The notes under the pieces: model-generated | Database searches by the model: none | Seen by the model: only the letters and a program-made list of their open reading frames with translations | Told to the model about the DNA's origin: nothing | Assembly (NCBI RefSeq): GCF_900143005.1 | Contig: NZ_FRCS01000003.1 | Span: 248,001-312,000 of the forward strand | Length of the DNA: 64,000 bases | Direction: 5' to 3' | Origin: Cryptosporangium aurantiacum | GTDB taxonomy: Bacteria; Actinomycetota; Actinomycetes; Mycobacteriales; Cryptosporangiaceae | Translations under genes and position numbers: made by a program | Shown: piece by piece, positions 1 through 64,000 of the stretch | Numbering within the stretch: position 1 is the first letter of the stretch | Layout of the letters: every line of letters starts with the position of its first letter

Positions 1-84
1 CCGTTCGGTGCGGCGGAAATCGCTCTCGCTCACCGCCTGCAGCACCTCGGCGATGGGCTGCCTGAGGGAGCCCGCGATCTAGGT

Positions 85-208
85 CTGACGGCCCGCCAGC
101 TCGCGGACAGTGAACGCACATGTCGGCCGCATCTTCACCCTGCTCGGCATCCACGACAGGGTGTCGGCGGTGCTCGGAGCTGAGCGGGCCGGGATGCTGA
201 ACCCATGA
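85..208 (+). pseudogene. LuxR/NarL-type regulator, C-terminal remnant
   Basis: The last 29 codons before the TGA at 206-208 read HVGRIFTLLGIHDRVSAVL and so on, which resembles the end of a LuxR-type helix-turn-helix. About 30 bases upstream, in another frame, LTARQLA resembles the start of that domain. The segment that should join them (recognition-helix region and EIA motif) is missing and the frames do not match, so this is a decayed tail. The receiver or sensor part would lie left of the window or is lost. From 209 to 538 I see no gene. Confidence 0.45.
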
Positions 209-538
209 CATCTGGCATTCCTGAAGCGGAACGTTCCTCCACCGCGCGCCTCAGGGCCGGCCGTTAGGTACTTTTGCCACTTCAACGGCAACGGACTCTC
301 ATTTGCTCACACCAGTCCGGGCCCTCGACCTGGGGCACCGACCCCAACGACGTCGAAGGCATCCGCGCCAGGAGACAGGAGCTCCCGGCCCAGGGGCGGT
401 CGCGGCGGCAGTGCATCGAGGAGCGATTTGCCCTCCGGACGGAACAGGCTCGCCAGGCCCCCTCACCCGGGCCGGGCGGACGTCAGGCGGTGACCGGGGG
501 CTCTTTCCGTCGGGACGCTCATCGGCCATGCTCGCACC

Positions 539-1294
539 GTGCTCAACGCCGACCTGTCCGACTCCCCGTCCTGGTCCCACCACTTCGAGGGACCCGCAGG
601 AGCACCACCGGACCCCTCGGTGTGGACCCACGAGGTCGGCGCCGGTGGCTGGGGATGCGCACAACATCAGGAGTACACGGCCACCACCGACAACGCCTGC
701 CTCAGCGGCGGCGACGGAGGACTCCGCGTCACCGCCCGCGCCCACGACACCTCGCAGCCGGGGAGCCGCGTCACCTCTGCGCGGCTGGTCACCCGGCATC
801 GCTTCACCGTCCGCCACGGACGCATCGCAGCCCGGCTGCGGATGCCGACCGGTGCCGGATTGTGGTCGGCGTTCTGGATGCTCGGCGAGAACATCGACAC
901 GGTCGGCTGGCCCGCCTGCGGCGAGATCGACGTCGTGGAGCACGTCAGCAGCGATCCGACCGCAGCCCACGGCACACTGCACGGACCGGGCTACAGCGGG
1001 CTGAGCGGCGGCATCGGACACCGCCATGACCACGGCACCGACTTGGCCGAAGACTTCCACACTTACAGCGTGGACTGGACGCCGGGCTCCGTCACGTGGA
1101 TGCTCGACGGCACCGCTTACAACACGCTGTCGGCGGCCGACGTTCCGGGGCCGTGGCCGTTCGAGCAGCCGTTCTACCTGCTGCTCAATCTGGCGGTGGG
1201 CGGAGCATGGCCCGGCCTGGAGACCGACGCACCCACCCTGCCCGCCGTTCTGCAGGCCCGATGGATCCGCGTCTGGAACCTCTCGGACCACTGA
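539..1294 (+). CDS. Glycoside hydrolase family 16 protein (beta-glucanase-like)
   Basis: This predicted 251-residue protein is a GH16 jelly-roll glycosidase, the family that cleaves beta-1,3 or beta-1,3/1,4 glucans and related galactans. The family catalytic motif ExDxxE is present as GEIDVVEH, with E129 as likely nucleophile, D131 and E134 as likely acid/base. Further family signatures are GLWSAFWMLG before the active site and FYLLLNLAVGG near the C-terminus. The best start is GTG at 539, which gives no recognisable signal peptide. This is odd for a polysaccharide hydrolase; either the true start is further upstream in degraded sequence or the protein has lost its export signal. It stands alone with no sugar transporter nearby. 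The fold assignment is firm, the substrate is not. Confidence 0.85.
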   Translation: MLNADLSDSPSWSHHFEGPAGAPPDPSVWTHEVGAGGWGCAQHQEYTATTDNACLSGGDGGLRVTARAHDTSQPGSRVTSARLVTRHRFTVRHGRIAARLRMPTGAGLWSAFWMLGENIDTVGWPACGEIDVVEHVSSDPTAAHGTLHGPGYSGLSGGIGHRHDHGTDLAEDFHTYSVDWTPGSVTWMLDGTAYNTLSAADVPGPWPFEQPFYLLLNLAVGGAWPGLETDAPTLPAVLQARWIRVWNLSDH

Positions 1295-1475
1295 TCACGG
1301 CGAGCGCCTCCGCGTGCCACCCGCACCGGTACGACGCGCGCAGCAGGAAGCCGGGCGACCGGGTGAGCCGTGCCCCGTTTGAGGACGTCGACGTCCCCGC
1401 GTCGACCCCCGCGAACCCAGATACCCCCGGCACGAAACCGCCTGTATCGGGCGATCTACTGGCGATATGTAACAG

Positions 1476-2432
1476 GTGCTTGACACATGTGACGGCGAAT
1501 GGTCAGGTTCCTTGTGTCGCACACTTGATACAACTGGAGCCTTCGTGGATGGGTCGCTGGGGGTGGCGTTCCTGTACGGCTTAGCGATCTTCGGCGGCCT
1601 GGGCGCGCTCGTGAGTTGGCGATCGTCGCGGCGTCCCGTGGCCGTCGTGGACGACCTCCCCTGGTCGATCGTCTGGCCTACGGCCTTGCACCGATGGACG
1701 GGTATCACCATCGGCGCAGTCGTCGGCATCGTGATCGCACGATCAGGGGAACTCGCCACTGGACTTTTGATGGCCGCACCGCTGTTCGGCCTCTGCACAG
1801 TCGTCGGCGTGATCACCGGAGAACTGACGATCCGGCCACCCCGGGGACCGGCGCGCACGGCCACCCTTGAAGTCCGGCGTATCCGCGACTACCTGCCACG
1901 CTCCCTCAGTCGCGCGGTTGCCGTCACCGGAATCCTGCTCCTGGCCCTGTTCGCCTTCACCACGGCGGCAGGCCGCCCCGACGGCCTGGGACACGCGGGG
2001 CGGGCACTCAGCCGGCAGTGCGGCTCCGACGGGCCCGAGTTCCGTGTCCCTTGGCCGGGGCTGTTCTACACCGGGCGGCTCGCGGTCGCCGTGGCGGTCG
2101 GACTGTTGCTGGCCTACGTTGCCCTGTGCACCATCGTCCGACGTCCCCGTCCCGATCGGAGCACCGACGCGTCGGTCGACGACGCTCTACGTGAGCGCGC
2201 GGCCCGCACCGTCACCGGCGCGGTCGGAATCCTCCTCGCCGTCCCGCTTGCCGGCGTCAGCCTCACTGCGGCAAATTCCCTGCTCCTCTTTTCCTGCGGG
2301 CCGAAATGGTGGGACGACCTGGGCTTCGGGTTGCTCATGCTGGTACCGGTATCTCTCACCTTCGCGGGCTGGTGCGCGGCACCGGTGCTCGCGCCGCTGA
2401 CCCGAGCGAACCCGCGGGGACGGGCGCAGTGA
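1476..2432 (+). CDS. Multi-pass membrane protein of unknown function
   Basis: A 318-residue protein with about seven hydrophobic segments, for example around residues 30-47, 76-90, 95-112, 155-172, 205-225, 245-262 and 280-305. I recognise no catalytic motif and cannot name a family beyond a generic actinobacterial membrane protein. Its stop overlaps the GTG start of the GntR gene by four bases (GTGA), so the two are translationally coupled. Membrane proteins paired with YtrA-type GntR repressors are common in Gram-positive bacteria and usually form an autoregulated unit answering to envelope stress. That role is inferred only from the pairing. Confidence 0.7.
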   Translation: MLDTCDGEWSGSLCRTLDTTGAFVDGSLGVAFLYGLAIFGGLGALVSWRSSRRPVAVVDDLPWSIVWPTALHRWTGITIGAVVGIVIARSGELATGLLMAAPLFGLCTVVGVITGELTIRPPRGPARTATLEVRRIRDYLPRSLSRAVAVTGILLLALFAFTTAAGRPDGLGHAGRALSRQCGSDGPEFRVPWPGLFYTGRLAVAVAVGLLLAYVALCTIVRRPRPDRSTDASVDDALRERAARTVTGAVGILLAVPLAGVSLTAANSLLLFSCGPKWWDDLGFGLLMLVPVSLTFAGWCAAPVLAPLTRANPRGRAQ

Positions 2433-2806
2433 CCGATCGACCCGCGTTGACGGTGATGACCGACGACCCCACGCCGCCCTACGAGCAGCTGCGCCGCCAG
2501 CTGGCCGAGCTCATCCGGTACGGCGTACTCGCTCCCGGCGATCGCCTCCCGCCCCTACGCCAACTGGCGGCCGACCTCGGACTGGCCGTCGGCACGGTCG
2601 CTCGTGCGTACCGCGAGCTCGAGACGGTTGGAATGGTGGTCTCGCGACGAGGCGGCGGAACTCGCGTGGCCGCGACGGCGCATCGCGAGGCGGACGCCAC
2701 CAAGGCGCTGCGTGACCGCGCCGGAGCGTTCGTGCGGGACGCGCGCCTGCTCGGCGCGGACGACGATCAGATCCAATCCGTGATCGCCAGAGCCCTGGGC
2801 CGGTGA
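2429..2806 (+). CDS. GntR-family transcriptional regulator, YtrA type
   Basis: The GTG start at 2429 overlaps the preceding stop and gives 125 residues; an in-frame ATG at 2459 is an alternative. The winged helix occupies roughly residues 15-80, with PPYEQLRRQLAELI and the signature GDRLPPLRQLAADLGLAVGT. After it there is only a short tail of about 45 residues, the mark of the YtrA subfamily, rather than a full FadR, HutC or aminotransferase domain. It probably represses its own operon with the upstream membrane protein. The operator is probably in the region 1295-1475, where I could not identify a convincing palindrome. Confidence 0.85.
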   Translation: MTDRPALTVMTDDPTPPYEQLRRQLAELIRYGVLAPGDRLPPLRQLAADLGLAVGTVARAYRELETVGMVVSRRGGGTRVAATAHREADATKALRDRAGAFVRDARLLGADDDQIQSVIARALGR

Positions 2807-2903
2807 GTCGGTCACCGTGGTTTCTGTCTGGCATCCGCTCTGATGGGTGGGTCCGTGGCCCACGCGGCACCCGAGCCGGACTCGGATGCCCCGGCGACGA
2901 CAG

Positions 2904-3929
2904 TCAGCTGGTGGGGCAGTTCAGCCCTTCCTCCGCCCCGGGCGGCAGCTTTCCGGCGACCACCTGGTCGGTCACCATCCAGAAGAGCGCCGGATAGTCA
3001 CCCTCGTCCGCCATGTCCAGCAGGAACTTCCAGTCGTGGCTGCCGCGCAACGCGTCAGCGGCGCGCGTCACCGCAGCGTGATCGCCGGCCTCCTTCGCAC
3101 GTTTCCACTCGGCGATCCATCCGCAGCCGACCATCCTCGCCACTGCCGCGCCGAAGTGATAAGGCTGGTTGGTGCCAACGTTCTGGAGCTCGGCGCGGTC
3201 GAAGCCCGGCGGGAGCGGCACGCCGGCGAGTACCTCGGTAGCGCGTTCGTCGATCTTGTCCGGCGTCACCATCTCCGGCGGGAGCGCCGCCAGCCACGTC
3301 TCGACGTCGACGCTCTTCACGAGCGAGAGCACCCTCGTGACCTCGGCGCGCGTCATGCCGTCCACGCGCATGTCGACGAACGAGGCACCGCGTGGCCGGA
3401 ACATGACCCCCCAGCTTTTATCGCCGAAAGAGAACAGCTCACCGGTCCGGCCGTCCATCGTCACCTTCTCCGGCTTCTGCTGGCGCATCCAGGTGTCGTC
3501 GAAGCGACGTGCGTGGTAATCCCGCGCCGCGCGCCAGTTGATCTCCAGGTGGCGCTGGCCATTGGCCCACCGGATCGAGCCGCTCTCGTCGGCGAACCCG
3601 GTGAGGTAATCCACTTTCCATCCTGGCTCGTCGATCAACAGCCGCGGATTCTGCTCGGCTGCCTTCAGCGCCAGCGCGGTGTAGGTGACGGCAGTGGTCT
3701 GGCTGGCCACCGGGTGGCCTCGGGAGGGATCGGGGTCTGACGCCGAGAGGGCGAAGACACCCACCAGGGCCGCCGCCGCGACGCTTGCACCCGCCAGCGG
3801 CCAGGCCAGGCGACGACCGCGACGCGGCGCCGGCTCAACGGTCTCACTGAGAATGCGGGCGCGGAGCCGGGTCCGGACCTCCGGGGTGAAGGCACGCTCG
3901 GGCGGCAGGTAGGTGGGCTGCTGCGTCAT
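2904..3929 (-). CDS. CU044_5270-type membrane-anchored protein, sigma-factor partner
   Basis: A 341-residue protein starting at ATG 3929, which overlaps the stop of the sigma-factor gene by four bases. The N-terminal 40 residues are cytoplasmic and arginine-rich. One transmembrane helix follows (about residues 42-63, WPLAGASVAAAALVGVFAL) and then a large extracytoplasmic domain. This layout, and direct coupling to an ECF sigma gene, match the CU044_5270 family of actinobacteria, proposed to act as sensor or anti-sigma-like partners. I do not see a zinc-binding anti-sigma motif (HxxxCxxC), so release of the sigma factor would have to work differently. Function is inferred from context. Confidence 0.75.
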   Translation of the reverse strand: MTQQPTYLPPERAFTPEVRTRLRARILSETVEPAPRRGRRLAWPLAGASVAAAALVGVFALSASDPDPSRGHPVASQTTAVTYTALALKAAEQNPRLLIDEPGWKVDYLTGFADESGSIRWANGQRHLEINWRAARDYHARRFDDTWMRQQKPEKVTMDGRTGELFSFGDKSWGVMFRPRGASFVDMRVDGMTRAEVTRVLSLVKSVDVETWLAALPPEMVTPDKIDERATEVLAGVPLPPGFDRAELQNVGTNQPYHFGAAVARMVGCGWIAEWKRAKEAGDHAAVTRAADALRGSHDWKFLLDMADEGDYPALFWMVTDQVVAGKLPPGAEEGLNCPTS

Positions 3930-4525
3930 GTCCTGTCCTTTCCGGCACGTGCGGGCACCGTTTCGATCTGGGGACCGAGCATTCGGGCGAGGCGGCTGGT
4001 GGCGCGGCTCACCCGTGATCGGACGCTGGGCTCGGCGATGCCCAGGACCGCCGCCGCGTCGGCGTAGGAGACGCCCGACCAGACGCAGAGCACGAGGGCC
4101 TCCCGCTCGGAGGGGGGAAGCTGCCTCGTCGCGTCGAGCACCACCGCCATCCGACGCTCGTCGTCGAGCTTCTCCGCGACGGCATCGGCGTGATCGGGAC
4201 TGTCGAGAGGTGGGCCGGCGCGGGCGATCAGCGCCCTTCGACGACGTAACGAGCGGTGTTCGTCGTGGACGCGGTGAGTCGCCACCGTCAGCAGCCACGG
4301 CAACGCGGAGTCCCGGACCAGCGTGAGATCGGCGCGACGGCGCCAGGCCGCCAGGAAGACCGCCGAAGTCGCGTCCTCGGCCTGCGACCAATTCCCGGTC
4401 AGCCGGAAGCAGTGGTTGTAGACGGCCTGGCCATGCCGGTCGAAAAGCTCACCGAAGGCGTCTCGATCGCCAGCGGCCGCGTCGGACCAGAGCTGGCGGT
4501 CGCTAAGCGGATCGGAACTCGTCAT
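3926..4525 (-). CDS. RNA polymerase ECF sigma factor
   Basis: A 199-residue sigma-70 family protein with only regions 2 and 4. Region 2 covers about residues 15-85 ([18 protein letters not shown] and the [18 protein letters not shown] helix). Region 4 covers about residues 125-180 ([14 protein letters not shown], then helix-turn-helix [19 protein letters not shown]). It directs RNA polymerase to a small set of promoters, probably including its own. It is the first gene of a two-gene minus-strand operon with the membrane protein at 2904-3929. I could not identify the cognate -35/-10 pair with confidence. Confidence 0.9.
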
Positions 4526-4619
4526 GGTTACCTGTCGCCAGCACCGACCATCGCGTTGCGTCCGGCCAGCATCTCAGTGCGACAACGAAAAGTCGGCGAG
4601 AGAGCCCTCGCCTGGTCCA

Positions 4620-5164
4620 CGGACGCCCGGCGACGGCCCGATCCCCGCATGCATCGGCGGGCCTCACAAGAGCTGCGCGCACTGCCTGGCTTCGGCCTCG
4701 CCTGGCGCCGTCACGTCGTGGCCGGAACCAACTCACGCTCTGGGAGGCAGCACGACCACGCCCGCCGTCGCGCCCGAGGGCGCACGCCGCGCGTCCACGA
4801 TCTCCGCCACGCGCATGCATCCTGGCTGCTAGCCGGCGGAGCGGATCTGCAGGTGGTCAAGGAACGACTCGGTCACGGGAGCATTGCGACCACGGAGAAA
4901 TACCTCCACACGCTGCCTGGCGCCCACGATGCTGCGCTCGAAGCCTTAACGGCGATACGCGGGACCCGCGATGCGGAGAATCCGGTAGTCGCCAAGAACG
5001 AGACCACGGAGGGGAACGAGTCGGTCGAGGTGACTGAGCTCCGGAAGCTCGTAGCCACCCTGTCTGCGGGTCTGGCGGAGCTGTTGGGCGAGCAAGGCGT
5101 AGTTGGCGACCGCCATCGCCGTATAGGCCAGCGCACCCAGTGCCGCGACGCCGTAGCCGAATGA
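4620..5164 (+). pseudogene. Tyrosine recombinase/phage integrase, C-terminal remnant
   Basis: The stretch from about 4780 encodes [19 protein letters not shown] followed by [19 protein letters not shown]. These are the box II residues (HxLRHxxAS), the LGH box and the catalytic Tyr of a phage-type tyrosine recombinase. A leucine-rich tail ([17 protein letters not shown]) typical of actinophage integrases follows. The core-binding domain and the first catalytic Arg are absent upstream, where the sequence runs into the sigma-factor promoter region. It is therefore a truncated remnant of an integrated element. No attachment-site repeat is recognisable nearby. Confidence 0.7.
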
Positions 5165-5481
5165 GGGGCCCACGCCCAGTCCTGCGTAGGTGTACAGGCC
5201 GCCAGCGTCCGGTGCGAGGCGGCCCGCCGCCGACCAGACCGCCACCGACAGCAGTACCACCGCGCCGCGCAGCACGTACAACAATGGGAGCCCGACCAGG
5301 CCGTGATGCCAATGGTGATGGCCGCTCCGCCGGAGAACAGGCCGATCGGGGCCGGCGCGGAGATCACGAGGACCACTAGTGCGCCAAAGATGAGTATCGG
5401 GCGCCGAGACGTAGGGGACGGGAAGGTCGTTTGCGACACTGCAGCGAACTCCTCGGATCGTGACGTCGAAGATCCGGTCAT
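5100..5481 (-). pseudogene. APC amino-acid permease, N-terminal remnant
   Basis: On the minus strand an ATG at about 5481 begins a readable N-terminus: ILIFGALVVLVISAPAPIG, then LFSGGAAITIGITAW. A frame change near 5290 is followed by [19 protein letters not shown] and [18 protein letters not shown]. These match the first three helices of APC-family permeases such as the intact one at 26146-27579. The remaining nine or so helices are missing and the fragment abuts the integrase tail. It is a broken gene, probably cut by the event that left the integrase remnant. The 118 bases from 5482 to 5599 hold nothing I can recognise. Confidence 0.6.
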
Positions 5482-5599
5482 CTCGGCGGGCACAACCGTG
5501 ACGGCTGCCACGCGTCGAAACAGGCGTGGGTCAGGCTCTGCCCGGCCGACATCGCGCGGCCGGGCATTGTGCACAGCTGATGGCGCGGCCGCGGGTGGG

Positions 5600-6736
5600 T
5601 CAGCCGGCCAGGATGGTCTGCCGAGCCGGTGGCGCGGGTATGGTGTCGACTCCCAAGCGGGGCATGACCTCGCTGGTGAACAGCCGGAACGAGCGGCGGA
5701 AGACGTCGGGATCGTCGAGCGCACCGAAGATGAACCGTGCGTGGACGTGCGGGAGCCCGGCGGCCCGGTAGGTGGCTAGTTCCGCGGCAACGGTCTCAGG
5801 GCTGCCGACGATCGCCGTGCGGTGGAGGTAGGCGCTCTGGCTTTCGGGTACTCCCATCGCGGGCGCGAACGGGCCGGGGTCGGAGCGGTAGATCTTGCGG
5901 AGCGGCCAGCCGTCCTGGGCGGGGTCAGGGCGGATCCACGGGGCCATGACCATCGGGCCGGTGAAGAGTCGCTCGGCGACGTCCCACGCATCGTCATCGG
6001 TCTCGCCGACGAGGATCAGTTTGGTGTGGATGAACCAGCGCAGATTCTCGTCGATCAGCTCGGCCGGATGGCCACCTTCCTCCATGCTCGCGCGGTAGAG
6101 CGCGGCGAGGCGTCCCGCGCCCTCGGGGTCGAACGGCCCGAGGTGGACCTTCCGTCCTCGACGTCCCGCCTCGGCGATCTTCGCGGGGGTGTTGGTGCCG
6201 ATCGCGTAGAGCGGGTGCGGGTCCCGGTACGAGGTCGGCATCATGCGCCCCTCCATGACGCCGTGCTCGTCGTCGGTGGCGAACTCCAACGGTGCGTCTC
6301 CGGCTCGGTGTGCCCACGCCCGCAGCATCACGTCGAGCTTCTGGTCGAACAGCCGGGAGCGCTGCGCAGGGGTGAGGTCGTGCTTGTGCCACGTTTTGCC
6401 TTCGCGGGGCCGCCCGCCGGACATTCCGAGGATGAAGCGACCTTGGGTCAGCTGGTCGAGGAGGTTCGCACGTTCTACCAGGAACAGCGGGTGGTGCAGG
6501 ATCAGTGGCACCACGCTGGTGCCCAGGTAGGCGTGCTCGAGGCGGCCGGCCAGGAAGGCGGCCATGGTCAGGCCGTCGGCGTAGGGCTCGTAGTTGTTGA
6601 AGTGTTGCTCGCCGACGTAGACCGCCGTGAATCCGGCCGCGTCGGCCTCCAGCGCCTGCTCGATGCCCAGCTCGATGGCGAGCCGGTCTTCGTGCGGACC
6701 GCGTACTCCGGGGCCGAGGAAGAGAGAGAAATGCAT
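5600..6736 (-). CDS. LLM-class flavin-dependent oxidoreductase
   Basis: The start is ATG 6736, giving 378 residues that begin MHFSLFLGPGVRGPHEDRL, homologous in layout to the neighbours at 7254-8429 and 13376-14809. The protein is a bacterial luciferase-like TIM-barrel monooxygenase. YVGEQHFNNYEPYADGL carries the family EHH-like segment, GRFILGMSGGR the flavin-phosphate loop and the C-terminus SPETVAAELATYRAAG. Enzymes of this class use FMNH2 from a separate reductase, or F420H2, to oxygenate or cleave organic substrates. The gene lies 17 bases downstream of a flavin reductase gene, which supports the FMNH2 two-component type. The substrate is unknown; the surrounding amidohydrolase suggests an aromatic or heterocyclic compound. 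Confidence 0.85.
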   Translation of the reverse strand: MHFSLFLGPGVRGPHEDRLAIELGIEQALEADAAGFTAVYVGEQHFNNYEPYADGLTMAAFLAGRLEHAYLGTSVVPLILHHPLFLVERANLLDQLTQGRFILGMSGGRPREGKTWHKHDLTPAQRSRLFDQKLDVMLRAWAHRAGDAPLEFATDDEHGVMEGRMMPTSYRDPHPLYAIGTNTPAKIAEAGRRGRKVHLGPFDPEGAGRLAALYRASMEEGGHPAELIDENLRWFIHTKLILVGETDDDAWDVAERLFTGPMVMAPWIRPDPAQDGWPLRKIYRSDPGPFAPAMGVPESQSAYLHRTAIVGSPETVAAELATYRAAGLPHVHARFIFGALDDPDVFRRSFRLFTSEVMPRLGVDTIPAPPARQTILAG

Positions 6737-6753
6737 GGACGCTCCTAGTGCGG

Positions 6754-7239
6754 TTATCGGCTGGGTAACGGCGTGTGGGTGCCGAAGGCCCGCGAGTGGT
6801 AAGTGAGTGGGCGGCCCGGACGTGTCTCGGCGTCGAGCACCGTGCCCAGCGCAACGAAGTGGTCGCCTCCGGGAACGAGCTGTTCCAGGTCGCAGGCCAA
6901 CCAGCCCGGAGCACCTCCGAGACGAGGCAAACCGTGGGCCAGGGTCCACGGGACGCCGTCGAACTTGTCGGCGCCTTTCCGGGCGAAGGCCGACGCGAGG
7001 CCATGCTGTTCGCGGCCAAGGATGTTCACACCGAACCGTCGGGTGGTCCGCACCACGGCGAGCAGGTTCGAGCCACGGTCCAGGGATACGAGGACCATCG
7101 GTGGTGCCATCGACAGCGAAGCGAAGGCGCTGACGGTGGTGCCGTGCGGACGTACGCCGTCCATCGCGGTGATCACCGATACCGGCGTGCACACTTCCGC
7201 CATCACGTCGCGGAACGCGGTCGACAGGTGGTCGTTCAT
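6754..7239 (-). CDS. Flavin reductase of the two-component monooxygenase type
   Basis: The ATG at 7239 gives 161 residues of the HpaC/RutF-like split-barrel flavin reductase family. Characteristic segments are TPVSVITAMDG, GTTVSAFASLSMAPPMVLVS, RFGVNILGREQHGLASAFA and PGGDHFVALGTVLD. These proteins reduce free FMN or FAD with NAD(P)H and pass it to a partner monooxygenase. The flanking LLM genes on both sides are the obvious partners. It sits in a tightly spaced minus-strand operon (9361 down to 5600). A second, distinct member lies at 21205-21708. Confidence 0.88.
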   Translation of the reverse strand: MNDHLSTAFRDVMAEVCTPVSVITAMDGVRPHGTTVSAFASLSMAPPMVLVSLDRGSNLLAVVRTTRRFGVNILGREQHGLASAFARKGADKFDGVPWTLAHGLPRLGGAPGWLACDLEQLVPGGDHFVALGTVLDAETRPGRPLTYHSRAFGTHTPLPSR

Positions 7240-7253
7240 CGGAGCGGCTCTCC

Positions 7254-8429
7254 TCAGTGGAACAGGTGCGCCAGCGTCGCGGTCTTTGCCGCCTCGCCCA
7301 GGTGCTCCGGCCGGACCCGTTCCGGTGCTGGCGCCGGAAGCTGCTCGGCATTGACCAGCGGCAGCACCTTCTCCGCGAACAGCCTGAACCCGCGCCACGC
7401 TTCGGCGGCGTCGAAGTCCCCGTAGACGAAGCGGGCGTTGATGCCTTCGATGCCGGCGTCGGCGTACTCGAGCATCTGGCGGGCGACGGTCTCCGGGCTG
7501 CCGACGAACGCGGATGCCTGGATCCACTCGGGTGCGGTGAAGGAGTCGTTCGCGATGTCGACGGGGCCTTCGACGGTGGCGTCCCAGAGCTCCTTCATCG
7601 AGCGGGTGTCCTTTAGCCGCCGTCGGGTGGCGACCGCATACGTGAAGTTCATGAAGCCCCGAAGCTGGCGTTCCGCGAGCTCCCACGCCCGCTCGTCGGT
7701 CTCGGCGACCACGATCGCCTTGGTCACGCTGGAAAGCGCGAGGCATTCCCGGCGCACATCCTCGGAATGGCCTACAGCGTCCAGCGCCTCGCGGTAGATC
7801 GCCATTTTGCGGGCGGACTCGATGAGGTTGTAGCGGCCCAGCGCCACCGGCCAACCCCGGGCGCCAGCGTGGGCGATGGTTGCGTCGGTGTTGGTGGCGA
7901 AGCCGATGACCGGATGGTTCCGGCGATAGCCGACCGGCATAATCCGCAGGCCGAGGACGCCCTCCTCCAGGTCGGTTCGCCAGGCCAGGGGCGGGTCGCC
8001 GGGTTCCTTCGCCCACGCCTGGAGGGCGACGTCGATCCGCTGAAGCGCGACCTCCTTGCCGTATGAGGCCGGCACCCCCCATTGGGAGGCTATGAATGGC
8101 AGGTGACCGGTGGAGAGGCCGATGAAGCACTTACCGTGGGTCAGCAGATCGATGAGGTTGGCGTGCTCGGCCAGCGAGATCGGGTTGTGGTAGGCGAGGT
8201 TTACTACCGTCGTGCCGAACCAGGCGCGCTCCAGATGGCGCGCCAGCATCGCGCCCATCATGAACGGCGAGCTGTAGGGCTCGTAGTTGGTGAAATGCTG
8301 CTCGCCGACGTTGACCAGCGCGAACCCCGCCCGGTCAGCGGCGATCGCCATGTCGTAGCAGAAGTCGATCAGCGGCAGGTCGTCTGCCGGGCCACGGCCC
8401 GTGGGACCGAGGAAGCAGCCTACGTACAT
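7254..8429 (-). CDS. LLM-class flavin-dependent oxidoreductase
   Basis: A 391-residue paralogue of the genes at 5600 and 13376, starting MYVGCFLGPTGRGPADDLP. Family landmarks are NVGEQHFTNYEPYSSPFMM near the N-terminus, HGKCFIGLSTGHLPF in the phosphate-binding loop region and GSPETVARQMLEYADAGIE near the end. Its ATG overlaps the stop of the upstream amidohydrolase gene (TGATG), so the two are translationally coupled. I infer a monooxygenase paired with the adjacent reductase, acting before or after the amidohydrolase on one substrate. Two LLM proteins in one operon may be sequential enzymes, or paralogues with different substrates. Confidence 0.85.
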   Translation of the reverse strand: MYVGCFLGPTGRGPADDLPLIDFCYDMAIAADRAGFALVNVGEQHFTNYEPYSSPFMMGAMLARHLERAWFGTTVVNLAYHNPISLAEHANLIDLLTHGKCFIGLSTGHLPFIASQWGVPASYGKEVALQRIDVALQAWAKEPGDPPLAWRTDLEEGVLGLRIMPVGYRRNHPVIGFATNTDATIAHAGARGWPVALGRYNLIESARKMAIYREALDAVGHSEDVRRECLALSSVTKAIVVAETDERAWELAERQLRGFMNFTYAVATRRRLKDTRSMKELWDATVEGPVDIANDSFTAPEWIQASAFVGSPETVARQMLEYADAGIEGINARFVYGDFDAAEAWRGFRLFAEKVLPLVNAEQLPAPAPERVRPEHLGEAAKTATLAHLFH

Positions 8430-9361
8430 CAGGACACCTTCTTTCCGACGAGATCCGCGCCGCGAGCCAGTACCGCGTCCACTTCGTCCGGCGCGAGGAG
8501 CTCACGCATCGCGGTGACGACCCGGGTCGCGCTGCCCCACGGGGTGTCCGATCCGAAGACCAGCCGATCGACGGCGTCGGCCTGCCGGGCAGCGAGGGTC
8601 AGCACCGGGTCGATCGACGAGGTGTCGAACCACAGGCTGTCGAGAGCCGCGAGCACCGCGGGGGCGTCGAACTGACTGCCGTGGGCGGCTCCGCGCTCGA
8701 GGCTCTCGGCGAGCTTCGCCCGGGCGACCAGGAGATTTCCTCCCATGCCGCACACCAGTACGCGGATTCGCGGGAATCGTGTCAGAGCGCCGGTGAGCGC
8801 GAGCCGGGTGACTGCGATCGCCTGCTCAGCGGGCGATCCGAAGACGGGCCCGAGCAACATCGGGTACTCCAACACGCCCACACCCAGGCTGTTCGCCACA
8901 CCGGGATGGAGATAGACGACGGCCGACCGGGCGTCCATCTCGGCCCAGAAGGGGTCGAACCGTGGGTCGTCGAGCGGAACGCCGTCGGCCGAGCAACCCA
9001 GACCGATTCCGGCGAAGCCCAGATCGTCCAGGCAGCGGATCGCCTCCTCGACCGCAGCGTCCGGATGCGGGAGCGGTACCGCGCCGAAGGCCCGGAAACG
9101 ATCCGCGTGCGCGGCGACCGTTCGGGCGTACAGGTCGTTGGCGAACCGCGCGCCATCGATGGCGGCCCGGGCATCGGACCAGTAGGGCTGGACCGCTCCC
9201 AGACCGAGGATCTGCTGGTCGACGCCGGCCCGATCGAGGTCGGCGAGACGTCGCGACTGGTCCTCGGAATGCCGGAGCGGATACGGCCGTCCGGACAACG
9301 CCGTGAAACGTTCACCCAGCACCGCCGGTAAGTGATGGGCGTGCACATCGAGAGCTACCAC
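8429..9361 (-). CDS. Amidohydrolase family 2 (ACMSD-type) protein
   Basis: GTG at 9361 is chosen because GAGGAGG lies 4-10 bases upstream and because the protein then begins at the metal motif (MALDVHAHHLP). The longer reading would add 34 unrelated residues over the promoter. The 310-residue product carries HxH near the N-terminus, GFAGIGLGCSADG in the barrel, VVYLHPG with a further His, and the late metal Asp in RLVFGSDTPWGSA. The family contains zinc or manganese decarboxylases and ring-opening hydrolases such as ACMSD and gamma-resorcylate decarboxylase. It leads the operon that continues with two LLM enzymes and a flavin reductase. Decarboxylase versus hydrolase cannot be decided here. 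Confidence 0.85.
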   Translation of the reverse strand: MVALDVHAHHLPAVLGERFTALSGRPYPLRHSEDQSRRLADLDRAGVDQQILGLGAVQPYWSDARAAIDGARFANDLYARTVAAHADRFRAFGAVPLPHPDAAVEEAIRCLDDLGFAGIGLGCSADGVPLDDPRFDPFWAEMDARSAVVYLHPGVANSLGVGVLEYPMLLGPVFGSPAEQAIAVTRLALTGALTRFPRIRVLVCGMGGNLLVARAKLAESLERGAAHGSQFDAPAVLAALDSLWFDTSSIDPVLTLAARQADAVDRLVFGSDTPWGSATRVVTAMRELLAPDEVDAVLARGADLVGKKVS

Positions 9362-9385
9362 GTCGGCCTCCTCGCCGTCTGAACG

Positions 9386-9437
9386 GAACAAGACTGGACT
9401 GGTCTGGTTTGAAAAACAAGACTGGACGGGTTTGGTT
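9386..9437. promoter_or_regulatory. Tandem direct repeats in the divergent promoter, likely TetR operator
   Basis: The 12-mer ACAAGACTGGAC occurs at 9388-9399 and again at 9416-9427, 28 bases apart. Each copy is followed by a related T/G-rich stretch ending GGTTT, so the repeat unit is about 24 bases. The first copy also has internal symmetry (AGAC-N7-GTCT). The site lies between the amidohydrolase operon and the TetR gene at 9497, where an operator for both is expected. Confidence 0.6.
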
Positions 9438-9496
9438 TTTGTCTGCCACGATGCGCTGACCACCGACCCACCCGCCCGTTCCCGAGGAGTCCCGCC

Positions 9497-10123
9497 ATGG
9501 CCGACACGCTCCGGGAGCCGCAGCAGGACCGAAGCCGCGACAAGCTGGAACGCATCTACGACGCGAGCGTCGAGTTGCTTCTCGAAGGTGGCTGGGGCGC
9601 CGTCACGGTCGGCGACGTGGAGCGTCGGTCCGGCGTCAGCCGCGGAGCGTTCTACCTGCGCTTTCCGAGCCGGGAGGCGCTACTGGACTACGCCCACGAC
9701 CGCCTGCTCGAAACGGTCAAAATCCACCAGGAGCAGGCGTTCGAACGCGCCCGGGCGGCGAAGTCGCCGACCGTCGACGCTGCGGTGTTTGCCGCTGTGA
9801 GCGCCGTGGCCGAGGTCTTCCAGCAGCACGGTCGCGCTCTGATGCGGCTGGATCGCGGCGAGGAAGGCGGCGCCGGCGAGGACGCACTCAACCAGCTCAG
9901 CCGGCAGTTCCGCTCGGTGCTCGAACCGGTAACCGGAGCTGCTCCCGAGCACCAGACGCATCTGGAGTTCGCGATGCAACTGGTCTTCTCGGCACTCGTC
10001 CTGAAAATCCAGCCCCGAGTCACCTTCAGCCAGCACACCGCAATCGACTGGGACTCGTTCGTCCGCGAGCTCTCCGAGGCGGTCACCGCTTATCTCGAGG
10101 CGCGTCTCCCCCTCGCCGACTGA
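9497..10123 (+). CDS. TetR/AcrR-family transcriptional regulator
   Basis: A 208-residue regulator with an N-terminal helix-turn-helix at about residues 14-60 (RIYDASVELLLEGGWGAVT, RRSGVSRGAFYLRFPSREA) and a helical ligand-binding domain after it. It is divergent from the amidohydrolase-LLM operon and followed after 47 bases by an MFS transporter gene. It probably controls both units by binding the repeats at 9386-9437 and responds to the catabolic substrate. The inducer is unknown. Confidence 0.9.
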   Translation: MADTLREPQQDRSRDKLERIYDASVELLLEGGWGAVTVGDVERRSGVSRGAFYLRFPSREALLDYAHDRLLETVKIHQEQAFERARAAKSPTVDAAVFAAVSAVAEVFQQHGRALMRLDRGEEGGAGEDALNQLSRQFRSVLEPVTGAAPEHQTHLEFAMQLVFSALVLKIQPRVTFSQHTAIDWDSFVRELSEAVTAYLEARLPLAD

Positions 10124-10170
10124 CGGCCGACGGAGCACCGGCGCTCGCCTTTCACGGTCAGGAGTCAACG

Positions 10171-11484
10171 ATGACCACAGATCAACCTCTTCTCAGAGAC
10201 GTCCCGCAGGCTCCACCCACCGCAGAGCCTTCCCGCGGATTCGTCGCCCTCTTCGCCTTGGCAAGCCTCGGGCTCTGGATCGCCACTCTCACGCCGGTGA
10301 TCGTCTCGGTGCCCCTGAAGGTCGCGCAGATCGACCCGAACGAGAACACGCAGGGAACGACCCTGTCCGTCGTCCTCGGCATCGGCGCCGTGTTCGGAAT
10401 CCTCGCGAACCCCGTCTTCGGACGCATCTCCGACCGCACCACCTGGCCCCTGGGTCGACGACGCCCATGGCTGGTCATCGGCGCCTTGCTGTCGGTCCTC
10501 GGCGCCGTCGTACTCGGGCTCTCCTCCAACGTCGCCGTGGCCACCGTCGGATGGTCGATCAACCAGATCGGCGTCAACGCCACCATGGCGGTCCTGCTCG
10601 CCCTGCTGCCCGATCAGGTTCCCCCCGAGCGGCGGGGCCGCATCTCCGGTCTCCTCGGGCTGACCCAGGCCGTCGCCGCCGTACTCGGCGTGGCTCTCGT
10701 CGGCGGCCTGTCACAGGTCTCCTTGACCCTCGCGATCATCGTTCCCACCGCCATCGCGCTGGTCTGCGTCTCGATCGCGGCCGTCCTGCTGTCCGACCGG
10801 CCCGCGACCCGCACCGAACGGCCATCGTTCAACCTGCGTGAGTTCGCCGGAAGCTTCTGGGTGAACCCGCGCCGGTTCCCGGACTTCGGCTGGGCCTGGA
10901 TCAGCCGATTCGCGATGTTCATGGGAATCTCGTTCGCCCTCAACTACCAGATCTTTTACCTCACCTCGCACCTCGGACTGACCGAGAAACAGGCGACCGG
11001 CCTCGTGCCGGCGGCGATCGGAATTCAAACCCTCATGGTCGTCCTGGTCAGCCTCACGCTCGGGCCGCTCTCCGACCGGCTGCGTCGCCGCAAGGTGTTC
11101 GTCCTCGTCTCCGCCGTTATCGCCGGCGTAGGCCTGGGCGTCGTCGCCCTGGCCCCCGCAGACCGCACGTCGGTCCCACTGTTCCTACTGGGCATGGCCC
11201 TCGTCGGCCTCGGCCAGGGCACCTATTTCGCCGTCGACCTCGCGCTGGTCGCCGACGTACTGCCCAACAAAGACGAAGACGCCGCCAAGGACCTCGGTGT
11301 CCTGGGCATGGCCAACCTCATCCCACAGTCCATCGCGCCCGCGGTGGCGCCCCTCTTCCTCGCCGTCCCGCTGTTCACCGACAACGGAGGCTCCGGACAG
11401 AACTATGTCGCGCTCTACCTGGCCGGCGCGCTGTTCGCCGTCGCCGCAGGCGTCACAATTCTCCGGGTCGAAGGCGTGCGTTGA
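10171..11484 (+). CDS. MFS transporter
   Basis: A 437-residue major facilitator with about 12 hydrophobic helices. The loop between helices 2 and 3 carries a motif-A-like GRISDRTTWPLGRRRPW, with an extended Arg-rich end as in the GPH-like and sugar/glycoside branch of the family. A second such loop follows at mid-protein (GPLSDRLRRRKVF). The position downstream of the TetR gene and beside the LLM/amidohydrolase operon suggests uptake of the substrate or export of a toxic intermediate. Direction and substrate cannot be told from sequence. Confidence 0.88.
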   Translation: MTTDQPLLRDVPQAPPTAEPSRGFVALFALASLGLWIATLTPVIVSVPLKVAQIDPNENTQGTTLSVVLGIGAVFGILANPVFGRISDRTTWPLGRRRPWLVIGALLSVLGAVVLGLSSNVAVATVGWSINQIGVNATMAVLLALLPDQVPPERRGRISGLLGLTQAVAAVLGVALVGGLSQVSLTLAIIVPTAIALVCVSIAAVLLSDRPATRTERPSFNLREFAGSFWVNPRRFPDFGWAWISRFAMFMGISFALNYQIFYLTSHLGLTEKQATGLVPAAIGIQTLMVVLVSLTLGPLSDRLRRRKVFVLVSAVIAGVGLGVVALAPADRTSVPLFLLGMALVGLGQGTYFAVDLALVADVLPNKDEDAAKDLGVLGMANLIPQSIAPAVAPLFLAVPLFTDNGGSGQNYVALYLAGALFAVAAGVTILRVEGVR

Positions 11485-11600
11485 TCGTCGCCCCCGGGGT
11501 CGAGACCTCTGTCGTCCGCGACGCCCTGTCCGTCGCAGGACTGGGCTGGCTCAGCCCCGACGGCGAGTCCGTCCGCGCACACATTGAACACGTCCGCTAG
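11481..11600 (+). CDS. Possible small protein or gene remnant (39 aa)
   Basis: A TTG codon overlapping the MFS stop (TTGA) opens a 39-codon frame reading IVAPGVETSVVRDALSVAG and ending AHIEHVR before TAG. The composition looks protein-like, but I recognise no family. It may be the tail of a lost gene. The rest of the gap up to 11798 shows nothing convincing. Confidence 0.2.
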   Translation: MIVAPGVETSVVRDALSVAGLGWLSPDGESVRAHIEHVR

Positions 11601-11798
11601 ACAGGTCCCCACGGGTCGACGGTCGCCTCTCCGGTCTCGCGCCGATACCCGCCGCCCGGGGGCGTGCACTGAGGCATAACCGCAGCTCATCGCAGCGCCG
11701 AGGGCGAGAAGCACACCGCCGCCACGCGCAGTCCCGTCACAGGGCTGTTCGGACGGATGAGCGTCGTCCTTCAGGCCGACCGCTTGACCTGGTGGCGC

Positions 11799-12431
11799 CT
11801 ACTTATCTGTGACGAACGGGGCGCTGCCGATATAGGTGGTGTCGCCGGCTTGGTCGAGGAAGAACGCGGCCGCGTTGGCCCGTGAAAGGCGAACCCCGCC
11901 CTTGCCGCCCACCATGCGCACGTTGACCGACGCGGTCTTCGGACCGTTGGTGAGCAGCGGCAGCCGGACGATGGTCCATTTCAGCCCGGAGTCCCGGACG
12001 ATCTGACCGATCCGCACGAGCGCCTCATAAGCCACCGGCTGGAACTTCCGGATGCCCCGAACCATGAGCCCGACCAGGAACTCCTTGCCGTCCGCGGGGT
12101 CAGAGATACTCGGGGTACCCATCGCGACGAGGCGCTCGACGCCTTCCTCGCGCATCGCCGCGACGATGTTCTGGTACCCGAGGATCAACGGAGGGATGTC
12201 CGCGGCATCGGTCCCCGGCCCCAGCAAACTCAGGACGGCGTCGCTACCGCGCACCGCGCTCGCTATCGCCCGCTCGTCATCGAGTTGTCCCTGGACCACG
12301 GTCAGCCGATCCCTGGCGGTCAGCTTCTCGGGCGAGCGGGCAAAGGCGACGACCTCGTGACCTTCTTTGATGGCCTGGTCGATCAAGAGCAGCCCCGCCG
12401 GTCCGGTGCCCCCGAAAACGGTGATACGCAT
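11799..12431 (-). CDS. NmrA-like NAD(P)H-binding protein (atypical SDR)
   Basis: The start at ATG 12431 follows GGAGAG and gives 210 residues starting MRITVFGGTGPAGLLLIDQA, the GxxGxxG nucleotide-binding motif of atypical short-chain dehydrogenases. Further family signs are VAFARSPEKL after strand 2, GSDAVLSLLG, and a motif around VERLVAMGTPSIS. The usual catalytic Tyr-xxx-Lys is not evident, as in many NmrA-like redox sensors and flavin-reductase-like members. It lies directly downstream of a DoxX gene on the same strand with a 29-base gap, so the two probably form a small redox or thiol-stress operon. Confidence 0.8.
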   Translation of the reverse strand: MRITVFGGTGPAGLLLIDQAIKEGHEVVAFARSPEKLTARDRLTVVQGQLDDERAIASAVRGSDAVLSLLGPGTDAADIPPLILGYQNIVAAMREEGVERLVAMGTPSISDPADGKEFLVGLMVRGIRKFQPVAYEALVRIGQIVRDSGLKWTIVRLPLLTNGPKTASVNVRMVGGKGGVRLSRANAAAFFLDQAGDTTYIGSAPFVTDK

Positions 12432-12460
12432 GAAGCTCTCCATCAAATTTCGCTACGCCG

Positions 12461-12832
12461 TCAGAAGGAGTACGGGCCGAATCGGCCCCAGGCGACGAAG
12501 ACCGCGAGCGCGAACAACACCGCGTTGAACACGATCCCGCTGGGCTCCTTGCGCCGGGCGTGGGTCACTGCGGCCAGAACCATCGTGATCGCCAGACCGG
12601 TGGCCGCCAGCGGAGTCAGCACGGTCGCGAAGCCGGTCGCGGCCGGCAGGATCAGGCCGAGCGCGGCGAGCAGCTCGACCACGCCGATGAAGCGCACCAC
12701 CGGGAGCGAAAAGTCCTCAACCCACGGCAGGTTGGGCGCCAGCTTCTCCTTCGGCTGTGTGGACTTCAGAACGCCGGCGGCACCGAAAACCAGCGCCAGC
12801 AGGATCTGCACGACCCAGAGCACCACGTTCAT
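12461..12832 (-). CDS. DoxX family membrane protein
   Basis: A 123-residue protein with four hydrophobic helices starting MNVVLWVVQILLALVFGAAG, the DoxX/DoxD-like signature. Members of this family are linked to thiol oxidation, quinone-dependent redox and detoxification, and often pair with NAD(P)-dependent reductases, as here with the NmrA-like gene at 11799-12431. It is the first gene of the pair. The promoter should lie in 12833-12900, but I see no clear operator. Confidence 0.85.
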   Translation of the reverse strand: MNVVLWVVQILLALVFGAAGVLKSTQPKEKLAPNLPWVEDFSLPVVRFIGVVELLAALGLILPAATGFATVLTPLAATGLAITMVLAAVTHARRKEPSGIVFNAVLFALAVFVAWGRFGPYSF

Positions 12833-12943
12833 CTCATCGACTCACTCTTCGATAGCGCGGCCACTCGTCGTGCCGTCCGCAAGTGAAGGATACCCTCCAT
12901 TTACCGGCAGCCTGACGACCGTGCGTCCCTGCAGGGCTGGGGC

Positions 12944-13190
12944 TCAGAACGAGCTCGTCGAATCCTTGAGCCAGCAGGCGCAGGAAGAGGTCCGGCTCGT
13001 CATCGGGCTGCCGACGAGCCGGATCTGCAGAAAGCTGATTAGGGGGCCGGGGCTGTCCAGTCCGACCAGGCCAGCCAGCCAGTCCCGGCCGAATACCGCG
13101 ACGGTCGCAGTGACGGTCAGCAGGATGCCCAGCGATGCCTTCGGAGACACGAGGATGGACCGGAAGACGACGTCCTGCCCGACGACATGA
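12944..13190 (-). pseudogene. MMPL/RND transporter remnant
   Basis: On the minus strand this fragment reads VVFRSILVSPKASLGILLT and then WLAGLVGLDSPGPLISFL. This corresponds to the helix pair that precedes the conserved GLAMDYEVFL motif in the C-terminal half of actinobacterial MMPL exporters. That motif is lost: the frame breaks after LVGSP and only scraps such as DLFLRLL can be read in another frame. No start, N-terminal half or loop domain is present. The whole 12833-13375 interval otherwise appears empty. Confidence 0.6.
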
Positions 13191-13375
13191 TCGCCGCCCG
13201 GCAGGCCGTCGAGCCCGGGGACCCCACGGTCTTCGCCCGCTCGAACCAAGCTCAAGCTCCTGACCGACGACATGCGGTGGCGAGCCGCTGCGTTGCGTGC
13301 CACCCGCCAGCAGGACGCCTGAAAGGCTCATCAGCTACGGCATTCGATAGCGGGAAACAAGCTGGTGAGAGCCGG

Positions 13376-14809
13376 TCAGGCGCGCGTTCCGGTCAGCGGG
13401 GAGGCCGGAAAGAGGCCGGCCTTGACCTTGCCGATCATCGTGTCGCCGGCGACGGACACGGCGAACGCTTGTTTCATCGTGAACGGCGCGCGGACCGATA
13501 CTTTCCAGCTCAGTTCGTTTCCCTCGATGGTGCCGTCGTCGATCGGGTTGGTCGCACCGTTCTGGGTCGCCGTGCCGGTCACCGTGGAACCGTCGACGGT
13601 CAGATCGAGGACGACCTGCTGCTCGCCCATCGGCGTGTCGATGACTGCGTGCCAAATTCCGTCCAGGGAGATCGGCCCGTCGCTGATCACTACCGGTGCC
13701 GTCTGGACGGCCGGGTCGGCACGGTGCTCGGATCGGATCTCCTCCGGAGACAACGCCGGGAACCGCTCGCTGTCCAGTTGCGGGAGCACTTCGTCGACGA
13801 AGAGCCCGAACGAGGCGTTGATCTGCTCGGGGTTGTACGCACCGACGGTGAACCGTGTGAGCACCTGGGGCACGCCGGCCTCGTCGTACTCACGCAGCTG
13901 GCGGGTGACGCTGTCCGGGTCGCCCGCGATGATCCACGACTGCACCCAGGCGGCGTTTCGGTCCGCCGGATCAGCGCTGGACAGTTGACGCAAGGATCGG
14001 GTGTCGGTCGACCGGTCCATCATCGGGTTGGCGCCCACCATCGCCTCCGCGCGCTCCCATGCTTCGTCCTCGGTCTTGCCGACGATGACGTGACGTGTGA
14101 CCAAACAACGTGAGGACAGCGTGGCCACCGATTGCGCGTCGCGGCCGCCGGCAACAAGCGCGTCACGGTAGAGCTGGAACTTCCTGGCCGCATCCGGCCT
14201 GGGGCACGGCCCGAGAAACACCGAGAGGCCCTGTTCGGCGGAGCTGACGATCTTGGCGTCGGTGTTCGTACCGACGGCGAGCAGCGGCCCACCCGCGCGG
14301 TACGAGACCGGCATGAGACGCCCGTTCAGTGCGCCCTTGTCCCACTCGGTGTCCATGACGATCGGCGCGTCGCCGGGCTGGTGGGCAAAGGCACGGCGCA
14401 ACAGGTCGAGCTTGCTGTCGAAGACGTCCTGCCGGCGAGCCGGGTCGACGCCGAAGTTCTCGAAGTCGGGTGAGAAGCCGACGCGTCCGGCGGACATGCC
14501 GAGCTGGAAGCGGCCGCGCAGCAGCAGGTCGACGACGCTGGCGTCCTCGGCCAACCGGAACGGGTGGTGGAAGACCAGCGGCACGATCGTGGTCCCGAAC
14601 CAGGTGTCACCGAGGTAGGGCGCGAGCCGGGCCGCCATGAGGAACGGATTGCAGTAAGGCTCGTAGTTGTTGTAGTGCTGTTCGCCGAACGTGACCATGG
14701 CGAACCCGGCTTCGGCGGCGGCAGTCGCCTGGGCGAGGCACAGGTCGATGTTGGGGAGGTCCTGCTTCGGGCCGAACGAGAATGGCCCGAGGAATACGGA
14801 GATGTGCAC
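13376..14809 (-). CDS. LLM-class flavin-dependent oxidoreductase fused to a C-terminal beta-rich domain
   Basis: A 477-residue protein. Residues 1 to about 370 form a luciferase-like TIM barrel close to the genes at 5600 and 7254 (TFGEQHYNNYEPYCNPFLM, GRFQLGMSAGRVGF, GDPDSVTRQLREYDEAGVP). Residues of about 378-477 are an extra domain not present in the other two paralogues. It starts ISLDGIWHAVIDTPMGEQQ, continues VVLDLTVDGSTVTGTATQNG and ends MIGKVKAGLFPASPLTG. The alternating pattern suggests a small beta-barrel or lipocalin-like fold. The pairing with the amidohydrolase upstream (five-base gap) repeats the arrangement at 7254-9361. No flavin reductase is adjacent; the one at 21205 may serve it. 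Confidence 0.85.
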   Translation of the reverse strand: MHISVFLGPFSFGPKQDLPNIDLCLAQATAAAEAGFAMVTFGEQHYNNYEPYCNPFLMAARLAPYLGDTWFGTTIVPLVFHHPFRLAEDASVVDLLLRGRFQLGMSAGRVGFSPDFENFGVDPARRQDVFDSKLDLLRRAFAHQPGDAPIVMDTEWDKGALNGRLMPVSYRAGGPLLAVGTNTDAKIVSSAEQGLSVFLGPCPRPDAARKFQLYRDALVAGGRDAQSVATLSSRCLVTRHVIVGKTEDEAWERAEAMVGANPMMDRSTDTRSLRQLSSADPADRNAAWVQSWIIAGDPDSVTRQLREYDEAGVPQVLTRFTVGAYNPEQINASFGLFVDEVLPQLDSERFPALSPEEIRSEHRADPAVQTAPVVISDGPISLDGIWHAVIDTPMGEQQVVLDLTVDGSTVTGTATQNGATNPIDDGTIEGNELSWKVSVRAPFTMKQAFAVSVAGDTMIGKVKAGLFPASPLTGTRA

Positions 14810-14814
14810 GACGG

Positions 14815-15825
14815 TCAGTCCTTACCGGTCGCGCCGGTGAGCGCCGGCAGGTTGAGCAGGGCCTGGGCGTTGCGGTCGAGGACGGCGGTCTTCTCGCCCG
14901 CGGTCAGGTACGGCGAGTTCTCGACGTAGGCCACCACTTCGGTGAGCGAGGCGAAGATCGCGTCGCTGCCGAGCAGGAGCCGATCCACGCCGAAGGTCTC
15001 CTTGACCAGCTGCATCGTGATCGGCGTCTCTTGAGTGCTGGAGTCGTACCAGAAGCGTTTGAACGCGCTCATCGGGTCGTCCGGGTCGAGCGGCAGCTTC
15101 TGAACCCACGAGAAGTAGTTCCCGCCGACGGCGTTCTCCGCGCTGCGCTCCAGCCCGCGACGGAGGTTGCGCTCCAGCCGGGGCCACAGGTACGGGAGGA
15201 TTCCACCGCAGACCGCGAAGACGAACTTGATCGTCGGGTACCGGAACGTGAGGCCGGAGAAGACCATTCGGGTCGCGGCGGTGGCCAGCTGCACCGGGCT
15301 GCCGTAAGCGGTGTGAAGGCCCCAGTCGGCCAGGCCGGGATGGCAGGCGGAGTTGGAGCCGACCGGATGGAGATACACCACCGCGTTCTTGGTGGCCAGG
15401 TTCTCCCAGAACGGTTCGAACGACGGGTCGTCGAGCGGCTTGCCGTCGACTGAGCACGGTAGCGCGATGCCTTCGAAGCCCAGCTCGTCGAGGGCACGGT
15501 CGGATTCGGCGATCGCCTGGTCGACGAAGGGCAACGGCACGCTGCCGAACGCCCGGAACCGGCCCCGGTAGCGCTCCACGACGTCGGCGTAGATGTCGTT
15601 GATCCCCGCCGCCGCACGGCGGGAACCCTGCGGATCCGGAACCTCGGTGTTGAGCCCGATGGCGCTCAGGATCTGCACGTCGACACCGACGCTGTCCATC
15701 TCCGCCACGCGTTCGTCCAGGTCATCGGCCTGGCGGCCGGCGAACGCGAGATCGTTGCGGCCGAGCTCCACCAGGAGGTCGATGTACGGGGCGGCCCAGT
15801 AATGGGCGTGGACGTCAATTCTCAC
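14815..15825 (-). CDS. Amidohydrolase family 2 (ACMSD-type) protein
   Basis: GTG 15825 is chosen because GAGGAGGAC stands just upstream and the protein then begins MRIDVHAHYWAAP. The 336-residue product has the N-terminal HxH metal motif, GFEGIALPCSVDG, VVYLHPVGSNS and the late Asp in RLLLGSDAIFAS. It resembles the product of 8429-9361 in length and motif order, and both genes precede an LLM gene, so the pairs look like duplicated cassettes. The role is likely decarboxylation or hydrolytic ring opening of a catabolic intermediate. The divergent promoter carries two palindromes. Confidence 0.85.
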   Translation of the reverse strand: MRIDVHAHYWAAPYIDLLVELGRNDLAFAGRQADDLDERVAEMDSVGVDVQILSAIGLNTEVPDPQGSRRAAAGINDIYADVVERYRGRFRAFGSVPLPFVDQAIAESDRALDELGFEGIALPCSVDGKPLDDPSFEPFWENLATKNAVVYLHPVGSNSACHPGLADWGLHTAYGSPVQLATAATRMVFSGLTFRYPTIKFVFAVCGGILPYLWPRLERNLRRGLERSAENAVGGNYFSWVQKLPLDPDDPMSAFKRFWYDSSTQETPITMQLVKETFGVDRLLLGSDAIFASLTEVVAYVENSPYLTAGEKTAVLDRNAQALLNLPALTGATGKD

Positions 15826-15866
15826 GCTGTCCTCCTCGTGGCTATGAAGCCCGGCGCACATTACGG

Positions 15867-15915
15867 ACTGACGCGTCAGTCGGTCAATATCTTTACAACC
15901 GACTGACGAGTCAGT
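15867..15915. promoter_or_regulatory. Pair of palindromic operators between amidohydrolase and liv operons
   Basis: ACTGACGCGTCAGT at 15867-15880 is a perfect 14-base palindrome. ACTGACGAGTCAGT at 15902-15915 differs by one base. The centres are 35 bases apart. A third copy, ACCGACGAGTCAGT, lies at 21828-21841 at the start of the TetR gene. This strongly suggests that this TetR protein controls both divergent operons and itself. Confidence 0.75.
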
Positions 15916-16022
15916 ATGTTTCGACGCCGTGGCCGCGCTGTATCGCGCGTCACATCTCGCGGCGGTCCTGAGAACCGGCGCGACCTGTCCGCTTCGCCCC
16001 TCGCCTCGGACCGAGGACGTTC

Positions 16023-18014
16023 ATGGATCAGCTGCTGTTATTCGTCCTGCTCGGCCTCGGGCCGGGTGCTCTCATCGCCGGGCTCGCGCTAGCGCTGGTA
16101 CTCACCCACCGCGGATCGGGCACGATCAACCTCGCCGTCGGCGCGTTCGCGGTACTCGGCGCCTACGTCTTCTACGGCCTGCGCACGGACGGATATCTCT
16201 TCCTCATTCCGTTGCCCCTGCTGCCGGATCAGATCGACTTCGGCGGTCCCTGGGCCACCGCCCCGGCCCTGCTCGCAGCGCTCGGTATCTGTGCACTCGC
16301 GGGTGCGATCGTCGACCTCGCGGTGCTCCGCCCTCTGCGCACCGCGTCACCACTGGCGAAGCTGCTGGCCACGCTGGGTGTTCTGGTCGTGATCCAGTCG
16401 GCCGTCACGCTGCGGTTCGGCAGTGACGGGCAGGTCGCGCCCGATGTGTTTCCGGCCGGGCCGGAGGACGTGGTGCGCATGGCCGGCGCGACCGTGCCGC
16501 AGAACCGCTTCGCGCTGGCCGTGGTCGTCCTGCTCGCCACGGTCGCGCTCGCGCTCGTCTACCGGTTCACGCGGTTCGGCCTGGCCAGCCGGGCGGCAGC
16601 GGAGAACGAAACGCTGGCTGTCGTCAGTGGGCTCGCCCCCACCGCCCTTTCGCTGGTCAACACCGTGACGGCCGCCGTTGTCGCGGGCGGGCTCGGCGTG
16701 CTGGCCGCCTCGCAGACCCAGCTCGATCCCCGCACGATTCCGCTCGCGGTCATCCCGGCACTCGGGGCGGCGTTGCTGGCCCGCTTCTCGTCCTTCCTGA
16801 TCGCTACCGGGGCGGGCTTGACCCTGGGAATAGTCCAGTCGGTCCTGGTCTATCTCCAGAGCCGGCCGTGGTTCCCTACCGCCGACGGCCAGCCGGTGCC
16901 CGGTATCGCGGACCTGCTGTTCTTCCTGGTCATCGTCGGCGCGATGCTCTGGCAGGGCGCCGCTCTCCCCCAGCGCGGCGTCGCGGTCGAGCAGCGGCTT
17001 CCTTCCGCGGTGGCTCCCAGCCGCCTGGCGCGCCCGACCGTGATCGGCGCGATCGTGCTCACCGCCGCGTTCTTGATCCTGCCGTTCGGCTTCCGGCAGG
17101 CGTTGATCAACTCGCTGATCGCCACGGTCGTCTGCCTGTCCCTCGTCGTCATCACCGGATACGTGGGTCAGGTCTCGCTCATCCAGGTCGCGCTCGCCGG
17201 CGTCGCCGGGTTCACCGTCTCGCGGTTGGCCGAGTCGACCGGGCTCGGGTTCCCGTTCGCCCCGCTGCTCGGAATCGCCGCCGCCGTAGCGCTCGGCACG
17301 CTGACTGCGTTCTCCGCGTTGCGGGTCCGCGGCGTCAACCTCGCGATCGTCACGATCGCCGGCGCGGTGGCCCTGCAGTCCTTCGGGTTCCAGAATCCGG
17401 TCTGGGGCGCCGGCGTCGACGTGTTGAAGGTGCCGCCACCGACGCTCGCCGGTATCGAGCTCGGGCCGGACGCGCCGTTCCCGATCAACTTCGCGGCCCC
17501 CCCGAGCCCGGTCTTCGGCCTGTGCTGCGCGGCGGTGCTGCTGTGCGTAGCGCTCTTCGTCGGCAGCCTGCGCCGCAGCACGCTGGGCAAGCAACTGCTC
17601 GCGGTGCGCTCCAACGAACGAGCAGCGGCCGCGGCCGGCATCAGCGTCCGCAACGTCAAGCTGCTGGCCTTCGCGCTGTCCTCCGCGATCGCCGGAATCG
17701 GCGGTGCGCTCTACGCCTACAACTACGGCGCCGTCAGCTCCGATCGGTTCGACCTCATGCTGGCCCTGACCTTCGTGGCGTTCGCCTACGTCGGAGGCAT
17801 CGCCAGCGTGCCCGGGGCGCTCATCGCGGGCCTGGGCGTCACCGCGGGTCTGATGGGCTACCTCCTCGATGGCTGGATCGGCATCCCGAGCACGTGGCAA
17901 CTCCTCCTCGGCGGCTTCGCGCTCGTACTCACGATCGCGCACCAACCCGACGGCATCGCCGGGCAACTCCGGCGAAGCACCCACCGTCGCACCCCTGCCG
18001 GAGCCGTTCGATGA
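16023..18014 (+). CDS. Branched-chain-amino-acid-type ABC transporter permease, LivH-LivM fusion
   Basis: A single 663-residue frame carries both permease subunits of a Liv/Hut-type importer. Residues of about 1-300 are LivH-like (ALALVLTHRGSGTINLAVGA near the N-terminus). Residues of about 330-650 are LivM-like (VVITGYVGQVSLIQVALAG and the cytoplasmic EAA-like region GKQLLAVRSNERAAAAAGI). In most bacteria these are separate genes; the fused form recurs in some actinobacteria. The stop overlaps the LivG start (ATGA). Given the surrounding catabolic genes, the ligand is more likely an aromatic or other carboxylic acid than leucine. Confidence 0.88.
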   Translation: MDQLLLFVLLGLGPGALIAGLALALVLTHRGSGTINLAVGAFAVLGAYVFYGLRTDGYLFLIPLPLLPDQIDFGGPWATAPALLAALGICALAGAIVDLAVLRPLRTASPLAKLLATLGVLVVIQSAVTLRFGSDGQVAPDVFPAGPEDVVRMAGATVPQNRFALAVVVLLATVALALVYRFTRFGLASRAAAENETLAVVSGLAPTALSLVNTVTAAVVAGGLGVLAASQTQLDPRTIPLAVIPALGAALLARFSSFLIATGAGLTLGIVQSVLVYLQSRPWFPTADGQPVPGIADLLFFLVIVGAMLWQGAALPQRGVAVEQRLPSAVAPSRLARPTVIGAIVLTAAFLILPFGFRQALINSLIATVVCLSLVVITGYVGQVSLIQVALAGVAGFTVSRLAESTGLGFPFAPLLGIAAAVALGTLTAFSALRVRGVNLAIVTIAGAVALQSFGFQNPVWGAGVDVLKVPPPTLAGIELGPDAPFPINFAAPPSPVFGLCCAAVLLCVALFVGSLRRSTLGKQLLAVRSNERAAAAAGISVRNVKLLAFALSSAIAGIGGALYAYNYGAVSSDRFDLMLALTFVAFAYVGGIASVPGALIAGLGVTAGLMGYLLDGWIGIPSTWQLLLGGFALVLTIAHQPDGIAGQLRRSTHRRTPAGAVR

Positions 18015-18772
18015 CCGCCGTCCTGCGCACCACCGGCCTGGCCGTCCGCTACGGCGGCGTCAGCGCACTCAGCGACGCCGACCTCACCGTCGAAGCCGGG
18101 GAACTCGTCGGACTGATCGGACCGAACGGCGCCGGCAAGACCACCTTCATCGACGCGGTCACTGGCTTCGCCCGCTCGACCGGGCGTGTGGAGCTCACCG
18201 GCCGCGAGCTCACCGGACTCCCGCCCCACGTCCGAGCCCGACACGGCCTGGCCCGCACCTGGCAGGCGGCGGAGCTGTTCGACGACCTCTCGGTCCGCGA
18301 CAACGTCATCGTCGCCGCCGGCGGCCCCGGGTTCCGCCGCACGGCCAGGGAGCTACTGCGCGGACGAGGTGAGGGAGCCGCGGCGGCGGACGCCGTCCTC
18401 GATCGGCTCGGACTCACCGAACTCGCCGACACCGAGCCGACGCAGCTCAGCCAGGGACAGCGCAAGCTGGTCGGCGTCGCAAGGGCACTGGCCGCCCGAC
18501 CGGCGCTGCTCTGCCTCGACGAGCCCGCCGCGGGCCTCGACAGCACCGAGAGCGCCGGGCTCGGCAAGCATCTGCGATCTGTCGTCGACGGGGGCACGCC
18601 GATGCTGCTCGTCGACCACGACATGGGACTCGTGCTGTCGGTCTGCGACCGCGTGGTCGTGCTGGACTTCGGGCGGGTCATCGCCGATGGGCCGCCCGAG
18701 GAGATCCGGACTGACCAGCGCGTTCTCACCGCCTATCTGGGCAGCAGCGCATCGCCGGAGGCGACACGATGA
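18011..18772 (+). CDS. ABC transporter ATP-binding protein, LivG-like
   Basis: A 253-residue ATPase starting at ATG 18011. Walker A is GPNGAGKTT, the signature is [15 protein letters not shown] and Walker B is [12 protein letters not shown], followed by [19 protein letters not shown]. The C-terminus [18 protein letters not shown] is typical of LivG rather than LivF. It energises the LivHM fusion permease and overlaps both neighbours by four bases. Confidence 0.92.
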
Positions 18773-19479
18773 CCCACCGGCTGCAACTCCACGGCCTGAC
18801 CACCGGATACGGCAACAGCACCGTCGTCCGCGCACTCGACCTGCACGTCGGGCGCGGGGAGGTCATCGCCCTGCTCGGCGCCAACGGCGCCGGCAAGTCC
18901 ACCACCCTGCGCGCCATCTCCGGGCTGCTCCCGGCCGGCAGCGGCCGGATCGACGTCGACGGACGAGACGTCACGAACCTCGCGTCCCACCGGCGAGCCC
19001 GCGGCGGGCTCTCCCACGTCCTCGAGGGACGGGGAGTCTTCGCCGGCCTCACCGTCGGCGAACACTTCCGCCTCGGGCACCGCGGCGAGCACCTCGACGG
19101 CTCACTCGCCCGCGACTACTTCCCCGCCCTGGCCGATCTGTGGCAGCGCCCCGCCGGGCTCCTCTCCGGCGGGGAGCAGCAGATGCTCGCCCTCGCCCGC
19201 GCACTGGCCCGGAAACCGGTGCTGCTGCTCGTCGACGAGCTCAGCCTCGGTCTCGCCCCGGTCATCGTCGAGCGCCTGCTGCCGACGGTCCGGCGGTACG
19301 CCGACGACGAAGGCGCCGGCGTACTCCTCGTCGAGCAGCACGTCCCTCTCGCTCTCGAGGTCGCGGACCGGGGCTACGTGCTCTCCCACGGCGAACTGGT
19401 CCTCGAACGGCCCGCCGCAGACCTTCGCGACGACCACGACCTGCTCGCCGCGAGCTATCTCGGTGAAGCCGCCACCTGA
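18769..19479 (+). CDS. ABC transporter ATP-binding protein, LivF-like
   Basis: A 236-residue ATPase with Walker [10 protein letters not shown], signature [15 protein letters not shown] and Walker [14 protein letters not shown], then [18 protein letters not shown], all typical of LivF. Together with LivG it forms the cytoplasmic heterodimer of the importer. The ATG overlaps the LivG stop. The periplasmic-type binding protein follows after 31 bases. Confidence 0.92.
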
Positions 19480-19510
19480 CCAGCCTCTTCCAACGACGAA
19501 GGAGACCCGC

Positions 19511-20812
19511 ATGCCCACTCGCCGGACCTCCATCGCCGCGGCACTAGCCGCGGCGATGGTCGCCATCGCACTCACCGCCTGCGACAAAGCCCCGGACACC
19601 ACCGCCGAGCCCAGCGGAAGCGCCACCTCAGAAGACCTCTCCGCGGAATCGGTGCGCACGATGCTCGCCTACACCGGCGGCAAGGAAGGCACCGCCGACA
19701 AGACACCGATCACGATCGGCTACGTCAACAGCGAAGGAGGCCCGAACGCCTTCCCGGACTACACCACCCAGATCGAGTCGGCCGTCGCGCTGGTCAACTC
19801 GAAGCTCGGTGGGATCGACGGCCACCCGATCCAGCTGAAGAAGTGCCTCGTGCCCGGCGTCGAGGAGCAGGGCCAGAAGTGCGCGCAGGAGTTCCTGAGC
19901 GACCCGAAGGTCGTCGCTGTCCTCGAGGGCGCGCTCGACACCGGCGCCCAGTCGTTCCACTCCACGCTCGGCGGGAAGCTGCCCGTGCTCGGCATGATGG
20001 CGACCTCCCTGGCCGGCGCCCACGATCGCAACGCCTACTACCTGTCGGGCGGGCAATTCGGCGCGGCGAGCCTCGTCACCTACGCCAAGGAGCACCTGAA
20101 GGCCAAGTCGGTCGCGATGATCTCCGCCGCCGGCCTACCCGTCGCCGTACAGGCCGCCACCGCGCTCAAGAACGGCTTCCGCGCCGCAGGCATCGACGTC
20201 ACCCAGGCCACCTACGCGCCCACCAGCACCGACTACGTTCCCTCGATCACCGCGAGCGGCGCGCAGAAAGCCGACATGGTGCTGCCGCTGGTCGTGGTCC
20301 CCGGCCAGTGCCTCGCGCTGGCCAAGGCACTGCAGCAAGTGCCGGTCACCGCGCCCGTCGTGACGTTCAACAGCTGCCTCGGCAGCGCGGTCGAGAAAGG
20401 GCTCGGCGACTACCCGAAGTGGACATACATGTCCCCGACCGTGAACGGCGACAGCACTGACGCCAACCCTGAGACAGCCGCGCAGATCAAGGCCTACCAG
20501 GAGTGGTTCACCCCGCTACGGCCGACGGTCACGACCGCCGCGAGCGGCGTCCAGAGCCTGCAGCTGACGCTCACCCTCGCCAAGCTGCTCCAGGGCTCCG
20601 GAGACACCGTCACCGCGCAGACCTCGGCCGCCTCCTTCAAGTCGTTCACCGAACCGGTCTTCCTCGGTTCGCCGCGGATCGCGTTCGGCGCGAATCCCGC
20701 CTTCCCCGCGGTCGGCTCGCTGGCCAACCGCTTCTACACCTACGAGGGCAAGGACACCTGGAAGGACGCCACCGGCGGCCAGTGGGTCGTCCCGGCCATC
20801 CCCCGCAGCTGA
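19511..20812 (+). CDS. ABC transporter substrate-binding lipoprotein (Leu/Ile/Val-type fold)
   Basis: ATG 19511 is preceded by GAAGGAGA and begins a lipoprotein signal (RRTSIAAALAAAMVAIALTAC) with the lipobox LTAC, so the mature 400-residue protein is lipid-anchored outside the membrane. The mature part has the type I periplasmic-binding fold: ITIGYVNSEGGPNAFPDY, LNSKLGG-like VNSKLGGIDGHPIQL and VVAVLEGALDTGAQS. It delivers the ligand to LivHM. The specificity cannot be read, but the operon context suggests an aromatic acid or its breakdown product. Confidence 0.9.
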   Translation: MPTRRTSIAAALAAAMVAIALTACDKAPDTTAEPSGSATSEDLSAESVRTMLAYTGGKEGTADKTPITIGYVNSEGGPNAFPDYTTQIESAVALVNSKLGGIDGHPIQLKKCLVPGVEEQGQKCAQEFLSDPKVVAVLEGALDTGAQSFHSTLGGKLPVLGMMATSLAGAHDRNAYYLSGGQFGAASLVTYAKEHLKAKSVAMISAAGLPVAVQAATALKNGFRAAGIDVTQATYAPTSTDYVPSITASGAQKADMVLPLVVVPGQCLALAKALQQVPVTAPVVTFNSCLGSAVEKGLGDYPKWTYMSPTVNGDSTDANPETAAQIKAYQEWFTPLRPTVTTAASGVQSLQLTLTLAKLLQGSGDTVTAQTSAASFKSFTEPVFLGSPRIAFGANPAFPAVGSLANRFYTYEGKDTWKDATGGQWVVPAIPRS

Positions 20813-20857
20813 CCTGACGGATCCACCGGTCGCCCGTCGGAGAAACGGAGTACTGCC

Positions 20858-21208
20858 ATGACAGCCCGATCCCTCGCCCCCGTTCTGCCGGTCGACGACT
20901 TACTGGCAGCGGTCGCGGTCTACACGCGGCTACTCGGCGTCCTCCCGACCTTCGTCGACGGCGACCGGTGGGCCCAGTTCGACCTCGCCGGCCACCGGCT
21001 CGCGCTCGCCGGGCGGGACCGTGCCGCGGACCATCCCGGGGTGCTCCTCAAGGTCGACGACCTTCGTTCCGCCCGGGCGGAAGCAGTCGCCGCCGGTCTA
21101 CCCGTCGAGGAAATCCAGACCGGCCCGCACGAGCATCGATGTGTCGTCACCGGGCCCGGCGGATGGCCGGTGGTCCTCTACAGCCCGGCGCCAAAGGAGC
21201 AGCAATGA
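20858..21208 (+). CDS. VOC (glyoxalase/bleomycin-resistance) family protein
   Basis: A 116-residue single-domain protein with the paired beta-alpha-beta-beta-beta layout. It reads LPVDDLLAAVAVYTRLLGV at the N-terminus, WAQFDLAGHRLALAG mid-way and a C-terminal GPGGWPVVLYSP. Family members are metal-dependent isomerases, dioxygenases, epimerases or binding proteins. The stop overlaps the flavin reductase start (ATGA), so it belongs to that unit. The metal-ligand pattern is not complete enough to call a reaction. Confidence 0.75.
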   Translation: MTARSLAPVLPVDDLLAAVAVYTRLLGVLPTFVDGDRWAQFDLAGHRLALAGRDRAADHPGVLLKVDDLRSARAEAVAAGLPVEEIQTGPHEHRCVVTGPGGWPVVLYSPAPKEQQ

Positions 21209-21708
21209 CTGATGCGCCGACGCTGACCGACCCGGCCCGGTTCCGGCAAGTCCTCGCCCACTTCTGCAGCGGAATCGTCGTCGTCACCGCACTCGACGGC
21301 GACCAGCCGATCGGACTGACCTGCCAGTCGTTCTCCGCCCTGTCACTGGACCCGCCGCTCGTGCAGTTCAGCCCCGCCAGATCCTCGACCACCTGGCCCC
21401 GTATCCGCGCCACGGGCCGATTCGCGATCAACATCCTCGCCGCTCACCAGCGGGCCGTGAGCCAAACGTTCGCGGTAAGCGGCGGTGACAAATTCGCCGG
21501 GCTCCGCTGGCACGCCGGCCCGCACGGACAACCGCTCCTGGACGGCGCGCTCGCCCACATCGAATGCCGCCTGACCGACAGCTACCCCGGCGGCGACCAC
21601 GAGATCGTGGTCGGCCACGTGCTGGATCTGGTCACCTCCGAGGAATCGACCGACCCGCTTCTCTACTTCCGCAGCCAGTACCGGCGACTCCAGCCATGGG
21701 AGTCCTGA
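21205..21708 (+). CDS. Flavin reductase of the two-component monooxygenase type
   Basis: A 167-residue split-barrel flavin reductase starting at ATG 21205. Motifs are CSGIVVVTALDGDQPIGLT, CQSFSALSLDPPLVQFS, RFAINILAAHQRAVSQTFA and PGGDHEIVVGHVLDL. It would supply FMNH2 or FADH2 to a monooxygenase. Candidate partners are the LLM enzymes at 13376-14809 and 29649-30698, which lack an adjacent reductase. It is the last gene of the liv transport run and is followed, after 107 bases, by a TetR gene. Confidence 0.88.
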   Translation: MTDAPTLTDPARFRQVLAHFCSGIVVVTALDGDQPIGLTCQSFSALSLDPPLVQFSPARSSTTWPRIRATGRFAINILAAHQRAVSQTFAVSGGDKFAGLRWHAGPHGQPLLDGALAHIECRLTDSYPGGDHEIVVGHVLDLVTSEESTDPLLYFRSQYRRLQPWES

Positions 21709-21815
21709 GAACCGCCCTGCACCCGGTCGGCGACGCGCGTCGCATGCGGTCGGCAACCTTGCGGTGGCCGGACCATGAGCGACTCCTGCGCTCAAACCCA
21801 CGTTAGGATTTCGCG

Positions 21816-22466
21816 GTGCAACCACAGACCGACGAGTCAGTAGCACCGGACGGCACGGAGAGGCCGCGCCGCCGCCGACGCCGCACCTCGCAGAAGCAAC
21901 TCGACGAACGCGCGCAGATAAAAGCCTCGATCGTGGCGGCCGCCCTCCCAGTCTTCGCCGAGCGCGGCTACACCCAGACGACCCTGGACAGCGTCGCCAA
22001 GCTCGTCGGCCTCACTCGCTCGGGAATTCTGCACCATTTCGCCTCGAAAGAGGCGCTGTTCCTCGCCGTGCTGGAGCGGCAACGGGCCTGGGCGCAGCAG
22101 CAGGTTGACTCCGCGGACCGCTCCACCACCCGCGGACTGTCGGCATTCCTCGGCCACGCCGGCCACGCTCGCGTGCCGCTCCAGCTCGTCCACGTCCTCG
22201 CGGCTGAAGCGATCGCCGGAAACGAGGCGGCCGCCGGCTACGTCGCCGAGCGAGCGGACTTCGTCCGCAGCGAGATCCGCCGCCGCCTGCAGGAAAGCCG
22301 CGAGCGCGGCGAGGTCGACCCCGCGATCGATCTCGACGAGGCCACAACACTTGTCGCCGCCACACTGAACGGGCTGCAGGCGGCCTGGCTGCTCGACGCC
22401 GACGTCCCGACCGAGCCGGCGTTCGACCTCCTGCTACGGCTACTCGGACCAAGGCCGACAGCGTGA
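21816..22466 (+). CDS. TetR/AcrR-family transcriptional regulator
   Basis: A 216-residue protein from GTG 21816. The first 30 residues are basic (RPRRRRRRTSQKQL). The helix-turn-helix spans about residues 33-80 (AALPVFAERGYTQTTLDSVA, GLTRSGILHHFASKEALF) and a TetR ligand domain follows. A sequence one base different from its likely operator lies at 21828-21841, inside the first codons. Either the true start is further downstream or the protein blocks elongation or initiation of its own gene. It probably regulates the divergent amidohydrolase and liv operons through the palindromes at 15867-15915. Confidence 0.88.
   Translation: MQPQTDESVAPDGTERPRRRRRRTSQKQLDERAQIKASIVAAALPVFAERGYTQTTLDSVAKLVGLTRSGILHHFASKEALFLAVLERQRAWAQQQVDSADRSTTRGLSAFLGHAGHARVPLQLVHVLAAEAIAGNEAAAGYVAERADFVRSEIRRRLQESRERGEVDPAIDLDEATTLVAATLNGLQAAWLLDADVPTEPAFDLLLRLLGPRPTA
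21828..21841. promoter_or_regulatory. Third copy of the ACTGACGAGTCAGT operator
   Basis: ACCGACGAGTCAGT differs from the 15902-15915 site at a single position. It overlaps the first codons of the TetR gene, as expected for negative autoregulation, and ties that regulator to the operons at 13376-15825 and 16023-21708. Confidence 0.65.
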
Positions 22467-22599
22467 TAGACCCCGCCCAACCCCCGCAAAGTAAAGAAGT
22501 CCGTGCCTGCAGCGGGAGACCACTCGCACCCGTCGGCACGATCAGAGGACGGTGTGGCTCGGCGCAATCGGAGTCCTGACCGCCATCGGCCGCACCCGC

Positions 22600-22722
22600 C
22601 GGGCGCCCTCTGCCGCGGCAAGGGTCCGGCGACCGCTTGCACGCTGGACGCCTCCACGATCAGCCGGTTCGTCGGCGCCCTGGTCGACCGGGGCCTGGTC
22701 GAGCGTCGACCGGACCCGGGCT
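22600..22722 (+). pseudogene. MarR-family regulator remnant
   Basis: From about 22634 the plus strand reads TLDASTISRFVGALVDRGL and then VERRPDPG, the recognition helix and start of the wing of a MarR-type winged helix. The expected continuation (DRRxxxxxLTxxG) is lost except for a displaced GDRR. Nothing recognisable as the N- or C-terminal dimerisation helices remains. The rest of 22467-22724 is featureless. Confidence 0.5.
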
Positions 22723-22724
22723 GG

Positions 22725-23741
22725 CTAGGTGACCGTCGGCGCATTCGTCCATGCACCGTAGTACGGGGGCGGGACGTCGGCGCTCTCCCGGACGCACCGG
22801 TTGCGCTGGCGTCCGAGGCCGGTGATCTCGCTCTCGATCAGGTCGCCGTCGGTGAGGAATTGTCCGTGCTGGCGCCCGTTTCCTGGCGGGGAACCGGCCA
22901 GCAGCAGATCGCCTGCCTGCAACCGGACCCGTTCGGAGGCGTAGGCGATCAGGTGCGGGAAGTCGAACACCATGTCGTCGGCCGGCCAGTCCTGCATGGT
23001 GCGGCCGTTGAGCCGGAGCGTGATCCGGGTCGTCGACAGGTCGACGAACGGCGCCGGGACGATGAAGGGCCCGGCCGGTTTGAACCCGGGCTGGTGCTTG
23101 GCGATCCAGTCGTAGCCCCAGGGGATGTCGGTGCGCCGGAACAGGTCGACGGTGCCGAGGTCGTTGACCATGACGTAGCCGGCGATCAGCTCGGCCGCGC
23201 GCGTCGGCGAGGCATTGCGCGCGGTGCCCCCGAGCACCGCAGCGACCTCGAGTTCCCAGTCGTGCTGGGCGCCGACGGCCGAGAGCACGACGTCGTCGTC
23301 CGCGCCGGCCAGCGAGGAATGGAGCCCGGCCCAGAGGAAAGGCGTGCCCTCCTCCGCGCGCTTCTCCATCATCGCGTAGTTGCGCGCGAAGAACTGCGCG
23401 TCGGTCTCGCCCGGCCGACGATTGTGCTGGTTGAAGTCGTTCTTGGTAAGCATCTCGGCGACGTGCTGCTTGTTGTTGGCTCCGGCGCAGAGCAGGTTGG
23501 GGTGGGCCAGCGGCGGCAGCGCCCGGACGCGCTCGAATCGGTGGGTGGCCGGTGTCCGCGCCAGCTGACGGAGCGTCTCGAAGCTGCCGGGCCAGGCGTC
23601 GAGAATCGCGTGCGTGTCCCTGAAGTGCTCGGACACGTCGACGACGTCACCGTCGGGGCGGACGAGCGCGGCGAAGCGACGGCCACCCTCGTCGAGGGTA
23701 GAGATGCCGAACGTGTCTGGCAGGAGCCCTGTCATGGTCAT
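22725..23741 (-). CDS. Fumarylacetoacetate hydrolase (FAH) family protein
   Basis: A 338-residue FAH-superfamily protein. The C-terminal catalytic domain carries the metal-binding acidic motif in AQHDWELEVAAVLGG, then AGYVMVNDLG, FKPAGPFIVPAPF and LAGSPPGNG. Members hydrolyse C-C bonds of 3-oxo or 2,4-dioxo acids, decarboxylate oxaloacetate analogues, or hydrate meta-cleavage products. Next to a LigAB-type dioxygenase and an FAD hydroxylase it is a natural late step of an aromatic meta-cleavage route. It is nine bases downstream of the hydroxylase gene in a minus-strand operon. Confidence 0.85.
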   Translation of the reverse strand: MTMTGLLPDTFGISTLDEGGRRFAALVRPDGDVVDVSEHFRDTHAILDAWPGSFETLRQLARTPATHRFERVRALPPLAHPNLLCAGANNKQHVAEMLTKNDFNQHNRRPGETDAQFFARNYAMMEKRAEEGTPFLWAGLHSSLAGADDDVVLSAVGAQHDWELEVAAVLGGTARNASPTRAAELIAGYVMVNDLGTVDLFRRTDIPWGYDWIAKHQPGFKPAGPFIVPAPFVDLSTTRITLRLNGRTMQDWPADDMVFDFPHLIAYASERVRLQAGDLLLAGSPPGNGRQHGQFLTDGDLIESEITGLGRQRNRCVRESADVPPPYYGAWTNAPTVT

Positions 23742-23750
23742 GGTGTCCCC

Positions 23751-24884
23751 TCAGTAGGGCGCGGAGAGCGCGCCGAGGGCGCGGCCGCGGACGGCTCCGA
23801 TCGCGCGCTGGTCGGCATTCGACTTCTGCATCTCCAGCAGTTCGACGCTGACCTCGACCACCGTCCGGACGCGGTCGATGCGGCGGGCCATGAACGCGTC
23901 GAGGGCCTTTTCCGGAGTCGGCGTGGCGGCGAGTTCCTGGGCGAGTACGACGGCGTCCTCCAGGGCCATACCCCCGCCCGAGGACAGCAGCGCGGTGGTC
24001 GCATGCGCGGCATCGCCGATCACGGTGACGCGGCCGCGGTGCCACGGCTCAGGGACCAGCAGCCACTCGAACGGCCGGGCCAGGACGGTCTGGTCCTCGG
24101 TGATCGCGGTACGCAGCGCCTGTAGGTACGGTGCGGGGTAGGGCGCCAGCACGTCCCGCAGGAGCTGCCGGGCGGTGGCCGGATCGACCCTCTCGTTCGG
24201 CATGTCCAGGCCGGTGGCGAGGTACGTGACGTTGCTGGGAAGGGGCGCGATCGCGACCATCCCGCCGGTGCGCGTGTAGAAGCCGGGCTCGCCTTCCGGC
24301 CCGTCGTGCAGGATCCAGCGCAGGCTCATGTGTCCGGTGTAGATCGGTTGGATCAGGTCACCGTAAATCAGCCGGCGCACGGTCGAACGGATTCCGTCCG
24401 CGCCGACAACGAGGTCGTACCACCCGGTCGTGCCGTCGGTGAACGTCACGTCGACGCCGTCGGCGTCCTGCCGCAAAGTCTCGACGGTGGGGCCGACGCG
24501 ACGCGACGCGCCGGCGTCGTCCGCGGCCGCGCGCAGGATCCGGGCGAGTTCCGGACGGTAGATCGTGATGGCGCTCGGCAATCCGCTCGGTGGCGCGGGC
24601 GGACGCGGCGGCCCCGGCGGGCCGGGGATCGGTAGCCGAGTGCCATGCTCGTCGCGCAGCTCGTCGAACACACTGCGCCCAGGGCCGAGCACCCGCCCCG
24701 CCGCCGCACACGCGTCCAGCACCCCGATTTCGGCCAGGACGTCGACCGCGCGCCCGGTCAGCCCGATCGACGCACCTTCGGTGTCCTCGGTGACGTCGAC
24801 AAGGTCGGCGTCCGCTCCGATCCGGCGGAGGGCGATCCCGAGGCTCAACCCCGCGATGCCCGCCCCCACGATCAGGACTCTCAT
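23751..24884 (-). CDS. FAD-dependent aromatic hydroxylase (group A flavoprotein monooxygenase)
   Basis: A 377-residue flavoprotein beginning MRVLIVGAGIAGLSLGIAL, the GxGxxG FAD motif. The second FAD motif GDAAHATTALLSSGGGMAL is near residue 290, and a DG-type motif (VVGADGIRSTVR) near residue 155. These place it with the PHBH, salicylate and 6-hydroxynicotinate 3-monooxygenase class, which hydroxylates rings using NAD(P)H and O2. The product of such a step would be an ortho- or para-diol for the LigAB enzyme upstream on the same strand. The precise substrate is unknown. Confidence 0.87.
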   Translation of the reverse strand: MRVLIVGAGIAGLSLGIALRRIGADADLVDVTEDTEGASIGLTGRAVDVLAEIGVLDACAAAGRVLGPGRSVFDELRDEHGTRLPIPGPPGPPRPPAPPSGLPSAITIYRPELARILRAAADDAGASRRVGPTVETLRQDADGVDVTFTDGTTGWYDLVVGADGIRSTVRRLIYGDLIQPIYTGHMSLRWILHDGPEGEPGFYTRTGGMVAIAPLPSNVTYLATGLDMPNERVDPATARQLLRDVLAPYPAPYLQALRTAITEDQTVLARPFEWLLVPEPWHRGRVTVIGDAAHATTALLSSGGGMALEDAVVLAQELAATPTPEKALDAFMARRIDRVRTVVEVSVELLEMQKSNADQRAIGAVRGRALGALSAPY

Positions 24885-24922
24885 GTCGTCCTCTTTCTCT
24901 GCGTCGAGTTCGGAACGTCGGG

Positions 24923-25228
24923 TCAGGTGACGAGGTCGCTGGTCTGCAGGCCCTCGAGCTGCGCGAGGTAGCGCCCGACGAACGGCAGGCTGAAGCCGCC
25001 CTCCAGGCGGAGCGCGAAGTTGTAGAGAAGGAACGGATGCGCTCCCGCGAGGAATAGCGTGCGGATGTCGACCGCGATCAGGGCCTCACGGAGCGACGGG
25101 GACAGCGCTCGGCCGGCCAGGTACGCCGGTGGCGTTGCCCTGAACCGCTCAAGCGCCTCTCCGCCGCGGCAGACCTCCCACAGGACGCGGTTGAGGGCAT
25201 ACCGCTCGCCGCTCACCGGAGCACCCAC
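24923..25228 (-). CDS. LigA-like small subunit of extradiol dioxygenase
   Basis: A 101-residue helical protein resembling the alpha subunit (LigA) of protocatechuate 4,5-dioxygenase: RYALNRVLWEVCRGGEALER, then RTLFLAGAHPFLLYNFAL. In that enzyme the alpha subunit caps the active site of the LigB beta subunit. The start overlaps the end of the ligB-like gene by 16 bases, which supports a coupled alpha-beta pair, although here the order is beta then alpha. Confidence 0.75.
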   Translation of the reverse strand: MGAPVSGERYALNRVLWEVCRGGEALERFRATPPAYLAGRALSPSLREALIAVDIRTLFLAGAHPFLLYNFALRLEGGFSLPFVGRYLAQLEGLQTSDLVT

Positions 25229-26064
25229 TCGGCGAACCCGCAGGCCGGTCCGAACTCGCTGGCCACCATCGAGGACCAGTCGGGACTTCGGCCGCCGACC
25301 AGGCCCAGCGCGAACACGTAGTCGAGAAAGCCCGGGGTGCCGGTGCCCGCCTCGATCATCCGCTCATAGGTGCAGTCCTCGAGGAGTTCCTCGGCCTTGC
25401 CCTCGGTGAACAGCCGCCAGGTGCGCCGGTCCCACTCGGTCTCCGGCTCGACGCGGAAGCGTGCCATCGCCGGTCCGCCGATCGCGTTGGACAGATGCCC
25501 GCTGGCGATCACCGCGACCCGGATGTCCTCCGGGTAGGCGTCGATCAGCTCCGCGACGATGCGACCGAGGTCGAAGAAGCGGCCTGCGGTGGCCAGTGGC
25601 GGGGCCATGACGTTGGTGAACAGCGGGACGACCGGCAGGTCCTGCTCGGGACGGAGAAAGCCGAGCGGAACGGTGAAGCCGTGGTCGACGGTGAAGTCGT
25701 CGGAGTATCCGAAGTCCACCGACCGGGTGAGCCCTTGCCGCAGCAGGTAGCGGGCCAGCTCACCGTCTGCGGCGGTGTCGTACGCGTCCACGCCGAACAG
25801 CTCGCGTTCGTGCGGGAACGGCCCGGCCACTCGCGGGGCCTTCCCGATCAGAAACGTCGGCATGTTGTCCAGGAACCACTGGCTGAGGTGATCCCCCGCG
25901 ACGACCAGTAACACGTCGGGCCGGGCCGCGGCCAGCCGTGCGCGCAACTCCGTGAAGTGGCCGATCACCTGCCGCAACGGCGGCGGTGCCGCCTCGCCCG
26001 CGCGGGCCGACCCGGGCAGGGTCGGATCGTGCGGAACGCAGAGGACCTCGACGACGCGCGCCAC
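25213..26064 (-). CDS. LigB-type class III extradiol ring-cleavage dioxygenase, catalytic subunit
   Basis: GTG 26064 is selected because GAGAGGAGG precedes it, giving 283 residues starting MARVVEVLCVPHDPTLPG. His12 then falls at the position of the first iron ligand of Sphingobium LigB. His59 in VVAGDHLSQWF is near its second, and the family segment DDFTVDHGFTVPLGFL follows. The enzyme would open a dihydroxylated aromatic ring by Fe(II)-dependent oxygen insertion. The third (Glu) ligand probably lies near the C-terminus but I did not align it. Upstream on the same strand is an APC permease, downstream the LigA-like subunit. Confidence 0.82.
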   Translation of the reverse strand: MARVVEVLCVPHDPTLPGSARAGEAAPPPLRQVIGHFTELRARLAAARPDVLLVVAGDHLSQWFLDNMPTFLIGKAPRVAGPFPHERELFGVDAYDTAADGELARYLLRQGLTRSVDFGYSDDFTVDHGFTVPLGFLRPEQDLPVVPLFTNVMAPPLATAGRFFDLGRIVAELIDAYPEDIRVAVIASGHLSNAIGGPAMARFRVEPETEWDRRTWRLFTEGKAEELLEDCTYERMIEAGTGTPGFLDYVFALGLVGGRSPDWSSMVASEFGPACGFAEWVLR

Positions 26065-26145
26065 GCGGTCCCTCCTCTCGAACTGGGAACACGCCAACTC
26101 TCGGATGCGCACGGCTATTCGGGAAGTCGATTCTCCGGATGCCGC

Positions 26146-27579
26146 TTATCCGTCCGACGAATATTTCCGATGGCGGACGGTCATCCCCCAGAGCAGGCCA
26201 CCCAGCGCCGTCGCGATCAGGTAGGCGAACGGGAACCAGGTGGGGAGCGTTCGGCTGTACGGCGACAGGGCGCCCGGTAGTCGAGAACTCGCGAAGAGGA
26301 GTACGCAGGTCATGGCCACGGCGGTCACACCGGCCGCGGTGACGTGACCTTCCCAGCCGAAAAACCCGGTCTCCTCGTCGTCGCGGCGGAGGAACCAGTT
26401 CGTCGTTGCCAGCGATGTGGTGGCCAGAACCGCCAGCATGCACACACCCGCCGTCACTGCGAGAACGAGGGTGATTCCGCGGTCATCGCGCGCCACCACG
26501 GCCAGGGCTATGACGCCACCCACGAGCGGGCCCACCAGACGCGCCACGGTCGGTACGCCGTTCCGGCCGGCGAACCGGTGCGGTAGGTGACCGTTGTCGG
26601 CGATTGCCGACAGGAGACGCGACGCCCCGCCGTTCAGCGCACTGACGCTGGCGAGTGTCCCCAGGACGAGGACGACCAGCAGCGACCGCATCGCTCCCTC
26701 CAGCTGGTTGGCGTCGACCAACCCGCCGATGACCGGCACGGCGAGCGGTACGGCCTCGGTGATCCGGGGGTCGGCAAAGCTCCTCGCCAGGTAGACGATC
26801 GATTCCGGACCGGCTGCCACACTCAACGCCCAGGCACTCACGACCAGCACGCCGGTCGTGACGACGTAGCCGAGCGAGGTCGCCAGCGGAATCGTCCGCT
26901 CCGGACGATCCACTTCTCCGGCGTAGAAGGCTCCCGTTTCCGAACCCACGAAGGCCGTGAGCGCCATGCAGAGAGCGAGCCCGAAGGACCCGGTCAACAA
27001 CCAGGACGGGTTCAGACCAGCTCCGGACAGCGCACCGTCGGCGGGTCGGCTGAGCGCGGTAAAGGTGAGCCAGAGAAGTGCGACCACCTGGAGTGCCGCC
27101 AGCCCGAGGAGGAACCGCATCATCGTGCCGAACCGCAGCAGTCCCAGGCCCAGGGCGCAACAAACCACGATCGCGACACCTATCGCACCCGGCGCCTGGA
27201 CCTCGAAGGTCATGTCGACCAGCGCGCTGAGCGCGGTCGCGAAGTAGACCTGCAGGACGGCGAGTTGCAGGAGATATGCCGCCATGGCGACGGTCGCGAC
27301 GACCAGCGCCGCCGGCCCACCCAGACCACGTCGGACGAAGGCGTAGAACCCGCCCTGATAGCGGACCCGGCGGGCGATGCCCCCGTAGCCGATCGAGAAC
27401 ACGAACAACAGTGCCCCGGCGAGGAGGAGGACCAACGGCGTGGCCACCACCCCGCCGATCTGGTAGATGCTCGAGACCGCGGCCCAGATCAGGAGAAGCG
27501 GCGAATGCGTCATCACCAACAGCAGTGTCAATTGCACCGCGCCCGGGCGGCGAGCGGGTCGGATAGCGTGGCCGGCCAC
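26146..27579 (-). CDS. APC-superfamily amino acid permease
   Basis: A 477-residue integral membrane protein with about 12-14 hydrophobic helices and the APC layout (LLVMTHSPLLLIWAAVSSIY in helix 1, VGSETGAFYAGEVDRPERTI in the loop after helix 6). The second is the permease consensus with Glu at a gating position. It should import an amino acid or amine. It lies four bases upstream of nothing on its 5' side except YceI (27584), whose stop precedes it on the same strand, so YceI and the permease may be cotranscribed. A remnant of a related permease is at 5100-5481. Confidence 0.85.
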   Translation of the reverse strand: MAGHAIRPARRPGAVQLTLLLVMTHSPLLLIWAAVSSIYQIGGVVATPLVLLLAGALLFVFSIGYGGIARRVRYQGGFYAFVRRGLGGPAALVVATVAMAAYLLQLAVLQVYFATALSALVDMTFEVQAPGAIGVAIVVCCALGLGLLRFGTMMRFLLGLAALQVVALLWLTFTALSRPADGALSGAGLNPSWLLTGSFGLALCMALTAFVGSETGAFYAGEVDRPERTIPLATSLGYVVTTGVLVVSAWALSVAAGPESIVYLARSFADPRITEAVPLAVPVIGGLVDANQLEGAMRSLLVVLVLGTLASVSALNGGASRLLSAIADNGHLPHRFAGRNGVPTVARLVGPLVGGVIALAVVARDDRGITLVLAVTAGVCMLAVLATTSLATTNWFLRRDDEETGFFGWEGHVTAAGVTAVAMTCVLLFASSRLPGALSPYSRTLPTWFPFAYLIATALGGLLWGMTVRHRKYSSDG

Positions 27580-27583
27580 GGGC

Positions 27584-28147
27584 TCACCCGGCCTGCAGCA
27601 CGGCTTCGATCTCGATCTGAATCTGGACTTTCTCCCCGATCATCACGACGCCTCCGTCCAGCATCTTGTTGCCAGAGACGCCGAATTCGTACCGATTGAT
27701 CTCGCCGGTCGCGCTGAATCCGGCCCGGGTACCTGCATGCGCGTCCGGACCGAATCCGTTCACCTCCAGGCTGAGGGAAACGGGAAGGGTCACACCCTTG
27801 AGGGTGAGTTCGCCATCGAGCACGTAGCCCGTTCCGTCGAATCGCAAGCCCGTCGAGCGGTACGTCATCGTCGGGTGCCTATCGATCTCCAGGAATTCCG
27901 CCGAGCGGATGTGGTGGTCGCGAAATTCGTGGCCGGTGTCGAACGAGGCGAGGTCCACCTCGGCGGTCACCGCGCAGTCCCGGATGTCTTCGGCGGTGGT
28001 GAGAGTAGCCGAGAAGCTACCGAATTGGCCGCGTAGCTTACTGACCATCAAATGCCGGACGATGAACCCGACACTCGAATGGACCGGGTCTATAGCCCAT
28101 GCACCCGAAACGTATCCGGGCGGCGTGGGAAGCGATTCAACGGGCAC
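27584..28147 (-). CDS. YceI family protein (lipocalin-like polyisoprenoid-binding fold)
   Basis: A 187-residue protein with the YceI signature: WAIDPVHSSVGFIVRHLMVS near the N-terminus, FDTGHEFRDHHIRSAEFLEI, and a late GELTLKGVTLPVSLSLEV. No signal peptide is seen, so it is probably cytoplasmic as in many actinobacterial members. The fold binds isoprenoid quinones or similar lipids in characterised examples; the ligand here is unknown. The region 28148-28430 shows no gene. Confidence 0.88.
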   Translation of the reverse strand: MPVESLPTPPGYVSGAWAIDPVHSSVGFIVRHLMVSKLRGQFGSFSATLTTAEDIRDCAVTAEVDLASFDTGHEFRDHHIRSAEFLEIDRHPTMTYRSTGLRFDGTGYVLDGELTLKGVTLPVSLSLEVNGFGPDAHAGTRAGFSATGEINRYEFGVSGNKMLDGGVVMIGEKVQIQIEIEAVLQAG

Positions 28148-28430
28148 GGTCGGAATACCTCCGAGCTGGCGATCGGCGTGAGTTTCGACTCGGGAGCCTA
28201 GAGGTGGGTCGACGCACCGAAACCGTTTGGTTCATCGCCATCGCGGATGCAGGTCAGTTCCGCGGCAAATAGGCCCAGGCCCGGCCGGGTTATCGACCGG
28301 GCGAATAACGGACAGACGGATCGGCAATTTCCACTCCACCCCCGTGACCTGCACATTTAGTGCCGCCGACGTGCAGCGGGTTCACATCATCGCCGGTGCG
28401 ATTCGCCACCGATCCACTACAGGAGTCGCA

Positions 28431-28733
28431 ATGAAACGTGGCATCTCCTTGGCCCTCGTCGCCGCGGGATGATTCCTATTAGTGCTCGCCATTTCGGTCC
28501 GGTTCTGGATCTCGGCGCAGTTGTCCGTGATTCCGATCAACCTCTACCTCAGATCGCCGTCCGCCGAACTCGGCACTCAGCTGCGGGTGATCGGCATCAT
28601 GCGGCTCTGGGGGCCGCTGGCGGCGTCCCTCGTGGCCGTCGTACTCCTCGTGAGTGGCCTGGCTCGCTTCCGACAGCGGAATGCGAAACCCGCAGCTCAC
28701 GCACCGAAGCAGGCCGCCTCGGTCATAAAGTGA
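28431..28733 (+). pseudogene. Small membrane protein with in-frame TGA
   Basis: AGGAG at 28421-28425 precedes ATG 28431, which reads MKRGISLALVAAG and then TGA at 28470-28472. The same frame continues past the stop as FLLVLAISVRFWISAQ, through a second helix (LWGPLAASLVAVVLLVSGLA) to a TAA/TGA end near 28733, 100 codons in all. The stop lies in the middle of the first hydrophobic helix where Trp would fit, so TGG to TGA is the simplest explanation. A GTG at 28482 could restart an 83-residue product lacking the first half of that helix. Confidence 0.5.
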
Positions 28734-29602
28734 CGGAACCATCGATGGCCGGGATCCGCAGTATGGATCGGGTGCCACCACAGCGCGAGCTTGAGCGGCG
28801 CGGCCGGAAACGGGCATGGAAGGACCCGTACGCGGCCCGACGAGGTCAACGCGGCGGTGAGTCGACGCTGCACCAAAGCGACCCGTGACGTTCCGGCGAT
28901 CAGGTCCGGCAAGCTGGCGTAGCTCTCAGTGACCATGCGGACCTCGGGCTCGACGCCGTGCATCCGCAGCTCGCGGGCCGCGGTCGTGAACGCCGTACGT
29001 TCATGGAAGGTCAGCACCCAGGGCAGCCGACCTAGCTGTTCAAGGCTCAGCGTCGACGGGTTACCCGGATGGTCGGCCGATATCAGACACACCCACTCAT
29101 CCTCGACGAGGTCGAGGAACGGTAGGTCGGTCAGGAATCCGTGCGGGAGGACCACGCCGTCGATGTCCCGCAACGCTTCGGGCGCCGCATCGACCAGCGC
29201 TGTGGAGACGTGCCGCAGATCCAGCCGAATATGCGGTCCTTCCGCGTCGAGCAGACGGGAGAGCGACGAGCCCAGGATGCTCGTCGCATAGTCGGAGAGC
29301 ACCAACGTGAACCTACGGTCGGCCGAGCGCGGGTCGAATTCCGGCTGCAACGAGAACACCCGGTCCGTCGCGGCGATCGCCGTAGCGGTCCGTTGCAGGA
29401 GCTCCGTGGCCAGGGGCGTGAGACGGTACGCGTTGCCCACCCTGGTCAGGAGCTCGTCGTTGAAGTGGCGCCGCAGCCGACCCAGTGCGGCGCTGGTGGC
29501 GGGCTGGCTCAACCGGAGGCGCTGAGCGGCCCGCGTCACGCTGCGCTCCTGCAATAGCGCCTGGAGCGTGCGCAGCAGATTCAAGTCGACGCTCGGATGC
29601 AT
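28697..29602 (-). CDS. LysR-family transcriptional regulator
   Basis: A 301-residue LysR-type regulator. The winged helix is at residues 4-63 (LNLLRTLQALLQERSVTRAA, RLRLSQPATSAALGRLRRHF) and is followed by a type 2 periplasmic-binding effector domain (FTLVLSDYATSILG, GVVLPHGFL). Close relatives in this branch (NodD/PcpR-like with a DLNLL start) act on aromatic catabolic genes. The 3' end overlaps the small membrane gene tail-to-tail. The likely target is the LLM operon downstream at 29649-32322 or an unlinked one; I saw no clear T-N11-A box. Confidence 0.9.
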   Translation of the reverse strand: MHPSVDLNLLRTLQALLQERSVTRAAQRLRLSQPATSAALGRLRRHFNDELLTRVGNAYRLTPLATELLQRTATAIAATDRVFSLQPEFDPRSADRRFTLVLSDYATSILGSSLSRLLDAEGPHIRLDLRHVSTALVDAAPEALRDIDGVVLPHGFLTDLPFLDLVEDEWVCLISADHPGNPSTLSLEQLGRLPWVLTFHERTAFTTAARELRMHGVEPEVRMVTESYASLPDLIAGTSRVALVQRRLTAALTSSGRVRVLPCPFPAAPLKLALWWHPIHTADPGHRWFRHFMTEAACFGA

Positions 29603-29648
29603 CGCGCCACCTTATCCACGCAGCGGATACCGCGGCTCACACTATTCG

Positions 29649-30698
29649 TCAGGCGGAATCCGATATTCGGTCTGCCGGATGGGCTGCCCGAACCGCCGGC
29701 ACGATCTCGGTGGCGTACCGGGTGATCGACTCCTCCACCAGCTCGCCCGGTAGGCCTCCCCAATCGACTTGCCCGTAGAAGCGGTCGAGTCCGAGCGCCT
29801 CCACGGCGTCCAGGATCTTCTCGATCAGCTGCTCGACGGTCCCGATCATGAGAGCGTTGCCGCGCCGGGTGCCCTCGGTGAATCGTGGCCGATCGACGTG
29901 GAAGCCGCGCCCGCCCGGTGTCTTGGGCCGCAGGTACTCGCGGTAGTACGGGAACACACCTGCGGCAGCCTCCTCGCTCGCGGCGGCGAAGAAGTGCGTG
30001 GAGATGCCGACGCTTAGCTTCTCCGGATGTCCGGCCCGTTCGCCTGCGGCGCGGTAGATCTCGACGGCCTGCTGGGGATGCGACAGCGGCCCGCCGATGT
30101 ATCCGAGCACCATCGGCAGCCCGAGCAGACCCGCGCGGGCGGCGCTCTGCGGCGAGCCACCGACGCCTGCCCACACCGGCAGCGGACGCTGCTGCGCCCG
30201 GGGTGCGATCGCCGCGTCGTCCAGCGGCGGGCGGAAGTGACCGGACCAGGTCACCCGGTCCTGCTCGCGCAGCTGGAGCAGCAGCGTCAGTTTCTCGGCA
30301 TAGATCGCGTCGTAGGCGTCCAGGTCGACCCCGAACAGCCCGAACGGCTCGGTGAATGCGCTGCGCCCGGCGATGATCTCCGCGCGGCCGTGGCTGAGCA
30401 GGTCCAGCGTGGCGAAGTCCTCGTAGACTCGGACCGGATCCAGGACGCTGAGCACGGTCACCGCGCTGGTCAGCCGGATGTTCTGGGTCCTCGCGGCGAT
30501 CGCGGCCAGGACGACGGCCGGTGAGGAGACGGCGAAGTCCAGACCGTGGTGCTCCCCCAGCGCGAACAGGTCGAGGCCGAGGCGGTCGGCGAGCTCCGCG
30601 TAGCCGACGATCTCATCCAGCCGAGGGCCTGTCGGCACGGGCCGGCCGGTGGCCTGGTCGGCCTGGATGTCGCTCAGCGACAGGATTCCGAATTCCAT
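29649..30698 (-). CDS. LLM-class flavin-dependent oxidoreductase
   Basis: ATG 30698 with GGAGGAG upstream gives 349 residues starting MEFGILSLSDIQADQATG. This branch differs from the other three LLM proteins here. Its landmarks are FALGEHHGLDFAVSSPAVVL (the EHH motif), RLTSAVTVLSVLDPVRVYED, and GRAEIIAGRSAF for the flavin-phosphate loop, with YGQVDWGGLPGELVEESI at the end. It resembles the FMN-dependent luciferase-like monooxygenases found alone beside SDRs. It is the third gene of the minus-strand run MDR-SDR-LLM. A strong hairpin covers its ribosome-binding region. Confidence 0.85.
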   Translation of the reverse strand: MEFGILSLSDIQADQATGRPVPTGPRLDEIVGYAELADRLGLDLFALGEHHGLDFAVSSPAVVLAAIAARTQNIRLTSAVTVLSVLDPVRVYEDFATLDLLSHGRAEIIAGRSAFTEPFGLFGVDLDAYDAIYAEKLTLLLQLREQDRVTWSGHFRPPLDDAAIAPRAQQRPLPVWAGVGGSPQSAARAGLLGLPMVLGYIGGPLSHPQQAVEIYRAAGERAGHPEKLSVGISTHFFAAASEEAAAGVFPYYREYLRPKTPGGRGFHVDRPRFTEGTRRGNALMIGTVEQLIEKILDAVEALGLDRFYGQVDWGGLPGELVEESITRYATEIVPAVRAAHPADRISDSA

Positions 30699-30712
30699 CT
30701 CACGTCTTTCTC

Positions 30713-30742
30713 CTCCGGCCCGGCCGCAGGGCCGGGCCGGAG
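30713..30742 (-). promoter_or_regulatory. Perfect 13-bp hairpin overlapping the LLM ribosome-binding site
   Basis: Arms 30713-30725 and 30730-30742 are perfectly complementary (CTCCGGCCCGGCC and its complement) around a four-base loop. No T-run follows, so it is not a standard intrinsic terminator. On the minus strand the 3' arm ends in GGAG, the first half of the GGAGGAG Shine-Dalgarno, so it could limit translation of the LLM gene relative to the upstream SDR. Confidence 0.55.
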
Positions 30743-30748
30743 CGGCGG

Positions 30749-31417
30749 TCAGGCCGTGTAGAGGTGCTCGGCTTCCTGCCGTGCGGTGTAGAGGTCCCAG
30801 TACGTCTGCGCGATCGTGGCGGCGTCGGTACTGGGTGCGCCCGAGCCGATCCACGCGTTGATCGGCACGTGCGCGGCGTAGATCCCTTTGTCGGCGAGCG
30901 CGCCGTGCAGGTTGAGCACCCAGTTCCGCAGGGCGGCCGCCGCGGCGTTGACGTTGCCCATCATCGCGAGCGGCGTCACCGAGCCGGCGCCGGTGGTGAA
31001 CAGCAGCGTCCCGGCGCCCGCAGCGAGCATCGCCGGCAGCACCGCGTTGGCCGCGGTCACCGCCCCGTACAGGTAGTAGTCCAGCTGCGGTTGCAGGTTC
31101 TCCGGCGTCACGTCCAGCACGTCGGCCATGGCCAGCGTCGGCGACGCGGTGTGCGGCGCAGGCGAGTACTCCAGGACGTCGATCGAACCGAACCGCTCCG
31201 TCGCGGCAGCGAGCGCGGCGGTCAGGGACGGCCGGTCCAGGACGTCGGCGGCAAAACCGGCGGCTTCGATCCCGGCTTCACCCAGCTGGGCGACCAGACC
31301 GTCGAGCTTCTCCTGACTGCGTGAGAGCAGCGCGACTCCGAAGCCCTGACGGCCGAAGACCTGGGCGATGGCCAGGCCGAGGCCCGGTCCGGCACCCACG
31401 ATGGCGATCGTGGGCAT
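30749..31417 (-). CDS. SDR-family protein lacking the canonical Tyr-Lys pair
   Basis: A 222-residue Rossmann protein starting MPTIAIVGAGPGLGLAIAQV with the glycine-rich NAD(P) motif, an SDR-like DVLDRPSLTAALAAATERFG and YSPAPHTAS in place of NNAG. At the expected YxxxK position the sequence is GNVNAAAAALRNWVLNLH, with neither Tyr nor Lys. It therefore looks like a degenerate-site SDR, which may bind nucleotide without classic dehydrogenase activity or use other residues. The start overlaps the stop of the MDR gene (TGATG). Confidence 0.82.
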   Translation of the reverse strand: MPTIAIVGAGPGLGLAIAQVFGRQGFGVALLSRSQEKLDGLVAQLGEAGIEAAGFAADVLDRPSLTAALAAATERFGSIDVLEYSPAPHTASPTLAMADVLDVTPENLQPQLDYYLYGAVTAANAVLPAMLAAGAGTLLFTTGAGSVTPLAMMGNVNAAAAALRNWVLNLHGALADKGIYAAHVPINAWIGSGAPSTDAATIAQTYWDLYTARQEAEHLYTA

Positions 31418-32322
31418 CAGGCGACGTCGATCGCGAGCTTGCCGAGCGCGCCGGCGCCGAAGTCGGCGAACGCGGTCGCCGCGTCGTCGAAGGCGTACCG
31501 GCGGGTGACCGGCACGCGCAGACGGCCTGCGGCGGCGTCGGCCGCCAGCCGGTCGAGCGTCGCCCGGGTCGGCGTCGCCATGACGGCGGTGCCGGTGATC
31601 TCCCCCTCCGGCACGAAGCCCAGCGTCGAGGCGAGTCGGCCGCCTCGAGCGACCAGCCCGGCCAGCGCGGCACCGTCACCAGCCAGATGCAGCACCACGT
31701 CGACCGGAGCGGTGACCTGTGCTGCCAGGTCTGCGGTGTAGTCGATGATCTGCACGGCCTCACCGCCGAGGCCGCGGACGAAGTCGGCCTCCGCACCCGG
31801 GCGGGCGGTCGCGATGACCTGCGCACCGGCGGCCACCGCGTACTGCAGCGCGATCGCGCCGACACCGCCGGTCGCACCGGCGATCAGCACGGTCTCCCCC
31901 GGCTTCAGCGCCACCGCGTCCAGCGCGTCGATCGCCGCCGTACCGGCCAGGCCCAGCGCACCGGCGTCGGCCAGGCTCAGACCCTCCGGCACCCGGGTCA
32001 CACCGACCGCGACCGGCACCGTCACGTACTCGCCGTGCGAGCCGGTCCCGAGGAACGTCTTCGTGACGACGCCGAACACCTGGTCACCGACGGCGAAGCC
32101 CTCAGCGTCACTCTCCACCACACCGGCGAAGTCCTTGCCGGTCACCAGCGGGAAACGGTGCTCCATCATTCCCTGCACATAACCGGCGGCGGTCGCGGCG
32201 TCGAAGCCGTTGATCGAGGTGGCAGCCACCTTGACCAGCAACTCGCCGGCCTCGGCCTGCGGGGCGGGAACGTCGGTCAGCACCGGGCTCGCCGGTACGG
32301 CATCGACGGCAAGAGCGCGCAT
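31417..32322 (-). CDS. NADP-dependent zinc-less MDR oxidoreductase (quinone oxidoreductase-like)
   Basis: A 301-residue medium-chain reductase without zinc ligands. It has a GroES-like N-terminal domain (LVKVAATSINGFDAATAAGY, FPLVTGKDFAGVVES) and a Rossmann domain with LIAGATGGVGAIALQYA and GAQVIATARPGAEADFVRGL. Relatives reduce quinones, enones or acrylyl compounds. It is the promoter-proximal gene of the MDR-SDR-LLM operon and is divergent from a TetR gene with 87 bases between them. Confidence 0.88.
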   Translation of the reverse strand: MRALAVDAVPASPVLTDVPAPQAEAGELLVKVAATSINGFDAATAAGYVQGMMEHRFPLVTGKDFAGVVESDAEGFAVGDQVFGVVTKTFLGTGSHGEYVTVPVAVGVTRVPEGLSLADAGALGLAGTAAIDALDAVALKPGETVLIAGATGGVGAIALQYAVAAGAQVIATARPGAEADFVRGLGGEAVQIIDYTADLAAQVTAPVDVVLHLAGDGAALAGLVARGGRLASTLGFVPEGEITGTAVMATPTRATLDRLAADAAAGRLRVPVTRRYAFDDAATAFADFGAGALGKLAIDVA

Positions 32323-32342
32323 GCCTGATCCTCTCGGTGTTT

Positions 32343-32407
32343 AAGCGAAGGCTTTCCTCCACTTCCTTGCCGAGCGTAGCACTCGAACTGGAGGCCAACC
32401 TCCGCTT
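32343..32407. promoter_or_regulatory. Inverted pair of 18-bp operator-like sequences
   Basis: AAGCGAAGGCTTTCCTCC at 32343-32360 and GGAGGCCAACCTCCGCTT at 32390-32407 are inverted copies that agree at 14 of 18 positions. The second also holds the short palindrome GGAGG-CCAA-CCTCC. They lie in the intergenic space of the divergent MDR and TetR genes, which fits binding by that TetR protein. Confidence 0.6.
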
Positions 32408-32409
32408 GT

Positions 32410-33075
32410 ATGCTGGCTCTCATGAGCACCGCCGACGCCGCCGAGCCCGCCTTGCGCGCCGACGCCGCACGCAACCGGGAACGGATCGTCGCGGCCGCCC
32501 GAGAACTCTTCGCCGAACGCGGAATCAACGCACCGCTGGAGGACGTCGCCCAGCGCGCCGGCGTGGGCATCGCCACCCTCTACCGCCGCTTCCCCACCCG
32601 CGCCGACCTGATCGCCGGCGCGTTCGAAGCCAAGCTGGCCGACTACGCCGACGCCGTCACCACCGCGCTCGCCGACCCCGATCCCTGGCGCGGTTTCTGC
32701 GGCTACCTCGAGACGGTGTGCGCGATGCAGGCAATCGACCGGGGCTTCGCCGAGCTGCTCACGCTCACGTTTCCGGCGGCCAAGGTGTTGGAGGCCAAGC
32801 GCGTCGAGGCGTACGACGGTTTCGCCGAACTGATCACCCGCGCCAAGGCCGGCGGGAGACTCCGCGAGGATTTCGTCTCCGAAGACCTGGTGCTGCTCCT
32901 GATGGCCAACGCCGGGGTGATCGCTGCGACCGGCGACGCCGCCCCGGACGCCTGGCGTCGCACTCTGGCCTACTTCATCCAGTCCTTCGCGGCGGAGAAC
33001 ACCGCGCCGCTACCGGAGCCACCGACGAAGGCCTCGCTCTTCCGCGCGATGGTCCGCCTCAACCGCGGCACCTAA
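32410..33075 (+). CDS. TetR/AcrR-family transcriptional regulator
   Basis: A 221-residue regulator from ATG 32410; an ATG at 32422 (MSTADAAEPALRADA) is equally good and more typical. The helix-turn-helix is near residues 20-65 (ARELFAERGINAPLEDVAQR, GVGIATLYRRFPTRADLI), followed by a helical ligand domain with the C-terminal arrangement common in actinobacterial TetR_C_33-like members. It probably represses the divergent MDR-SDR-LLM operon via the sites at 32343-32407. Confidence 0.9.
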   Translation: MLALMSTADAAEPALRADAARNRERIVAAARELFAERGINAPLEDVAQRAGVGIATLYRRFPTRADLIAGAFEAKLADYADAVTTALADPDPWRGFCGYLETVCAMQAIDRGFAELLTLTFPAAKVLEAKRVEAYDGFAELITRAKAGGRLREDFVSEDLVLLLMANAGVIAATGDAAPDAWRRTLAYFIQSFAAENTAPLPEPPTKASLFRAMVRLNRGT

Positions 33076-33240
33076 GCGGCCCGCGACGGGGCTAGCTCGT
33101 CGAATCCCCGCGCGACAGACGCGCGAAAAGGGCCGGCTCGTCCTCCGGCCGCCACACTTCGAATGCCGACAGCAGCACCGCTTCGGCGGAGCGGGCCAGC
33201 AGGACGGCTCGCAGCGGATCGTCGGCAGCGCCGTGCGGCA
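33072..33240 (-). pseudogene. TetR-family regulator, C-terminal remnant
   Basis: The minus strand reads DDPLRAVLLARSAEAVLLSA and FEVWRPEDEPALFARLSRG, then in another frame GFDELAPSRAA before the stop at 33072. This corresponds to the last helices of a TetR protein, similar in pattern to the one at 49714-50313 (DDPLQPALLVGAALTVL, FAVWQPDEG). A one-base frame change near 33105 and the absence of any DNA-binding domain show it is dead. The rest of 33241-33634 has no recognisable coding content. Confidence 0.55.
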
Positions 33241-33634
33241 CGACGGCGAGGCCGCCACTGCGGACGGCCTGCTCGCCACCGCGACGCCGCGATGTGCGTC
33301 CTGAAGAGCCGGTCACGGAAGTCCGTCGTGCCGACTCCGGAGGCCGGACGCCGCGATGAGATCACCCCGTGCAGCAGGTTGGCTAGCGACCTTCTGACGC
33401 AACCCATCGAGGGCGTCGGACGTGTACGGCGGCATCGCACGCGGCGCGATGCCGCTCGGCTCACTGCCGGTGACCGTGCGCTGGTGGCTAAGCGCGTCGA
33501 AGCCGGTTCGGCCGTGGTACGCGCCGATACCGCTCTGGCCGACGCGCCGAACGGCGCGCCCTCGATACCGAAGTGCAGCGCCATGTCGTTGCGCGTCACC
33601 CCTCCGGCAGTCGCGCCGGTGCGTTCCACAGTGG

Positions 33635-34582
33635 TCATCGTGATCTCTGCTCAACTGAAGGCGAGGACGGGTTTGATCGTGCGGCCGGACGCAGCGTCAG
33701 TGGCCGCGCCTGCCGCAGCGGAGCACGAAGAACGGCAGCGATCCGCTCTGCCAGTTCTGCCGCCGAGACTCGCTCGGCCAGGCCTGAGACCACGACCGGT
33801 AGCGCTCGGGCGACTTCGTCCGTCGGTCCCGGCAGCGCGACAACCGTGGCCCAGTCGATCCGCCCGACGCCCACTCGGACGCTGTCCTTGACGTGCCGCC
33901 CGTGCCCGGACCGGTAGCTGGCGAGCACCGCGGTGGACAACTCAAGGTCGAGCAGCTGCAACGCCTCGATCGTGCGGTCCTTGTCCTCGGCGCCGACCCC
34001 GCCTGTGGTCAGCACCACCCCGAACCCGTCGGAGACCAGACGCGCGACGCGTCCGGCGATCGTGACCTCGTCGTCGGGCAGGACGCCACCGAACACGACC
34101 TCATAACCGGCCGGGCCGAACGCGGCTCGGGCGGCCTCCAGGTTTGTGTCACGCACCCGGCCGTCCGCGACCTCACCGCCGGTCGAGACCACCGCGACCC
34201 GCGTCCCGACGTAGGCACGCACGCCGTCGGCGATCCGGCTCGCCTCCGCGAGGACGTCCGGCACTTGCTCCGGTGGCGTCCCGATGACACCGAGCACGCC
34301 CAGAGAGTGCACCCGCACGTCGTCGGCCAAGACCACCCCGGCCACCGCGGACAGTGCGGCCAGCAACGCGGCCTCGCGGCCGGCCAGCGCGGACAGCTCT
34401 ATCCTCGGCTGGAGGACGTCGAAGACCACCCGGTCGTCGCGCACGTCGGTCACCAGGACCCGGTCGCGCGGCAAGCTCAGTGCAGTAGCAGCCGCGGCGG
34501 CCAGATCCGGCATGCTCACGCTGCGGAGCTCCACGCCGACCACCCACAGCTCGGTCTTGTCGAGCAGTTCGATCTCAGGCAT
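33635..34582 (-). CDS. MoCF/molybdopterin-binding domain (MogA/CinA-like) protein of LarA module 1
   Basis: A 315-residue protein, paralogue of the one at 47110-48012. The N-terminal 110 residues are module-specific (LLDKTELWVVGVELRSVSMP). Residues of about 145-280 hold the MoCF fold: VAVVSTGGEVADGRVRDTNL, EVVFGGVLPDDEVTIAGRV, VVLTTGGVGAEDKDRTIEAL and a closing VVALPGPTDEVARALPVV. This fold occurs in MogA, MoeA and CinA, where it adenylylates molybdopterin or cleaves nucleotide pyrophosphates. In an NPN setting I infer action on a nicotinate- or AMP-linked precursor rather than on molybdenum cofactor; no moa/moe genes are nearby. Its ATG overlaps the larA-like stop by eight bases. Confidence 0.8.
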   Translation of the reverse strand: MPEIELLDKTELWVVGVELRSVSMPDLAAAAATALSLPRDRVLVTDVRDDRVVFDVLQPRIELSALAGREAALLAALSAVAGVVLADDVRVHSLGVLGVIGTPPEQVPDVLAEASRIADGVRAYVGTRVAVVSTGGEVADGRVRDTNLEAARAAFGPAGYEVVFGGVLPDDEVTIAGRVARLVSDGFGVVLTTGGVGAEDKDRTIEALQLLDLELSTAVLASYRSGHGRHVKDSVRVGVGRIDWATVVALPGPTDEVARALPVVVSGLAERVSAAELAERIAAVLRAPLRQARPLTLRPAARSNPSSPSVEQRSR

Positions 34583-35984
34583 GCAGGTCTCGCTGCTCGA
34601 GCCACTTCGGCAGCAGGCGGCTCTCGACGTCGGCCACCACGGCCGGGGCCCGATCGCGCAGGAAGCCCGCCAGGCTCTCGGACACGTGGAACGCCCCGGG
34701 CAGCGAGTCGTAGACGATCACCTGATCGGTGCCCGCCTCAGCCTGGACCCGCGCCAATGCCTCGGGGAGCGCCGGGGCGACCTCCACGACGTCGGCCAGC
34801 TCGGCGTTGGACGGATCGTTGATCAGCCAACCGGCGGCCGGTCCGTCGACAAGAACGGTCAAAATGTTGCGCACGGTGGAAGTGAACGGCACGCCACCGG
34901 GCATGTAGTTGACGACAATGCCCTTGATCCCCGGGTTGACGCTCAGGAAGAGGCCGGGGTTAGTGGGCAGCTTCGACGTGAACGCCGAAAGCAGCGCCAG
35001 GTTGTCCAGGTCGAGGAAGTCGACGGCGGCGTAGAGCAGGTTGTCGAACGGCATCCCGGCCGCATAGGCGTAGACGAAGCACCCCGGGCCGTCGAAGAGC
35101 ACGACCATCTCGTCGATCTCGCCGAGCAGACGCATCAGCGGCCCGTACGTCCGCAGGATGTTCGCGCTGACCCGGCGGTTGAGCACGTCCAGGTCGTTGT
35201 CCGCGTCGACGTCGACGACGCCCTCGGGGCTGGTGTCGAGGACGATCGTCCCGACGTACTTGCTCTGCACGAAATCGCTCTCGAACACCGCGCGGCTGAC
35301 AATCTGGCCGGTCCGGGGCCCGTAGCCGAAGTGATAGGCCGAGCGGGTCTCGATGCGGGTGTAGCCCATGCCGAACGGCTTGTGCAGCCGGTCGAGCATC
35401 CGGTGCAGATAGCCCTCACGCATCTCGGTGACGTGGGTGTGGATGAAGTGGTCGGCGGCGAACAGCGGCCGGGAAAGCCAGAACTTCCCGATCCGGGTCT
35501 CGACCTCGATGCCCCGGTCGATTTGGGGGACTTCCTTGACCGGGCCCAGCCGGGCGTCCAGGTCGTAGATCTTCACCCAGTCCGGGTTCTCGATGTGGCC
35601 CATCGACTCGGCGATCCGGACGCGCACCCGCGCGCCGGTGCGGTCGGTGACGTACTTCTGGGTCTCTTCCAGCAGCACGACGTACGCCGGACCGCAGAGC
35701 GCGAAGCCGTGCGGGTTGGCCAGCAGGTTGACCGTTTCCCCCGCCCCGATCCGGGACAGGTCAAGCCTGCGCAGCCGCGCACGGGTACGTTCCCGGACGG
35801 CTTCGACGTCGGTCTGGCCCCAGGCCTCGTCGAGCGCCCACAGTGGCGGCCGGATGCCCGGATCCAGGTCGCGGACTGGCAGCGCCACGATGCCCGGCAG
35901 TTCGGCGGCGCGCATGGCGACCGCGGCGGCCGGGTCGCTCCCCTTCCAGGTGGTGTGCAGGGGCGGCGCGGGCAGGGTGAGCAT
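34575..35984 (-). CDS. LarA-family (nickel-pincer nucleotide) enzyme 1
   Basis: ATG 35984 overlaps the ferredoxin stop (TGATG) and gives 469 residues, the same length as the paralogue at 45704-47113. The two share PFGM-YxR-ETRS, DVDADNDLD and LLPKWL. In the middle, FIHTHVTEMREGYLHRM is followed by K202 and H218. That 16-residue spacing equals the spacing of Lys184 (cofactor tether) and His200 (Ni ligand) of Lactiplantibacillus LarA, though I have not aligned them. No canonical DHTR motif is evident, so the protein is divergent and should not be called lactate racemase. The nearby larBCE genes argue that it uses NPN. The reaction is unknown; a hydride-transfer racemase, epimerase or dehydrogenase is likely. 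Confidence 0.72.
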   Translation of the reverse strand: MLTLPAPPLHTTWKGSDPAAAVAMRAAELPGIVALPVRDLDPGIRPPLWALDEAWGQTDVEAVRERTRARLRRLDLSRIGAGETVNLLANPHGFALCGPAYVVLLEETQKYVTDRTGARVRVRIAESMGHIENPDWVKIYDLDARLGPVKEVPQIDRGIEVETRIGKFWLSRPLFAADHFIHTHVTEMREGYLHRMLDRLHKPFGMGYTRIETRSAYHFGYGPRTGQIVSRAVFESDFVQSKYVGTIVLDTSPEGVVDVDADNDLDVLNRRVSANILRTYGPLMRLLGEIDEMVVLFDGPGCFVYAYAAGMPFDNLLYAAVDFLDLDNLALLSAFTSKLPTNPGLFLSVNPGIKGIVVNYMPGGVPFTSTVRNILTVLVDGPAAGWLINDPSNAELADVVEVAPALPEALARVQAEAGTDQVIVYDSLPGAFHVSESLAGFLRDRAPAVVADVESRLLPKWLEQRDLHA

Positions 35985-36643
35985 CAGGCCTCCTCGAAGT
36001 TTCCGCGCAGCGCCTGCACGTCGCGGTCGAGCGGGTACATCGGGTAGGCCCGCGCGTACTCGGGAGCGACGTGGCCGGTGTCGTCCACCAGGTCGGCCGA
36101 GCCAGCCGCGATGCCGTACCACTGGAAGCCGCGCGGTGGGTTCTTCGGCGCGTCGCCGTGACCGGCCGCGGCGAGCAGCCGCAGGATCGGCTGCTGGCAG
36201 AGTTCGGTGCAGCCGGTACGCGCGCCGGTGGCCAGTGAGACGTCCTCGGGGGAATCCGCGCCCCGGAGGATCGCAGCGGCGATCTCCGCGGCCCGCGTCT
36301 CCGCGCAGAAACAGATCGGCTGTTTCGGGTGCACTCCGGCTTCCCGGCACAGCGCGCCGATCGCGTCCCGGGCGTCGTCGTCGATCGGGGTGGTGACACG
36401 GAACGGCTCGGGCAGCGGGTGCATTGCGAGCGCGTCCTCGGGGCAGATCTCGACGCAGTTCTGCGCGTTGTAGCAGTCGGGCTCGGCCAACTCGGCGACC
36501 TTGCGCGTGCCGGGGCCCACGGGATCGTCCGGGGTACGGCCCCGCAGGGTCAGCGCCACGGTGGGACACACGTTGAGACACAGGCCGCAGCCGGTGCACT
36601 TGTCGAGCAGTACCTCGGCGAGCATCCGGACCGTCTTCGCCAC
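35984..36643 (-). CDS. Ferredoxin-like Fe-S protein with BFD-like [2Fe-2S] domain, module 1
   Basis: GTG 36643 (or 36652) follows AGAGG and gives 219 residues. The N-terminal part is a bacterial-type ferredoxin: C16xxC19xxC22xxxC26P, then a second cluster region with C57, C63 and C67P that has an unusual CYNAQNC spacing. Residues 111-149 hold CxC-x31-C-x3-C (ICFCAETRAAEIAAAILRGA), as in the BFD-like [2Fe-2S] domain. The C-terminal 70 residues have no recognised motif and end with RDVQALRGNFEEA. It is the first gene of the Fd-LarA-MoCF operon, so a dedicated electron carrier for the LarA-like enzyme is the obvious reading. An operator-like motif precedes it. Confidence 0.82.
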   Translation of the reverse strand: MAKTVRMLAEVLLDKCTGCGLCLNVCPTVALTLRGRTPDDPVGPGTRKVAELAEPDCYNAQNCVEICPEDALAMHPLPEPFRVTTPIDDDARDAIGALCREAGVHPKQPICFCAETRAAEIAAAILRGADSPEDVSLATGARTGCTELCQQPILRLLAAAGHGDAPKNPPRGFQWYGIAAGSADLVDDTGHVAPEYARAYPMYPLDRDVQALRGNFEEA

Positions 36644-36668
36644 GGGCAGCACCTCTCGTCATCGCGAT

Positions 36669-36684
36669 CTAAGTAAGCTACCTT
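36669..36684. promoter_or_regulatory. CTAAGTAAGCTACCTT motif upstream of LarA module 1
   Basis: This 16-mer is identical to 38941-38956 and agrees at 13 of 16 positions with 53979-53994. A reverse-oriented relative is at 50384-50397. It has partial symmetry (AAG-N2-AGCT-N2-CTT) and lies about 25 bases upstream of the ferredoxin start, where a repressor site is expected. Confidence 0.6.
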
Positions 36685-36703
36685 TCGGGCCCGGCGTCTC
36701 GCA

Positions 36704-36815
36704 AAGCGTCCGACCTCGGCCACCCAATGCACCGTGCCCGTGGGCGGCGGCTGGCAACCGTTCGGCCTGCTCTACTGCGGAGCGTCGGCCGCGTCCGCCG
36801 AAACGCTCGGCTCCT
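36704..36815 (+). pseudogene. PaaI-type thioesterase remnant
   Basis: The plus strand contains GTCCGACCTCGGCCACCC, and then encodes QPFGLLYCGASAASAETLGS. These match two separated parts of the intact thioesterase gene at 50404-50895 (start region near 50463 and QPFGLLHGGAS near residue 62). The DNA between the two parts, about 120 bases, has been deleted, the catalytic His-Gly-Gly is now Tyr-Cys-Gly, and the sequence dissolves after 36815. It is a decayed duplicate. The remainder up to the GMC gene at 36962 is empty. Confidence 0.65.
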
Positions 36816-36961
36816 GCCACCACGCTGATCGAGCACGACGACGCCTTCATCGACCGCCTGGGCGTGACCGCCGCGCGGCGCACCCCTTCCATGTTGACAG
36901 ATGCCTTAGTAGTGTCCAGCCACTAGCTCGGTCCGCGATCGGAACCGGAAGGAAGGCGCGA

Positions 36962-38560
36962 ATGGCTTCGTACGACTACGTCGTCGTGGGAGGTGGCACG
37001 TCGGGCTGCGTCCTGGCCAGCGAACTCAGTAAGGATCCGGCGGCCCGGGTCCTGCTGTTGGAAGCAGGCAAACGCGACCGTAACCCCGTCTTCCACATAC
37101 CCAAGGGGTTCGCCTTCACCATCGAGAATCCCAAGCACTCGTGGGTCTATGAGACCGAACCGTTCGGACCACTCGGGCAGACCGAACTCTGGTCGCGGGG
37201 ACGGGTGCTCGGCGGCTCGAGCGCCATCAACGGCATGGTTTACAACCGTGGGACGAAGCCGGACTGGGACTCGATCGCTGCGGCCGGAAACCCGGGCTGG
37301 GGCTGGGACGAGATCCTCCCGATCTACCGTGACCTGGAAGACCATCAGCTCGGCGCCTCCGACGTGCGCGGCGCCGGTGGGCCGCTGCACATCAGCGTTC
37401 AGGAGAACGGCGACCCGGTCAACGAGGCCATGCTGGAGGCCGCGGGAAACATCGGACTCAAACGCGTCGACGATCTGAATGCCACCGACGACGAACGCGT
37501 CGGCTACGTGCCGGCGAATATCAAGAACGGCCTGCGCCAGAGCGCCAGCAAAGTCTTCCTGAAGCCCGCCGAGAGGCGCGCGAACCTCACCGTCCGTACA
37601 GACGTTCTGGTCACCCGGGTCGTCATTGAAGGCGACCGGGCCGTGGCTGTGGAGGTTGCCACCGGATCGTCCGTCGAGCGGGTGGCGGCCGGCAAGGAGA
37701 TCATCCTCTGCCTGGGTACTCTCGAGACGCCCAAGCTCCTTGAACTTTCCGGCATCGGTAACGCCGAGGTGCTCCGCGGGGCCGGGATTGACGTCGTGCT
37801 GGACCGCCCCATGGTGGGCGAGGACATGATCGAGCACCGCTACTTCCCGCTGCAGTTGAGGCTCAACAACCCCAAGCTCGGCTACAACGCCCGGCTCAGT
37901 AGCAAAGCCGGCCAGGCTCTCTCCGGCCTGAAGTATCTCGCCACCCGCAAGGGACCGGTCGCCTCACCGGCCTACGACCTCGTCGGCTTCCTGAAGACCA
38001 CCCCCGACCAGCCGCGGGTCGACGCGCAGATCCTGCTCACCCCCTTCACCCAAGGAATCAAGCCCCTCGACCTCACGCTGGAACAGCGGCCCGGCGCATC
38101 GATCATCGGCAACCCGCTGCGTCCGACGAGCACCGGCAGGATCCACATCGTCTCCAAGGATCCGCGCGACAACCCGCGGATCACCACCAACTACGCGTTC
38201 AACGACGCCGACCGGACGACCTACCTCGCCATGTTCCGGCGCATGCGGGACATCGCCGCAGCGCATCCGCTGGTGGACCTGGTCAAGGGGGAGACACAGC
38301 CGGGCTGGGCGGTGCAGGACGACGACTCGATCATGAGCCACGGATTGCTCAACGGTGGCACCAGCTTCCATGCCTACGGCGCGTGCAAGATGGGTCCGGA
38401 GGAGTCCGCCGTGATCGACGCACGGCTCCGCGTTCGAGGCGTCGACGGTTTGCGAGTAATGGATGCCTCCGCACTGCCCGTCATGGTCGCCGGCAACCTC
38501 AACGCGCCACTCATGGCCATGTCGGTACGCGCCGCGGCCCTCATCCTCGGAACAGCGTGA
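36962..38560 (+). CDS. GMC-family flavin oxidoreductase (choline dehydrogenase-like)
   Basis: ATG 36962 follows GGAAGGAAGG and yields 532 residues. The FAD motif YDYVVVGGGTSGCVLASEL is at the N-terminus. GMC signature 1 is GRVLGGSSAINGMVYNRG, signature 2 is GTLETPKLLELSGIG, and the active-site His is in SFHAYGACKMG with the partner Asn in NLNAPLMAMS. The family oxidises alcohols to aldehydes with FAD, passing electrons to oxygen or an acceptor. It lies alone on the plus strand between the LarA module and the remnant at 38873, and could feed an aldehyde to the dehydrogenase at 50950. Substrate unknown. Confidence 0.92.
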   Translation: MASYDYVVVGGGTSGCVLASELSKDPAARVLLLEAGKRDRNPVFHIPKGFAFTIENPKHSWVYETEPFGPLGQTELWSRGRVLGGSSAINGMVYNRGTKPDWDSIAAAGNPGWGWDEILPIYRDLEDHQLGASDVRGAGGPLHISVQENGDPVNEAMLEAAGNIGLKRVDDLNATDDERVGYVPANIKNGLRQSASKVFLKPAERRANLTVRTDVLVTRVVIEGDRAVAVEVATGSSVERVAAGKEIILCLGTLETPKLLELSGIGNAEVLRGAGIDVVLDRPMVGEDMIEHRYFPLQLRLNNPKLGYNARLSSKAGQALSGLKYLATRKGPVASPAYDLVGFLKTTPDQPRVDAQILLTPFTQGIKPLDLTLEQRPGASIIGNPLRPTSTGRIHIVSKDPRDNPRITTNYAFNDADRTTYLAMFRRMRDIAAAHPLVDLVKGETQPGWAVQDDDSIMSHGLLNGGTSFHAYGACKMGPEESAVIDARLRVRGVDGLRVMDASALPVMVAGNLNAPLMAMSVRAAALILGTA

Positions 38561-38872
38561 ACGCCGGCGAGCCGATGCCACCGCAGGCGCATCGGCTCGC
38601 TTCGTCTCGGTAGACGGCGGCTGGCCAGCGCGGAGGCCCGGCGCGTGGGTGAGCGCCCACACCACCACTTCCCTGCCGGACGGCGGCGTCCACACACTCG
38701 CTCATCAGCAGATTCCCCGCGAGTGGATGTCGTGCTGCCCGACGATGAGGCGGCAACTCGCGCAGGAGTGCGACGTGCATGCCTCGCCGTGGGACTGACC
38801 CGACTCCGTCGTCATCCAACTGGAGGACAACGGCTACGGGCTTCCTCTCCGCACCGGGCCGGAGGGCACCGC

Positions 38873-38940
38873 GCGGCCGGATACCCGAATCCAGGTCGCG
38901 GACCGGCAGCGCCACGGGCAGCGCCTCTCGTCATCGCAAC
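38873..38940 (-). pseudogene. Fused remnant of larA-like and ferredoxin 5' ends
   Basis: The minus strand reads ALPVRDLDSGIRP, nearly identical to residues of about 34-46 of the LarA-like protein at 34575-35984. It then joins abruptly to DNA matching the start of the ferredoxin gene and its promoter (GGCAGCGCCTCTCGTCATCG at 38916-38935, one mismatch with 36647-36666). The whole ferredoxin gene and the first 33 codons of larA are deleted at a short shared GCCACG. This is a third, dead copy of module 1. The preceding 38561-38872 holds no gene I can recognise. Confidence 0.7.
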
Positions 38941-38956
38941 CTAAGTAAGCTACCTT
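38941..38956. promoter_or_regulatory. CTAAGTAAGCTACCTT motif upstream of the AKR operon
   Basis: Identical to 36669-36684 and embedded in a longer duplicated stretch (38916-38975 versus 36647-36706). It lies 38 bases upstream of the AKR GTG start, so the dead module's promoter may now drive the aldo/keto reductase operon. Confidence 0.6.
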
Positions 38957-38993
38957 GCAGGCCGAGCGTCTCGCTAGCGATCGAGGAGCACCA

Positions 38994-39971
38994 GTGGACT
39001 ACGTGCGGTTGGGCACCACCGGTTTGCGAGTCTCGCGGCTCTGCCTGGGGTGCATGAGCTACGGCGATCCCGGCCGGGGAGCGCACGCCTGGACACTGCC
39101 GGAGGCGGACGCCCGCCCGTTCCTGCAGCGGGCCTGGGAACTCGGCATCAACTTCTTCGACACCGCGAACGTCTACTCCGACGGCCACAGCGAGGAGATC
39201 CTCGGCCGGGCGATCAAAGACTTCATGCGCCGCGAGGACGTCGTGCTCGCCACGAAGGTGCACGGCCCGATGCGCAAGGGCCCGAACGCAGGCGGCCTGT
39301 CCCGCAAGGCGATCTTCACCGAGATCGACGCGAGCCTGCGCCGGCTCGGCACCGACTACGTCGACCTCTACCAGATCCACCGCTGGGACCCCCGCACCCC
39401 GCTCGCCGAGACGCTGGAAGCGCTGCACGACGTCGTCAAGGCGGGCAAGGCGCGGTACCTCGGCGCCTCGTCGATGTGGGCCTGGCAGTTCGCCCAAGCC
39501 CTCTATACCGCCGACCTGCACGGCTGGACCCGGTTCGTCTCGATGCAGAACCACTACAACCTCATCAACCGCGAAGAGGAACGGGAGATGCTGCCGCTCT
39601 GCGCCGATCAGGGCATCGGCGTGATCCCGTGGAGCCCGCTGGCGCGTGGCCGGCTGACCCGCGACTGGGGCGAGACGACGACCCGCTCGGAGAACGACGG
39701 TTTCGGCCGGACGCTCTACCGGTCGGAGGAGGCCGACCGGGCGGTCGCGGATCGGGTCGCGGAGGTGGCGGAGGCACGCGGCGCGCCCCGGGCGCAGGTG
39801 GCGCTGGCGTGGGTCGCCCAGCAGGCGGCGGTGACCGCTCCGATCATCGGGGCGACCAAACCGCACCACCTCGAGGACGCCGTCGCGGCCCTGAGCCTGG
39901 ATCTGACCGACGAGGAGACGAAACGACTCGAGGAGCCCTACGTTCCGCACGAGGTCGTGGGCTTCCGGTGA
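38994..39971 (+). CDS. Aldo/keto reductase
   Basis: GTG 38994 with GAGGAG just upstream gives 325 residues. The TIM-barrel AKR motifs are complete: GINFFDTANVYSDGHSEEIL with Asp and Tyr of the catalytic tetrad, DVVLATKVHG with the Lys, DLYQIHRWDP with the His, and NADPH-binding GVIPWSPLARGRL. The family reduces aldehydes and ketones with NADPH and includes beta-etherase-like and sugar-acting members. It is the first of three overlapping or close plus-strand genes (AKR, MBL, epimerase). Confidence 0.92.
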   Translation: MDYVRLGTTGLRVSRLCLGCMSYGDPGRGAHAWTLPEADARPFLQRAWELGINFFDTANVYSDGHSEEILGRAIKDFMRREDVVLATKVHGPMRKGPNAGGLSRKAIFTEIDASLRRLGTDYVDLYQIHRWDPRTPLAETLEALHDVVKAGKARYLGASSMWAWQFAQALYTADLHGWTRFVSMQNHYNLINREEEREMLPLCADQGIGVIPWSPLARGRLTRDWGETTTRSENDGFGRTLYRSEEADRAVADRVAEVAEARGAPRAQVALAWVAQQAAVTAPIIGATKPHHLEDAVAALSLDLTDEETKRLEEPYVPHEVVGFR

Positions 39972-40771
39972 GGGTCGGCGACGTCGAGATCCTCCCGCTC
40001 AACGACGGGTGGCTGCACGCTCCGGCCGCGTTCTTCGGCCCGACGGCCGACTTCGCCGCCCACCAGGACCTGCTCGGCCCCGACGGGACGATGCAGCTGC
40101 CCATCGGCGCGTTCGTGCTGCGGACCAACGACACGACCGTGCTGATCGACGCCGGTGTCGGCGACGTGCACAACTCGTACTTCGACGGCGGTCGGCTGCT
40201 GGATCGGCTCACGGCGAACGGGCTCACGCCCGGGGACATCGATCGGGTGGTCTGCACACACCTCCACGCCGACCACACCGGGTGGGTGATCGACGAACGG
40301 GACCGCTCCCCGGTGTTCGGCAACGCCGTGTTCAGCACCGGTGCCGCGGACTGGGAGCTGTTCGTCGAGCAGAAGGCGGGCGGGCGCGCCGCGCTCTCCC
40401 CCCACCTGTACGAAGGGCTGCGGGCGCTCGCGGACGCCGACCGCGTGGAGCTGCTCTCCGGCGACGCGCCGATCGCTCCCGGCGTCTCCTGTCTGGCCGC
40501 GCCGGGCCACACACCGGGGCACTTCGTCGTCGTGATCTCGTCGGGCACGGCGCGGGCCCTCCTGCTAGGCGACGCGATCACCTGTCCGGTGCAGCTGGAG
40601 GAGGCCGAGTGGGGCGCCATCGCGGACGTCGACCCGGCGCTGGCCGCACGCACCCGCGAACTGCTCTGGCGGGAGCTGGAGACCGAGGGAACGGTGGGGA
40701 CCGGAGCTCACTTCCCCGACCTCGAGTTCGGCCGGGTGCTGAGCGGCGAGGGACGTCGATGGCTGACCTGA
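39968..40771 (+). CDS. MBL-fold metallo-hydrolase
   Basis: The GTG start at 39968 overlaps the AKR stop (GTGA), giving 267 residues of the metallo-beta-lactamase fold. The zinc motif is HLHADHTG, with later ligands in APGHTPGHFVV and LLGDAI. The N-terminus LPLNDGWLHAPAAFFGP is typical of the lactonase-like branch. Likely a lactonase or thioester/ester hydrolase that opens the product of the upstream reductase or oxidase. I cannot name the substrate. Confidence 0.87.
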   Translation: MRVGDVEILPLNDGWLHAPAAFFGPTADFAAHQDLLGPDGTMQLPIGAFVLRTNDTTVLIDAGVGDVHNSYFDGGRLLDRLTANGLTPGDIDRVVCTHLHADHTGWVIDERDRSPVFGNAVFSTGAADWELFVEQKAGGRAALSPHLYEGLRALADADRVELLSGDAPIAPGVSCLAAPGHTPGHFVVVISSGTARALLLGDAITCPVQLEEAEWGAIADVDPALAARTRELLWRELETEGTVGTGAHFPDLEFGRVLSGEGRRWLT

Positions 40772-40784
40772 GCGGAGAACACGC

Positions 40785-41636
40785 ATGAAGCGCATCGCGG
40801 TGACCGGCGGCAGCGGCAAGCTGGGCCGGGCCGTCCTGGACGAGCTGGCCGAGCACGGGCACCGCGTCGTCAGCCTCGACCGGGTGCCGCTGCCCGGCAG
40901 CCCGCATCCGTTCGTCCAGGTGGACCTCGGCGACTACGGCGACGCCGTCGGTTCCTTGACCGGCGTCGACTCCAAGTACGGCTTCATCGACGCGGTCGTG
41001 CACCTCGCCGCGCTCCCCGCCCCCGGGCTGCGCACGAACGCCGCGACGTTCCATGCGAACATGACAGCCAGCTACAACGTCTTCGCCGCTGCTCGTGCCG
41101 CCGGTGTCACGAACATCGTCTGGGCGTCCAGCGAGACCGTGCTCGGCCTACCGTTCACCACTCCCCCGCCCTACCTGCCGGTGGACGAGGAGTACGAGGC
41201 GCGTCCGGAGTCGACCTACTCCCTGGTGAAGACCCTGGAGGAGACGATGGCCGCCCAGCTGTGTCGCTGGGCGCCCGATTTGAAGATGATCGGGCTGCGC
41301 TTCTCCAACGTGATGGAACCCGCCGACTACGCCCAGTTCCCCGGCTTCGACGAAGACCCGGCCGGACGGCGCTGGAACCTCTGGTCCTACATCGACGCAC
41401 GCGACGGCGCCCAGGCGGTCCGGCGGGCGCTGGACCTCGACGTCACGGGCCTGGACGTGTTCCTCATCGCCAACGCGGACACCGTGTCGAGCATCCCGAG
41501 CAGCGAGCTGGCCGACCGCTACTTCCCGGACGTGCCACGGAAGCGGGAGCTAACCGGCACCGAGTCGCTGCAGAGCATCGAGAAGGCCCGCCGGGTGCTC
41601 GGCTACGAGCCGCAGTACTCCTGGCGCACCGCGTAG
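40785..41636 (+). CDS. NAD-dependent epimerase/dehydratase (extended SDR)
   Basis: A 283-residue extended SDR starting MKRIAVTGGSGKLGRAVLDE with the GxxGxxG motif. The catalytic pair is in STYSLVKTLEE (YxxxK), and LRFSNVMEPADYAQFPGF lies in the substrate region. It resembles the uronate-dehydrogenase-like and sugar epimerase branch. It closes the AKR-MBL-epimerase operon and ends three bases from the convergent larC gene. With an MBL lactonase beside it, an aldose-to-lactone-to-acid oxidation is conceivable, but this is inference. Confidence 0.87.
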   Translation: MKRIAVTGGSGKLGRAVLDELAEHGHRVVSLDRVPLPGSPHPFVQVDLGDYGDAVGSLTGVDSKYGFIDAVVHLAALPAPGLRTNAATFHANMTASYNVFAAARAAGVTNIVWASSETVLGLPFTTPPPYLPVDEEYEARPESTYSLVKTLEETMAAQLCRWAPDLKMIGLRFSNVMEPADYAQFPGFDEDPAGRRWNLWSYIDARDGAQAVRRALDLDVTGLDVFLIANADTVSSIPSSELADRYFPDVPRKRELTGTESLQSIEKARRVLGYEPQYSWRTA

Positions 41637-41639
41637 ACC

Positions 41640-42824
41640 TCAGCGCGCGTAGACCTCGGCGCATTGGGCTTCGGCCGTGGCCAGCACCACCTTGGGCGGG
41701 AGGCCGGTGGCCGCGGCGACCGTCAGCACGTCCTCGTACTCGACCGAGACGTTGAGCACCTCGCCGTCGAGCGACGCGATCTTCGTCCGGACCGGGTGGC
41801 CGGCCACCTCGACCCTGCCCGCGGTCCGATCGAGGGCCGCTTTGGTGACCGTGCGCTTGCGGACGCCGATCGTGCTGGTGTGCCGGAACAGCACCCGCAG
41901 CAGGGCGTCGACATGATCCGGGCGGCACAGCACCGAGACCGTGTGCGCCGGCCGGCCCTTCTTCATCAGGATCGGCGTCAGCCACGCGTCGGATGCTCCG
42001 GCGGCGAGCAGTGCGGCGAGCGTCGGCGGCCAGAGCCGCGGGTCGAGATCATCCACGTTCGATTCCAGGACGGTGGCCTCGCCGGACGCCTCGGCCGCGC
42101 GACCCACGACCAGGCGGGTGACGTTGGGGTGGCCGACCGGATCGCGACGCCCCGCGCCGACCCCGACGGTGGCGGGCGTCATCCCCGGCATAGCGCCGAA
42201 CCCGGACGCCAGCGTCGTCGCGACCGCCACCCCGGTGGGGGTCGCCAGCTCGGCCTCGACCGATCCGGAGGTCGCCGGGGCCGCGGCCGCCCGGAGCAGC
42301 TCGAGCACGGCCGGACCCGGCACGGGCAGGTCACCGTGCGCGGTGGTCATCCGGCCGCTGCCCACCGCGATCGGGCTGCAGATCAGCCGATCGATGCCGA
42401 GCGCGTGCAGCCCGGCGACCGCGCCGACGATATCCGCGAGACTGTCCAGCGCACCGACCTCGTGGAAGTGGACGGTCTCGATCGGCCGGCCGTGCACGCG
42501 GGCCTCGGCAGCGCCGAGCGCGGTGAACACGTCGGCGGCCCGACCGCGGACGACCGGGTGGAGGTCGGCGTCGGCGAGCAGGCCGAGGATGTCCCCGAGC
42601 CGGCGGGCGGCGGTGCTGGGCGGCGCGTCCACGTGGACCCGCGCGGCACGCAGACCTGCGCGCCGGACTTCCTCGGTCCGCAGCGTCACCCGTTCCGGCA
42701 GGTGCAGCCCGTCGACCGCGGCCTGCAGCGTGGCCGCCTCGACGCCGGCATCCAGGCAGGCACCGAGCAGCATGTCGCCGCTGATCCCGCCGCTGGCGTC
42801 CAGCCATCCCAGCGTCTCGCTCAT
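41640..42824 (-). CDS. larC: Nickel insertion protein LarC (pyridinium-dithiocarboxylate nickel chelatase)
   Basis: A 394-residue LarC in one uninterrupted frame. In Lactiplantibacillus the protein needs a programmed frameshift between LarC1 and LarC2; none is needed here. The N-terminus LDASGGISGDMLLGACLDAG and the segment HFHEVGALDSLADIVGAVAG are LarC family signatures, and the C-terminal half carries LESNVDDLDPRLWPPTLAAL. LarC uses CTP to insert nickel into the dithiocarboxylate precursor, the last step of NPN synthesis. The start overlaps the LarE stop by four bases. Confidence 0.92.
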   Translation of the reverse strand: MSETLGWLDASGGISGDMLLGACLDAGVEAATLQAAVDGLHLPERVTLRTEEVRRAGLRAARVHVDAPPSTAARRLGDILGLLADADLHPVVRGRAADVFTALGAAEARVHGRPIETVHFHEVGALDSLADIVGAVAGLHALGIDRLICSPIAVGSGRMTTAHGDLPVPGPAVLELLRAAAAPATSGSVEAELATPTGVAVATTLASGFGAMPGMTPATVGVGAGRRDPVGHPNVTRLVVGRAAEASGEATVLESNVDDLDPRLWPPTLAALLAAGASDAWLTPILMKKGRPAHTVSVLCRPDHVDALLRVLFRHTSTIGVRKRTVTKAALDRTAGRVEVAGHPVRTKIASLDGEVLNVSVEYEDVLTVAAATGLPPKVVLATAEAQCAEVYAR

Positions 42825-43657
42825 CGGGCCGGTGCCGTCTGCCGCTCGTTGAGCGCCCCGGAGCGGAAGCCACGGGGATCCAGTTCCACGGTGTCGAAGC
42901 CGGTCACCGCGTCGAGCAACCCGGCCGAGGCGGCCACCGCGGGGAGCAGGTCGGCGTCCACCTCGACCCGGGCCACCTCGCCGAGGTCACGCACCCGCAG
43001 GTTCCGCACCGGGATGCCCGCGCCCGCCAGCGCGCTGCGTAACGCGGCTTCCGCGCGCTCGATCCGGGACAGCCGCAGCGGGGTCACGCTCAGCCCGTAG
43101 GCGATCCGGCTGGACAGGCATGCCGCTGCCGGCTTGTCCGCGGTGACCAGCCCCCAGTCCCGGGAGGCCGCTCGGATCTGCGCCTTGGTCAGACCGGCAT
43201 CACGCAGCGGCGTCACCGCTCCCCGTGCGGCGGCGGCGCGGATGCCCGGCCGGAACGGATCGCGGGCGTCGTCAGCGTTGGTGCCGGTCGCGACCGACGC
43301 GAAGCCCTCGGCATCGGCCAGCGGCGTGAGGACGTCGAGGAGCTCGGCCTTGCAGTGGAAGCAGCGGTCGGTGCCGTTCTGGACGTAGCCGGGGCGCGCG
43401 AGCTCGTTCGTCGACGGGGTGCGATGCGCGACGCCGAGGCCGGCGGCGAACCGGCCTGCGTCGGCCAGCTCGGCGGCCGGCAGGGACGGGCTCACCGCGG
43501 TCGCGGCCAGCACCCGCTCGGGTCCGAGGGCTCGGACCGCCGCGGCGAGCAGGAACGCCGAGTCCGCACCGCCGGAGAACGCCACGAGCACGGATCCGAG
43601 CTCACGCAGGGCCGCGTCCAGCGTGGCCAGCCGCGCGCGGAGATCGCTGTCGATCAT
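42821..43657 (-). CDS. larE: ATP-dependent sacrificial sulfur transferase LarE
   Basis: A 278-residue PP-loop ATPase with VAFSGGADSAFLL at residues 25-37. Cys180 in PAAACLSSRIAYG sits where LarE uses a Cys whose sulfur is transferred. Further Cys residues in DRCFHCKAELL (C99, C102) raise the possibility of a [4Fe-4S]-using LarE as described for Thermotoga, which would be catalytic rather than sacrificial. LarE converts the two carboxylates of the LarB product to thiocarboxylates. The gene starts 56 bases inside the end of larB. Confidence 0.9.
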   Translation of the reverse strand: MIDSDLRARLATLDAALRELGSVLVAFSGGADSAFLLAAAVRALGPERVLAATAVSPSLPAAELADAGRFAAGLGVAHRTPSTNELARPGYVQNGTDRCFHCKAELLDVLTPLADAEGFASVATGTNADDARDPFRPGIRAAAARGAVTPLRDAGLTKAQIRAASRDWGLVTADKPAAACLSSRIAYGLSVTPLRLSRIERAEAALRSALAGAGIPVRNLRVRDLGEVARVEVDADLLPAVAASAGLLDAVTGFDTVELDPRGFRSGALNERQTAPAR

Positions 43658-44372
43658 GGGCCACTCCTGAGTGGTTGAGGATACGCAGGGCAGCGCACGC
43701 GGCGCCGAAGCCGTTGTCGATGCCGACCACCGCGATGCCGGGGCTGCAGGACGCGTGCATGGCCAGCAGCGCGGTGACGCCCTCCAGACCGGCGCCGTAG
43801 CCGACGCTGGTCGGGATCGCCAGGATCGGCGCGGTGGTGAGACCGGCGGCGACGCTGGCCAGCGCCCCCTCCATCCCGGCGACCACCAGCACCACGTCGG
43901 CGGCGCGCAGCGGCTCGACGACGGCGAGCACTCGGTGCAGGCCGGCGACCCCGACGTCGGCGAGCAATGTCGCCTGCACGCCGTAGGCGGTCAGCGTCGC
44001 CAGTGCCTCGCACGCGACCGGAAGGTCAGCGGTGCCTGCGGTGAGAACGATCGTGTTCTGGCCGCGGGGTGCTGCCGGGCGCCAGGCCAACAAAGCGGTG
44101 TCCGGCCCGGTGTCGGTCCGGACACCGCCGGGATTCGCGGCGAGCGCGGCCGCGGCCTGCTCGGCGTTCGCCCGGGTCAACAGCACCGGGCCGCCGTCGG
44201 GGTCGCCCAGCAGGCCGCTGACCGCGGCCGCGCACTGCGCCGGCGTCTTGCCCGGCGCGTACACGGCCTCGGCGATCCCGGTGCGGGCCAGCCGACGGTG
44301 ATCCAGCCGCAGTTCCGGCCCGGCGTCAGTGGGTCCGGAGTCAGCGACCAGGGCGTCAACCGGCCGGATCAC
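43602..44372 (-). CDS. larB: Nickel pincer cofactor biosynthesis protein LarB
   Basis: GTG 44372 overlaps the TetR stop (GTGA), giving 256 residues. The C-terminal PurE-like domain contains TADLPVACEALATLTAYGV, VVAGMEGALASVAAGLTTAP and ILAIPTSVGYGAGLEGVTAL, the LarB core. LarB carboxylates nicotinic acid adenine dinucleotide at C5 and releases AMP, the first step to NPN. Only the C-terminal tail after NHSGVA is odd: it overlaps the larE start by 56 bases and is probably read through because the true ancestral stop is lost. Confidence 0.9.
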   Translation of the reverse strand: MIRPVDALVADSGPTDAGPELRLDHRRLARTGIAEAVYAPGKTPAQCAAAVSGLLGDPDGGPVLLTRANAEQAAAALAANPGGVRTDTGPDTALLAWRPAAPRGQNTIVLTAGTADLPVACEALATLTAYGVQATLLADVGVAGLHRVLAVVEPLRAADVVLVVAGMEGALASVAAGLTTAPILAIPTSVGYGAGLEGVTALLAMHASCSPGIAVVGIDNGFGAACAALRILNHSGVAHDRQRSPRAAGHAGRGPA

Positions 44373-44986
44373 TGTCGGCCCTCTCGCTCGGTGGTGAAGC
44401 CGGCCAGCAACATCTCGACGTTGGCCCGCGACAACTGCGAAGCCCGCTGGAGTGTCAGCCCGGAGAACCCGGCCAGCGACATCTTCGCGTGACCGAACAC
44501 GATCGCGATGATGCCGAGCGCGGTGATCCTGCACTCCGACCTCGTCGTGCCGGTGAGGGCCGCGACGAGATCGACGAATTGCTCGAACGCCGCCCGGCTC
44601 CAGGTCGCAAGCGTCGCCGACTCGCGTTGCAGACCACCGTCGAAGATCAGGATGAACGCGCCCGGCTCGTCCTGGGCGAACGCGAAGAAGTCATCGTGCA
44701 GGTTCCGCAGGGCCCGCTCCGGATCGGACAGATCGACCGGGTGCACCGCGCGCCGGGCGTCCCACCGGGCCGTGCAGGCGTCCGCGGTGGCCAGCAGGAG
44801 GTCTTGCAGCCCGGCGTAGTGCCGGTAGGGAGCGCCGGGGCTCACCCCGGCCCGCCGTGCGCACTCGGCCATCGTCACCGCTCCGAGGCCGCGTTCGCTG
44901 ACCAGCGCGACCACGGCCTCCTGCAGGGCGGCCGCGAGCGCGCCGTGGTGGTACCGGCGGGAGACGGCCGGCGACGTGGTGGGCAT
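44369..44986 (-). CDS. TetR/AcrR-family regulator of the lar genes
   Basis: ATG 44986 gives 205 residues; an ATG at 45001 is possible. The helix-turn-helix covers residues 12-58 (LVSERGLGAVTMAECARRAG, VSPGAPYRHYAGLQDLL) and is followed by a WHG-type ligand domain (FILIFDGGLQRESATLATW). It heads the operon with larB, larE and larC (all overlapping) and faces the ferredoxin-larA-like operon. The two 19-bp inverted repeats between them are its expected binding sites, so it would control cofactor synthesis and enzyme together. Confidence 0.9.
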   Translation of the reverse strand: MPTTSPAVSRRYHHGALAAALQEAVVALVSERGLGAVTMAECARRAGVSPGAPYRHYAGLQDLLLATADACTARWDARRAVHPVDLSDPERALRNLHDDFFAFAQDEPGAFILIFDGGLQRESATLATWSRAAFEQFVDLVAALTGTTRSECRITALGIIAIVFGHAKMSLAGFSGLTLQRASQLSRANVEMLLAGFTTEREGRQ

Positions 44987-45014
44987 CCCGCCATCCTGCA
45001 TTCCTTGACCACCG

Positions 45015-45066
45015 ATGTAAAGGGTCGTTACATTGGCCGGACTCCCGATGTAAGGAATCGTTACAT
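45015..45066. promoter_or_regulatory. Two 19-bp TetR operators ATGTAA-N7-TTACAT
   Basis: ATGTAAAGGGTCGTTACAT at 45015-45033 and ATGTAAGGAATCGTTACAT at 45048-45066 have the same perfect six-base arms and seven-base spacer, 33 bases apart, that is three helical turns. They fill the space between the divergent TetR-larBEC and ferredoxin-larA-like operons. Confidence 0.85.
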
Positions 45067-45095
45067 CAAACCGACTTCCGCCGATCGGAGCGCCG

Positions 45096-45707
45096 ATGAA
45101 GCTGGTCAAACAGGCGATCGAAGTCATCGAGGACAACTGCACCGGGTGTTACCGGTGTGAACGGGCCTGTCCGACCGCGGCGATCACGATGGTCGGTCCA
45201 CGGCGGGAGGCGCTCGCCGTGGTCGACAACGACAGTTGCATCTCCTGCTTCCGCTGTATCGACGTGTGCCCGGACGACGCGATGCTCGCGGTCGAGCGCG
45301 ACGAGCCCCGAAAGGTGGGCACCAGCGCACGGTCCGTCGACCCGACCGAGCTGAACGCGCTGTGCGAGAAGGCCGGGCTCGACCCCGGTCAAATGGGTTG
45401 CCTCTGCAGCTCGACGAAGATCCGGGAGATGGCGGCGGCGGTGCTGCGCGGCGCGTCGACGTTCGAGGAGCTGGCGCTGGCCACCGGCGCGGCGTCCGGC
45501 TGCCTGCTCTACTGCGGCGTGCCGATGCAGCGGGTGCTGCGCGCGCACCTGGGCGACCGGCTCGACGAGAGCGGGTCGAAGGTGCGCCGGTACGACTCCA
45601 CGCAGGTCCTGCTGGAGATCGACGAGGCCGCCGCCGACGCCTATCCGTTGTTCGCCTTGCGCCGCGAGCAGGCCGCCGCACGGGCTAAGCAGGAGGAGAA
45701 GCGATGA
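45096..45707 (+). CDS. Ferredoxin-like Fe-S protein with BFD-like [2Fe-2S] domain, module 2
   Basis: A 203-residue protein. It has two complete [4Fe-4S] motifs, C15xxC18xxC21xxxC25P and C48xxC51xxC54xxxC58P. A BFD-like domain follows at residues 100-145 with C102, C104, C136 and C140 (GCLCSSTKIREMAAAVLRGA). The CxC-x31-C-x3-C spacing is the same as in the module 1 protein. The C-terminal tail (EEAAADAYPLFALRREQAAA) also resembles module 1 at the YPLF/YPMY point. Three clusters would let it collect and pass single electrons. The stop overlaps the larA-like start (ATGA), with AGGAGGAG as its ribosome site. Confidence 0.85.
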   Translation: MKLVKQAIEVIEDNCTGCYRCERACPTAAITMVGPRREALAVVDNDSCISCFRCIDVCPDDAMLAVERDEPRKVGTSARSVDPTELNALCEKAGLDPGQMGCLCSSTKIREMAAAVLRGASTFEELALATGAASGCLLYCGVPMQRVLRAHLGDRLDESGSKVRRYDSTQVLLEIDEAAADAYPLFALRREQAAARAKQEEKR

Positions 45708-47113
45708 CCCAGACGCTGCCGTTCGACCCGGTGGTGGAGCCTCCCGAGGTCATGCCCACGGTCTACGGGCCACCGCCGCAGGCCGACCGTGGCCGCGATC
45801 TGCCCGGCCTGGTTTCGATCAGGACCCGGGAGCTCTTCCCCGACATCCCGGTCGCCCCCTACCGCGGCGGTGACGACACCGCCGCCGTCCGCCGGGCCGC
45901 CGAGGCCGCCCTCGCGCACGTCGACATGAGCATGATCCTGCCGGCACACACCGTGAACGTGCTCTGCTCCGAGCACGGGTTCGGGATGCTCGGCGGCCAG
46001 GCCTACGTCGAGATGCTGACCACGGTCAAAGACGAGATCCAGCGCCGCACCGGCTGCCGCAACGTCCGGCTCGTCGTCATCGCCTGGCTCGGCGCGAAGG
46101 AATCGGACGAACTGGTCGAGTACTACGAGCTCGACCGACGCTTCGACGGCAGGGTTCGCGGCGTCACCCCGATGGACCAGGGCATCCCGATCGAGACCGC
46201 GATGGGGACGCTCTACGGTCTGCGCAAGGTCTACGACGGCGACTGGATCATCCACGCCCACTACGACGACCCGCGTGAGGTCTACGTGCACCGCGCGATC
46301 GACCGGATCACCAAGCCGTTCGGGATGTCGTACGCCCGGATGGAGACCCGCTCGATCTTCCACATCACGATGGGCCCGCGCAGCGGGAACTTCATCGGCC
46401 GGGCGATCGCCGACTCCGAGTTCGTACGGTCGAAGCTCGCGTTCACCACCACGCTGGTCACCTCTCCCGACGGCGTCCTCGACGTGGACGCCGACAACGA
46501 CCTGAACGCGATCGGCAACCGGATGACCGCGAACATCCTGCGGTCCTACGGCAAGATGCTGACGCTGCTGCGCGCCGTCGGGGACTGCGTCGCGGTCATC
46601 GACGGGGCGAAGTGGCCCTATTACATCCACGCCGGCGGGATGATCTTCGGCCACCTCTTCTACAACGCGGTCGACTGGTTCGACCTCGACCGCCCGGACG
46701 CCGACGTCGCGGTGGAAAAAGCCGTCGCCGCGGGGTTCAGCAAGTCCCTCAAGGGCGTCGTCCTGAACCAGGCGCTGATCGGGCTGAACTTCACCAGCAT
46801 GGCGATGCTCTACCCGCTGGTGATCGCGAACCCGGAGATGGCAGCTGCGATGCGGCACGACTTCTCCAACCCGATGTTCCTGGATCACGCACTGGTGGCC
46901 GAGAACCTGTTCCAGGCCGTCGAGATGGCGGTCGAGCGGGCCGGCACCGACCGGGTCATCGTCTTCGACGGGTCGTACGGATCGCTGAACGTCAGCCCTT
47001 CGATGGCGACGCACCTGCGTGAGCTCGCGCCGGAGGCCGCCCGACTGGTGGACGAGGAGCTGCTGCCCAAGTGGCTCAAGCAGCGCGGCATCGACCCGCT
47101 GATGCTGGCATGA
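45704..47113 (+). CDS. LarA-family (nickel-pincer nucleotide) enzyme 2
   Basis: A 469-residue paralogue of the module 1 enzyme. Landmarks are SMILPAHTVNVL, EYYELDRRFDGRVRGVTPMD, DWIIHAHYDDPREVYVHRA and KPFGMSYARMETRSIFH, with H184, H186, H196, K204 and H220. K204-H220 keep the 16-residue spacing of the Lys tether and Ni-ligand His in characterised LarA. Known LarA interconverts D- and L-hydroxyacids by hydride transfer to the NPN cofactor. The fixed link to a three-cluster Fe-S protein suggests instead that reducing equivalents leave or enter the site. Divergent from the larBEC operon, same regulator. The actual substrate is unknown. Confidence 0.78.
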   Translation: MTQTLPFDPVVEPPEVMPTVYGPPPQADRGRDLPGLVSIRTRELFPDIPVAPYRGGDDTAAVRRAAEAALAHVDMSMILPAHTVNVLCSEHGFGMLGGQAYVEMLTTVKDEIQRRTGCRNVRLVVIAWLGAKESDELVEYYELDRRFDGRVRGVTPMDQGIPIETAMGTLYGLRKVYDGDWIIHAHYDDPREVYVHRAIDRITKPFGMSYARMETRSIFHITMGPRSGNFIGRAIADSEFVRSKLAFTTTLVTSPDGVLDVDADNDLNAIGNRMTANILRSYGKMLTLLRAVGDCVAVIDGAKWPYYIHAGGMIFGHLFYNAVDWFDLDRPDADVAVEKAVAAGFSKSLKGVVLNQALIGLNFTSMAMLYPLVIANPEMAAAMRHDFSNPMFLDHALVAENLFQAVEMAVERAGTDRVIVFDGSYGSLNVSPSMATHLRELAPEAARLVDEELLPKWLKQRGIDPLMLA

Positions 47114-48012
47114 GTTCGCCGTTCGACCTGCTCGACAAGAAGGAACTGCGGGTCACCGACGTCCACCTGGACGGCGCGAACCTCACCGACCTGGCGCGTG
47201 CCGTGGCCGAGGTACTCGGTCTCGACCCGGCGGAGGTGCTGGTCACCGACTACCTCGACGCGGTCCTGACGTTCGACGTGCTGCGCCCCAGCCTCTACCC
47301 GCACCAGCTGCTCGACCGGAAGAACGCGCTGCTCGCGCACCTCGCGGGGACACCCGGCGTGCGCTTGGGCGAGCACGCGCGGGTCAGCGCCGACGGCGTG
47401 CTCGGGTGGATCGCGGCCGACGGTGCGGACGGCGTCGGCGTCGCGGACGCGCTGGCGACCGCGCAACGGCTCGCCACCGGCATGGACGCCCGGATCGCCA
47501 GGCGAGTGCTGATCTTCTCCACCGGAGCCGAGGTGGCCGCGGCTCAGATCCGCGACACCAACCGGGAGACGGTAGCGACCCGCCTGACCGAGGCCGGCTA
47601 CGCCTGCGAGTTCGGCGGCACGATACGCGACGACGTCGACCTGATCGCGGGCACGATCCGCGCCGCCGCCGGGCGGGGCTACGGGCTCGTCGTCACCACG
47701 GGTGGCGTCGGCGCCGAGGCGAAGGACTGCACGGTGGAGGCCGTCCTGCGCCTCGACCCCGGCGCGGCGACGCCCTACCTGTTCCGGGTCGAGCCCGGAC
47801 ACGGACGGCACCTGCGCGACGGCGTCCGAGTCGCGGTCGGCAGCTGCCTGGGCAGCCGGATCGTCTGCCTGCCCGGCCCGAACGACGAGGTCGCCGCCGG
47901 CCTCGACGCGATCCTCCCCGGCCTGCGGGACGGCTGGGGCAACGCGGAGCTGGCCGAGGCGCTCGCCGGACGTCTCCGTGGACGGCTGCGAGACCGGATG
48001 GCCGGGTCATGA
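47110..48012 (+). CDS. MoCF/molybdopterin-binding domain (MogA/CinA-like) protein of LarA module 2
   Basis: ATG 47110 overlaps the larA-like stop, giving 300 residues, paralogous to 33635-34582. The N-terminus LLDKKELRVTDVHLDGANLT matches the first copy. The MoCF core reads VLIFSTGAEVAAAQIRDTNR, CEFGGTIRDDVDLIAGTIRA, VVTTGGVGAEAKDCTVEAV and ends VCLPGPNDEVAAGLDAILPG. CinA-type relatives cleave ADP-ribose-like pyrophosphates and MogA adenylylates a pterin, so a nucleotide-transfer step in NPN maturation or repair is a reasonable inference. Strict co-location with LarA-like and Fe-S genes in both modules supports a shared process. Confidence 0.8.
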   Translation: MSSPFDLLDKKELRVTDVHLDGANLTDLARAVAEVLGLDPAEVLVTDYLDAVLTFDVLRPSLYPHQLLDRKNALLAHLAGTPGVRLGEHARVSADGVLGWIAADGADGVGVADALATAQRLATGMDARIARRVLIFSTGAEVAAAQIRDTNRETVATRLTEAGYACEFGGTIRDDVDLIAGTIRAAAGRGYGLVVTTGGVGAEAKDCTVEAVLRLDPGAATPYLFRVEPGHGRHLRDGVRVAVGSCLGSRIVCLPGPNDEVAAGLDAILPGLRDGWGNAELAEALAGRLRGRLRDRMAGS

Positions 48013-48806
48013 CACGGTCCGCCTACCGGGCGCTCACCCAGGAGCTGCTGCAGGACGTCCCGGGGCGGCACCGGGCCGTGGTCAGCCCTACCGAACCCGG
48101 GGTGGTCGCCGGTCTGGGTCACCTCGATCCGGGAATCGGGCGCGGCGAGTGGCGGATCATGGTCGCCGACGGTGCGACGGCCAAGGCCGGCGAGCCCCTG
48201 ATCGAGATCGTCGGCACGGCCGGCGAACTCGCCGCCGCCGAGGACCACGTCCTCGGTGCGCTGGGATACGCGGGCGGGGTCGCCCGGCGCTGCCGAGAGC
48301 TCCGGTCGTCGTGCCCGACCGGCCTGCGGATCGCCTGCGGCGGCTGGAAAAAGCTTCCGGCGCCGCTCAAGCCGTTGCTCCGCGCCGGTCTGGACGCCGG
48401 CGGTGTCACACCGCGGCTGATCGACGGCGAGTTCGTCTATGTGGACAAGAACGTCGTGCGCCTGCTGGGCGGCGTCGAGGCCGCGGCGGCAGGGGCCGCG
48501 AAACTCGACCACGGCCCGTCCGCGGTGCAGGTGACATCGGCGGCCGACGCCGTCCGGGCGGCTCGGGCCGGTGTCGGCATCGTCATGGTCGACACCGGGG
48601 ACCTCGCGACGCTGACCGCCGCACACCGGGAACTCGACGCCGCCGGGCTGCGCGGCACAGTGGTGCTGGCGTTCGCGGGCGGGGTCACCAGCGACGATCT
48701 CGTCGCGGTGTGGCGCGCCGGCGCGGAGGTCGTCGACCTGGGCCGGGCGATCCTCGACGCGCCGCTCTGGGATCTGCACGTCGAGGTCGCGGACCCGGCC
48801 GGGTGA
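48009..48806 (+). CDS. NadC/ModD-like quinolinate phosphoribosyltransferase homologue in the lar operon
   Basis: ATG 48009 overlaps the previous stop, giving 265 residues of the QPRTase fold. The N-terminal barrel domain has ATAKAGEPLIEIVGTAGEL and AEDHVLGALGYAGGVA. The barrel carries CPTGLRIACGGWKKLP in place of TRKTxPGxR, then VGIVMVDTGDLATLTAA, VVLAFAGGVTSDDLVAVW and GAEVVDLGRAILDAPLWDL, matching the NadC order MLDN, EASGGI and DVISVG. It differs enough from NadC to be a separate branch, like ModD. NaMN is the precursor of NaAD, the LarB substrate, so a dedicated feeder (or remodeller) for NPN synthesis is a strong contextual guess. Module 1 lacks a copy. Confidence 0.75.
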   Translation: MTRSAYRALTQELLQDVPGRHRAVVSPTEPGVVAGLGHLDPGIGRGEWRIMVADGATAKAGEPLIEIVGTAGELAAAEDHVLGALGYAGGVARRCRELRSSCPTGLRIACGGWKKLPAPLKPLLRAGLDAGGVTPRLIDGEFVYVDKNVVRLLGGVEAAAAGAAKLDHGPSAVQVTSAADAVRAARAGVGIVMVDTGDLATLTAAHRELDAAGLRGTVVLAFAGGVTSDDLVAVWRAGAEVVDLGRAILDAPLWDLHVEVADPAG

Positions 48807-48838
48807 CGCCGACCGGAGGAAAGCCTCCGGCCGGCGTC
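48805..48838. terminator. Bidirectional hairpin terminator
   Basis: Arms 48805-48819 and 48824-48838 pair at 14 of 15 positions around an AAAG loop. The hairpin begins in the stop codon of the NadC-like gene and ends just before the convergent SDR gene (stop at 48843). It lacks a T-run, as is usual in actinobacteria. Confidence 0.7.
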
Positions 48839-48842
48839 GGGC

Positions 48843-49661
48843 TCACGCGCCGTCGGCCTCGATCGAGACCGTCTCCCACTCCGCCCAGGTCTGCAGGCGC
48901 TTGGCGTAGAGGCCCTTGACGAGCTTCGTCGGCATGTCGCCGAAGAGGACTCGCAACGGCGGCTCGTCGGCGTCCACCACCTTGAGCAGCGCCTGGGCCG
49001 CTGCAGCCGGGTCACCTGCCTTGGTGCTGCCGCTGCGGGCGGCCATCCCGTCGCGCAGCGGCTGGTAGGCGGGCTTCGCCGGTGCCCACGCCGCCGAGGA
49101 CCCGGCCCAGTCGGTGCCGAAGCTGCCCGGCTCGACCAGCGTCACCTTCACGCCGAACCCGGCGACCTCCTGCGCCAGCGCCTCGGTGATGCCCTCCAGG
49201 GCCCACTTCGATGCGTGGTAACCCCCGAGGTTCGGGAAGGCGCCGATCCCGCCGATCGTGGACATCTGCACCAGGTGCCCGCTGCCCTGCTCACGCAGGT
49301 ACGGCAGCACAGCCTGGCTCACCCAGAGCGCACCGAAGAAGTTGGTCTCCATCTGCGCGCGGATGTCGGCCTCGGTCAGCTCCTCGACCGCACCGAACAG
49401 CCCGTAGCCGGCGTTGTTCACGACGACGTCGAATCGGCCGAACCGCTCGTGGGCCGTTGCCACCGTGGCCTCCACGGCGGCCTTGTCGGTCACATCGAGC
49501 GCCAGCGGCAGCACCGCGTCGCCGTATTTGGCCACCAGGTCGTCCAGCGACGACGTACTACGTGCGGTCGCGGCGACCCGGTCGCCGCGCTCCAACGCGG
49601 CCAGGGCGAACTCCCGGCCGAAGCCACGGGAAGTACCGGTGATGAACCAGATTTTGCTCAT
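48843..49661 (-). CDS. SDR-family oxidoreductase
   Basis: ATG 49661 gives 272 residues of a classical short-chain dehydrogenase: WFITGTSRGFGREFALAAL (TGxxxGxG), VVNNAGYGLFGAV (NNAG), MSTIGGIGAFPNLGGYHASK with Ser and the YxxxK pair, and VEPGSFGTDW. It reduces or oxidises a carbonyl/alcohol with NAD(P). It is immediately downstream of a TetR gene on the same strand (52-base gap) and convergent with the lar module 2 operon. Confidence 0.9.
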   Translation of the reverse strand: MSKIWFITGTSRGFGREFALAALERGDRVAATARSTSSLDDLVAKYGDAVLPLALDVTDKAAVEATVATAHERFGRFDVVVNNAGYGLFGAVEELTEADIRAQMETNFFGALWVSQAVLPYLREQGSGHLVQMSTIGGIGAFPNLGGYHASKWALEGITEALAQEVAGFGVKVTLVEPGSFGTDWAGSSAAWAPAKPAYQPLRDGMAARSGSTKAGDPAAAAQALLKVVDADEPPLRVLFGDMPTKLVKGLYAKRLQTWAEWETVSIEADGA

Positions 49662-49713
49662 GCGAAAAACACCACTCTCGGTCGAGTTGACTTCCGGATG
49701 TGCTGCGCACCGC

Positions 49714-50313
49714 CTAGCGGCTGGGGGGTCCCCCGAGGCCACCGCCGACGCGATCGAACCCGTCCCGGACCAGCGCCGCGAGCTGGTCGAAGCCCTCGTC
49801 GGGCTGCCAGACGGCGAACGCCGCGCGGAGCACGGTCAGAGCGGCGCCCACCAGCAAGGCCGGCTGCAGCGGATCGTCGTCCCCGGAGAGCCGGGTGGAC
49901 ACCCACTGCCGGATCGTCGACTCCACGACGGCGGTCGACGAACCGTAGTGCGCGGCCAGCCCGGGCGAGGCCGCGAGTAACCGCTTGTGCAGGGCCAGCT
50001 TTGCCGGGTAGCCGTTCACGTAGCCGAGCAGAATCTCCCGGAGGGAATCCCAGATCGGTTCGTCCGCCGGCCGAGCCTCCGCGATCGCCGCGAGGCGGGC
50101 CGGTTCCGCCGGGTCCGGCCCGAAGATCAAGTCCTCCTTGCTGGAGAAATAGTTGAACAGCGTCCGCTTGGAGACGTTCGCCGCCGCGGCGATCTCGTCA
50201 ACGCTCACCCCGTCGAGACCGCGCTCGGACACCAACGTGATCGCCGCCGAACGCAACGCCTGCCACGTTTCCCGGCGCTTGCGCTCCCGCAGGCTGCCAT
50301 CGGTGTCCGCCAT
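49714..50313 (-). CDS. TetR/AcrR-family transcriptional regulator
   Basis: A 199-residue protein with helix-turn-helix at residues 14-62 (AITLVSERGLDGVSVDEIAA, NVSKRTLFNYFSSKEDLIF) and a TetR_C_33-like ligand domain. It is divergent from the thioesterase gene at 50404 with CTAAGCTAACTTAG in between. It is the best candidate for the regulator that reads the related motifs at 36669, 38941 and 53979, because this is the only one of the four sites lying next to a TetR gene. The remnant at 33072-33240 is a relative. Confidence 0.88.
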   Translation of the reverse strand: MADTDGSLRERKRRETWQALRSAAITLVSERGLDGVSVDEIAAAANVSKRTLFNYFSSKEDLIFGPDPAEPARLAAIAEARPADEPIWDSLREILLGYVNGYPAKLALHKRLLAASPGLAAHYGSSTAVVESTIRQWVSTRLSGDDDPLQPALLVGAALTVLRAAFAVWQPDEGFDQLAALVRDGFDRVGGGLGGPPSR

Positions 50314-50383
50314 GCCTTCACTGTACGAGCTTCCTTCACCGCGTGCAATTATTTACTGGGTGCAGATACTGTGCACTACGGCA

Positions 50384-50397
50384 CTAAGCTAACTTAG
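50384..50397. promoter_or_regulatory. Inverted repeat CTAAG-CTAA-CTTAG
   Basis: CTAAGCTAACTTAG has perfect five-base arms and lies 7 bases before the thioesterase ATG, in the divergent promoter with the TetR gene. Its reverse complement, extended, matches CTAAGTAAGCTACCTT at 11 of 16 positions. Confidence 0.6.
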
Positions 50398-50403
50398 ATA
50401 TTC

Positions 50404-50895
50404 ATGTCGATCGAAGATGTGCAGACCAGGTGGCCCCCGGTGGAATTGGATCCTCCGGCGGAGCGTCCCGACCTCGGCCACCCGGCACACCAGGCCGCCG
50501 TGCTCGCCGGCCTCAACGCGAGCCGCGGCGAGCTCAACTCCGCGCTCGGCATCCAATTCGTCGCGGTGGAGCCCGGCCGCCTCACCGCGACCATGCCGAT
50601 CGACGGAAACCGGCAGCCGTTCGGCCTGCTCCACGGCGGGGCGTCGGCCGCGTTCGCCGAGACGCTCGGATCCTGCCTGGCGAATCTGGCCGCACCGGCG
50701 GGCCTGGTGCCGGTCGGCGTGGACCTCAACGCCACTCACCATCGTTCAGCCCGCACCGGGAACGTGACCGGCGTCTGCACCGCCCTCCACGAGGGCCGCA
50801 CGACGGCCACCTACTCCGTCGAGATCACCGACAGCACCGGCCGGCGGGTTTGCACCGCCCGGCTGACGTGCCAGTTCGTACCTCCGCGGGGCTGA
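50404..50895 (+). CDS. PaaI-family hotdog thioesterase
   Basis: A 163-residue single hotdog domain. The family core is QPFGLLHGGASAAFAETLGS, with the helix that covers the active site, then PVGVDLNATHHRSARTGNV and a C-terminal GRRVCTARLTCQFV. The family hydrolyses aromatic and phenylacetyl-type CoA thioesters, releasing stalled intermediates. With ALDH, CoA-transferase and lyase genes next door it probably salvages CoA in the same pathway. The ATG at 50404 follows the palindrome directly, so transcription may be leaderless or nearly so. A decayed duplicate is at 36704-36815. Confidence 0.88.
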   Translation: MSIEDVQTRWPPVELDPPAERPDLGHPAHQAAVLAGLNASRGELNSALGIQFVAVEPGRLTATMPIDGNRQPFGLLHGGASAAFAETLGSCLANLAAPAGLVPVGVDLNATHHRSARTGNVTGVCTALHEGRTTATYSVEITDSTGRRVCTARLTCQFVPPRG

Positions 50896-50899
50896 AGCA

Positions 50900-50942
50900 G
50901 CGCCGCGGCCTGCGGCCCCGTGGGGCCTGCAGGTCGCGGCGC
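50900..50942. terminator. Bidirectional hairpin terminator
   Basis: A long GC hairpin, arms about 50900-50919 and 50922-50942 with one bulge and two mismatches and a two-base loop. It lies between the stops of the convergent thioesterase (50895) and aldehyde dehydrogenase (50950). Confidence 0.7.
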
Positions 50943-50949
50943 GCGGGGA

Positions 50950-52473
50950 TCAGGCCCGTGGGTTGAACGGATCGGTGATCTGGTTGCCCAGGTCGATCCA
51001 GACGGTCTTGACCTCGGTGTACTCGTTGATCGCGTCTGCACCGTTCTCGCGGCCCAGGCCGCTCTCCTTGAAGCCACCGAACGGGGCTACGTAGTTGGTC
51101 TTGCGGTAGTTGTTGACCCAGACGGTGCCGGCACGCAGGCGTCGCGCCAAGCGGTGGGCGCGGGCGACGTCACGGGTCCAGATGCCGGCGGCCAGGCCGA
51201 AGCGGGTGTCGTTGGCGATTTGCACGGCATGGTCCTCGTCCCGGAAGGGGATGAGCACCACGACCGGTCCGAACACCTCCTCCTGCGCGATCCGCATGTC
51301 GTTGGTGACGCCACCGAAAACGGCGGGCTCGACGAACAGCCCCTTCGCCAGCGCCGGATCGTCGGGCTTCTTGCCACCGGCCAGCAGCTCGGCGCCCTCG
51401 GACTTGGCGATCTCGATGTAGGAGAGCACCTTCTCGTACTGCGGCGCACTCGCCACCGTGCCCATCTCGGTCGCCGGGTCGAGTGGGTCGCCGATCTTGA
51501 TCGCCGCTGCCTTCGCCGCGAGGTCGCGGCTGAACTGCTCGTAGATGTCCTCGTGGACCAGCACGCGCGAGCCGGCCATGCAGGTCTGGCCGGTGGCCGC
51601 GAACACCCCGGCGATGACGCCGTTGACGGCGTTCGAGAGGTCAGCGTCGGGGAAGACGATGTTGGGTGACTTACCGCCCAGTTCGAGGGAGACCCGGGCG
51701 AGCCGTTCGGCCGTGGTGACCGCGATCGCCTTGCCGACGGCGGTCGAGCCGGTGAACGCCACCTTATCGACGCCGGGATGTGCGGCGAGCGCCGCACCGG
51801 TCGGACCGGCGCCAGTAACGATGTTGACGACGCCCGCGGGAATCCCGGCTTCCAGGATGAGCCGGCCGAGCAGCAGCGTGGAGACCGGCGTGACCTCCGA
51901 CGGCTTGATCACCATCGTGTTCCCGGCGGCGAGCGCCGGGCAGAGCTTCCAGAGCAGCAACGCCAGCGGGCTGTTCCAGGGCGTGATCGCGGCGATCACC
52001 CCGATCGGCTCACGGACGGTGAACACGTGCATGTTCGGGACGCTGCTCGCGAGCGTCTGCCCGTGGGTGGTCTCGGCGACGCCGGCATAGAAGTAGCAGT
52101 GCCCGGACAGCGCCCGGGTCTGCCCACCGACCTCGCGGATCAGCTTGCCGTTCTCCAGCACCTGGACGCGGGCCAGCTCGTCGGCGTTGGCCGCGATCAG
52201 GTCCCCCAGCCGCCGGAGCACACCAGCACGCTGCGCCGGGGAGTACCCGGCCCACGGGCCGGTCTCGAAGGCCGCGCGGGCCGCTCGCACGGCGGCGTCC
52301 ACGTCGTCCTCGGTCGCGGCCGGGACGTCGGCCCAGTGCGTGCCGTCGAACGGGTTGATCGAGTCGAAACGGCCCTTGTCGGACGCGTCGACCCAGGACC
52401 CGCCGATCAACATCTGGTAGTGCTCCCGGTCCGCGGGCTCGGGCGGGGCGGAGGGTTCGGCGGTAGCGGTCAT
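50950..52473 (-). CDS. NAD(P)-dependent aldehyde dehydrogenase
   Basis: A 507-residue ALDH-superfamily enzyme. Catalytic Glu is in SLELGGKSPNIVF, the nucleophilic Cys in GQTCMAGSRVLVH, and the active-site Asn in ITPWNSPLALLLWKLCPALA; FTGSTAVGKAIAV and the C-terminal FGGFKESGLGRENG are conserved. It oxidises an aldehyde to the acid. Neighbours suggest it works with the FAD dehydrogenase gene 35 bases upstream on the same strand. Substrate preference cannot be derived from these motifs. Confidence 0.93.
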   Translation of the reverse strand: MTATAEPSAPPEPADREHYQMLIGGSWVDASDKGRFDSINPFDGTHWADVPAATEDDVDAAVRAARAAFETGPWAGYSPAQRAGVLRRLGDLIAANADELARVQVLENGKLIREVGGQTRALSGHCYFYAGVAETTHGQTLASSVPNMHVFTVREPIGVIAAITPWNSPLALLLWKLCPALAAGNTMVIKPSEVTPVSTLLLGRLILEAGIPAGVVNIVTGAGPTGAALAAHPGVDKVAFTGSTAVGKAIAVTTAERLARVSLELGGKSPNIVFPDADLSNAVNGVIAGVFAATGQTCMAGSRVLVHEDIYEQFSRDLAAKAAAIKIGDPLDPATEMGTVASAPQYEKVLSYIEIAKSEGAELLAGGKKPDDPALAKGLFVEPAVFGGVTNDMRIAQEEVFGPVVVLIPFRDEDHAVQIANDTRFGLAAGIWTRDVARAHRLARRLRAGTVWVNNYRKTNYVAPFGGFKESGLGRENGADAINEYTEVKTVWIDLGNQITDPFNPRA

Positions 52474-52508
52474 GGTCCTTCCCTACGGTGAGGCATGCGG
52501 CTTCGGAG

Positions 52509-53867
52509 TCAGCGGCCGGCGGCGGTGCGGCCGGCTATCCGGCCGAAGACGAGTGCGCGCAGAACCGACGTCGCACCGGGGTACTTGTGGTGGTAGATGC
52601 CGGCCAGCTCGCCGACCGCGTAGAGGCCCTCGATCGGCTCGCCGTCGACACGGAGGACGCGAGAGTCGGCATCGGTGCGGACGCCGCCGAACGTGAACGT
52701 GATCGCGCAGGTCACCGGCCACGCGACGTAAGGCGGTTCGTCGATGGGGCGCGCCCAGTTGGACTTCGGCGGGGTCAGCCCGCTGGTGGCGACCCCGTCG
52801 AGCCCGGTGACCACGAGCGGGCCGGGGACGGCTGCCTTGTTGTACTCGTCGACGGTGGCGGTCAGCGCGGTGGCATCGATCCCGAGCCGGACGGCGAGCG
52901 CCTCCAGGGTATCGGCGGTCTCCGGGGCCCGGTCGGTGAGGACGGCCCGGGAGATCTCCTGCCGAGCCAGCTTCTGGTCGGCGATGAGGTAGGCGTACTG
53001 GTCGGCGTCGCGCCAGATCCGGTACGCGACGTGCTCGAACGTGTTGTCGGGGGTGTCGGAGCCCTCGTCGACGAAGCGCTTGCCCTCGTGGTCGACGAGG
53101 ATGCCGTAGGGGTAGACCATCACGAGCGCTTCGGCGATGTTGGTGCGTGGGTCGATCGGCTCGCCGTGGAAGCGGTCGAACTGCCCGTCGACCCCGGCGC
53201 CCACGGCGAGGGCCATCTCCAGCCCCTCCCCTTGGTTCGCCCGGCCGCCGGGGCTGATCGTCGGTAGCTCCCGCCCGCGCTCGCCGAGATGGCGGGCCAG
53301 CAGGTCGGCGCTGCCCTCGAACCCGCCGGAGGCCAGCACGACGGTGGGGGCGCGCCAGGAGCGGCCATCGTCGGTCTCGACGCCGACGACCCGCTCGTCC
53401 TCGGTAATCAGGGCCCGCGCGGTGGCGCCGTACTCGATGGTGCCGCCGAGCTCCTCGACGCGCACGCAAAGCCTCTCCACGATCGCCGCACCGCCGCCGG
53501 CGGGCATGAGGCGGGGACCCTTGGACGTGAGGAAGTAGGTGGTGTCCGCGACGGTCCGTACACCCTGCTCGTTGAGCCACCGCATTGTCGGTTCGGCATC
53601 GGCGGCCAGCCGGCGGATGATCGCCGGATCGGTCTTGCCGTTGCTGAGCTCGGCCATGCGCTGTTCGAAGTCCGCGGCGGGACGCCCGTCGGCGTCGAGG
53701 CGGAAGAACGAACCGGTCCAGGTGGTGTTGCCGCCGCGCTGTGTCCGAGGCGTGCGTTCGAGCACCGTCACACGCCGGCCAGGAGCATCCTGCAGGAACT
53801 GGACTGCGGTCGCCAGCCCTCCGGCGCCGCATCCGACCACGACGAGGTCGGTCTGCTGCTCGGTCAC
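52509..53867 (-). CDS. FAD-dependent dehydrogenase, TcuA (tricarballylate dehydrogenase)/FrdA-like
   Basis: GTG 53867 with AGGAGG just upstream gives 452 residues. The FAD motif DLVVVGCGAGGLATAVQF is at the N-terminus, GGNTTWTGSFFRLD follows, and the C-terminal FAD-binding part is GLYAVGELAGIYHHKYPGAT. The order matches the succinate dehydrogenase/fumarate reductase flavoprotein superfamily, especially the soluble TcuA branch, which oxidises tricarballylate to cis-aconitate; ketosteroid dehydrogenase-like members are an alternative. The CoA-transferase, lyase and aconitase genes on the other side of the promoter favour the tricarboxylate reading. Confidence 0.78.
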   Translation of the reverse strand: MTEQQTDLVVVGCGAGGLATAVQFLQDAPGRRVTVLERTPRTQRGGNTTWTGSFFRLDADGRPAADFEQRMAELSNGKTDPAIIRRLAADAEPTMRWLNEQGVRTVADTTYFLTSKGPRLMPAGGGAAIVERLCVRVEELGGTIEYGATARALITEDERVVGVETDDGRSWRAPTVVLASGGFEGSADLLARHLGERGRELPTISPGGRANQGEGLEMALAVGAGVDGQFDRFHGEPIDPRTNIAEALVMVYPYGILVDHEGKRFVDEGSDTPDNTFEHVAYRIWRDADQYAYLIADQKLARQEISRAVLTDRAPETADTLEALAVRLGIDATALTATVDEYNKAAVPGPLVVTGLDGVATSGLTPPKSNWARPIDEPPYVAWPVTCAITFTFGGVRTDADSRVLRVDGEPIEGLYAVGELAGIYHHKYPGATSVLRALVFGRIAGRTAAGR

Positions 53868-53978
53868 CTTGCCTCCTTCAGCCCGAAGAGGGCAGCTCGA
53901 CGGCGGAATGATCCGCGGAGTGGTGCGGCCGGACCGCCATGCAGACAATTCTCGTTCGGAGATATAGCACGGAGTTAA

Positions 53979-53994
53979 CTTAGTAAGCTAGCCT
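53979..53994. promoter_or_regulatory. CTTAGTAAGCTAGCCT motif in the IclR/dehydrogenase promoter
   Basis: It agrees with CTAAGTAAGCTACCTT (36669, 38941) at 13 of 16 positions and lies eight bases before the IclR start, between divergent operons. It links the tricarboxylate genes to the LarA module 1 promoter. Confidence 0.55.
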
Positions 53995-54001
53995 CCGGCC
54001 C

Positions 54002-54775
54002 ATGCCGATGACGGAGATCCCATCCCGGACGGACGGCGGCGTTCGGAGCATCACGCGCGCCGTGGACCTGCTCGCGCTGTTCGAGTCCGAGCATCCGGCG
54101 CGCACTCTGCGCGAAATCGTGACCCTGACCGAACTACCCAAGACCACGGTTCTCCGGCTGCTGGGAACGTTGACGACGTTGGGTCTCGTCTCGGCACGGC
54201 AGGACGGCTGCTACGGGCTCGGAGCGACGTTCCTGAGTTGGGTCCGACTGGCCCAGTCCGTGTGGGAGGTCAATGCCGAGACCCGCCGGGTGATGCACGA
54301 GTTGGTCGACGCCTGCGGTGAGACGGTCAACGTCTACATCCGGCAGGACGTCCATCGGATGTCGATCGCCCAGCAGGCGGGCACCGCCACCGTCCGCAGT
54401 GTGGTGGAGGTCGGAGTCCCGTTGCCGCTGGCACAGGGCGCGGCGGCGAAGGTGCTGCTGGGTGGCGTGCCGCCGGTCGTCTGGCAAGCGTTGGCGGTCG
54501 AGTACCCGGAGACCGACGTCGACGGGCTGCACCGGGAGGCAGCCAGTACGGCCGAGCTCGGCTACGCGATCACCCACGGCGAGCGGGAACTCGGGGCGTC
54601 CTCGGTCGCCACCCCGATTCGCAACCGGGACGGCCGCGTCATCGCCGCGCTGTCGGTCAGCGGACCGACGTCACGGTTCACGGCTGATCGGGTCGGCGGA
54701 TACGTCGACGCCGTCACCGCCGCCGCGCAGCGCATCAGCGCCACCGGCCTGGGGAACGTCGAGGTCTACCTGTGA
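54002..54775 (+). CDS. IclR-family transcriptional regulator
   Basis: A 257-residue regulator (ATG 54002, or 54008). The N-terminal winged helix is RSITRAVDLLALFESEHPAR to LPKTTVLRLLGTLTTLGLVS, and the GAF-like effector domain follows with ETVNVYIRQDVHRMSIAQQ and the C-terminal ASSVATPIRNRDGRVIAALS. It is coupled to the CoA-transferase gene by a GTGA overlap and divergent from the FAD dehydrogenase. IclR members typically sense a small carboxylic acid, here plausibly the pathway substrate. Confidence 0.9.
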   Translation: MPMTEIPSRTDGGVRSITRAVDLLALFESEHPARTLREIVTLTELPKTTVLRLLGTLTTLGLVSARQDGCYGLGATFLSWVRLAQSVWEVNAETRRVMHELVDACGETVNVYIRQDVHRMSIAQQAGTATVRSVVEVGVPLPLAQGAAAKVLLGGVPPVVWQALAVEYPETDVDGLHREAASTAELGYAITHGERELGASSVATPIRNRDGRVIAALSVSGPTSRFTADRVGGYVDAVTAAAQRISATGLGNVEVYL

Positions 54776-55977
54776 GCGGGTCGCTCCTGGAAGGAGTGCG
54801 CGTCCTGGATCTCACCAACGTCCTCGCCGGACCGTTCGCGGGCTACCAGCTGGCCCTGCTCGGTGCCGACGTCCTCAAGGTCGAGGTGCCCGACGGCGGC
54901 GATCTCGCCCGGCAACTGGGCGCCGATCCGCAGCTGAGCCGGGAACACCTCGGCGTCTCGTTCCTCGCCCAAAACGCCGGGAAGCGGTCGGTGACCGTGA
55001 ACCTGAAGAGTGAGGCCGGCCGGGAGGTCTTCACCCGCCTGATCACCGAGTCCGACGTACTGCTGGAGAACTTCCGGCCCGGTGTGCTGGAGCGACTCGG
55101 CTTCGGTCCGGACCGACTCCGGGAACTCAACCCGCGCCTGATCTACTGCGCGGTCTCCGGCTTCGGCGCCACCGGACCACTGCGCGAACGTCCCGCCTAC
55201 GACCAGGTGATCCAGGGCCTGTCCGGGATCATGAGCGTCACTGGGGCGCCGGAGACCGCCCCGCTCCGGGTGGGGTACCCGGTCTGCGACAGCTTCGGTG
55301 GGCTGGCGGCCGCGTTCGCGATCTCGTCCGCGCTGGTTCGCCAGCAGCGCACCGGTGAGGGTGCCTACCTCGACGTCTCCATGCTCGACGCGGCGCTGAC
55401 CTCGATGGGCTGGGTCGTGTCCGACTATCTGGTCGCCGGCCGCGAACCGGTGCCGATGGCCAACGAGAACCGCACGTCGGCACCGTCCGGAACGTTCGAG
55501 ACCGCCGACGGACAGCTCAACATCGCGGCGAACAAGCAGGAGCAGTTCGAGAAGCTCTGCCAGGTCCTCGGGCGCGACGAGTTGGTAACCGACCCGCGGT
55601 TCCGGACCAGAGAAGACCGCAAACAACGCCGCGACGAACTGCGTGCGGAGCTCGAGACCTCACTGAAGACGAGAACGGCCCAGGAGTGGGACGCGATCCT
55701 GCTCCCGACCGGCGTACCGGCCGCCCCAGTCGTCACCGTGCCGGAGGCCCTGGCCTCGGCCCAGATTTCCCACCGCCGGCTGGTCCAGGAACTTCCCTCG
55801 CCCAGCGCCGCCGGTGGTGTACTGCGCGTCGTCGGGCTGCCCACGCAGGTCGACGGGGCCAGCGTCGGCCCCACGACGCCGCCGCCCCGGCTCGGTGCAC
55901 ACACCGACGAGGTCCTGGCCGAACTCGGCTACGACGCCGGCGCGATCGCGACGCTACGCGAGCGAGGTGCCGTATGA
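54772..55977 (+). CDS. Class III CoA-transferase (CaiB/BaiF family)
   Basis: A 401-residue CaiB-type enzyme from GTG 54772: LDLTNVLAGPFAGYQLALLG, ADVLKVEVPDGGDLARQ, AQNAGKRSVTVNLKSEAGRE, and the segment YLDVSMLDAALTSMGWVVSD, which contains the catalytic Asp (V-S-M-L-D or DVS). It moves CoA between carboxylic acids. Followed by a citryl-CoA lyase-like protein (ATGA overlap), it probably activates citrate or a citrate analogue. Relatives activate itaconate or oxalate, which are other options. Confidence 0.88.
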   Translation: MSGSLLEGVRVLDLTNVLAGPFAGYQLALLGADVLKVEVPDGGDLARQLGADPQLSREHLGVSFLAQNAGKRSVTVNLKSEAGREVFTRLITESDVLLENFRPGVLERLGFGPDRLRELNPRLIYCAVSGFGATGPLRERPAYDQVIQGLSGIMSVTGAPETAPLRVGYPVCDSFGGLAAAFAISSALVRQQRTGEGAYLDVSMLDAALTSMGWVVSDYLVAGREPVPMANENRTSAPSGTFETADGQLNIAANKQEQFEKLCQVLGRDELVTDPRFRTREDRKQRRDELRAELETSLKTRTAQEWDAILLPTGVPAAPVVTVPEALASAQISHRRLVQELPSPSAAGGVLRVVGLPTQVDGASVGPTTPPPRLGAHTDEVLAELGYDAGAIATLRERGAV

Positions 55978-56815
55978 CCACCGCCCGCCGGGCGGCCCAG
56001 GATGCCGTCACCACCGAGGATGTCACCGACTGGTGGAGCACCTCGATCTCCGACATCGAACCCGGCGTGATCCGGCTGCGCGGCTACCCTGTCGAATCCC
56101 TGATCGGCACGGCCTCGTTCCCGGCGACGATCTGGCTCCTGCTGCGCGGGGAACTGCCCGCCGAGCACCAGGCGCGGCTGCTCGAACTCGCGCTCGTGGC
56201 CGCCGTCGACCACGGGCCGCAGGCGCCCTCGATCGCAGCGGCCCGGATGGCCGCCACCTGCGGCGTCGGGCTCAACAGCGCGATGGCCACCGGGGTGAAC
56301 CTGCTGGGCGACACCCACGGTGGCGCGGGACAGCAGTGCATGGAGGTGCTAGCCGCCGTACGCCATGCCTGCGACGCCGAGGGCGTCCCGGTCGCCGACG
56401 CGGTCCGGATGCTGCTGGCCGAGTACAAGTCGGCGCGCCGGTTCGTGCCCGGTTTCGGCCACCGCTTCCATCCCCGCGATCCCCGCCGGGATCCGCTGCT
56501 GTCCGCCGTCGAGTCCGAGGTCACGGCCGGCCGGTTGGCCGGTGGTCACCTCGAGATCGCGCTGGAGATCGAAGCCCAGCTGGCCACCGGTCGTCCGCGA
56601 CCGGTACCGATGAACATCGACGGCGCCACCGCGGTCATCTACTCCGAGCTCGGCTTCGAGCCGGAGCTCGGCCGGGGCCTGTTCGTGCTGTCCCGATCAG
56701 TCGGCATCCTCGCCCACGCGTGGGAGGAACGCGGCTCCGGCCGCCGGATCAAAGGCCCGATCCCACCTCCGCTCCTGCCCACGTATCGCGGGCCCGAGCC
56801 ACGGAAGCCGCAGGA

Positions 56816-56819
<4 letters not shown>
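55974..56819 (+). CDS. Citryl-CoA lyase-like protein (citrate synthase family)
   Basis: A 281-residue, short member of the citrate synthase family. It reads GTASFPATIWLLLRGELP near the N-terminus, DTHGGAGQQCMEVLAAV with a catalytic His, and PGFGHRFHPRDPRRDPLL with the GHR motif. The length matches the stand-alone CCL domain of ATP-citrate lyase and bacterial citryl-CoA lyases rather than full citrate synthase (about 380-430 residues). With the CoA-transferase it would split citryl-CoA into acetyl-CoA and oxaloacetate. A 2-methylcitryl or citramalyl substrate remains possible. Confidence 0.8.
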
Positions 56820-58350
<1,531 letters not shown>

Positions 58351-58357
58351 TGAGACG

Positions 58358-59326
58358 TCAGACCGCGACTCGCGTTACCGTCGGCACCCACGCCGCGATC
58401 CGGTTCCAGAGCGCACGGCGCTCACTGGCGAAGTTGTGGCAGTGATGCGACCCGGGAACCAGGTACACCTCGATATCGCCGGTCGCGCGGTAGCCGCCCG
58501 GCTCCAGGTGAGGGTCGGGCGAGACGTCCAGCCCGGCTCCGAGACCGAGGAAGACCGGGACGTCGACCTGGGCGGCATATCGTTGCACGTAGCCAGGGGT
58601 GGTGACCTCCGACGCCGCCCGGACCGGTACCCGGGACTCCGCAGCGTCGTCCGCCGCGATGACCTCGGGCGGCACGTCGGGGGCGTGGAAGATGTGGTGC
58701 AGATTCCCGCGGGGCACCACGCACGAGACCTCGCCGGATTCCACCCCGTTCATCTTCCGGAAGATCGCCTCGGACTGCTCGATGCGAGCCGCGAGATCGG
58801 TGGCGTCGGTGGTTTCCTCGTACACGTTGGCGATCTGAACGCCGTACCCCAGCAACACCACCGCGTCGTAGGCGCCGGCTGTGGCCTGAACCATCGTGGT
58901 CAGGCACGATCCCATGGAGTGACCCACACCGATCAGCGGCACCGTTAACGGCGGCAGTCCGTCGGCCAGGGTTCCGGCCCGCAGCCGCTCGGTGAGCTGC
59001 GCGGCGACGGCGGCGTCACCGCGCGCCAGCAGTTCCAGCCCCACCGGACCGGCGGACGTCGGATCGCTACTGTCGCCCACGCCCAGATGGTCCAACGCGA
59101 TGACGAGATACCCCTGGCCGGCTAGGTGTTCGGCGAAGCTGTATCCCGGGTGCCCCGGCACCTCGAGGTGCCAGTACCGCTTGTCGTAGGTTCCGCCGGC
59201 CAGGCAGAGCAGAGCCGCTACCGCCTTCTGCGGCTCGGGTGGGGTGAACAACCACGCGGCCTGGGTCAGCGTGCCCCCCGCGCCGACCTGCCCGGTGACG
59301 TCGAAGACCAGTTCCTGTGGCGCCAT
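58358..59326 (-). CDS. Alpha/beta-hydrolase
   Basis: ATG 59326 gives 322 residues. The oxyanion segment is LLCLAGGTYDKRYW, the nucleophile elbow is GVGHSMGSCLTTM and the catalytic His may lie in VYLVPGSHHCHNFA near the end, with an Asp in LDVSPDPHLEPGG. The family hydrolyses esters, amides and thioesters. It is convergent with the aconitase remnant and divergent from a TetR gene with a clear palindrome between them. Confidence 0.85.
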   Translation of the reverse strand: MAPQELVFDVTGQVGAGGTLTQAAWLFTPPEPQKAVAALLCLAGGTYDKRYWHLEVPGHPGYSFAEHLAGQGYLVIALDHLGVGDSSDPTSAGPVGLELLARGDAAVAAQLTERLRAGTLADGLPPLTVPLIGVGHSMGSCLTTMVQATAGAYDAVVLLGYGVQIANVYEETTDATDLAARIEQSEAIFRKMNGVESGEVSCVVPRGNLHHIFHAPDVPPEVIAADDAAESRVPVRAASEVTTPGYVQRYAAQVDVPVFLGLGAGLDVSPDPHLEPGGYRATGDIEVYLVPGSHHCHNFASERRALWNRIAAWVPTVTRVAV

Positions 59327-59378
59327 TGCCGCTCCTAGCCGCTCGAAAAGTGAGGTAACTGAGTACACCTAGTTTGAA

Positions 59379-59394
59379 GATAACATGTGTTATC
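59379..59394. promoter_or_regulatory. Palindrome GATAACA-TG-TGTTATC
   Basis: A perfect seven-base inverted repeat with two-base spacer, between the divergent hydrolase and TetR genes. This is the expected TetR operator for both. Confidence 0.75.
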
Positions 59395-59446
59395 GATAGC
59401 GTGGAGAGGAGATCGCCTAGCGCAGGCGGCGGGTAGAAAGGACGGT

Positions 59447-60004
59447 GTGCGCGCCCCCGCGGTCAGCCGCGAACAGATCATCGCCGCAGCAGATGCGGTC
59501 GCCCGCCGCGACGGCCTCGACCGCCTCACCGCCCGCGCACTCTGCGCCGAGCTGCGCCTCACGCCGCCGGCGATCTACCGGCACTTCGCCACCATGGAGC
59601 TGATCGTCGACCAGGTCGTCGACGACGTGATCGGGCGCGTCGACCTTCCCGGCCCCGAGGTCGGCGACTGGGCGGATCGGCTACGGGCCTGCTTCCTAAG
59701 CGTTCACGACGTCATCACGGACTATCCCGGCCTGGCGGCCCGAATGGGCCGGCACCTGCCGTACGGCCCTTCCGGCGCGCGCAACGCCAGATTCCTGCAC
59801 GATCTGCTCGCCACCGCGGGCGTCGCCGACGAGAATCGGCAGAAGATCTTGTACGCCGTTTTCGTCTATGTGTGGGGTCATCTGCTGGCCGCCGACGCCG
59901 CCGCCGTCCTGTTGGACTTCAACGCGCGCGCCGCGCACGGCAGGGAACAGTTCCTCTGGGGCCTCGACCACCTGTTGGACTCGTTCCGCCGGCTCGGCGC
60001 CTAG
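59447..60004 (+). CDS. TetR/AcrR-family transcriptional regulator
   Basis: GTG 59447 after GAAAGGA gives 185 residues. The DNA-binding part is at residues 6-50 (REQIIAAADAVARRDGLDRL, LRLTPPAIYRHFATMELI) and the ligand domain follows. An upstream ATG at 59387 lies inside the operator region and is unlikely. It probably represses the divergent alpha/beta-hydrolase gene through the palindrome at 59379-59394. Its stop touches the IS-end remnant at 60004. Confidence 0.88.
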   Translation: MRAPAVSREQIIAAADAVARRDGLDRLTARALCAELRLTPPAIYRHFATMELIVDQVVDDVIGRVDLPGPEVGDWADRLRACFLSVHDVITDYPGLAARMGRHLPYGPSGARNARFLHDLLATAGVADENRQKILYAVFVYVWGHLLAADAAAVLLDFNARAAHGREQFLWGLDHLLDSFRRLGA

Positions 60005-60480
60005 GGCGTGTTTCATAACCCAGTCGTTGATGGCTGTGATGGTCAGGACGGCGCGCTTGTCGTAGCGGGTGGCCACTGCGCGGTGGCGTTAAGCTGCCCT
60101 TGCCTGGCCGCAGACCAGACACCAGAGACCTCGCCAGCTATCGATCACCACCACGCCGGGACCTCACACCCGCGACGCCCCTCTCAAACACGCCTACCGC
60201 ACCGGCGGTTGGTGATCGTGCCGCCGCCCCTGGCTCCGCTGATGGATGTCGCGTATACGCCCACGTCGCGGTGGAGTCCACCCACAGGTCCCAGGTGATC
60301 AACCCCGCCGCCCGCAACGATGAGGATCAAGACCGAGCCACCGGCCCACTGCCAGCGACGGAACAACCCGCCACGGCACACCCACCCGTATCAGTCTGCT
60401 TGGTCGCTGACTGACCTACCGGAGACCTCGCCACGTCTCGACGACCGACACTCCGCACACCCCATCTGAAACACGCTCCA
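60004..60480. mobile_element. Insertion-sequence end remnants (IS5-like, MITE-like)
   Basis: The left edge GGGCGTGTTTCATAACCC is followed on the minus strand by ATRYDKRAVLTITAINDW, the C-terminus of an IS5/IS4-type transposase. Two right-edge-like segments follow. One runs from GAGACCTCGCCA to CTCAAACACGCC (60122-60195) and the other from the same GAGACCTCGCCA to CTGAAACACGCTCC (60422-60479). The outer ends form an inverted repeat sharing GCGTGTTTCA. No intact transposase remains. Confidence 0.6.
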
Positions 60481-60508
60481 GCGCGCCGCTCAGTCGCCCA
60501 GCACCCTC

Positions 60509-61108
60509 TCAGTCGCCCAGCGCCTCGACGACCGTCCGGATCAATCGCCAGGCACGCTCCGCGAACGCGGTGACTTCGGCCGGGCCGGCGACTTCCTCCG
60601 CGGAGATCCAGGCGGCGAGCAGGTTGAGGGTCCCGCCGGCGAGGAACTGGGCTGCGTCGTTCCGAAGGGCGTCCTCGATCGCCGGTTGGCGGACGGCGAT
60701 CAACTCCGCGAAACGTTCGGCGAGATACCCCGCGACCTCCTCGCGGCTGCGCCCGAACGGGCTGGCCTTCCCGACCAACCGGCCGTAGAGCCAGCGCAGC
60801 CGATTCACCTCGGTGAGCAACGCGAGCATGACCGGCGGCACCCCGTCGTCGCCCTTCACGGCGGGCGGGGCGGCATCGAGGAGCGCCCGCAGATCCTCCC
60901 TGACCGCGTCGGCGATCAGCTCGTCCGGACTGCCGTAATGCAGGTAGAACGTCGGCCGGCTGACCTTCGCCGCGGTGGTGATGTCGGTGACCGACAGATC
61001 GCCCGGATCCCGCTCGCGGAGGAGCCGGCGTACCGCCTCCCGGAGCAGTTCGCGGGTGCGCGTCACTCGCGGATCGATCGCCCGGGACTCGAGATGCATG
61101 TCAGCCAT
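60509..61108 (-). CDS. TetR/AcrR-family transcriptional regulator
   Basis: ATG 61108 after GGAGTGA gives 199 residues (GTG 61117 is also open). The helix-turn-helix is residues 17-63 (RELLREAVRRLLRERDPGDL, TAAKVSRPTFYLHYGSPDEL) and the ligand domain follows. It faces the duplicated membrane protein gene at 61183, its likely target. Regulator-plus-membrane-protein pairs of this type are common in drug or stress export modules of actinobacteria. Confidence 0.9.
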   Translation of the reverse strand: MADMHLESRAIDPRVTRTRELLREAVRRLLRERDPGDLSVTDITTAAKVSRPTFYLHYGSPDELIADAVREDLRALLDAAPPAVKGDDGVPPVMLALLTEVNRLRWLYGRLVGKASPFGRSREEVAGYLAERFAELIAVRQPAIEDALRNDAAQFLAGGTLNLLAAWISAEEVAGPAEVTAFAERAWRLIRTVVEALGD

Positions 61109-61136
61109 GGTGATCACTCCGTTACCGACCCTTTAG

Positions 61137-61165
61137 ACGACAGGTGTAGCTTACACAACAGTCGT
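61137..61165. promoter_or_regulatory. Nested inverted repeats in the TetR/membrane-protein promoter
   Basis: GTGTA-GCT-TACAC at 61144-61156 is a perfect inverted repeat. It is flanked by ACGAC (61137-61141) and GTCGT (61161-61165), making a longer nested symmetry. It lies between the divergent start codons, as expected for the operator. Confidence 0.65.
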
Positions 61166-61182
61166 TAAGAAGGAGTCCTGAC

Positions 61183-63279
61183 GTGGCAATCGACGTGTCA
61201 TCACCCGCGCCGACCAGTTTCGAACCACGGCATGTATCGAGAAGGCCGAGCCGATGGAAACCGTTGCTCGGCGTCCTCGTCCTGCCGCTGTTCTTTCTCG
61301 TCGCGCTGCCGGCCGTTTACCTCGGCGCACTGCACCAACCCGCACCGCACGACATGCGGGTGGCCGTCATCGGCAGTGGGACCCCGGCCGGCAATCTCGC
61401 CACCGGCCTGGCCGCGCAGGTCGGCGACTCGTTCGAGGTCGAGACGCTGGGCACCGTGGAGCAAGCGCGGTCCGCGCTGCGGCACCTGGAGATCCGCGCG
61501 GCGTACGACCCTGCCACCGCAACCGTCTACGTCGCCAGCGCGGGGTCCGCGGCCGGGGCAAACGCCGCGGAGCAGCTTTTCACGAAGGTCGCCGCGCAGA
61601 CGGACAAGACCCTCACGATCGAAGACGTCGTGCCGCTACCCGCCAGCGACCGGATCGGCGTCAGCCTGATTTTCCTCGGGCTGGCCGCGGTCGTCGCGGG
61701 CTTCCTCACGGCCACCGTCCTGAACGTCGCCGTTCCCGGCCTCTCCATCCGACGCGAACTCGGCTACCTGGCCGGAGCCGCCGTGGCCGCTGCCGTCATC
61801 CCGATGTTCACCGCGTACTGCGTCTACGGCGTGTTCGACAGCGCGATTCTCGGCACCGGGGCGCTCCTCGCGGCGATCTGCTTCGTCACCGGCGTCTTCC
61901 ACGCCGGCGGTATCCGGCTGATCGGTCCGGCAATGGTGATGGTGACCGTGTTCTTCACGGTCATCCTCGGCGTGCCCGCTTCCGGAGCCGCGGTTCCGCG
62001 CGACATGCTGCCGGACTTTTTCGACTGGCTGAACCCGCTTCTGTCCACACCCGCGGCACTCGACGGCCTGCGTCGCGTCCTGTACTTCGACGGCACCGGG
62101 ATCGGCCGGAACGTCGTCACGCTGGCGATGTGGGCGCTCATCGGTTTCGGGCTGCTCGCGTTGAGCACGCTCAAGTCGCCGAAGCCTGAAGGGGCGCCCG
62201 GCCCGTTCGCGGGCCTCACGGACGACAGCGAGACTCCGCTGGACCCGGCCGCGGCGAAGCTCAAGCAGCGTCGGGTGACTGCGGGCGTGCTCGTCATGCC
62301 GCTGTTCTTCGTGATCGTCCTGCCGCTGTCGTTCATCGGCGCTCTGCACTCCCCCACGCCGTACCACCTGAAGGTCGCCGTCATCGGCTCCGGAGAACCG
62401 GCCACGACGATGATCAAGGCGATCGAGGCGCGCGCGGGCGACGGCCTGGACGTCAGCCGCGTGGACACCGTCGCGGAAGCCCAGCGCAAGCTGAAGAATC
62501 TCGATCTGCGTGGCGCCTACGACCCGGCGACCGGCGACCTCTACCTCGCCTCGGCCGGCGGCACTCAGGCTTCGGCCACCGTCACGTCCGTGTTCACCAC
62601 CGTCGCCCAGGCCTCCAAGGCGACCGTTACCACCCACGACGTGGCGCCGTTGTCCGCTCACGACCCGCTGGGTACGAGCCTGCTCTATGTCGGCATCGGC
62701 GCGATCCTGGCCGGCTTCACCACGGGGATCGTCGTCTCCATCGCGGTTCCCGGGTTGGGCACGGCCGGAAAGCTCGCGACCCTCGTGGTGATGAGCGCGG
62801 TGGCGGCCGGCGTGGAGACGCTCTACGGCTGGGTGGCCTTCGACGCCTTCGACGGACAGGCGGGCCCGGCCGCGCTGATGCTGTTCGGGCTGGCGCTGGT
62901 CAGCGGTCTTCTGACGATCGGCGGAATCCGGGTCATCGGGCCCGCGATGGTTCTCGTCTCGATCCTCGTCCTGATCCTGCTCGGGGTACCCGCCTCCGGT
63001 CTGGTCGTCCCGCTGGACCTGACTCCGCCGTTCTACGGAATCGTCCATAACGTGCTGCCCACCGCGAGTGGCCTGGACGGGCTCCGGCGCATCGTCTACT
63101 TCGACGGCCACGGCATCGGCGGAGACGTGCTCACGATGGCGCTCTGGGCCCTCGGCGGGCTCGGGCTGCTCGTGCTGGGCCACTGGCGGCACGACAAGGG
63201 CTCCGACGACGCGATGCACGACGCCGAACTCCTGGAAGACACCGCAGCGGCCGCCACGGCCGCGGCCGCAGCCGGCTGA
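61183..63279 (+). CDS. Internally duplicated membrane protein (ABC-2/YhgE-like type)
   Basis: A 698-residue protein from GTG 61183 with AAGGAG upstream. Residues of about 24-335 and 361-680 are two copies of one unit. Each copy has an N-terminal helix (LPLFFLVALPAVYLGALH and LPLFFVIVLPLSFIGALH), an extracytoplasmic part beginning VAVIGSG, a repeated AYDPAT, five or so helices, and a closing LDGLRR-YFDG-GIG. The single unit resembles the YhgE/Pip or DUF3533-like membrane proteins, usually about 350-700 residues. The tandem layout points to a pseudo-dimeric transporter-like protein. Function unknown; control by the TetR next door suggests export or envelope stress. Confidence 0.75.
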   Translation: MAIDVSSPAPTSFEPRHVSRRPSRWKPLLGVLVLPLFFLVALPAVYLGALHQPAPHDMRVAVIGSGTPAGNLATGLAAQVGDSFEVETLGTVEQARSALRHLEIRAAYDPATATVYVASAGSAAGANAAEQLFTKVAAQTDKTLTIEDVVPLPASDRIGVSLIFLGLAAVVAGFLTATVLNVAVPGLSIRRELGYLAGAAVAAAVIPMFTAYCVYGVFDSAILGTGALLAAICFVTGVFHAGGIRLIGPAMVMVTVFFTVILGVPASGAAVPRDMLPDFFDWLNPLLSTPAALDGLRRVLYFDGTGIGRNVVTLAMWALIGFGLLALSTLKSPKPEGAPGPFAGLTDDSETPLDPAAAKLKQRRVTAGVLVMPLFFVIVLPLSFIGALHSPTPYHLKVAVIGSGEPATTMIKAIEARAGDGLDVSRVDTVAEAQRKLKNLDLRGAYDPATGDLYLASAGGTQASATVTSVFTTVAQASKATVTTHDVAPLSAHDPLGTSLLYVGIGAILAGFTTGIVVSIAVPGLGTAGKLATLVVMSAVAAGVETLYGWVAFDAFDGQAGPAALMLFGLALVSGLLTIGGIRVIGPAMVLVSILVLILLGVPASGLVVPLDLTPPFYGIVHNVLPTASGLDGLRRIVYFDGHGIGGDVLTMALWALGGLGLLVLGHWRHDKGSDDAMHDAELLEDTAAAATAAAAAG

Positions 63280-63311
63280 TCCCACTGCTGGCCCCCGGCG
63301 AAAGCCGCTTC

Positions 63312-63342
63312 GCGCCGGCCCGCGGCTACCGCGGGCCGGCGC
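63312..63342. terminator. Perfect 14-bp hairpin terminator
   Basis: GCGCCGGCCCGCGG at 63312-63325 pairs fully with 63329-63342 around CTA. It sits between the stops of the convergent genes at 61183-63279 and 63361, so it can serve both strands. Confidence 0.75.
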
Positions 63343-63360
63343 ACGGCTGTCCGGACGATT

Positions 63361-64000
63361 TCACGGCCGGTCGGCGATCATCTCGCGCCGCCAGCGACGA
63401 GGACTCCAGACGTCCTGGTCCTCGCCCCAGCCCTGCTGTCCGTCGAAGTCCCACGTGGTCATGCCGCACCAGGTGAGCATGCTGGGATAGGGGGTGAAGG
63501 CCATCCGGCTGACGACGGTACCGCTGGCGTGCAGCGATCGGCCGAGCTCGTCCCGGGCCTCGATCACCACGGCGGCGGGACGGCCCGCAGCGTCGCGGTC
63601 GACGCGGCGTTCGCCGGACTCGAGCTTCGCCCAGACCCCGTCACGCATTAGGTAGCCGCTCCAGACCCGGTCGATACCCGTCGTATCGAGACCGAAGATC
63701 GCGAGGAACGCGCTGGTGGCCGACGCGGTGCCGTAGGCGTAACCGACCCGGCGTTGACGGTGATCGCGGCGCGGACCCCAGGCGCGGTCGCGGATCGCGT
63801 AGCAGTCCACGGGGCTGCTCTCGCCGTGCAGGACCATGGTGCCCGTGACGTGCCCGGGTTGGTCGAGGTGGCCGCCCTGCGCGAACAGCGCGGACTCACC
63901 GCCCGGAACGGAGCGGCCGCATGAGCGCCTCGTACCGCAGGTCGAGGACGAGTTCGTCGCTCCGGTAACCGATTTCGAACGTGCGGCCGGGACGGACGCT
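63361..64000 (-). CDS. AttH/CrtC-like (DUF7064-type) protein, partial, with a frameshift
   Basis: The C-terminal 158 residues from an internal ATG at 63837 read VDCYAIRDRAWGPRRDHRQ and LTWCGMTTWDFDGQQGWG, the last part of a CrtC/AttH-like beta-barrel of the DUF7064 kind. Upstream the frame still makes sense as ALFAQGGHLDQPGHVTGT to about 63900. Beyond that a different frame fits better (FEIGYRSDELVLDLRYEALM). One extra base in the CCC run at 63902-63904 would reconcile them, so this is either a real frameshift or a sequencing error. The N-terminus lies beyond the window. Confidence 0.6.
   Translation of the reverse strand, partial: ASVPAARSKSVTGATNSSSTCGTRRSCGRSVPGGESALFAQGGHLDQPGHVTGTMVLHGESSPVDCYAIRDRAWGPRRDHRQRRVGYAYGTASATSAFLAIFGLDTTGIDRVWSGYLMRDGVWAKLESGERRVDRDAAGRPAAVVIEARDELGRSLHASGTVVSRMAFTPYPSMLTWCGMTTWDFDGQQGWGEDQDVWSPRRWRREMIADRP

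Follow-up and report, generated by a model that had tools for sequence, protein, structure and literature searches.

Two LarA-fold proteins with dedicated Fe-S partners beside larB, larE and larC in Cryptosporangium aurantiacum: candidate nickel-pincer oxidoreductases

The window, a 64,000-nucleotide stretch of Cryptosporangium aurantiacum DNA analysed as a whole, contains two operons on either side of larC-larE-larB that each encode an Fe-S protein, a 469-aa protein (LA) and a MoCF-domain protein, in this order. This arrangement raises the question of whether the LA proteins use the nickel-pincer cofactor (NPN) and, if so, for racemization or for redox chemistry. The minus-strand operon comprises FeS1 (35984..36652), LA1 (34575..35984) and MoCF1 (33635..34582), and the plus-strand operon FeS2 (45096..45707), LA2 (45704..47113) and MoCF2 (47110..48012), followed by a fourth gene, coupled to MoCF2, that encodes a QPRTase-like protein (48009..48806). 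The original prediction of two operons of the same order is confirmed for all genes, with the QPRTase-like gene as an addition. Consecutive genes overlap by 1 and 8 bases in the minus operon and by 4, 4 and 4 bases in the plus operon, and the paralogues share 39% (LA), 45% (MoCF) and 35% (Fe-S) identity. A relic of a duplicated FeS1-LA1 module (38873..38974, minus strand) contains pieces of LA1 and of the start and upstream region of FeS1, with direct repeats D2 and D3.

The three cofactor genes, all on the minus strand, are present as predicted, their products exceeding the curated NCBIfam cut-offs. LarC (41640..42824), which performs nickel insertion in pincer cofactor synthesis, scores 193.7 bits against TIGR00299 (cut-off 90) and 420.3 bits against PF01969; LarE (42821..43657), the sulfur insertion protein, scores 274 bits against TIGR00268 (cut-off 150) and is of the CxxC...C type (Cys99, Cys102 and Cys180); LarB (about 43602..44345, start codon uncertain), the carboxylase/hydrolase of NaAD, scores 224.6 bits against NF033503 (cut-off 175).

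LA1 and LA2 match neither Lar_N (PF09861) nor any other curated Pfam or NCBIfam family. Among 20 LA proteins (the window and loci L002-L016, without L010 and L015), Lar_N has no match at E ≤ 1, which rules out that LA is an ordinary LarA, and no Pfam or NCBIfam family does better than E 0.08. A sequence search of the PDB found nothing for LA1, and for LA2 only two matches at chance level (E 0.44 and 1.9). The AF2 model of LA2 (pLDDT 87.3, pTM 0.89) retrieves three LarA-family racemases, 8ezh (E 1.7e-8), 6d6z (1.4e-7) and 7s91 (3.1e-7), which are the sole Foldseek matches in the PDB at E ≤ 0.001, the next one (8.4e-3) being unrelated; TM-scores for this single model are moderate (0.38-0.52, best 0.47/0.52), with rmsd of 8.2-8.8. 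LA1 is assigned the same fold type through homology to LA2. The label 'LarA-family' that these proteins had received is thus correct for the fold and not for family models, because LA1 and LA2 match no curated family; nor does a profile link to LarA hold, as 11 of 40 column shuffles score as well in the LA-LarA comparison (N-terminal domains only).

Profiles were built from 23 of the 28 distinct LA genes (L010, L015, L016 and two L012 rows, which are partial, split or near-identical, were omitted), 28 of 30 LarA loci (without L048 and L053) and 19 of 20 DUF362 loci (without L098). DUF362 (PF04015) is the only sequence-profile link of LA that beats column shuffles: the hhalign score is 36.8 versus a shuffled maximum of 23.0 (0/40 shuffles reach it), and among five comparisons with LarA or unrelated profiles the highest score is 26.7 (LarC C-terminal part, P 0.01). 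The PF04015 model itself has no match in the LA proteins and none in the C. aurantiacum genome. Lys204 and His220 of LA2, at the positions of the pincer-tether lysine and the nickel-ligand histidine, have counterparts in LA1 and are invariant in all 23 LA sequences; their spacing of 16 equals that of K183 and H199 in LarA. Both positions pair with LarA and with DUF362 in the alignments and are also invariant in those sets (28 and 19 sequences; 15 residues apart in DUF362), the LarA profile alignment behind this pairing being itself no better than column shuffles. DUF362, for which we know of no cofactor, differs from LA in carrying a cysteine-rich part within its own chain (consensus cysteines near the C-terminus), whereas LA has a separate Fe-S protein. 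The LA proteins thus add to the LarA/DUF362 superfamily a branch that is new, undescribed and represented by no Pfam or NCBIfam model.

Catalytic residues of LarA are altered in this branch. All 23 LA sequences have Arg (R191 in LA2) at the place of LarA H173 (H174 in L. plantarum LarA), and a His near the place of H107 (H108 in L. plantarum LarA) occurs in seven sequences, all of LA1 type; the LA2-type sequences (16/23) lack both catalytic histidines. Given the loss of this pair, a two-base racemase role for LA is unlikely, which does not by itself prove a dehydrogenase or reductase. At the place of LarA Asp72, LA has Glu (16) or Pro (7), and at that of Arg75 it has Phe (23/23), while the 28 LarA sequences have Asp in 28 and Arg in 21. 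Because these nucleotide-binding residues are changed, it is not certain that LA binds NPN itself, or binds it in the usual pose; LarA-like groups without the conserved catalytic and NPN-binding residues have been set aside as probable NPN non-users, according to the accessible text of an earlier study (PMC7583248).

Both Fe-S proteins match Fer4-type models. FeS1 (222 aa), a ferredoxin-type and BFD-type [2Fe-2S] protein, scores 40 bits against Fer4_7 and 37.3 bits against Fer2_BFD (cut-off 26), whereas FeS2 (203 aa), which has two 4Fe-4S motifs and BFD-type cysteines, stays below the latter cut-off at 19.3 bits. In the second 4Fe-4S motif, FeS1 has Ala63 where FeS2 has Cys51. The four BFD-type cysteines are present in all 28 aligned Fe-S proteins. 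An Fe-S gene is the next upstream on the same strand for 28 of 28 distinct LA genes (gap between matched regions ≤165 bp in 27, 424 bp in L020) versus 0 of 30 Lar_N loci, these being the matches with loci among 40 listed, several with flanks that end at contig ends and one (L048) below the Lar_N cut-off. Fe-S and LA distances also correlate (mirror-tree r 0.88, 0/2000 permutations). The expected excess of Fe-S partners over other LarA branches is thus found, and the link extends beyond one strain to 15 loci in named contigs and, in a phylum sample, 8 of 396 genomes including that of C. aurantiacum. The proposal that the trio moves as a unit does not always hold, as a MoCF gene is detected in 15 of 22 LA loci.

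MoCF1 (315 aa) and MoCF2 (300 aa; AF2 model and fold search) consist of an N-terminal domain without assignment and a molybdopterin-binding-like domain that passes the PF00994 cut-off (67.4 and 77.2 bits, respectively). They share this C-terminal domain and its fold with MoaB, MogA, CinA and MoeA, but differ in their unmatched N-terminal domain, in their placement with lar and LA genes, and in staying far under the NCBIfam cut-offs for those proteins (best equivalog match 51.1 for MoCF1 and 45.9 for MoCF2 versus 285; molyb_syn domain 57.3 and 65.6 versus 85.35). A resemblance of the N-terminal domain to LarC2 was dropped (hhalign P 0.03 over 20 columns). The QPRTase-like protein (265 aa), encoded in 14 of 22 LA loci, resembles NadC and ModD in passing the cut-offs of both QPRTase Pfam domains (PF01729 and PF02749), but scores below both NCBIfam cut-offs (62.8 bits versus 198.4 for NadC, TIGR00078; 23.5 versus 178.85 for ModD). 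The positions that we take to be quinolinate-site residues in alignments to 4i9a and 2jbm are replaced and, with the cut-off, this rules out NadC. Three Acidimicrobial-type loci (L009, L012 and L013) have one MoCF per two Fe-S/LA pairs in the stretch examined. It is probable that the cofactor is modified or loaded by MoCF and the QPRTase-like protein, whose genes are two candidates for an additional step in the assembly of the pincer cofactor.

LarC is found in 17 of the 19 LA genomes; the two with no LarC match (G400 and G403) are both MAGs. In a sample of 138 genomes from the genus to which Mycobacterium sp. GA-2829 belongs, LA occurs in 3 and LarC in 9, and all three LA genomes are among the nine (P = 2e-4), six of which have no LA. 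In the phylum sample, LA and LarC co-occur in 8 of 8 genomes (P = 0.023), a weak association because LarC is common there (248/396), and one that was dropped as strong proof. An order sample has LA in one of 239 genomes, that of C. aurantiacum. LarB and LarC are present in five LA genomes in which LarA is undetected, which makes LA a likely pincer client there, with the proviso that the missing Lar_N matches may include misses, as a Corynebacterium glutamicum control also gave none. A characterised LarA homologue is listed for C. glutamicum (PMC11770544).

LA resembles the racemases and epimerases of the LarA superfamily (PF09861, DUF2088) in fold, in the spacing of the tether lysine and nickel-ligand histidine and in its link with larB, larC and larE. 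It differs from them in having no Lar_N match, in its changed nucleotide Asp/Arg and catalytic histidine pair, in its dedicated Fe-S partner and in the added MoCF and QPRTase-like genes. The best explanation, to which we give an even chance, is that LA1 and LA2 are pincer-dependent oxidoreductases that exchange electrons through the Fe-S protein and hold NPN, or a derivative, made by LarB, LarE and LarC between them. It starts from what is observed: how the genes are ordered, which fold is predicted, which residues never vary, the link to the Fe-S gene and the presence of LarB and LarC. Cofactor occupancy, electron transfer, its direction and any modification of the cofactor are inferred. NPN would be bound to Lys204, His220 would supply the remaining nickel ligand, and a hydride from a substrate C-H bond would move to the pincer or arrive from it. 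Since LA lacks the acid/base pair of histidines found in LarA, this hydride would not simply be handed back to the substrate on its opposite face; its two electrons would leave or enter singly by way of the Fe-S clusters in the partner protein, and the outcome would be dehydrogenation or reduction in place of racemization. A fuller version is somewhat less likely than not: the LA/Fe-S pairs would be the first nickel-pincer oxidoreductases, two-subunit enzymes with the hydride on the pincer, an Fe-S relay and a modified pincer nucleotide made with the help of MoCF and the QPRTase-like protein.

Alternatively, LA could still isomerize or epimerize its substrate with the pincer cofactor, perhaps in one direction, with an Fe-S protein that serves only to re-reduce or repair this cofactor. 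The LarA fold would agree with this, as would the His near the H107 place in LA1-type sequences and the existence of single-histidine LarA proteins (Blautia wexlerae and Streptococcus plurextorum), for which the available text of PMC12393405 suggests a role as one-directional racemases or epimerases. The single-histidine proteins are like LA in missing a catalytic histidine, which suggests a different chemistry, but they belong to LarA/DUF2088, have Asn in place of His173 and lie in a carbohydrate-gene context, and that text mentions no Fe-S partner. We regard an isomerase as unlikely: the LA2-type sequences lack both histidines, none of the 30 Lar_N loci has such an Fe-S partner within the flanks examined, and one co-varying Fe-S protein per paralogue exceeds the needs of a general reductant.

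Less probable still is that LA is a DUF362 relative without NPN, its Fe-S partner replacing the cysteine-rich C-terminal part of DUF362 proteins, and that larBCE supply the cofactor elsewhere, for example to canonical LarA. The profile link to DUF362, the cysteines near the C-terminus of its consensus and the changed Asp/Arg favour this; against it stand the five LA genomes that have LarB and LarC yet give no match to Lar_N, and the invariance of the lysine and histidine across all three sets. Moreover, the C. aurantiacum genome has a second larE-larB-larC near its canonical larA (C3:195-200 kb; the single Lar_N match, outside the window) besides the set inside the LA cluster. Least probable of the three is that a variant pincer cofactor is matured in a pathway made up of the Fe-S, MoCF and QPRTase-like proteins, the first of which would give sulfur or electrons to synthesis and not to catalysis. 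Such a pathway would suit the MoCF and QPRTase-like genes that adjoin LA, which come from nucleotide/pterin or phosphoribosyl enzyme families, and the altered nucleotide-binding residues. However, the CxxC...C motif in the LarE of the window is already that of the [4Fe-4S] type, in which sulfur comes from a cysteine desulfurase (excerpt of PMC9283937), and the Fe-S genes track the LA copy number (28/28), not the cofactor genes.

About 15% of analysed genomes have homologues of larB, larE and larC but none of larA, which has been taken to suggest unknown NPN-binding proteins (available portion of PMC11796402). Some of these could be LA proteins, which are a concrete candidate, and if the oxidoreductase proposal is true LA would be the NPN user of such genomes in some bacteria; being rare (8/396), it is not the general answer. 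LarA homologues without catalytic residues might perform another hydride chemistry, as suggested in a passage of PMC7583248, and the dedicated Fe-S partner gives this idea a testable form. NPN would then serve in net redox chemistry as well as in the internal shuttling of a hydride, and the DUF362 proteins, which keep the same lysine and histidine, could be a second, larger NPN group.

The LA2 sequence has no tblastn match in a plasmid collection, and plasmid spread was rejected. The window has genes for CoA-transferase III, IclR, FAD-binding and aldehyde dehydrogenase proteins in common with Mycobacterium sp. E796; in locus L005, LA lies beside AFOR and UbiD genes. These neighbours give no single substrate; the nearby acyl-CoA catabolic genes weakly suggest a carboxylic or acyl-CoA substrate. 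A TetR-like regulator gene (44369..45142, minus strand), named by reading its sequence, is divergent from the plus operon, and a homologue lies at the equivalent place in locus L002.

Two operons flank larC-larE-larB in the window. On the minus strand, the Fe-S protein gene FeS1 (35984-36652) is followed by LA1 (34575-35984; 469 residues) and MoCF1 (33635-34582); on the plus strand, FeS2 (45096-45707), LA2 (45704-47113; 469 residues) and MoCF2 (47110-48012) precede a QPRTase-like gene (48009-48806), the last of that operon. The two three-gene operons of the original prediction are thus present, but the plus operon carries the QPRTase-like gene in addition. Consecutive genes of each operon share 1 to 8 bases, and the paralogues share 39% (LA), 45% (MoCF) and 35% (Fe-S) identity. 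LarC, LarE and LarB, which make the nickel-pincer nucleotide (NPN) and were already recognized in that prediction, all exceed curated cut-offs. Cysteines 99, 102 and 180 of LarE (42821-43657) form the CxxC...C pattern that marks the [4Fe-4S] sulfur-insertase type, as described in PMC9283937.

LA1 and LA2 matched no family in Pfam and NCBIfam, the sole exception being a chance-level match of LA1 (E 0.21). Across the members of a 20-sequence LA alignment, the strongest hit was E 0.13 in Pfam and 0.08 in NCBIfam, and a PDB sequence search gave two chance-level matches for LA2 and zero for LA1. The predicted structure of LA2, built from 20 sequences (pLDDT 87.3, pTM 0.89), had three PDB matches at E<=0.001 (8ezh, 6d6z and 7s91), with 14% identity, moderate TM-scores (0.38-0.52) and high rmsd (8.2-8.8). 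The claim that the 469-residue proteins belong to the LarA family is therefore upheld in part: these only matches are all LarA-family structures, but Lar_N (PF09861, the LarA family model) is not among the family matches. The single Lar_N protein detected in this genome sits beyond the window. A comparison of the LA and DUF362 (PF04015) profiles scored 36.8, matched by 0/40 column shuffles, against 26.7 (P 0.01) for an unrelated control, the C-terminal part of LarC; the LA and LarA comparison was not above column shuffles (11/40 as good). The LarA and DUF362 profiles detect each other (P 2e-8), and the LarA tree of PMC11770544 took DUF362 as outgroup. Because a fold search with one DUF362 query returned no DUF362 structure, such a search cannot separate LarA from DUF362. 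The most fitting label for LA is that of a new branch within the LarA/DUF362 superfamily.

In both LarA and DUF362 alignments, K204 and H220 of LA2 align with the pincer-tethering lysine and nickel-ligand histidine of LarA, and Lys and His occupy these places in 23/23 LA, 28/28 LarA and 19/19 DUF362 sequences; the invariant pair of DUF362 (19/19 each) is spaced 15 apart. The place of the second catalytic His of LarA is Arg in 23/23 LA sequences, a His near the first is found in seven, all of LA1 type, and the LarA Asp/Arg pair becomes Glu or Pro and Phe (residue roles as given in PMC7583248 and PMC12393405). LA2-type sequences have neither catalytic His. The rival in which LA is an isomerase and its Fe-S partner has a repair role has the LarA-like fold and the His of the LA1 type on its side and, against it, the lack of both histidines in the LA2 type; in the accepted LarA mechanism racemisation requires both (PMC12393405).

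After duplicates were merged, 28 distinct LA genes were counted. Relatives occur at 15 loci in named contigs, from mycobacteria, Acidimicrobial and Ilumatobacteraceae MAGs, one Dehalococcoidia MAG, and MAGs titled Proteobacteria, Deltaproteobacteria and Syntrophobacteria, and in 8/396 phylum genomes, this one counted. The Fe-S link, which would fail if confined to one strain, is found also in mycobacteria and several MAG groups. An Fe-S gene lies upstream of LA on the same strand in 28/28 cases. In 27 of them the matched regions are <=165 bp apart; L020, at 424 bp, is the exception. The proposed comparison with other LarA branches bears this out: flanks of up to 1.5 kb around 30 Lar_N loci held Fe-S, MoCF or QPRTase-like matches in 0/30 (E<=1e-5) and LarC in 3/30. 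Four BFD-type cysteines are kept in 28/28 Fe-S proteins, and one variable cysteine per 4Fe-4S motif is present in 18/25 and 17/26. LA and Fe-S distances correlate (r 0.88, 23 pairs; 0/2000 permutations), a pattern that fits joint inheritance. At the deepest level the two trees disagree: in the Fe-S tree, the LA1-type partners adjoin the partners of window LA2 and its mycobacterial relatives.

LarC was found in 17/19 LA genomes, the exceptions being two MAGs (G400 and G403), and Lar_N in 13/19. Among the six Lar_N-negative genomes, G403 gave no LarC match either. LarB over cut-off and a LarC match were found in the remaining five, which are three mycobacteria plus a single MAG each from Ilumatobacteraceae and Proteobacteria; in the three mycobacteria both genes adjoin LA. 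Absence of Lar_N is uncertain because the C. glutamicum control matched LarC and not Lar_N although PMC11770544 lists a LarA homologue from this species; the scan may miss some LarA types. Among sampled genomes from the genus of Mycobacterium sp. GA-2829, all three LA genomes (3/138) are among the nine with LarC (9/138; P=2e-4). The association is weak in the phylum sample (LarC in 8/8 LA genomes versus 248/396 overall, P=0.023). This genome has a second larE-larB-larC set (L118, C3:190000-207000), some 90 kb away from the window set and close to its canonical larA, so the window larBCE set looks dedicated. A LacI-like gene, named by eye, is also near the second set.

These patterns bear on the rival that LA is a DUF362-like protein without NPN, which the profile score favours and the five genomes with LarB and LarC but no Lar_N match disfavour. 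DUF362 (loci L079-L097) may itself include pincer clients, because its Lys and His are invariant where LarA has the tether and the nickel ligand, and because LarC has a DUF362 gene at a distance of 3 kb in one genome (G399:C7; L061, L095); a Bacteroides control that matched DUF362 and not LarC counts against this. LA is probably an NPN-type client, which is more likely than net redox chemistry by LA. The preferred reading, about as likely as not, is that LA would be a pincer-dependent dehydrogenase or reductase, with the Fe-S protein as electron relay. Judged by titles and abstract openings, no paper on such a LarA-fold/Fe-S system was found among the matches listed from the open-licence PMC literature, which mostly leaves subscription journals outside.

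A further rival gives the partner proteins a role in cofactor maturation; the Fe-S gene that accompanies every LA copy speaks against it, and the MoCF and QPRTase-like genes beside LA speak for it. The C-terminal part of MoCF is a MoaB/MogA/CinA/MoeA-type domain, and a fold search matched the MoCF domain with a model of middling confidence (pLDDT 79.4, pTM 0.60); the N-terminal ~105 residues (47110-47430; 34260-34582) had no family match. The QPRTase-like protein retains both QPRTase domains, with a conserved CGxWKK where aligned NadC-type enzymes have GTRKT, a stretch with a role in quinolinate binding. MoCF and the QPRTase-like protein could each have a pyridine nucleotide as substrate, in a phosphoribosyl step or, on the analogy of MogA, by adenylylation.

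Downstream of the plus operon (50950-55977), CoA-transferase III, IclR-type, FAD-binding (FAD_binding_2) and aldehyde dehydrogenase genes are related to genes of Mycobacterium sp. E796 (L014), where the same order occurs and the copy adjoins LA1. A CoA-transferase III gene also follows LA in L008, and aldehyde ferredoxin oxidoreductase (AFOR) and UbiD genes adjoin both LA modules of a MAG (L005; 6798-8684 and 19217-20716). These neighbours suggest acid catabolism via CoA esters.

A duplicated FeS1-LA1 module has left a relic at 38873-38974: 44 nt there are 93% identical to 35846-35889 in LA1, beside 76 nt 87% identical to 36627-36702. The 14-mer AAGTAAGCTACCTT is present in both copies, its only two window sites with up to 2 mismatches. 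Another repeat, an 88-nt stretch (82% identical; 36731-36818 and 50590-50677), is common to the 5' end of frame 36734-38560 and a gene that by eye encodes a PaaI-like thioesterase.
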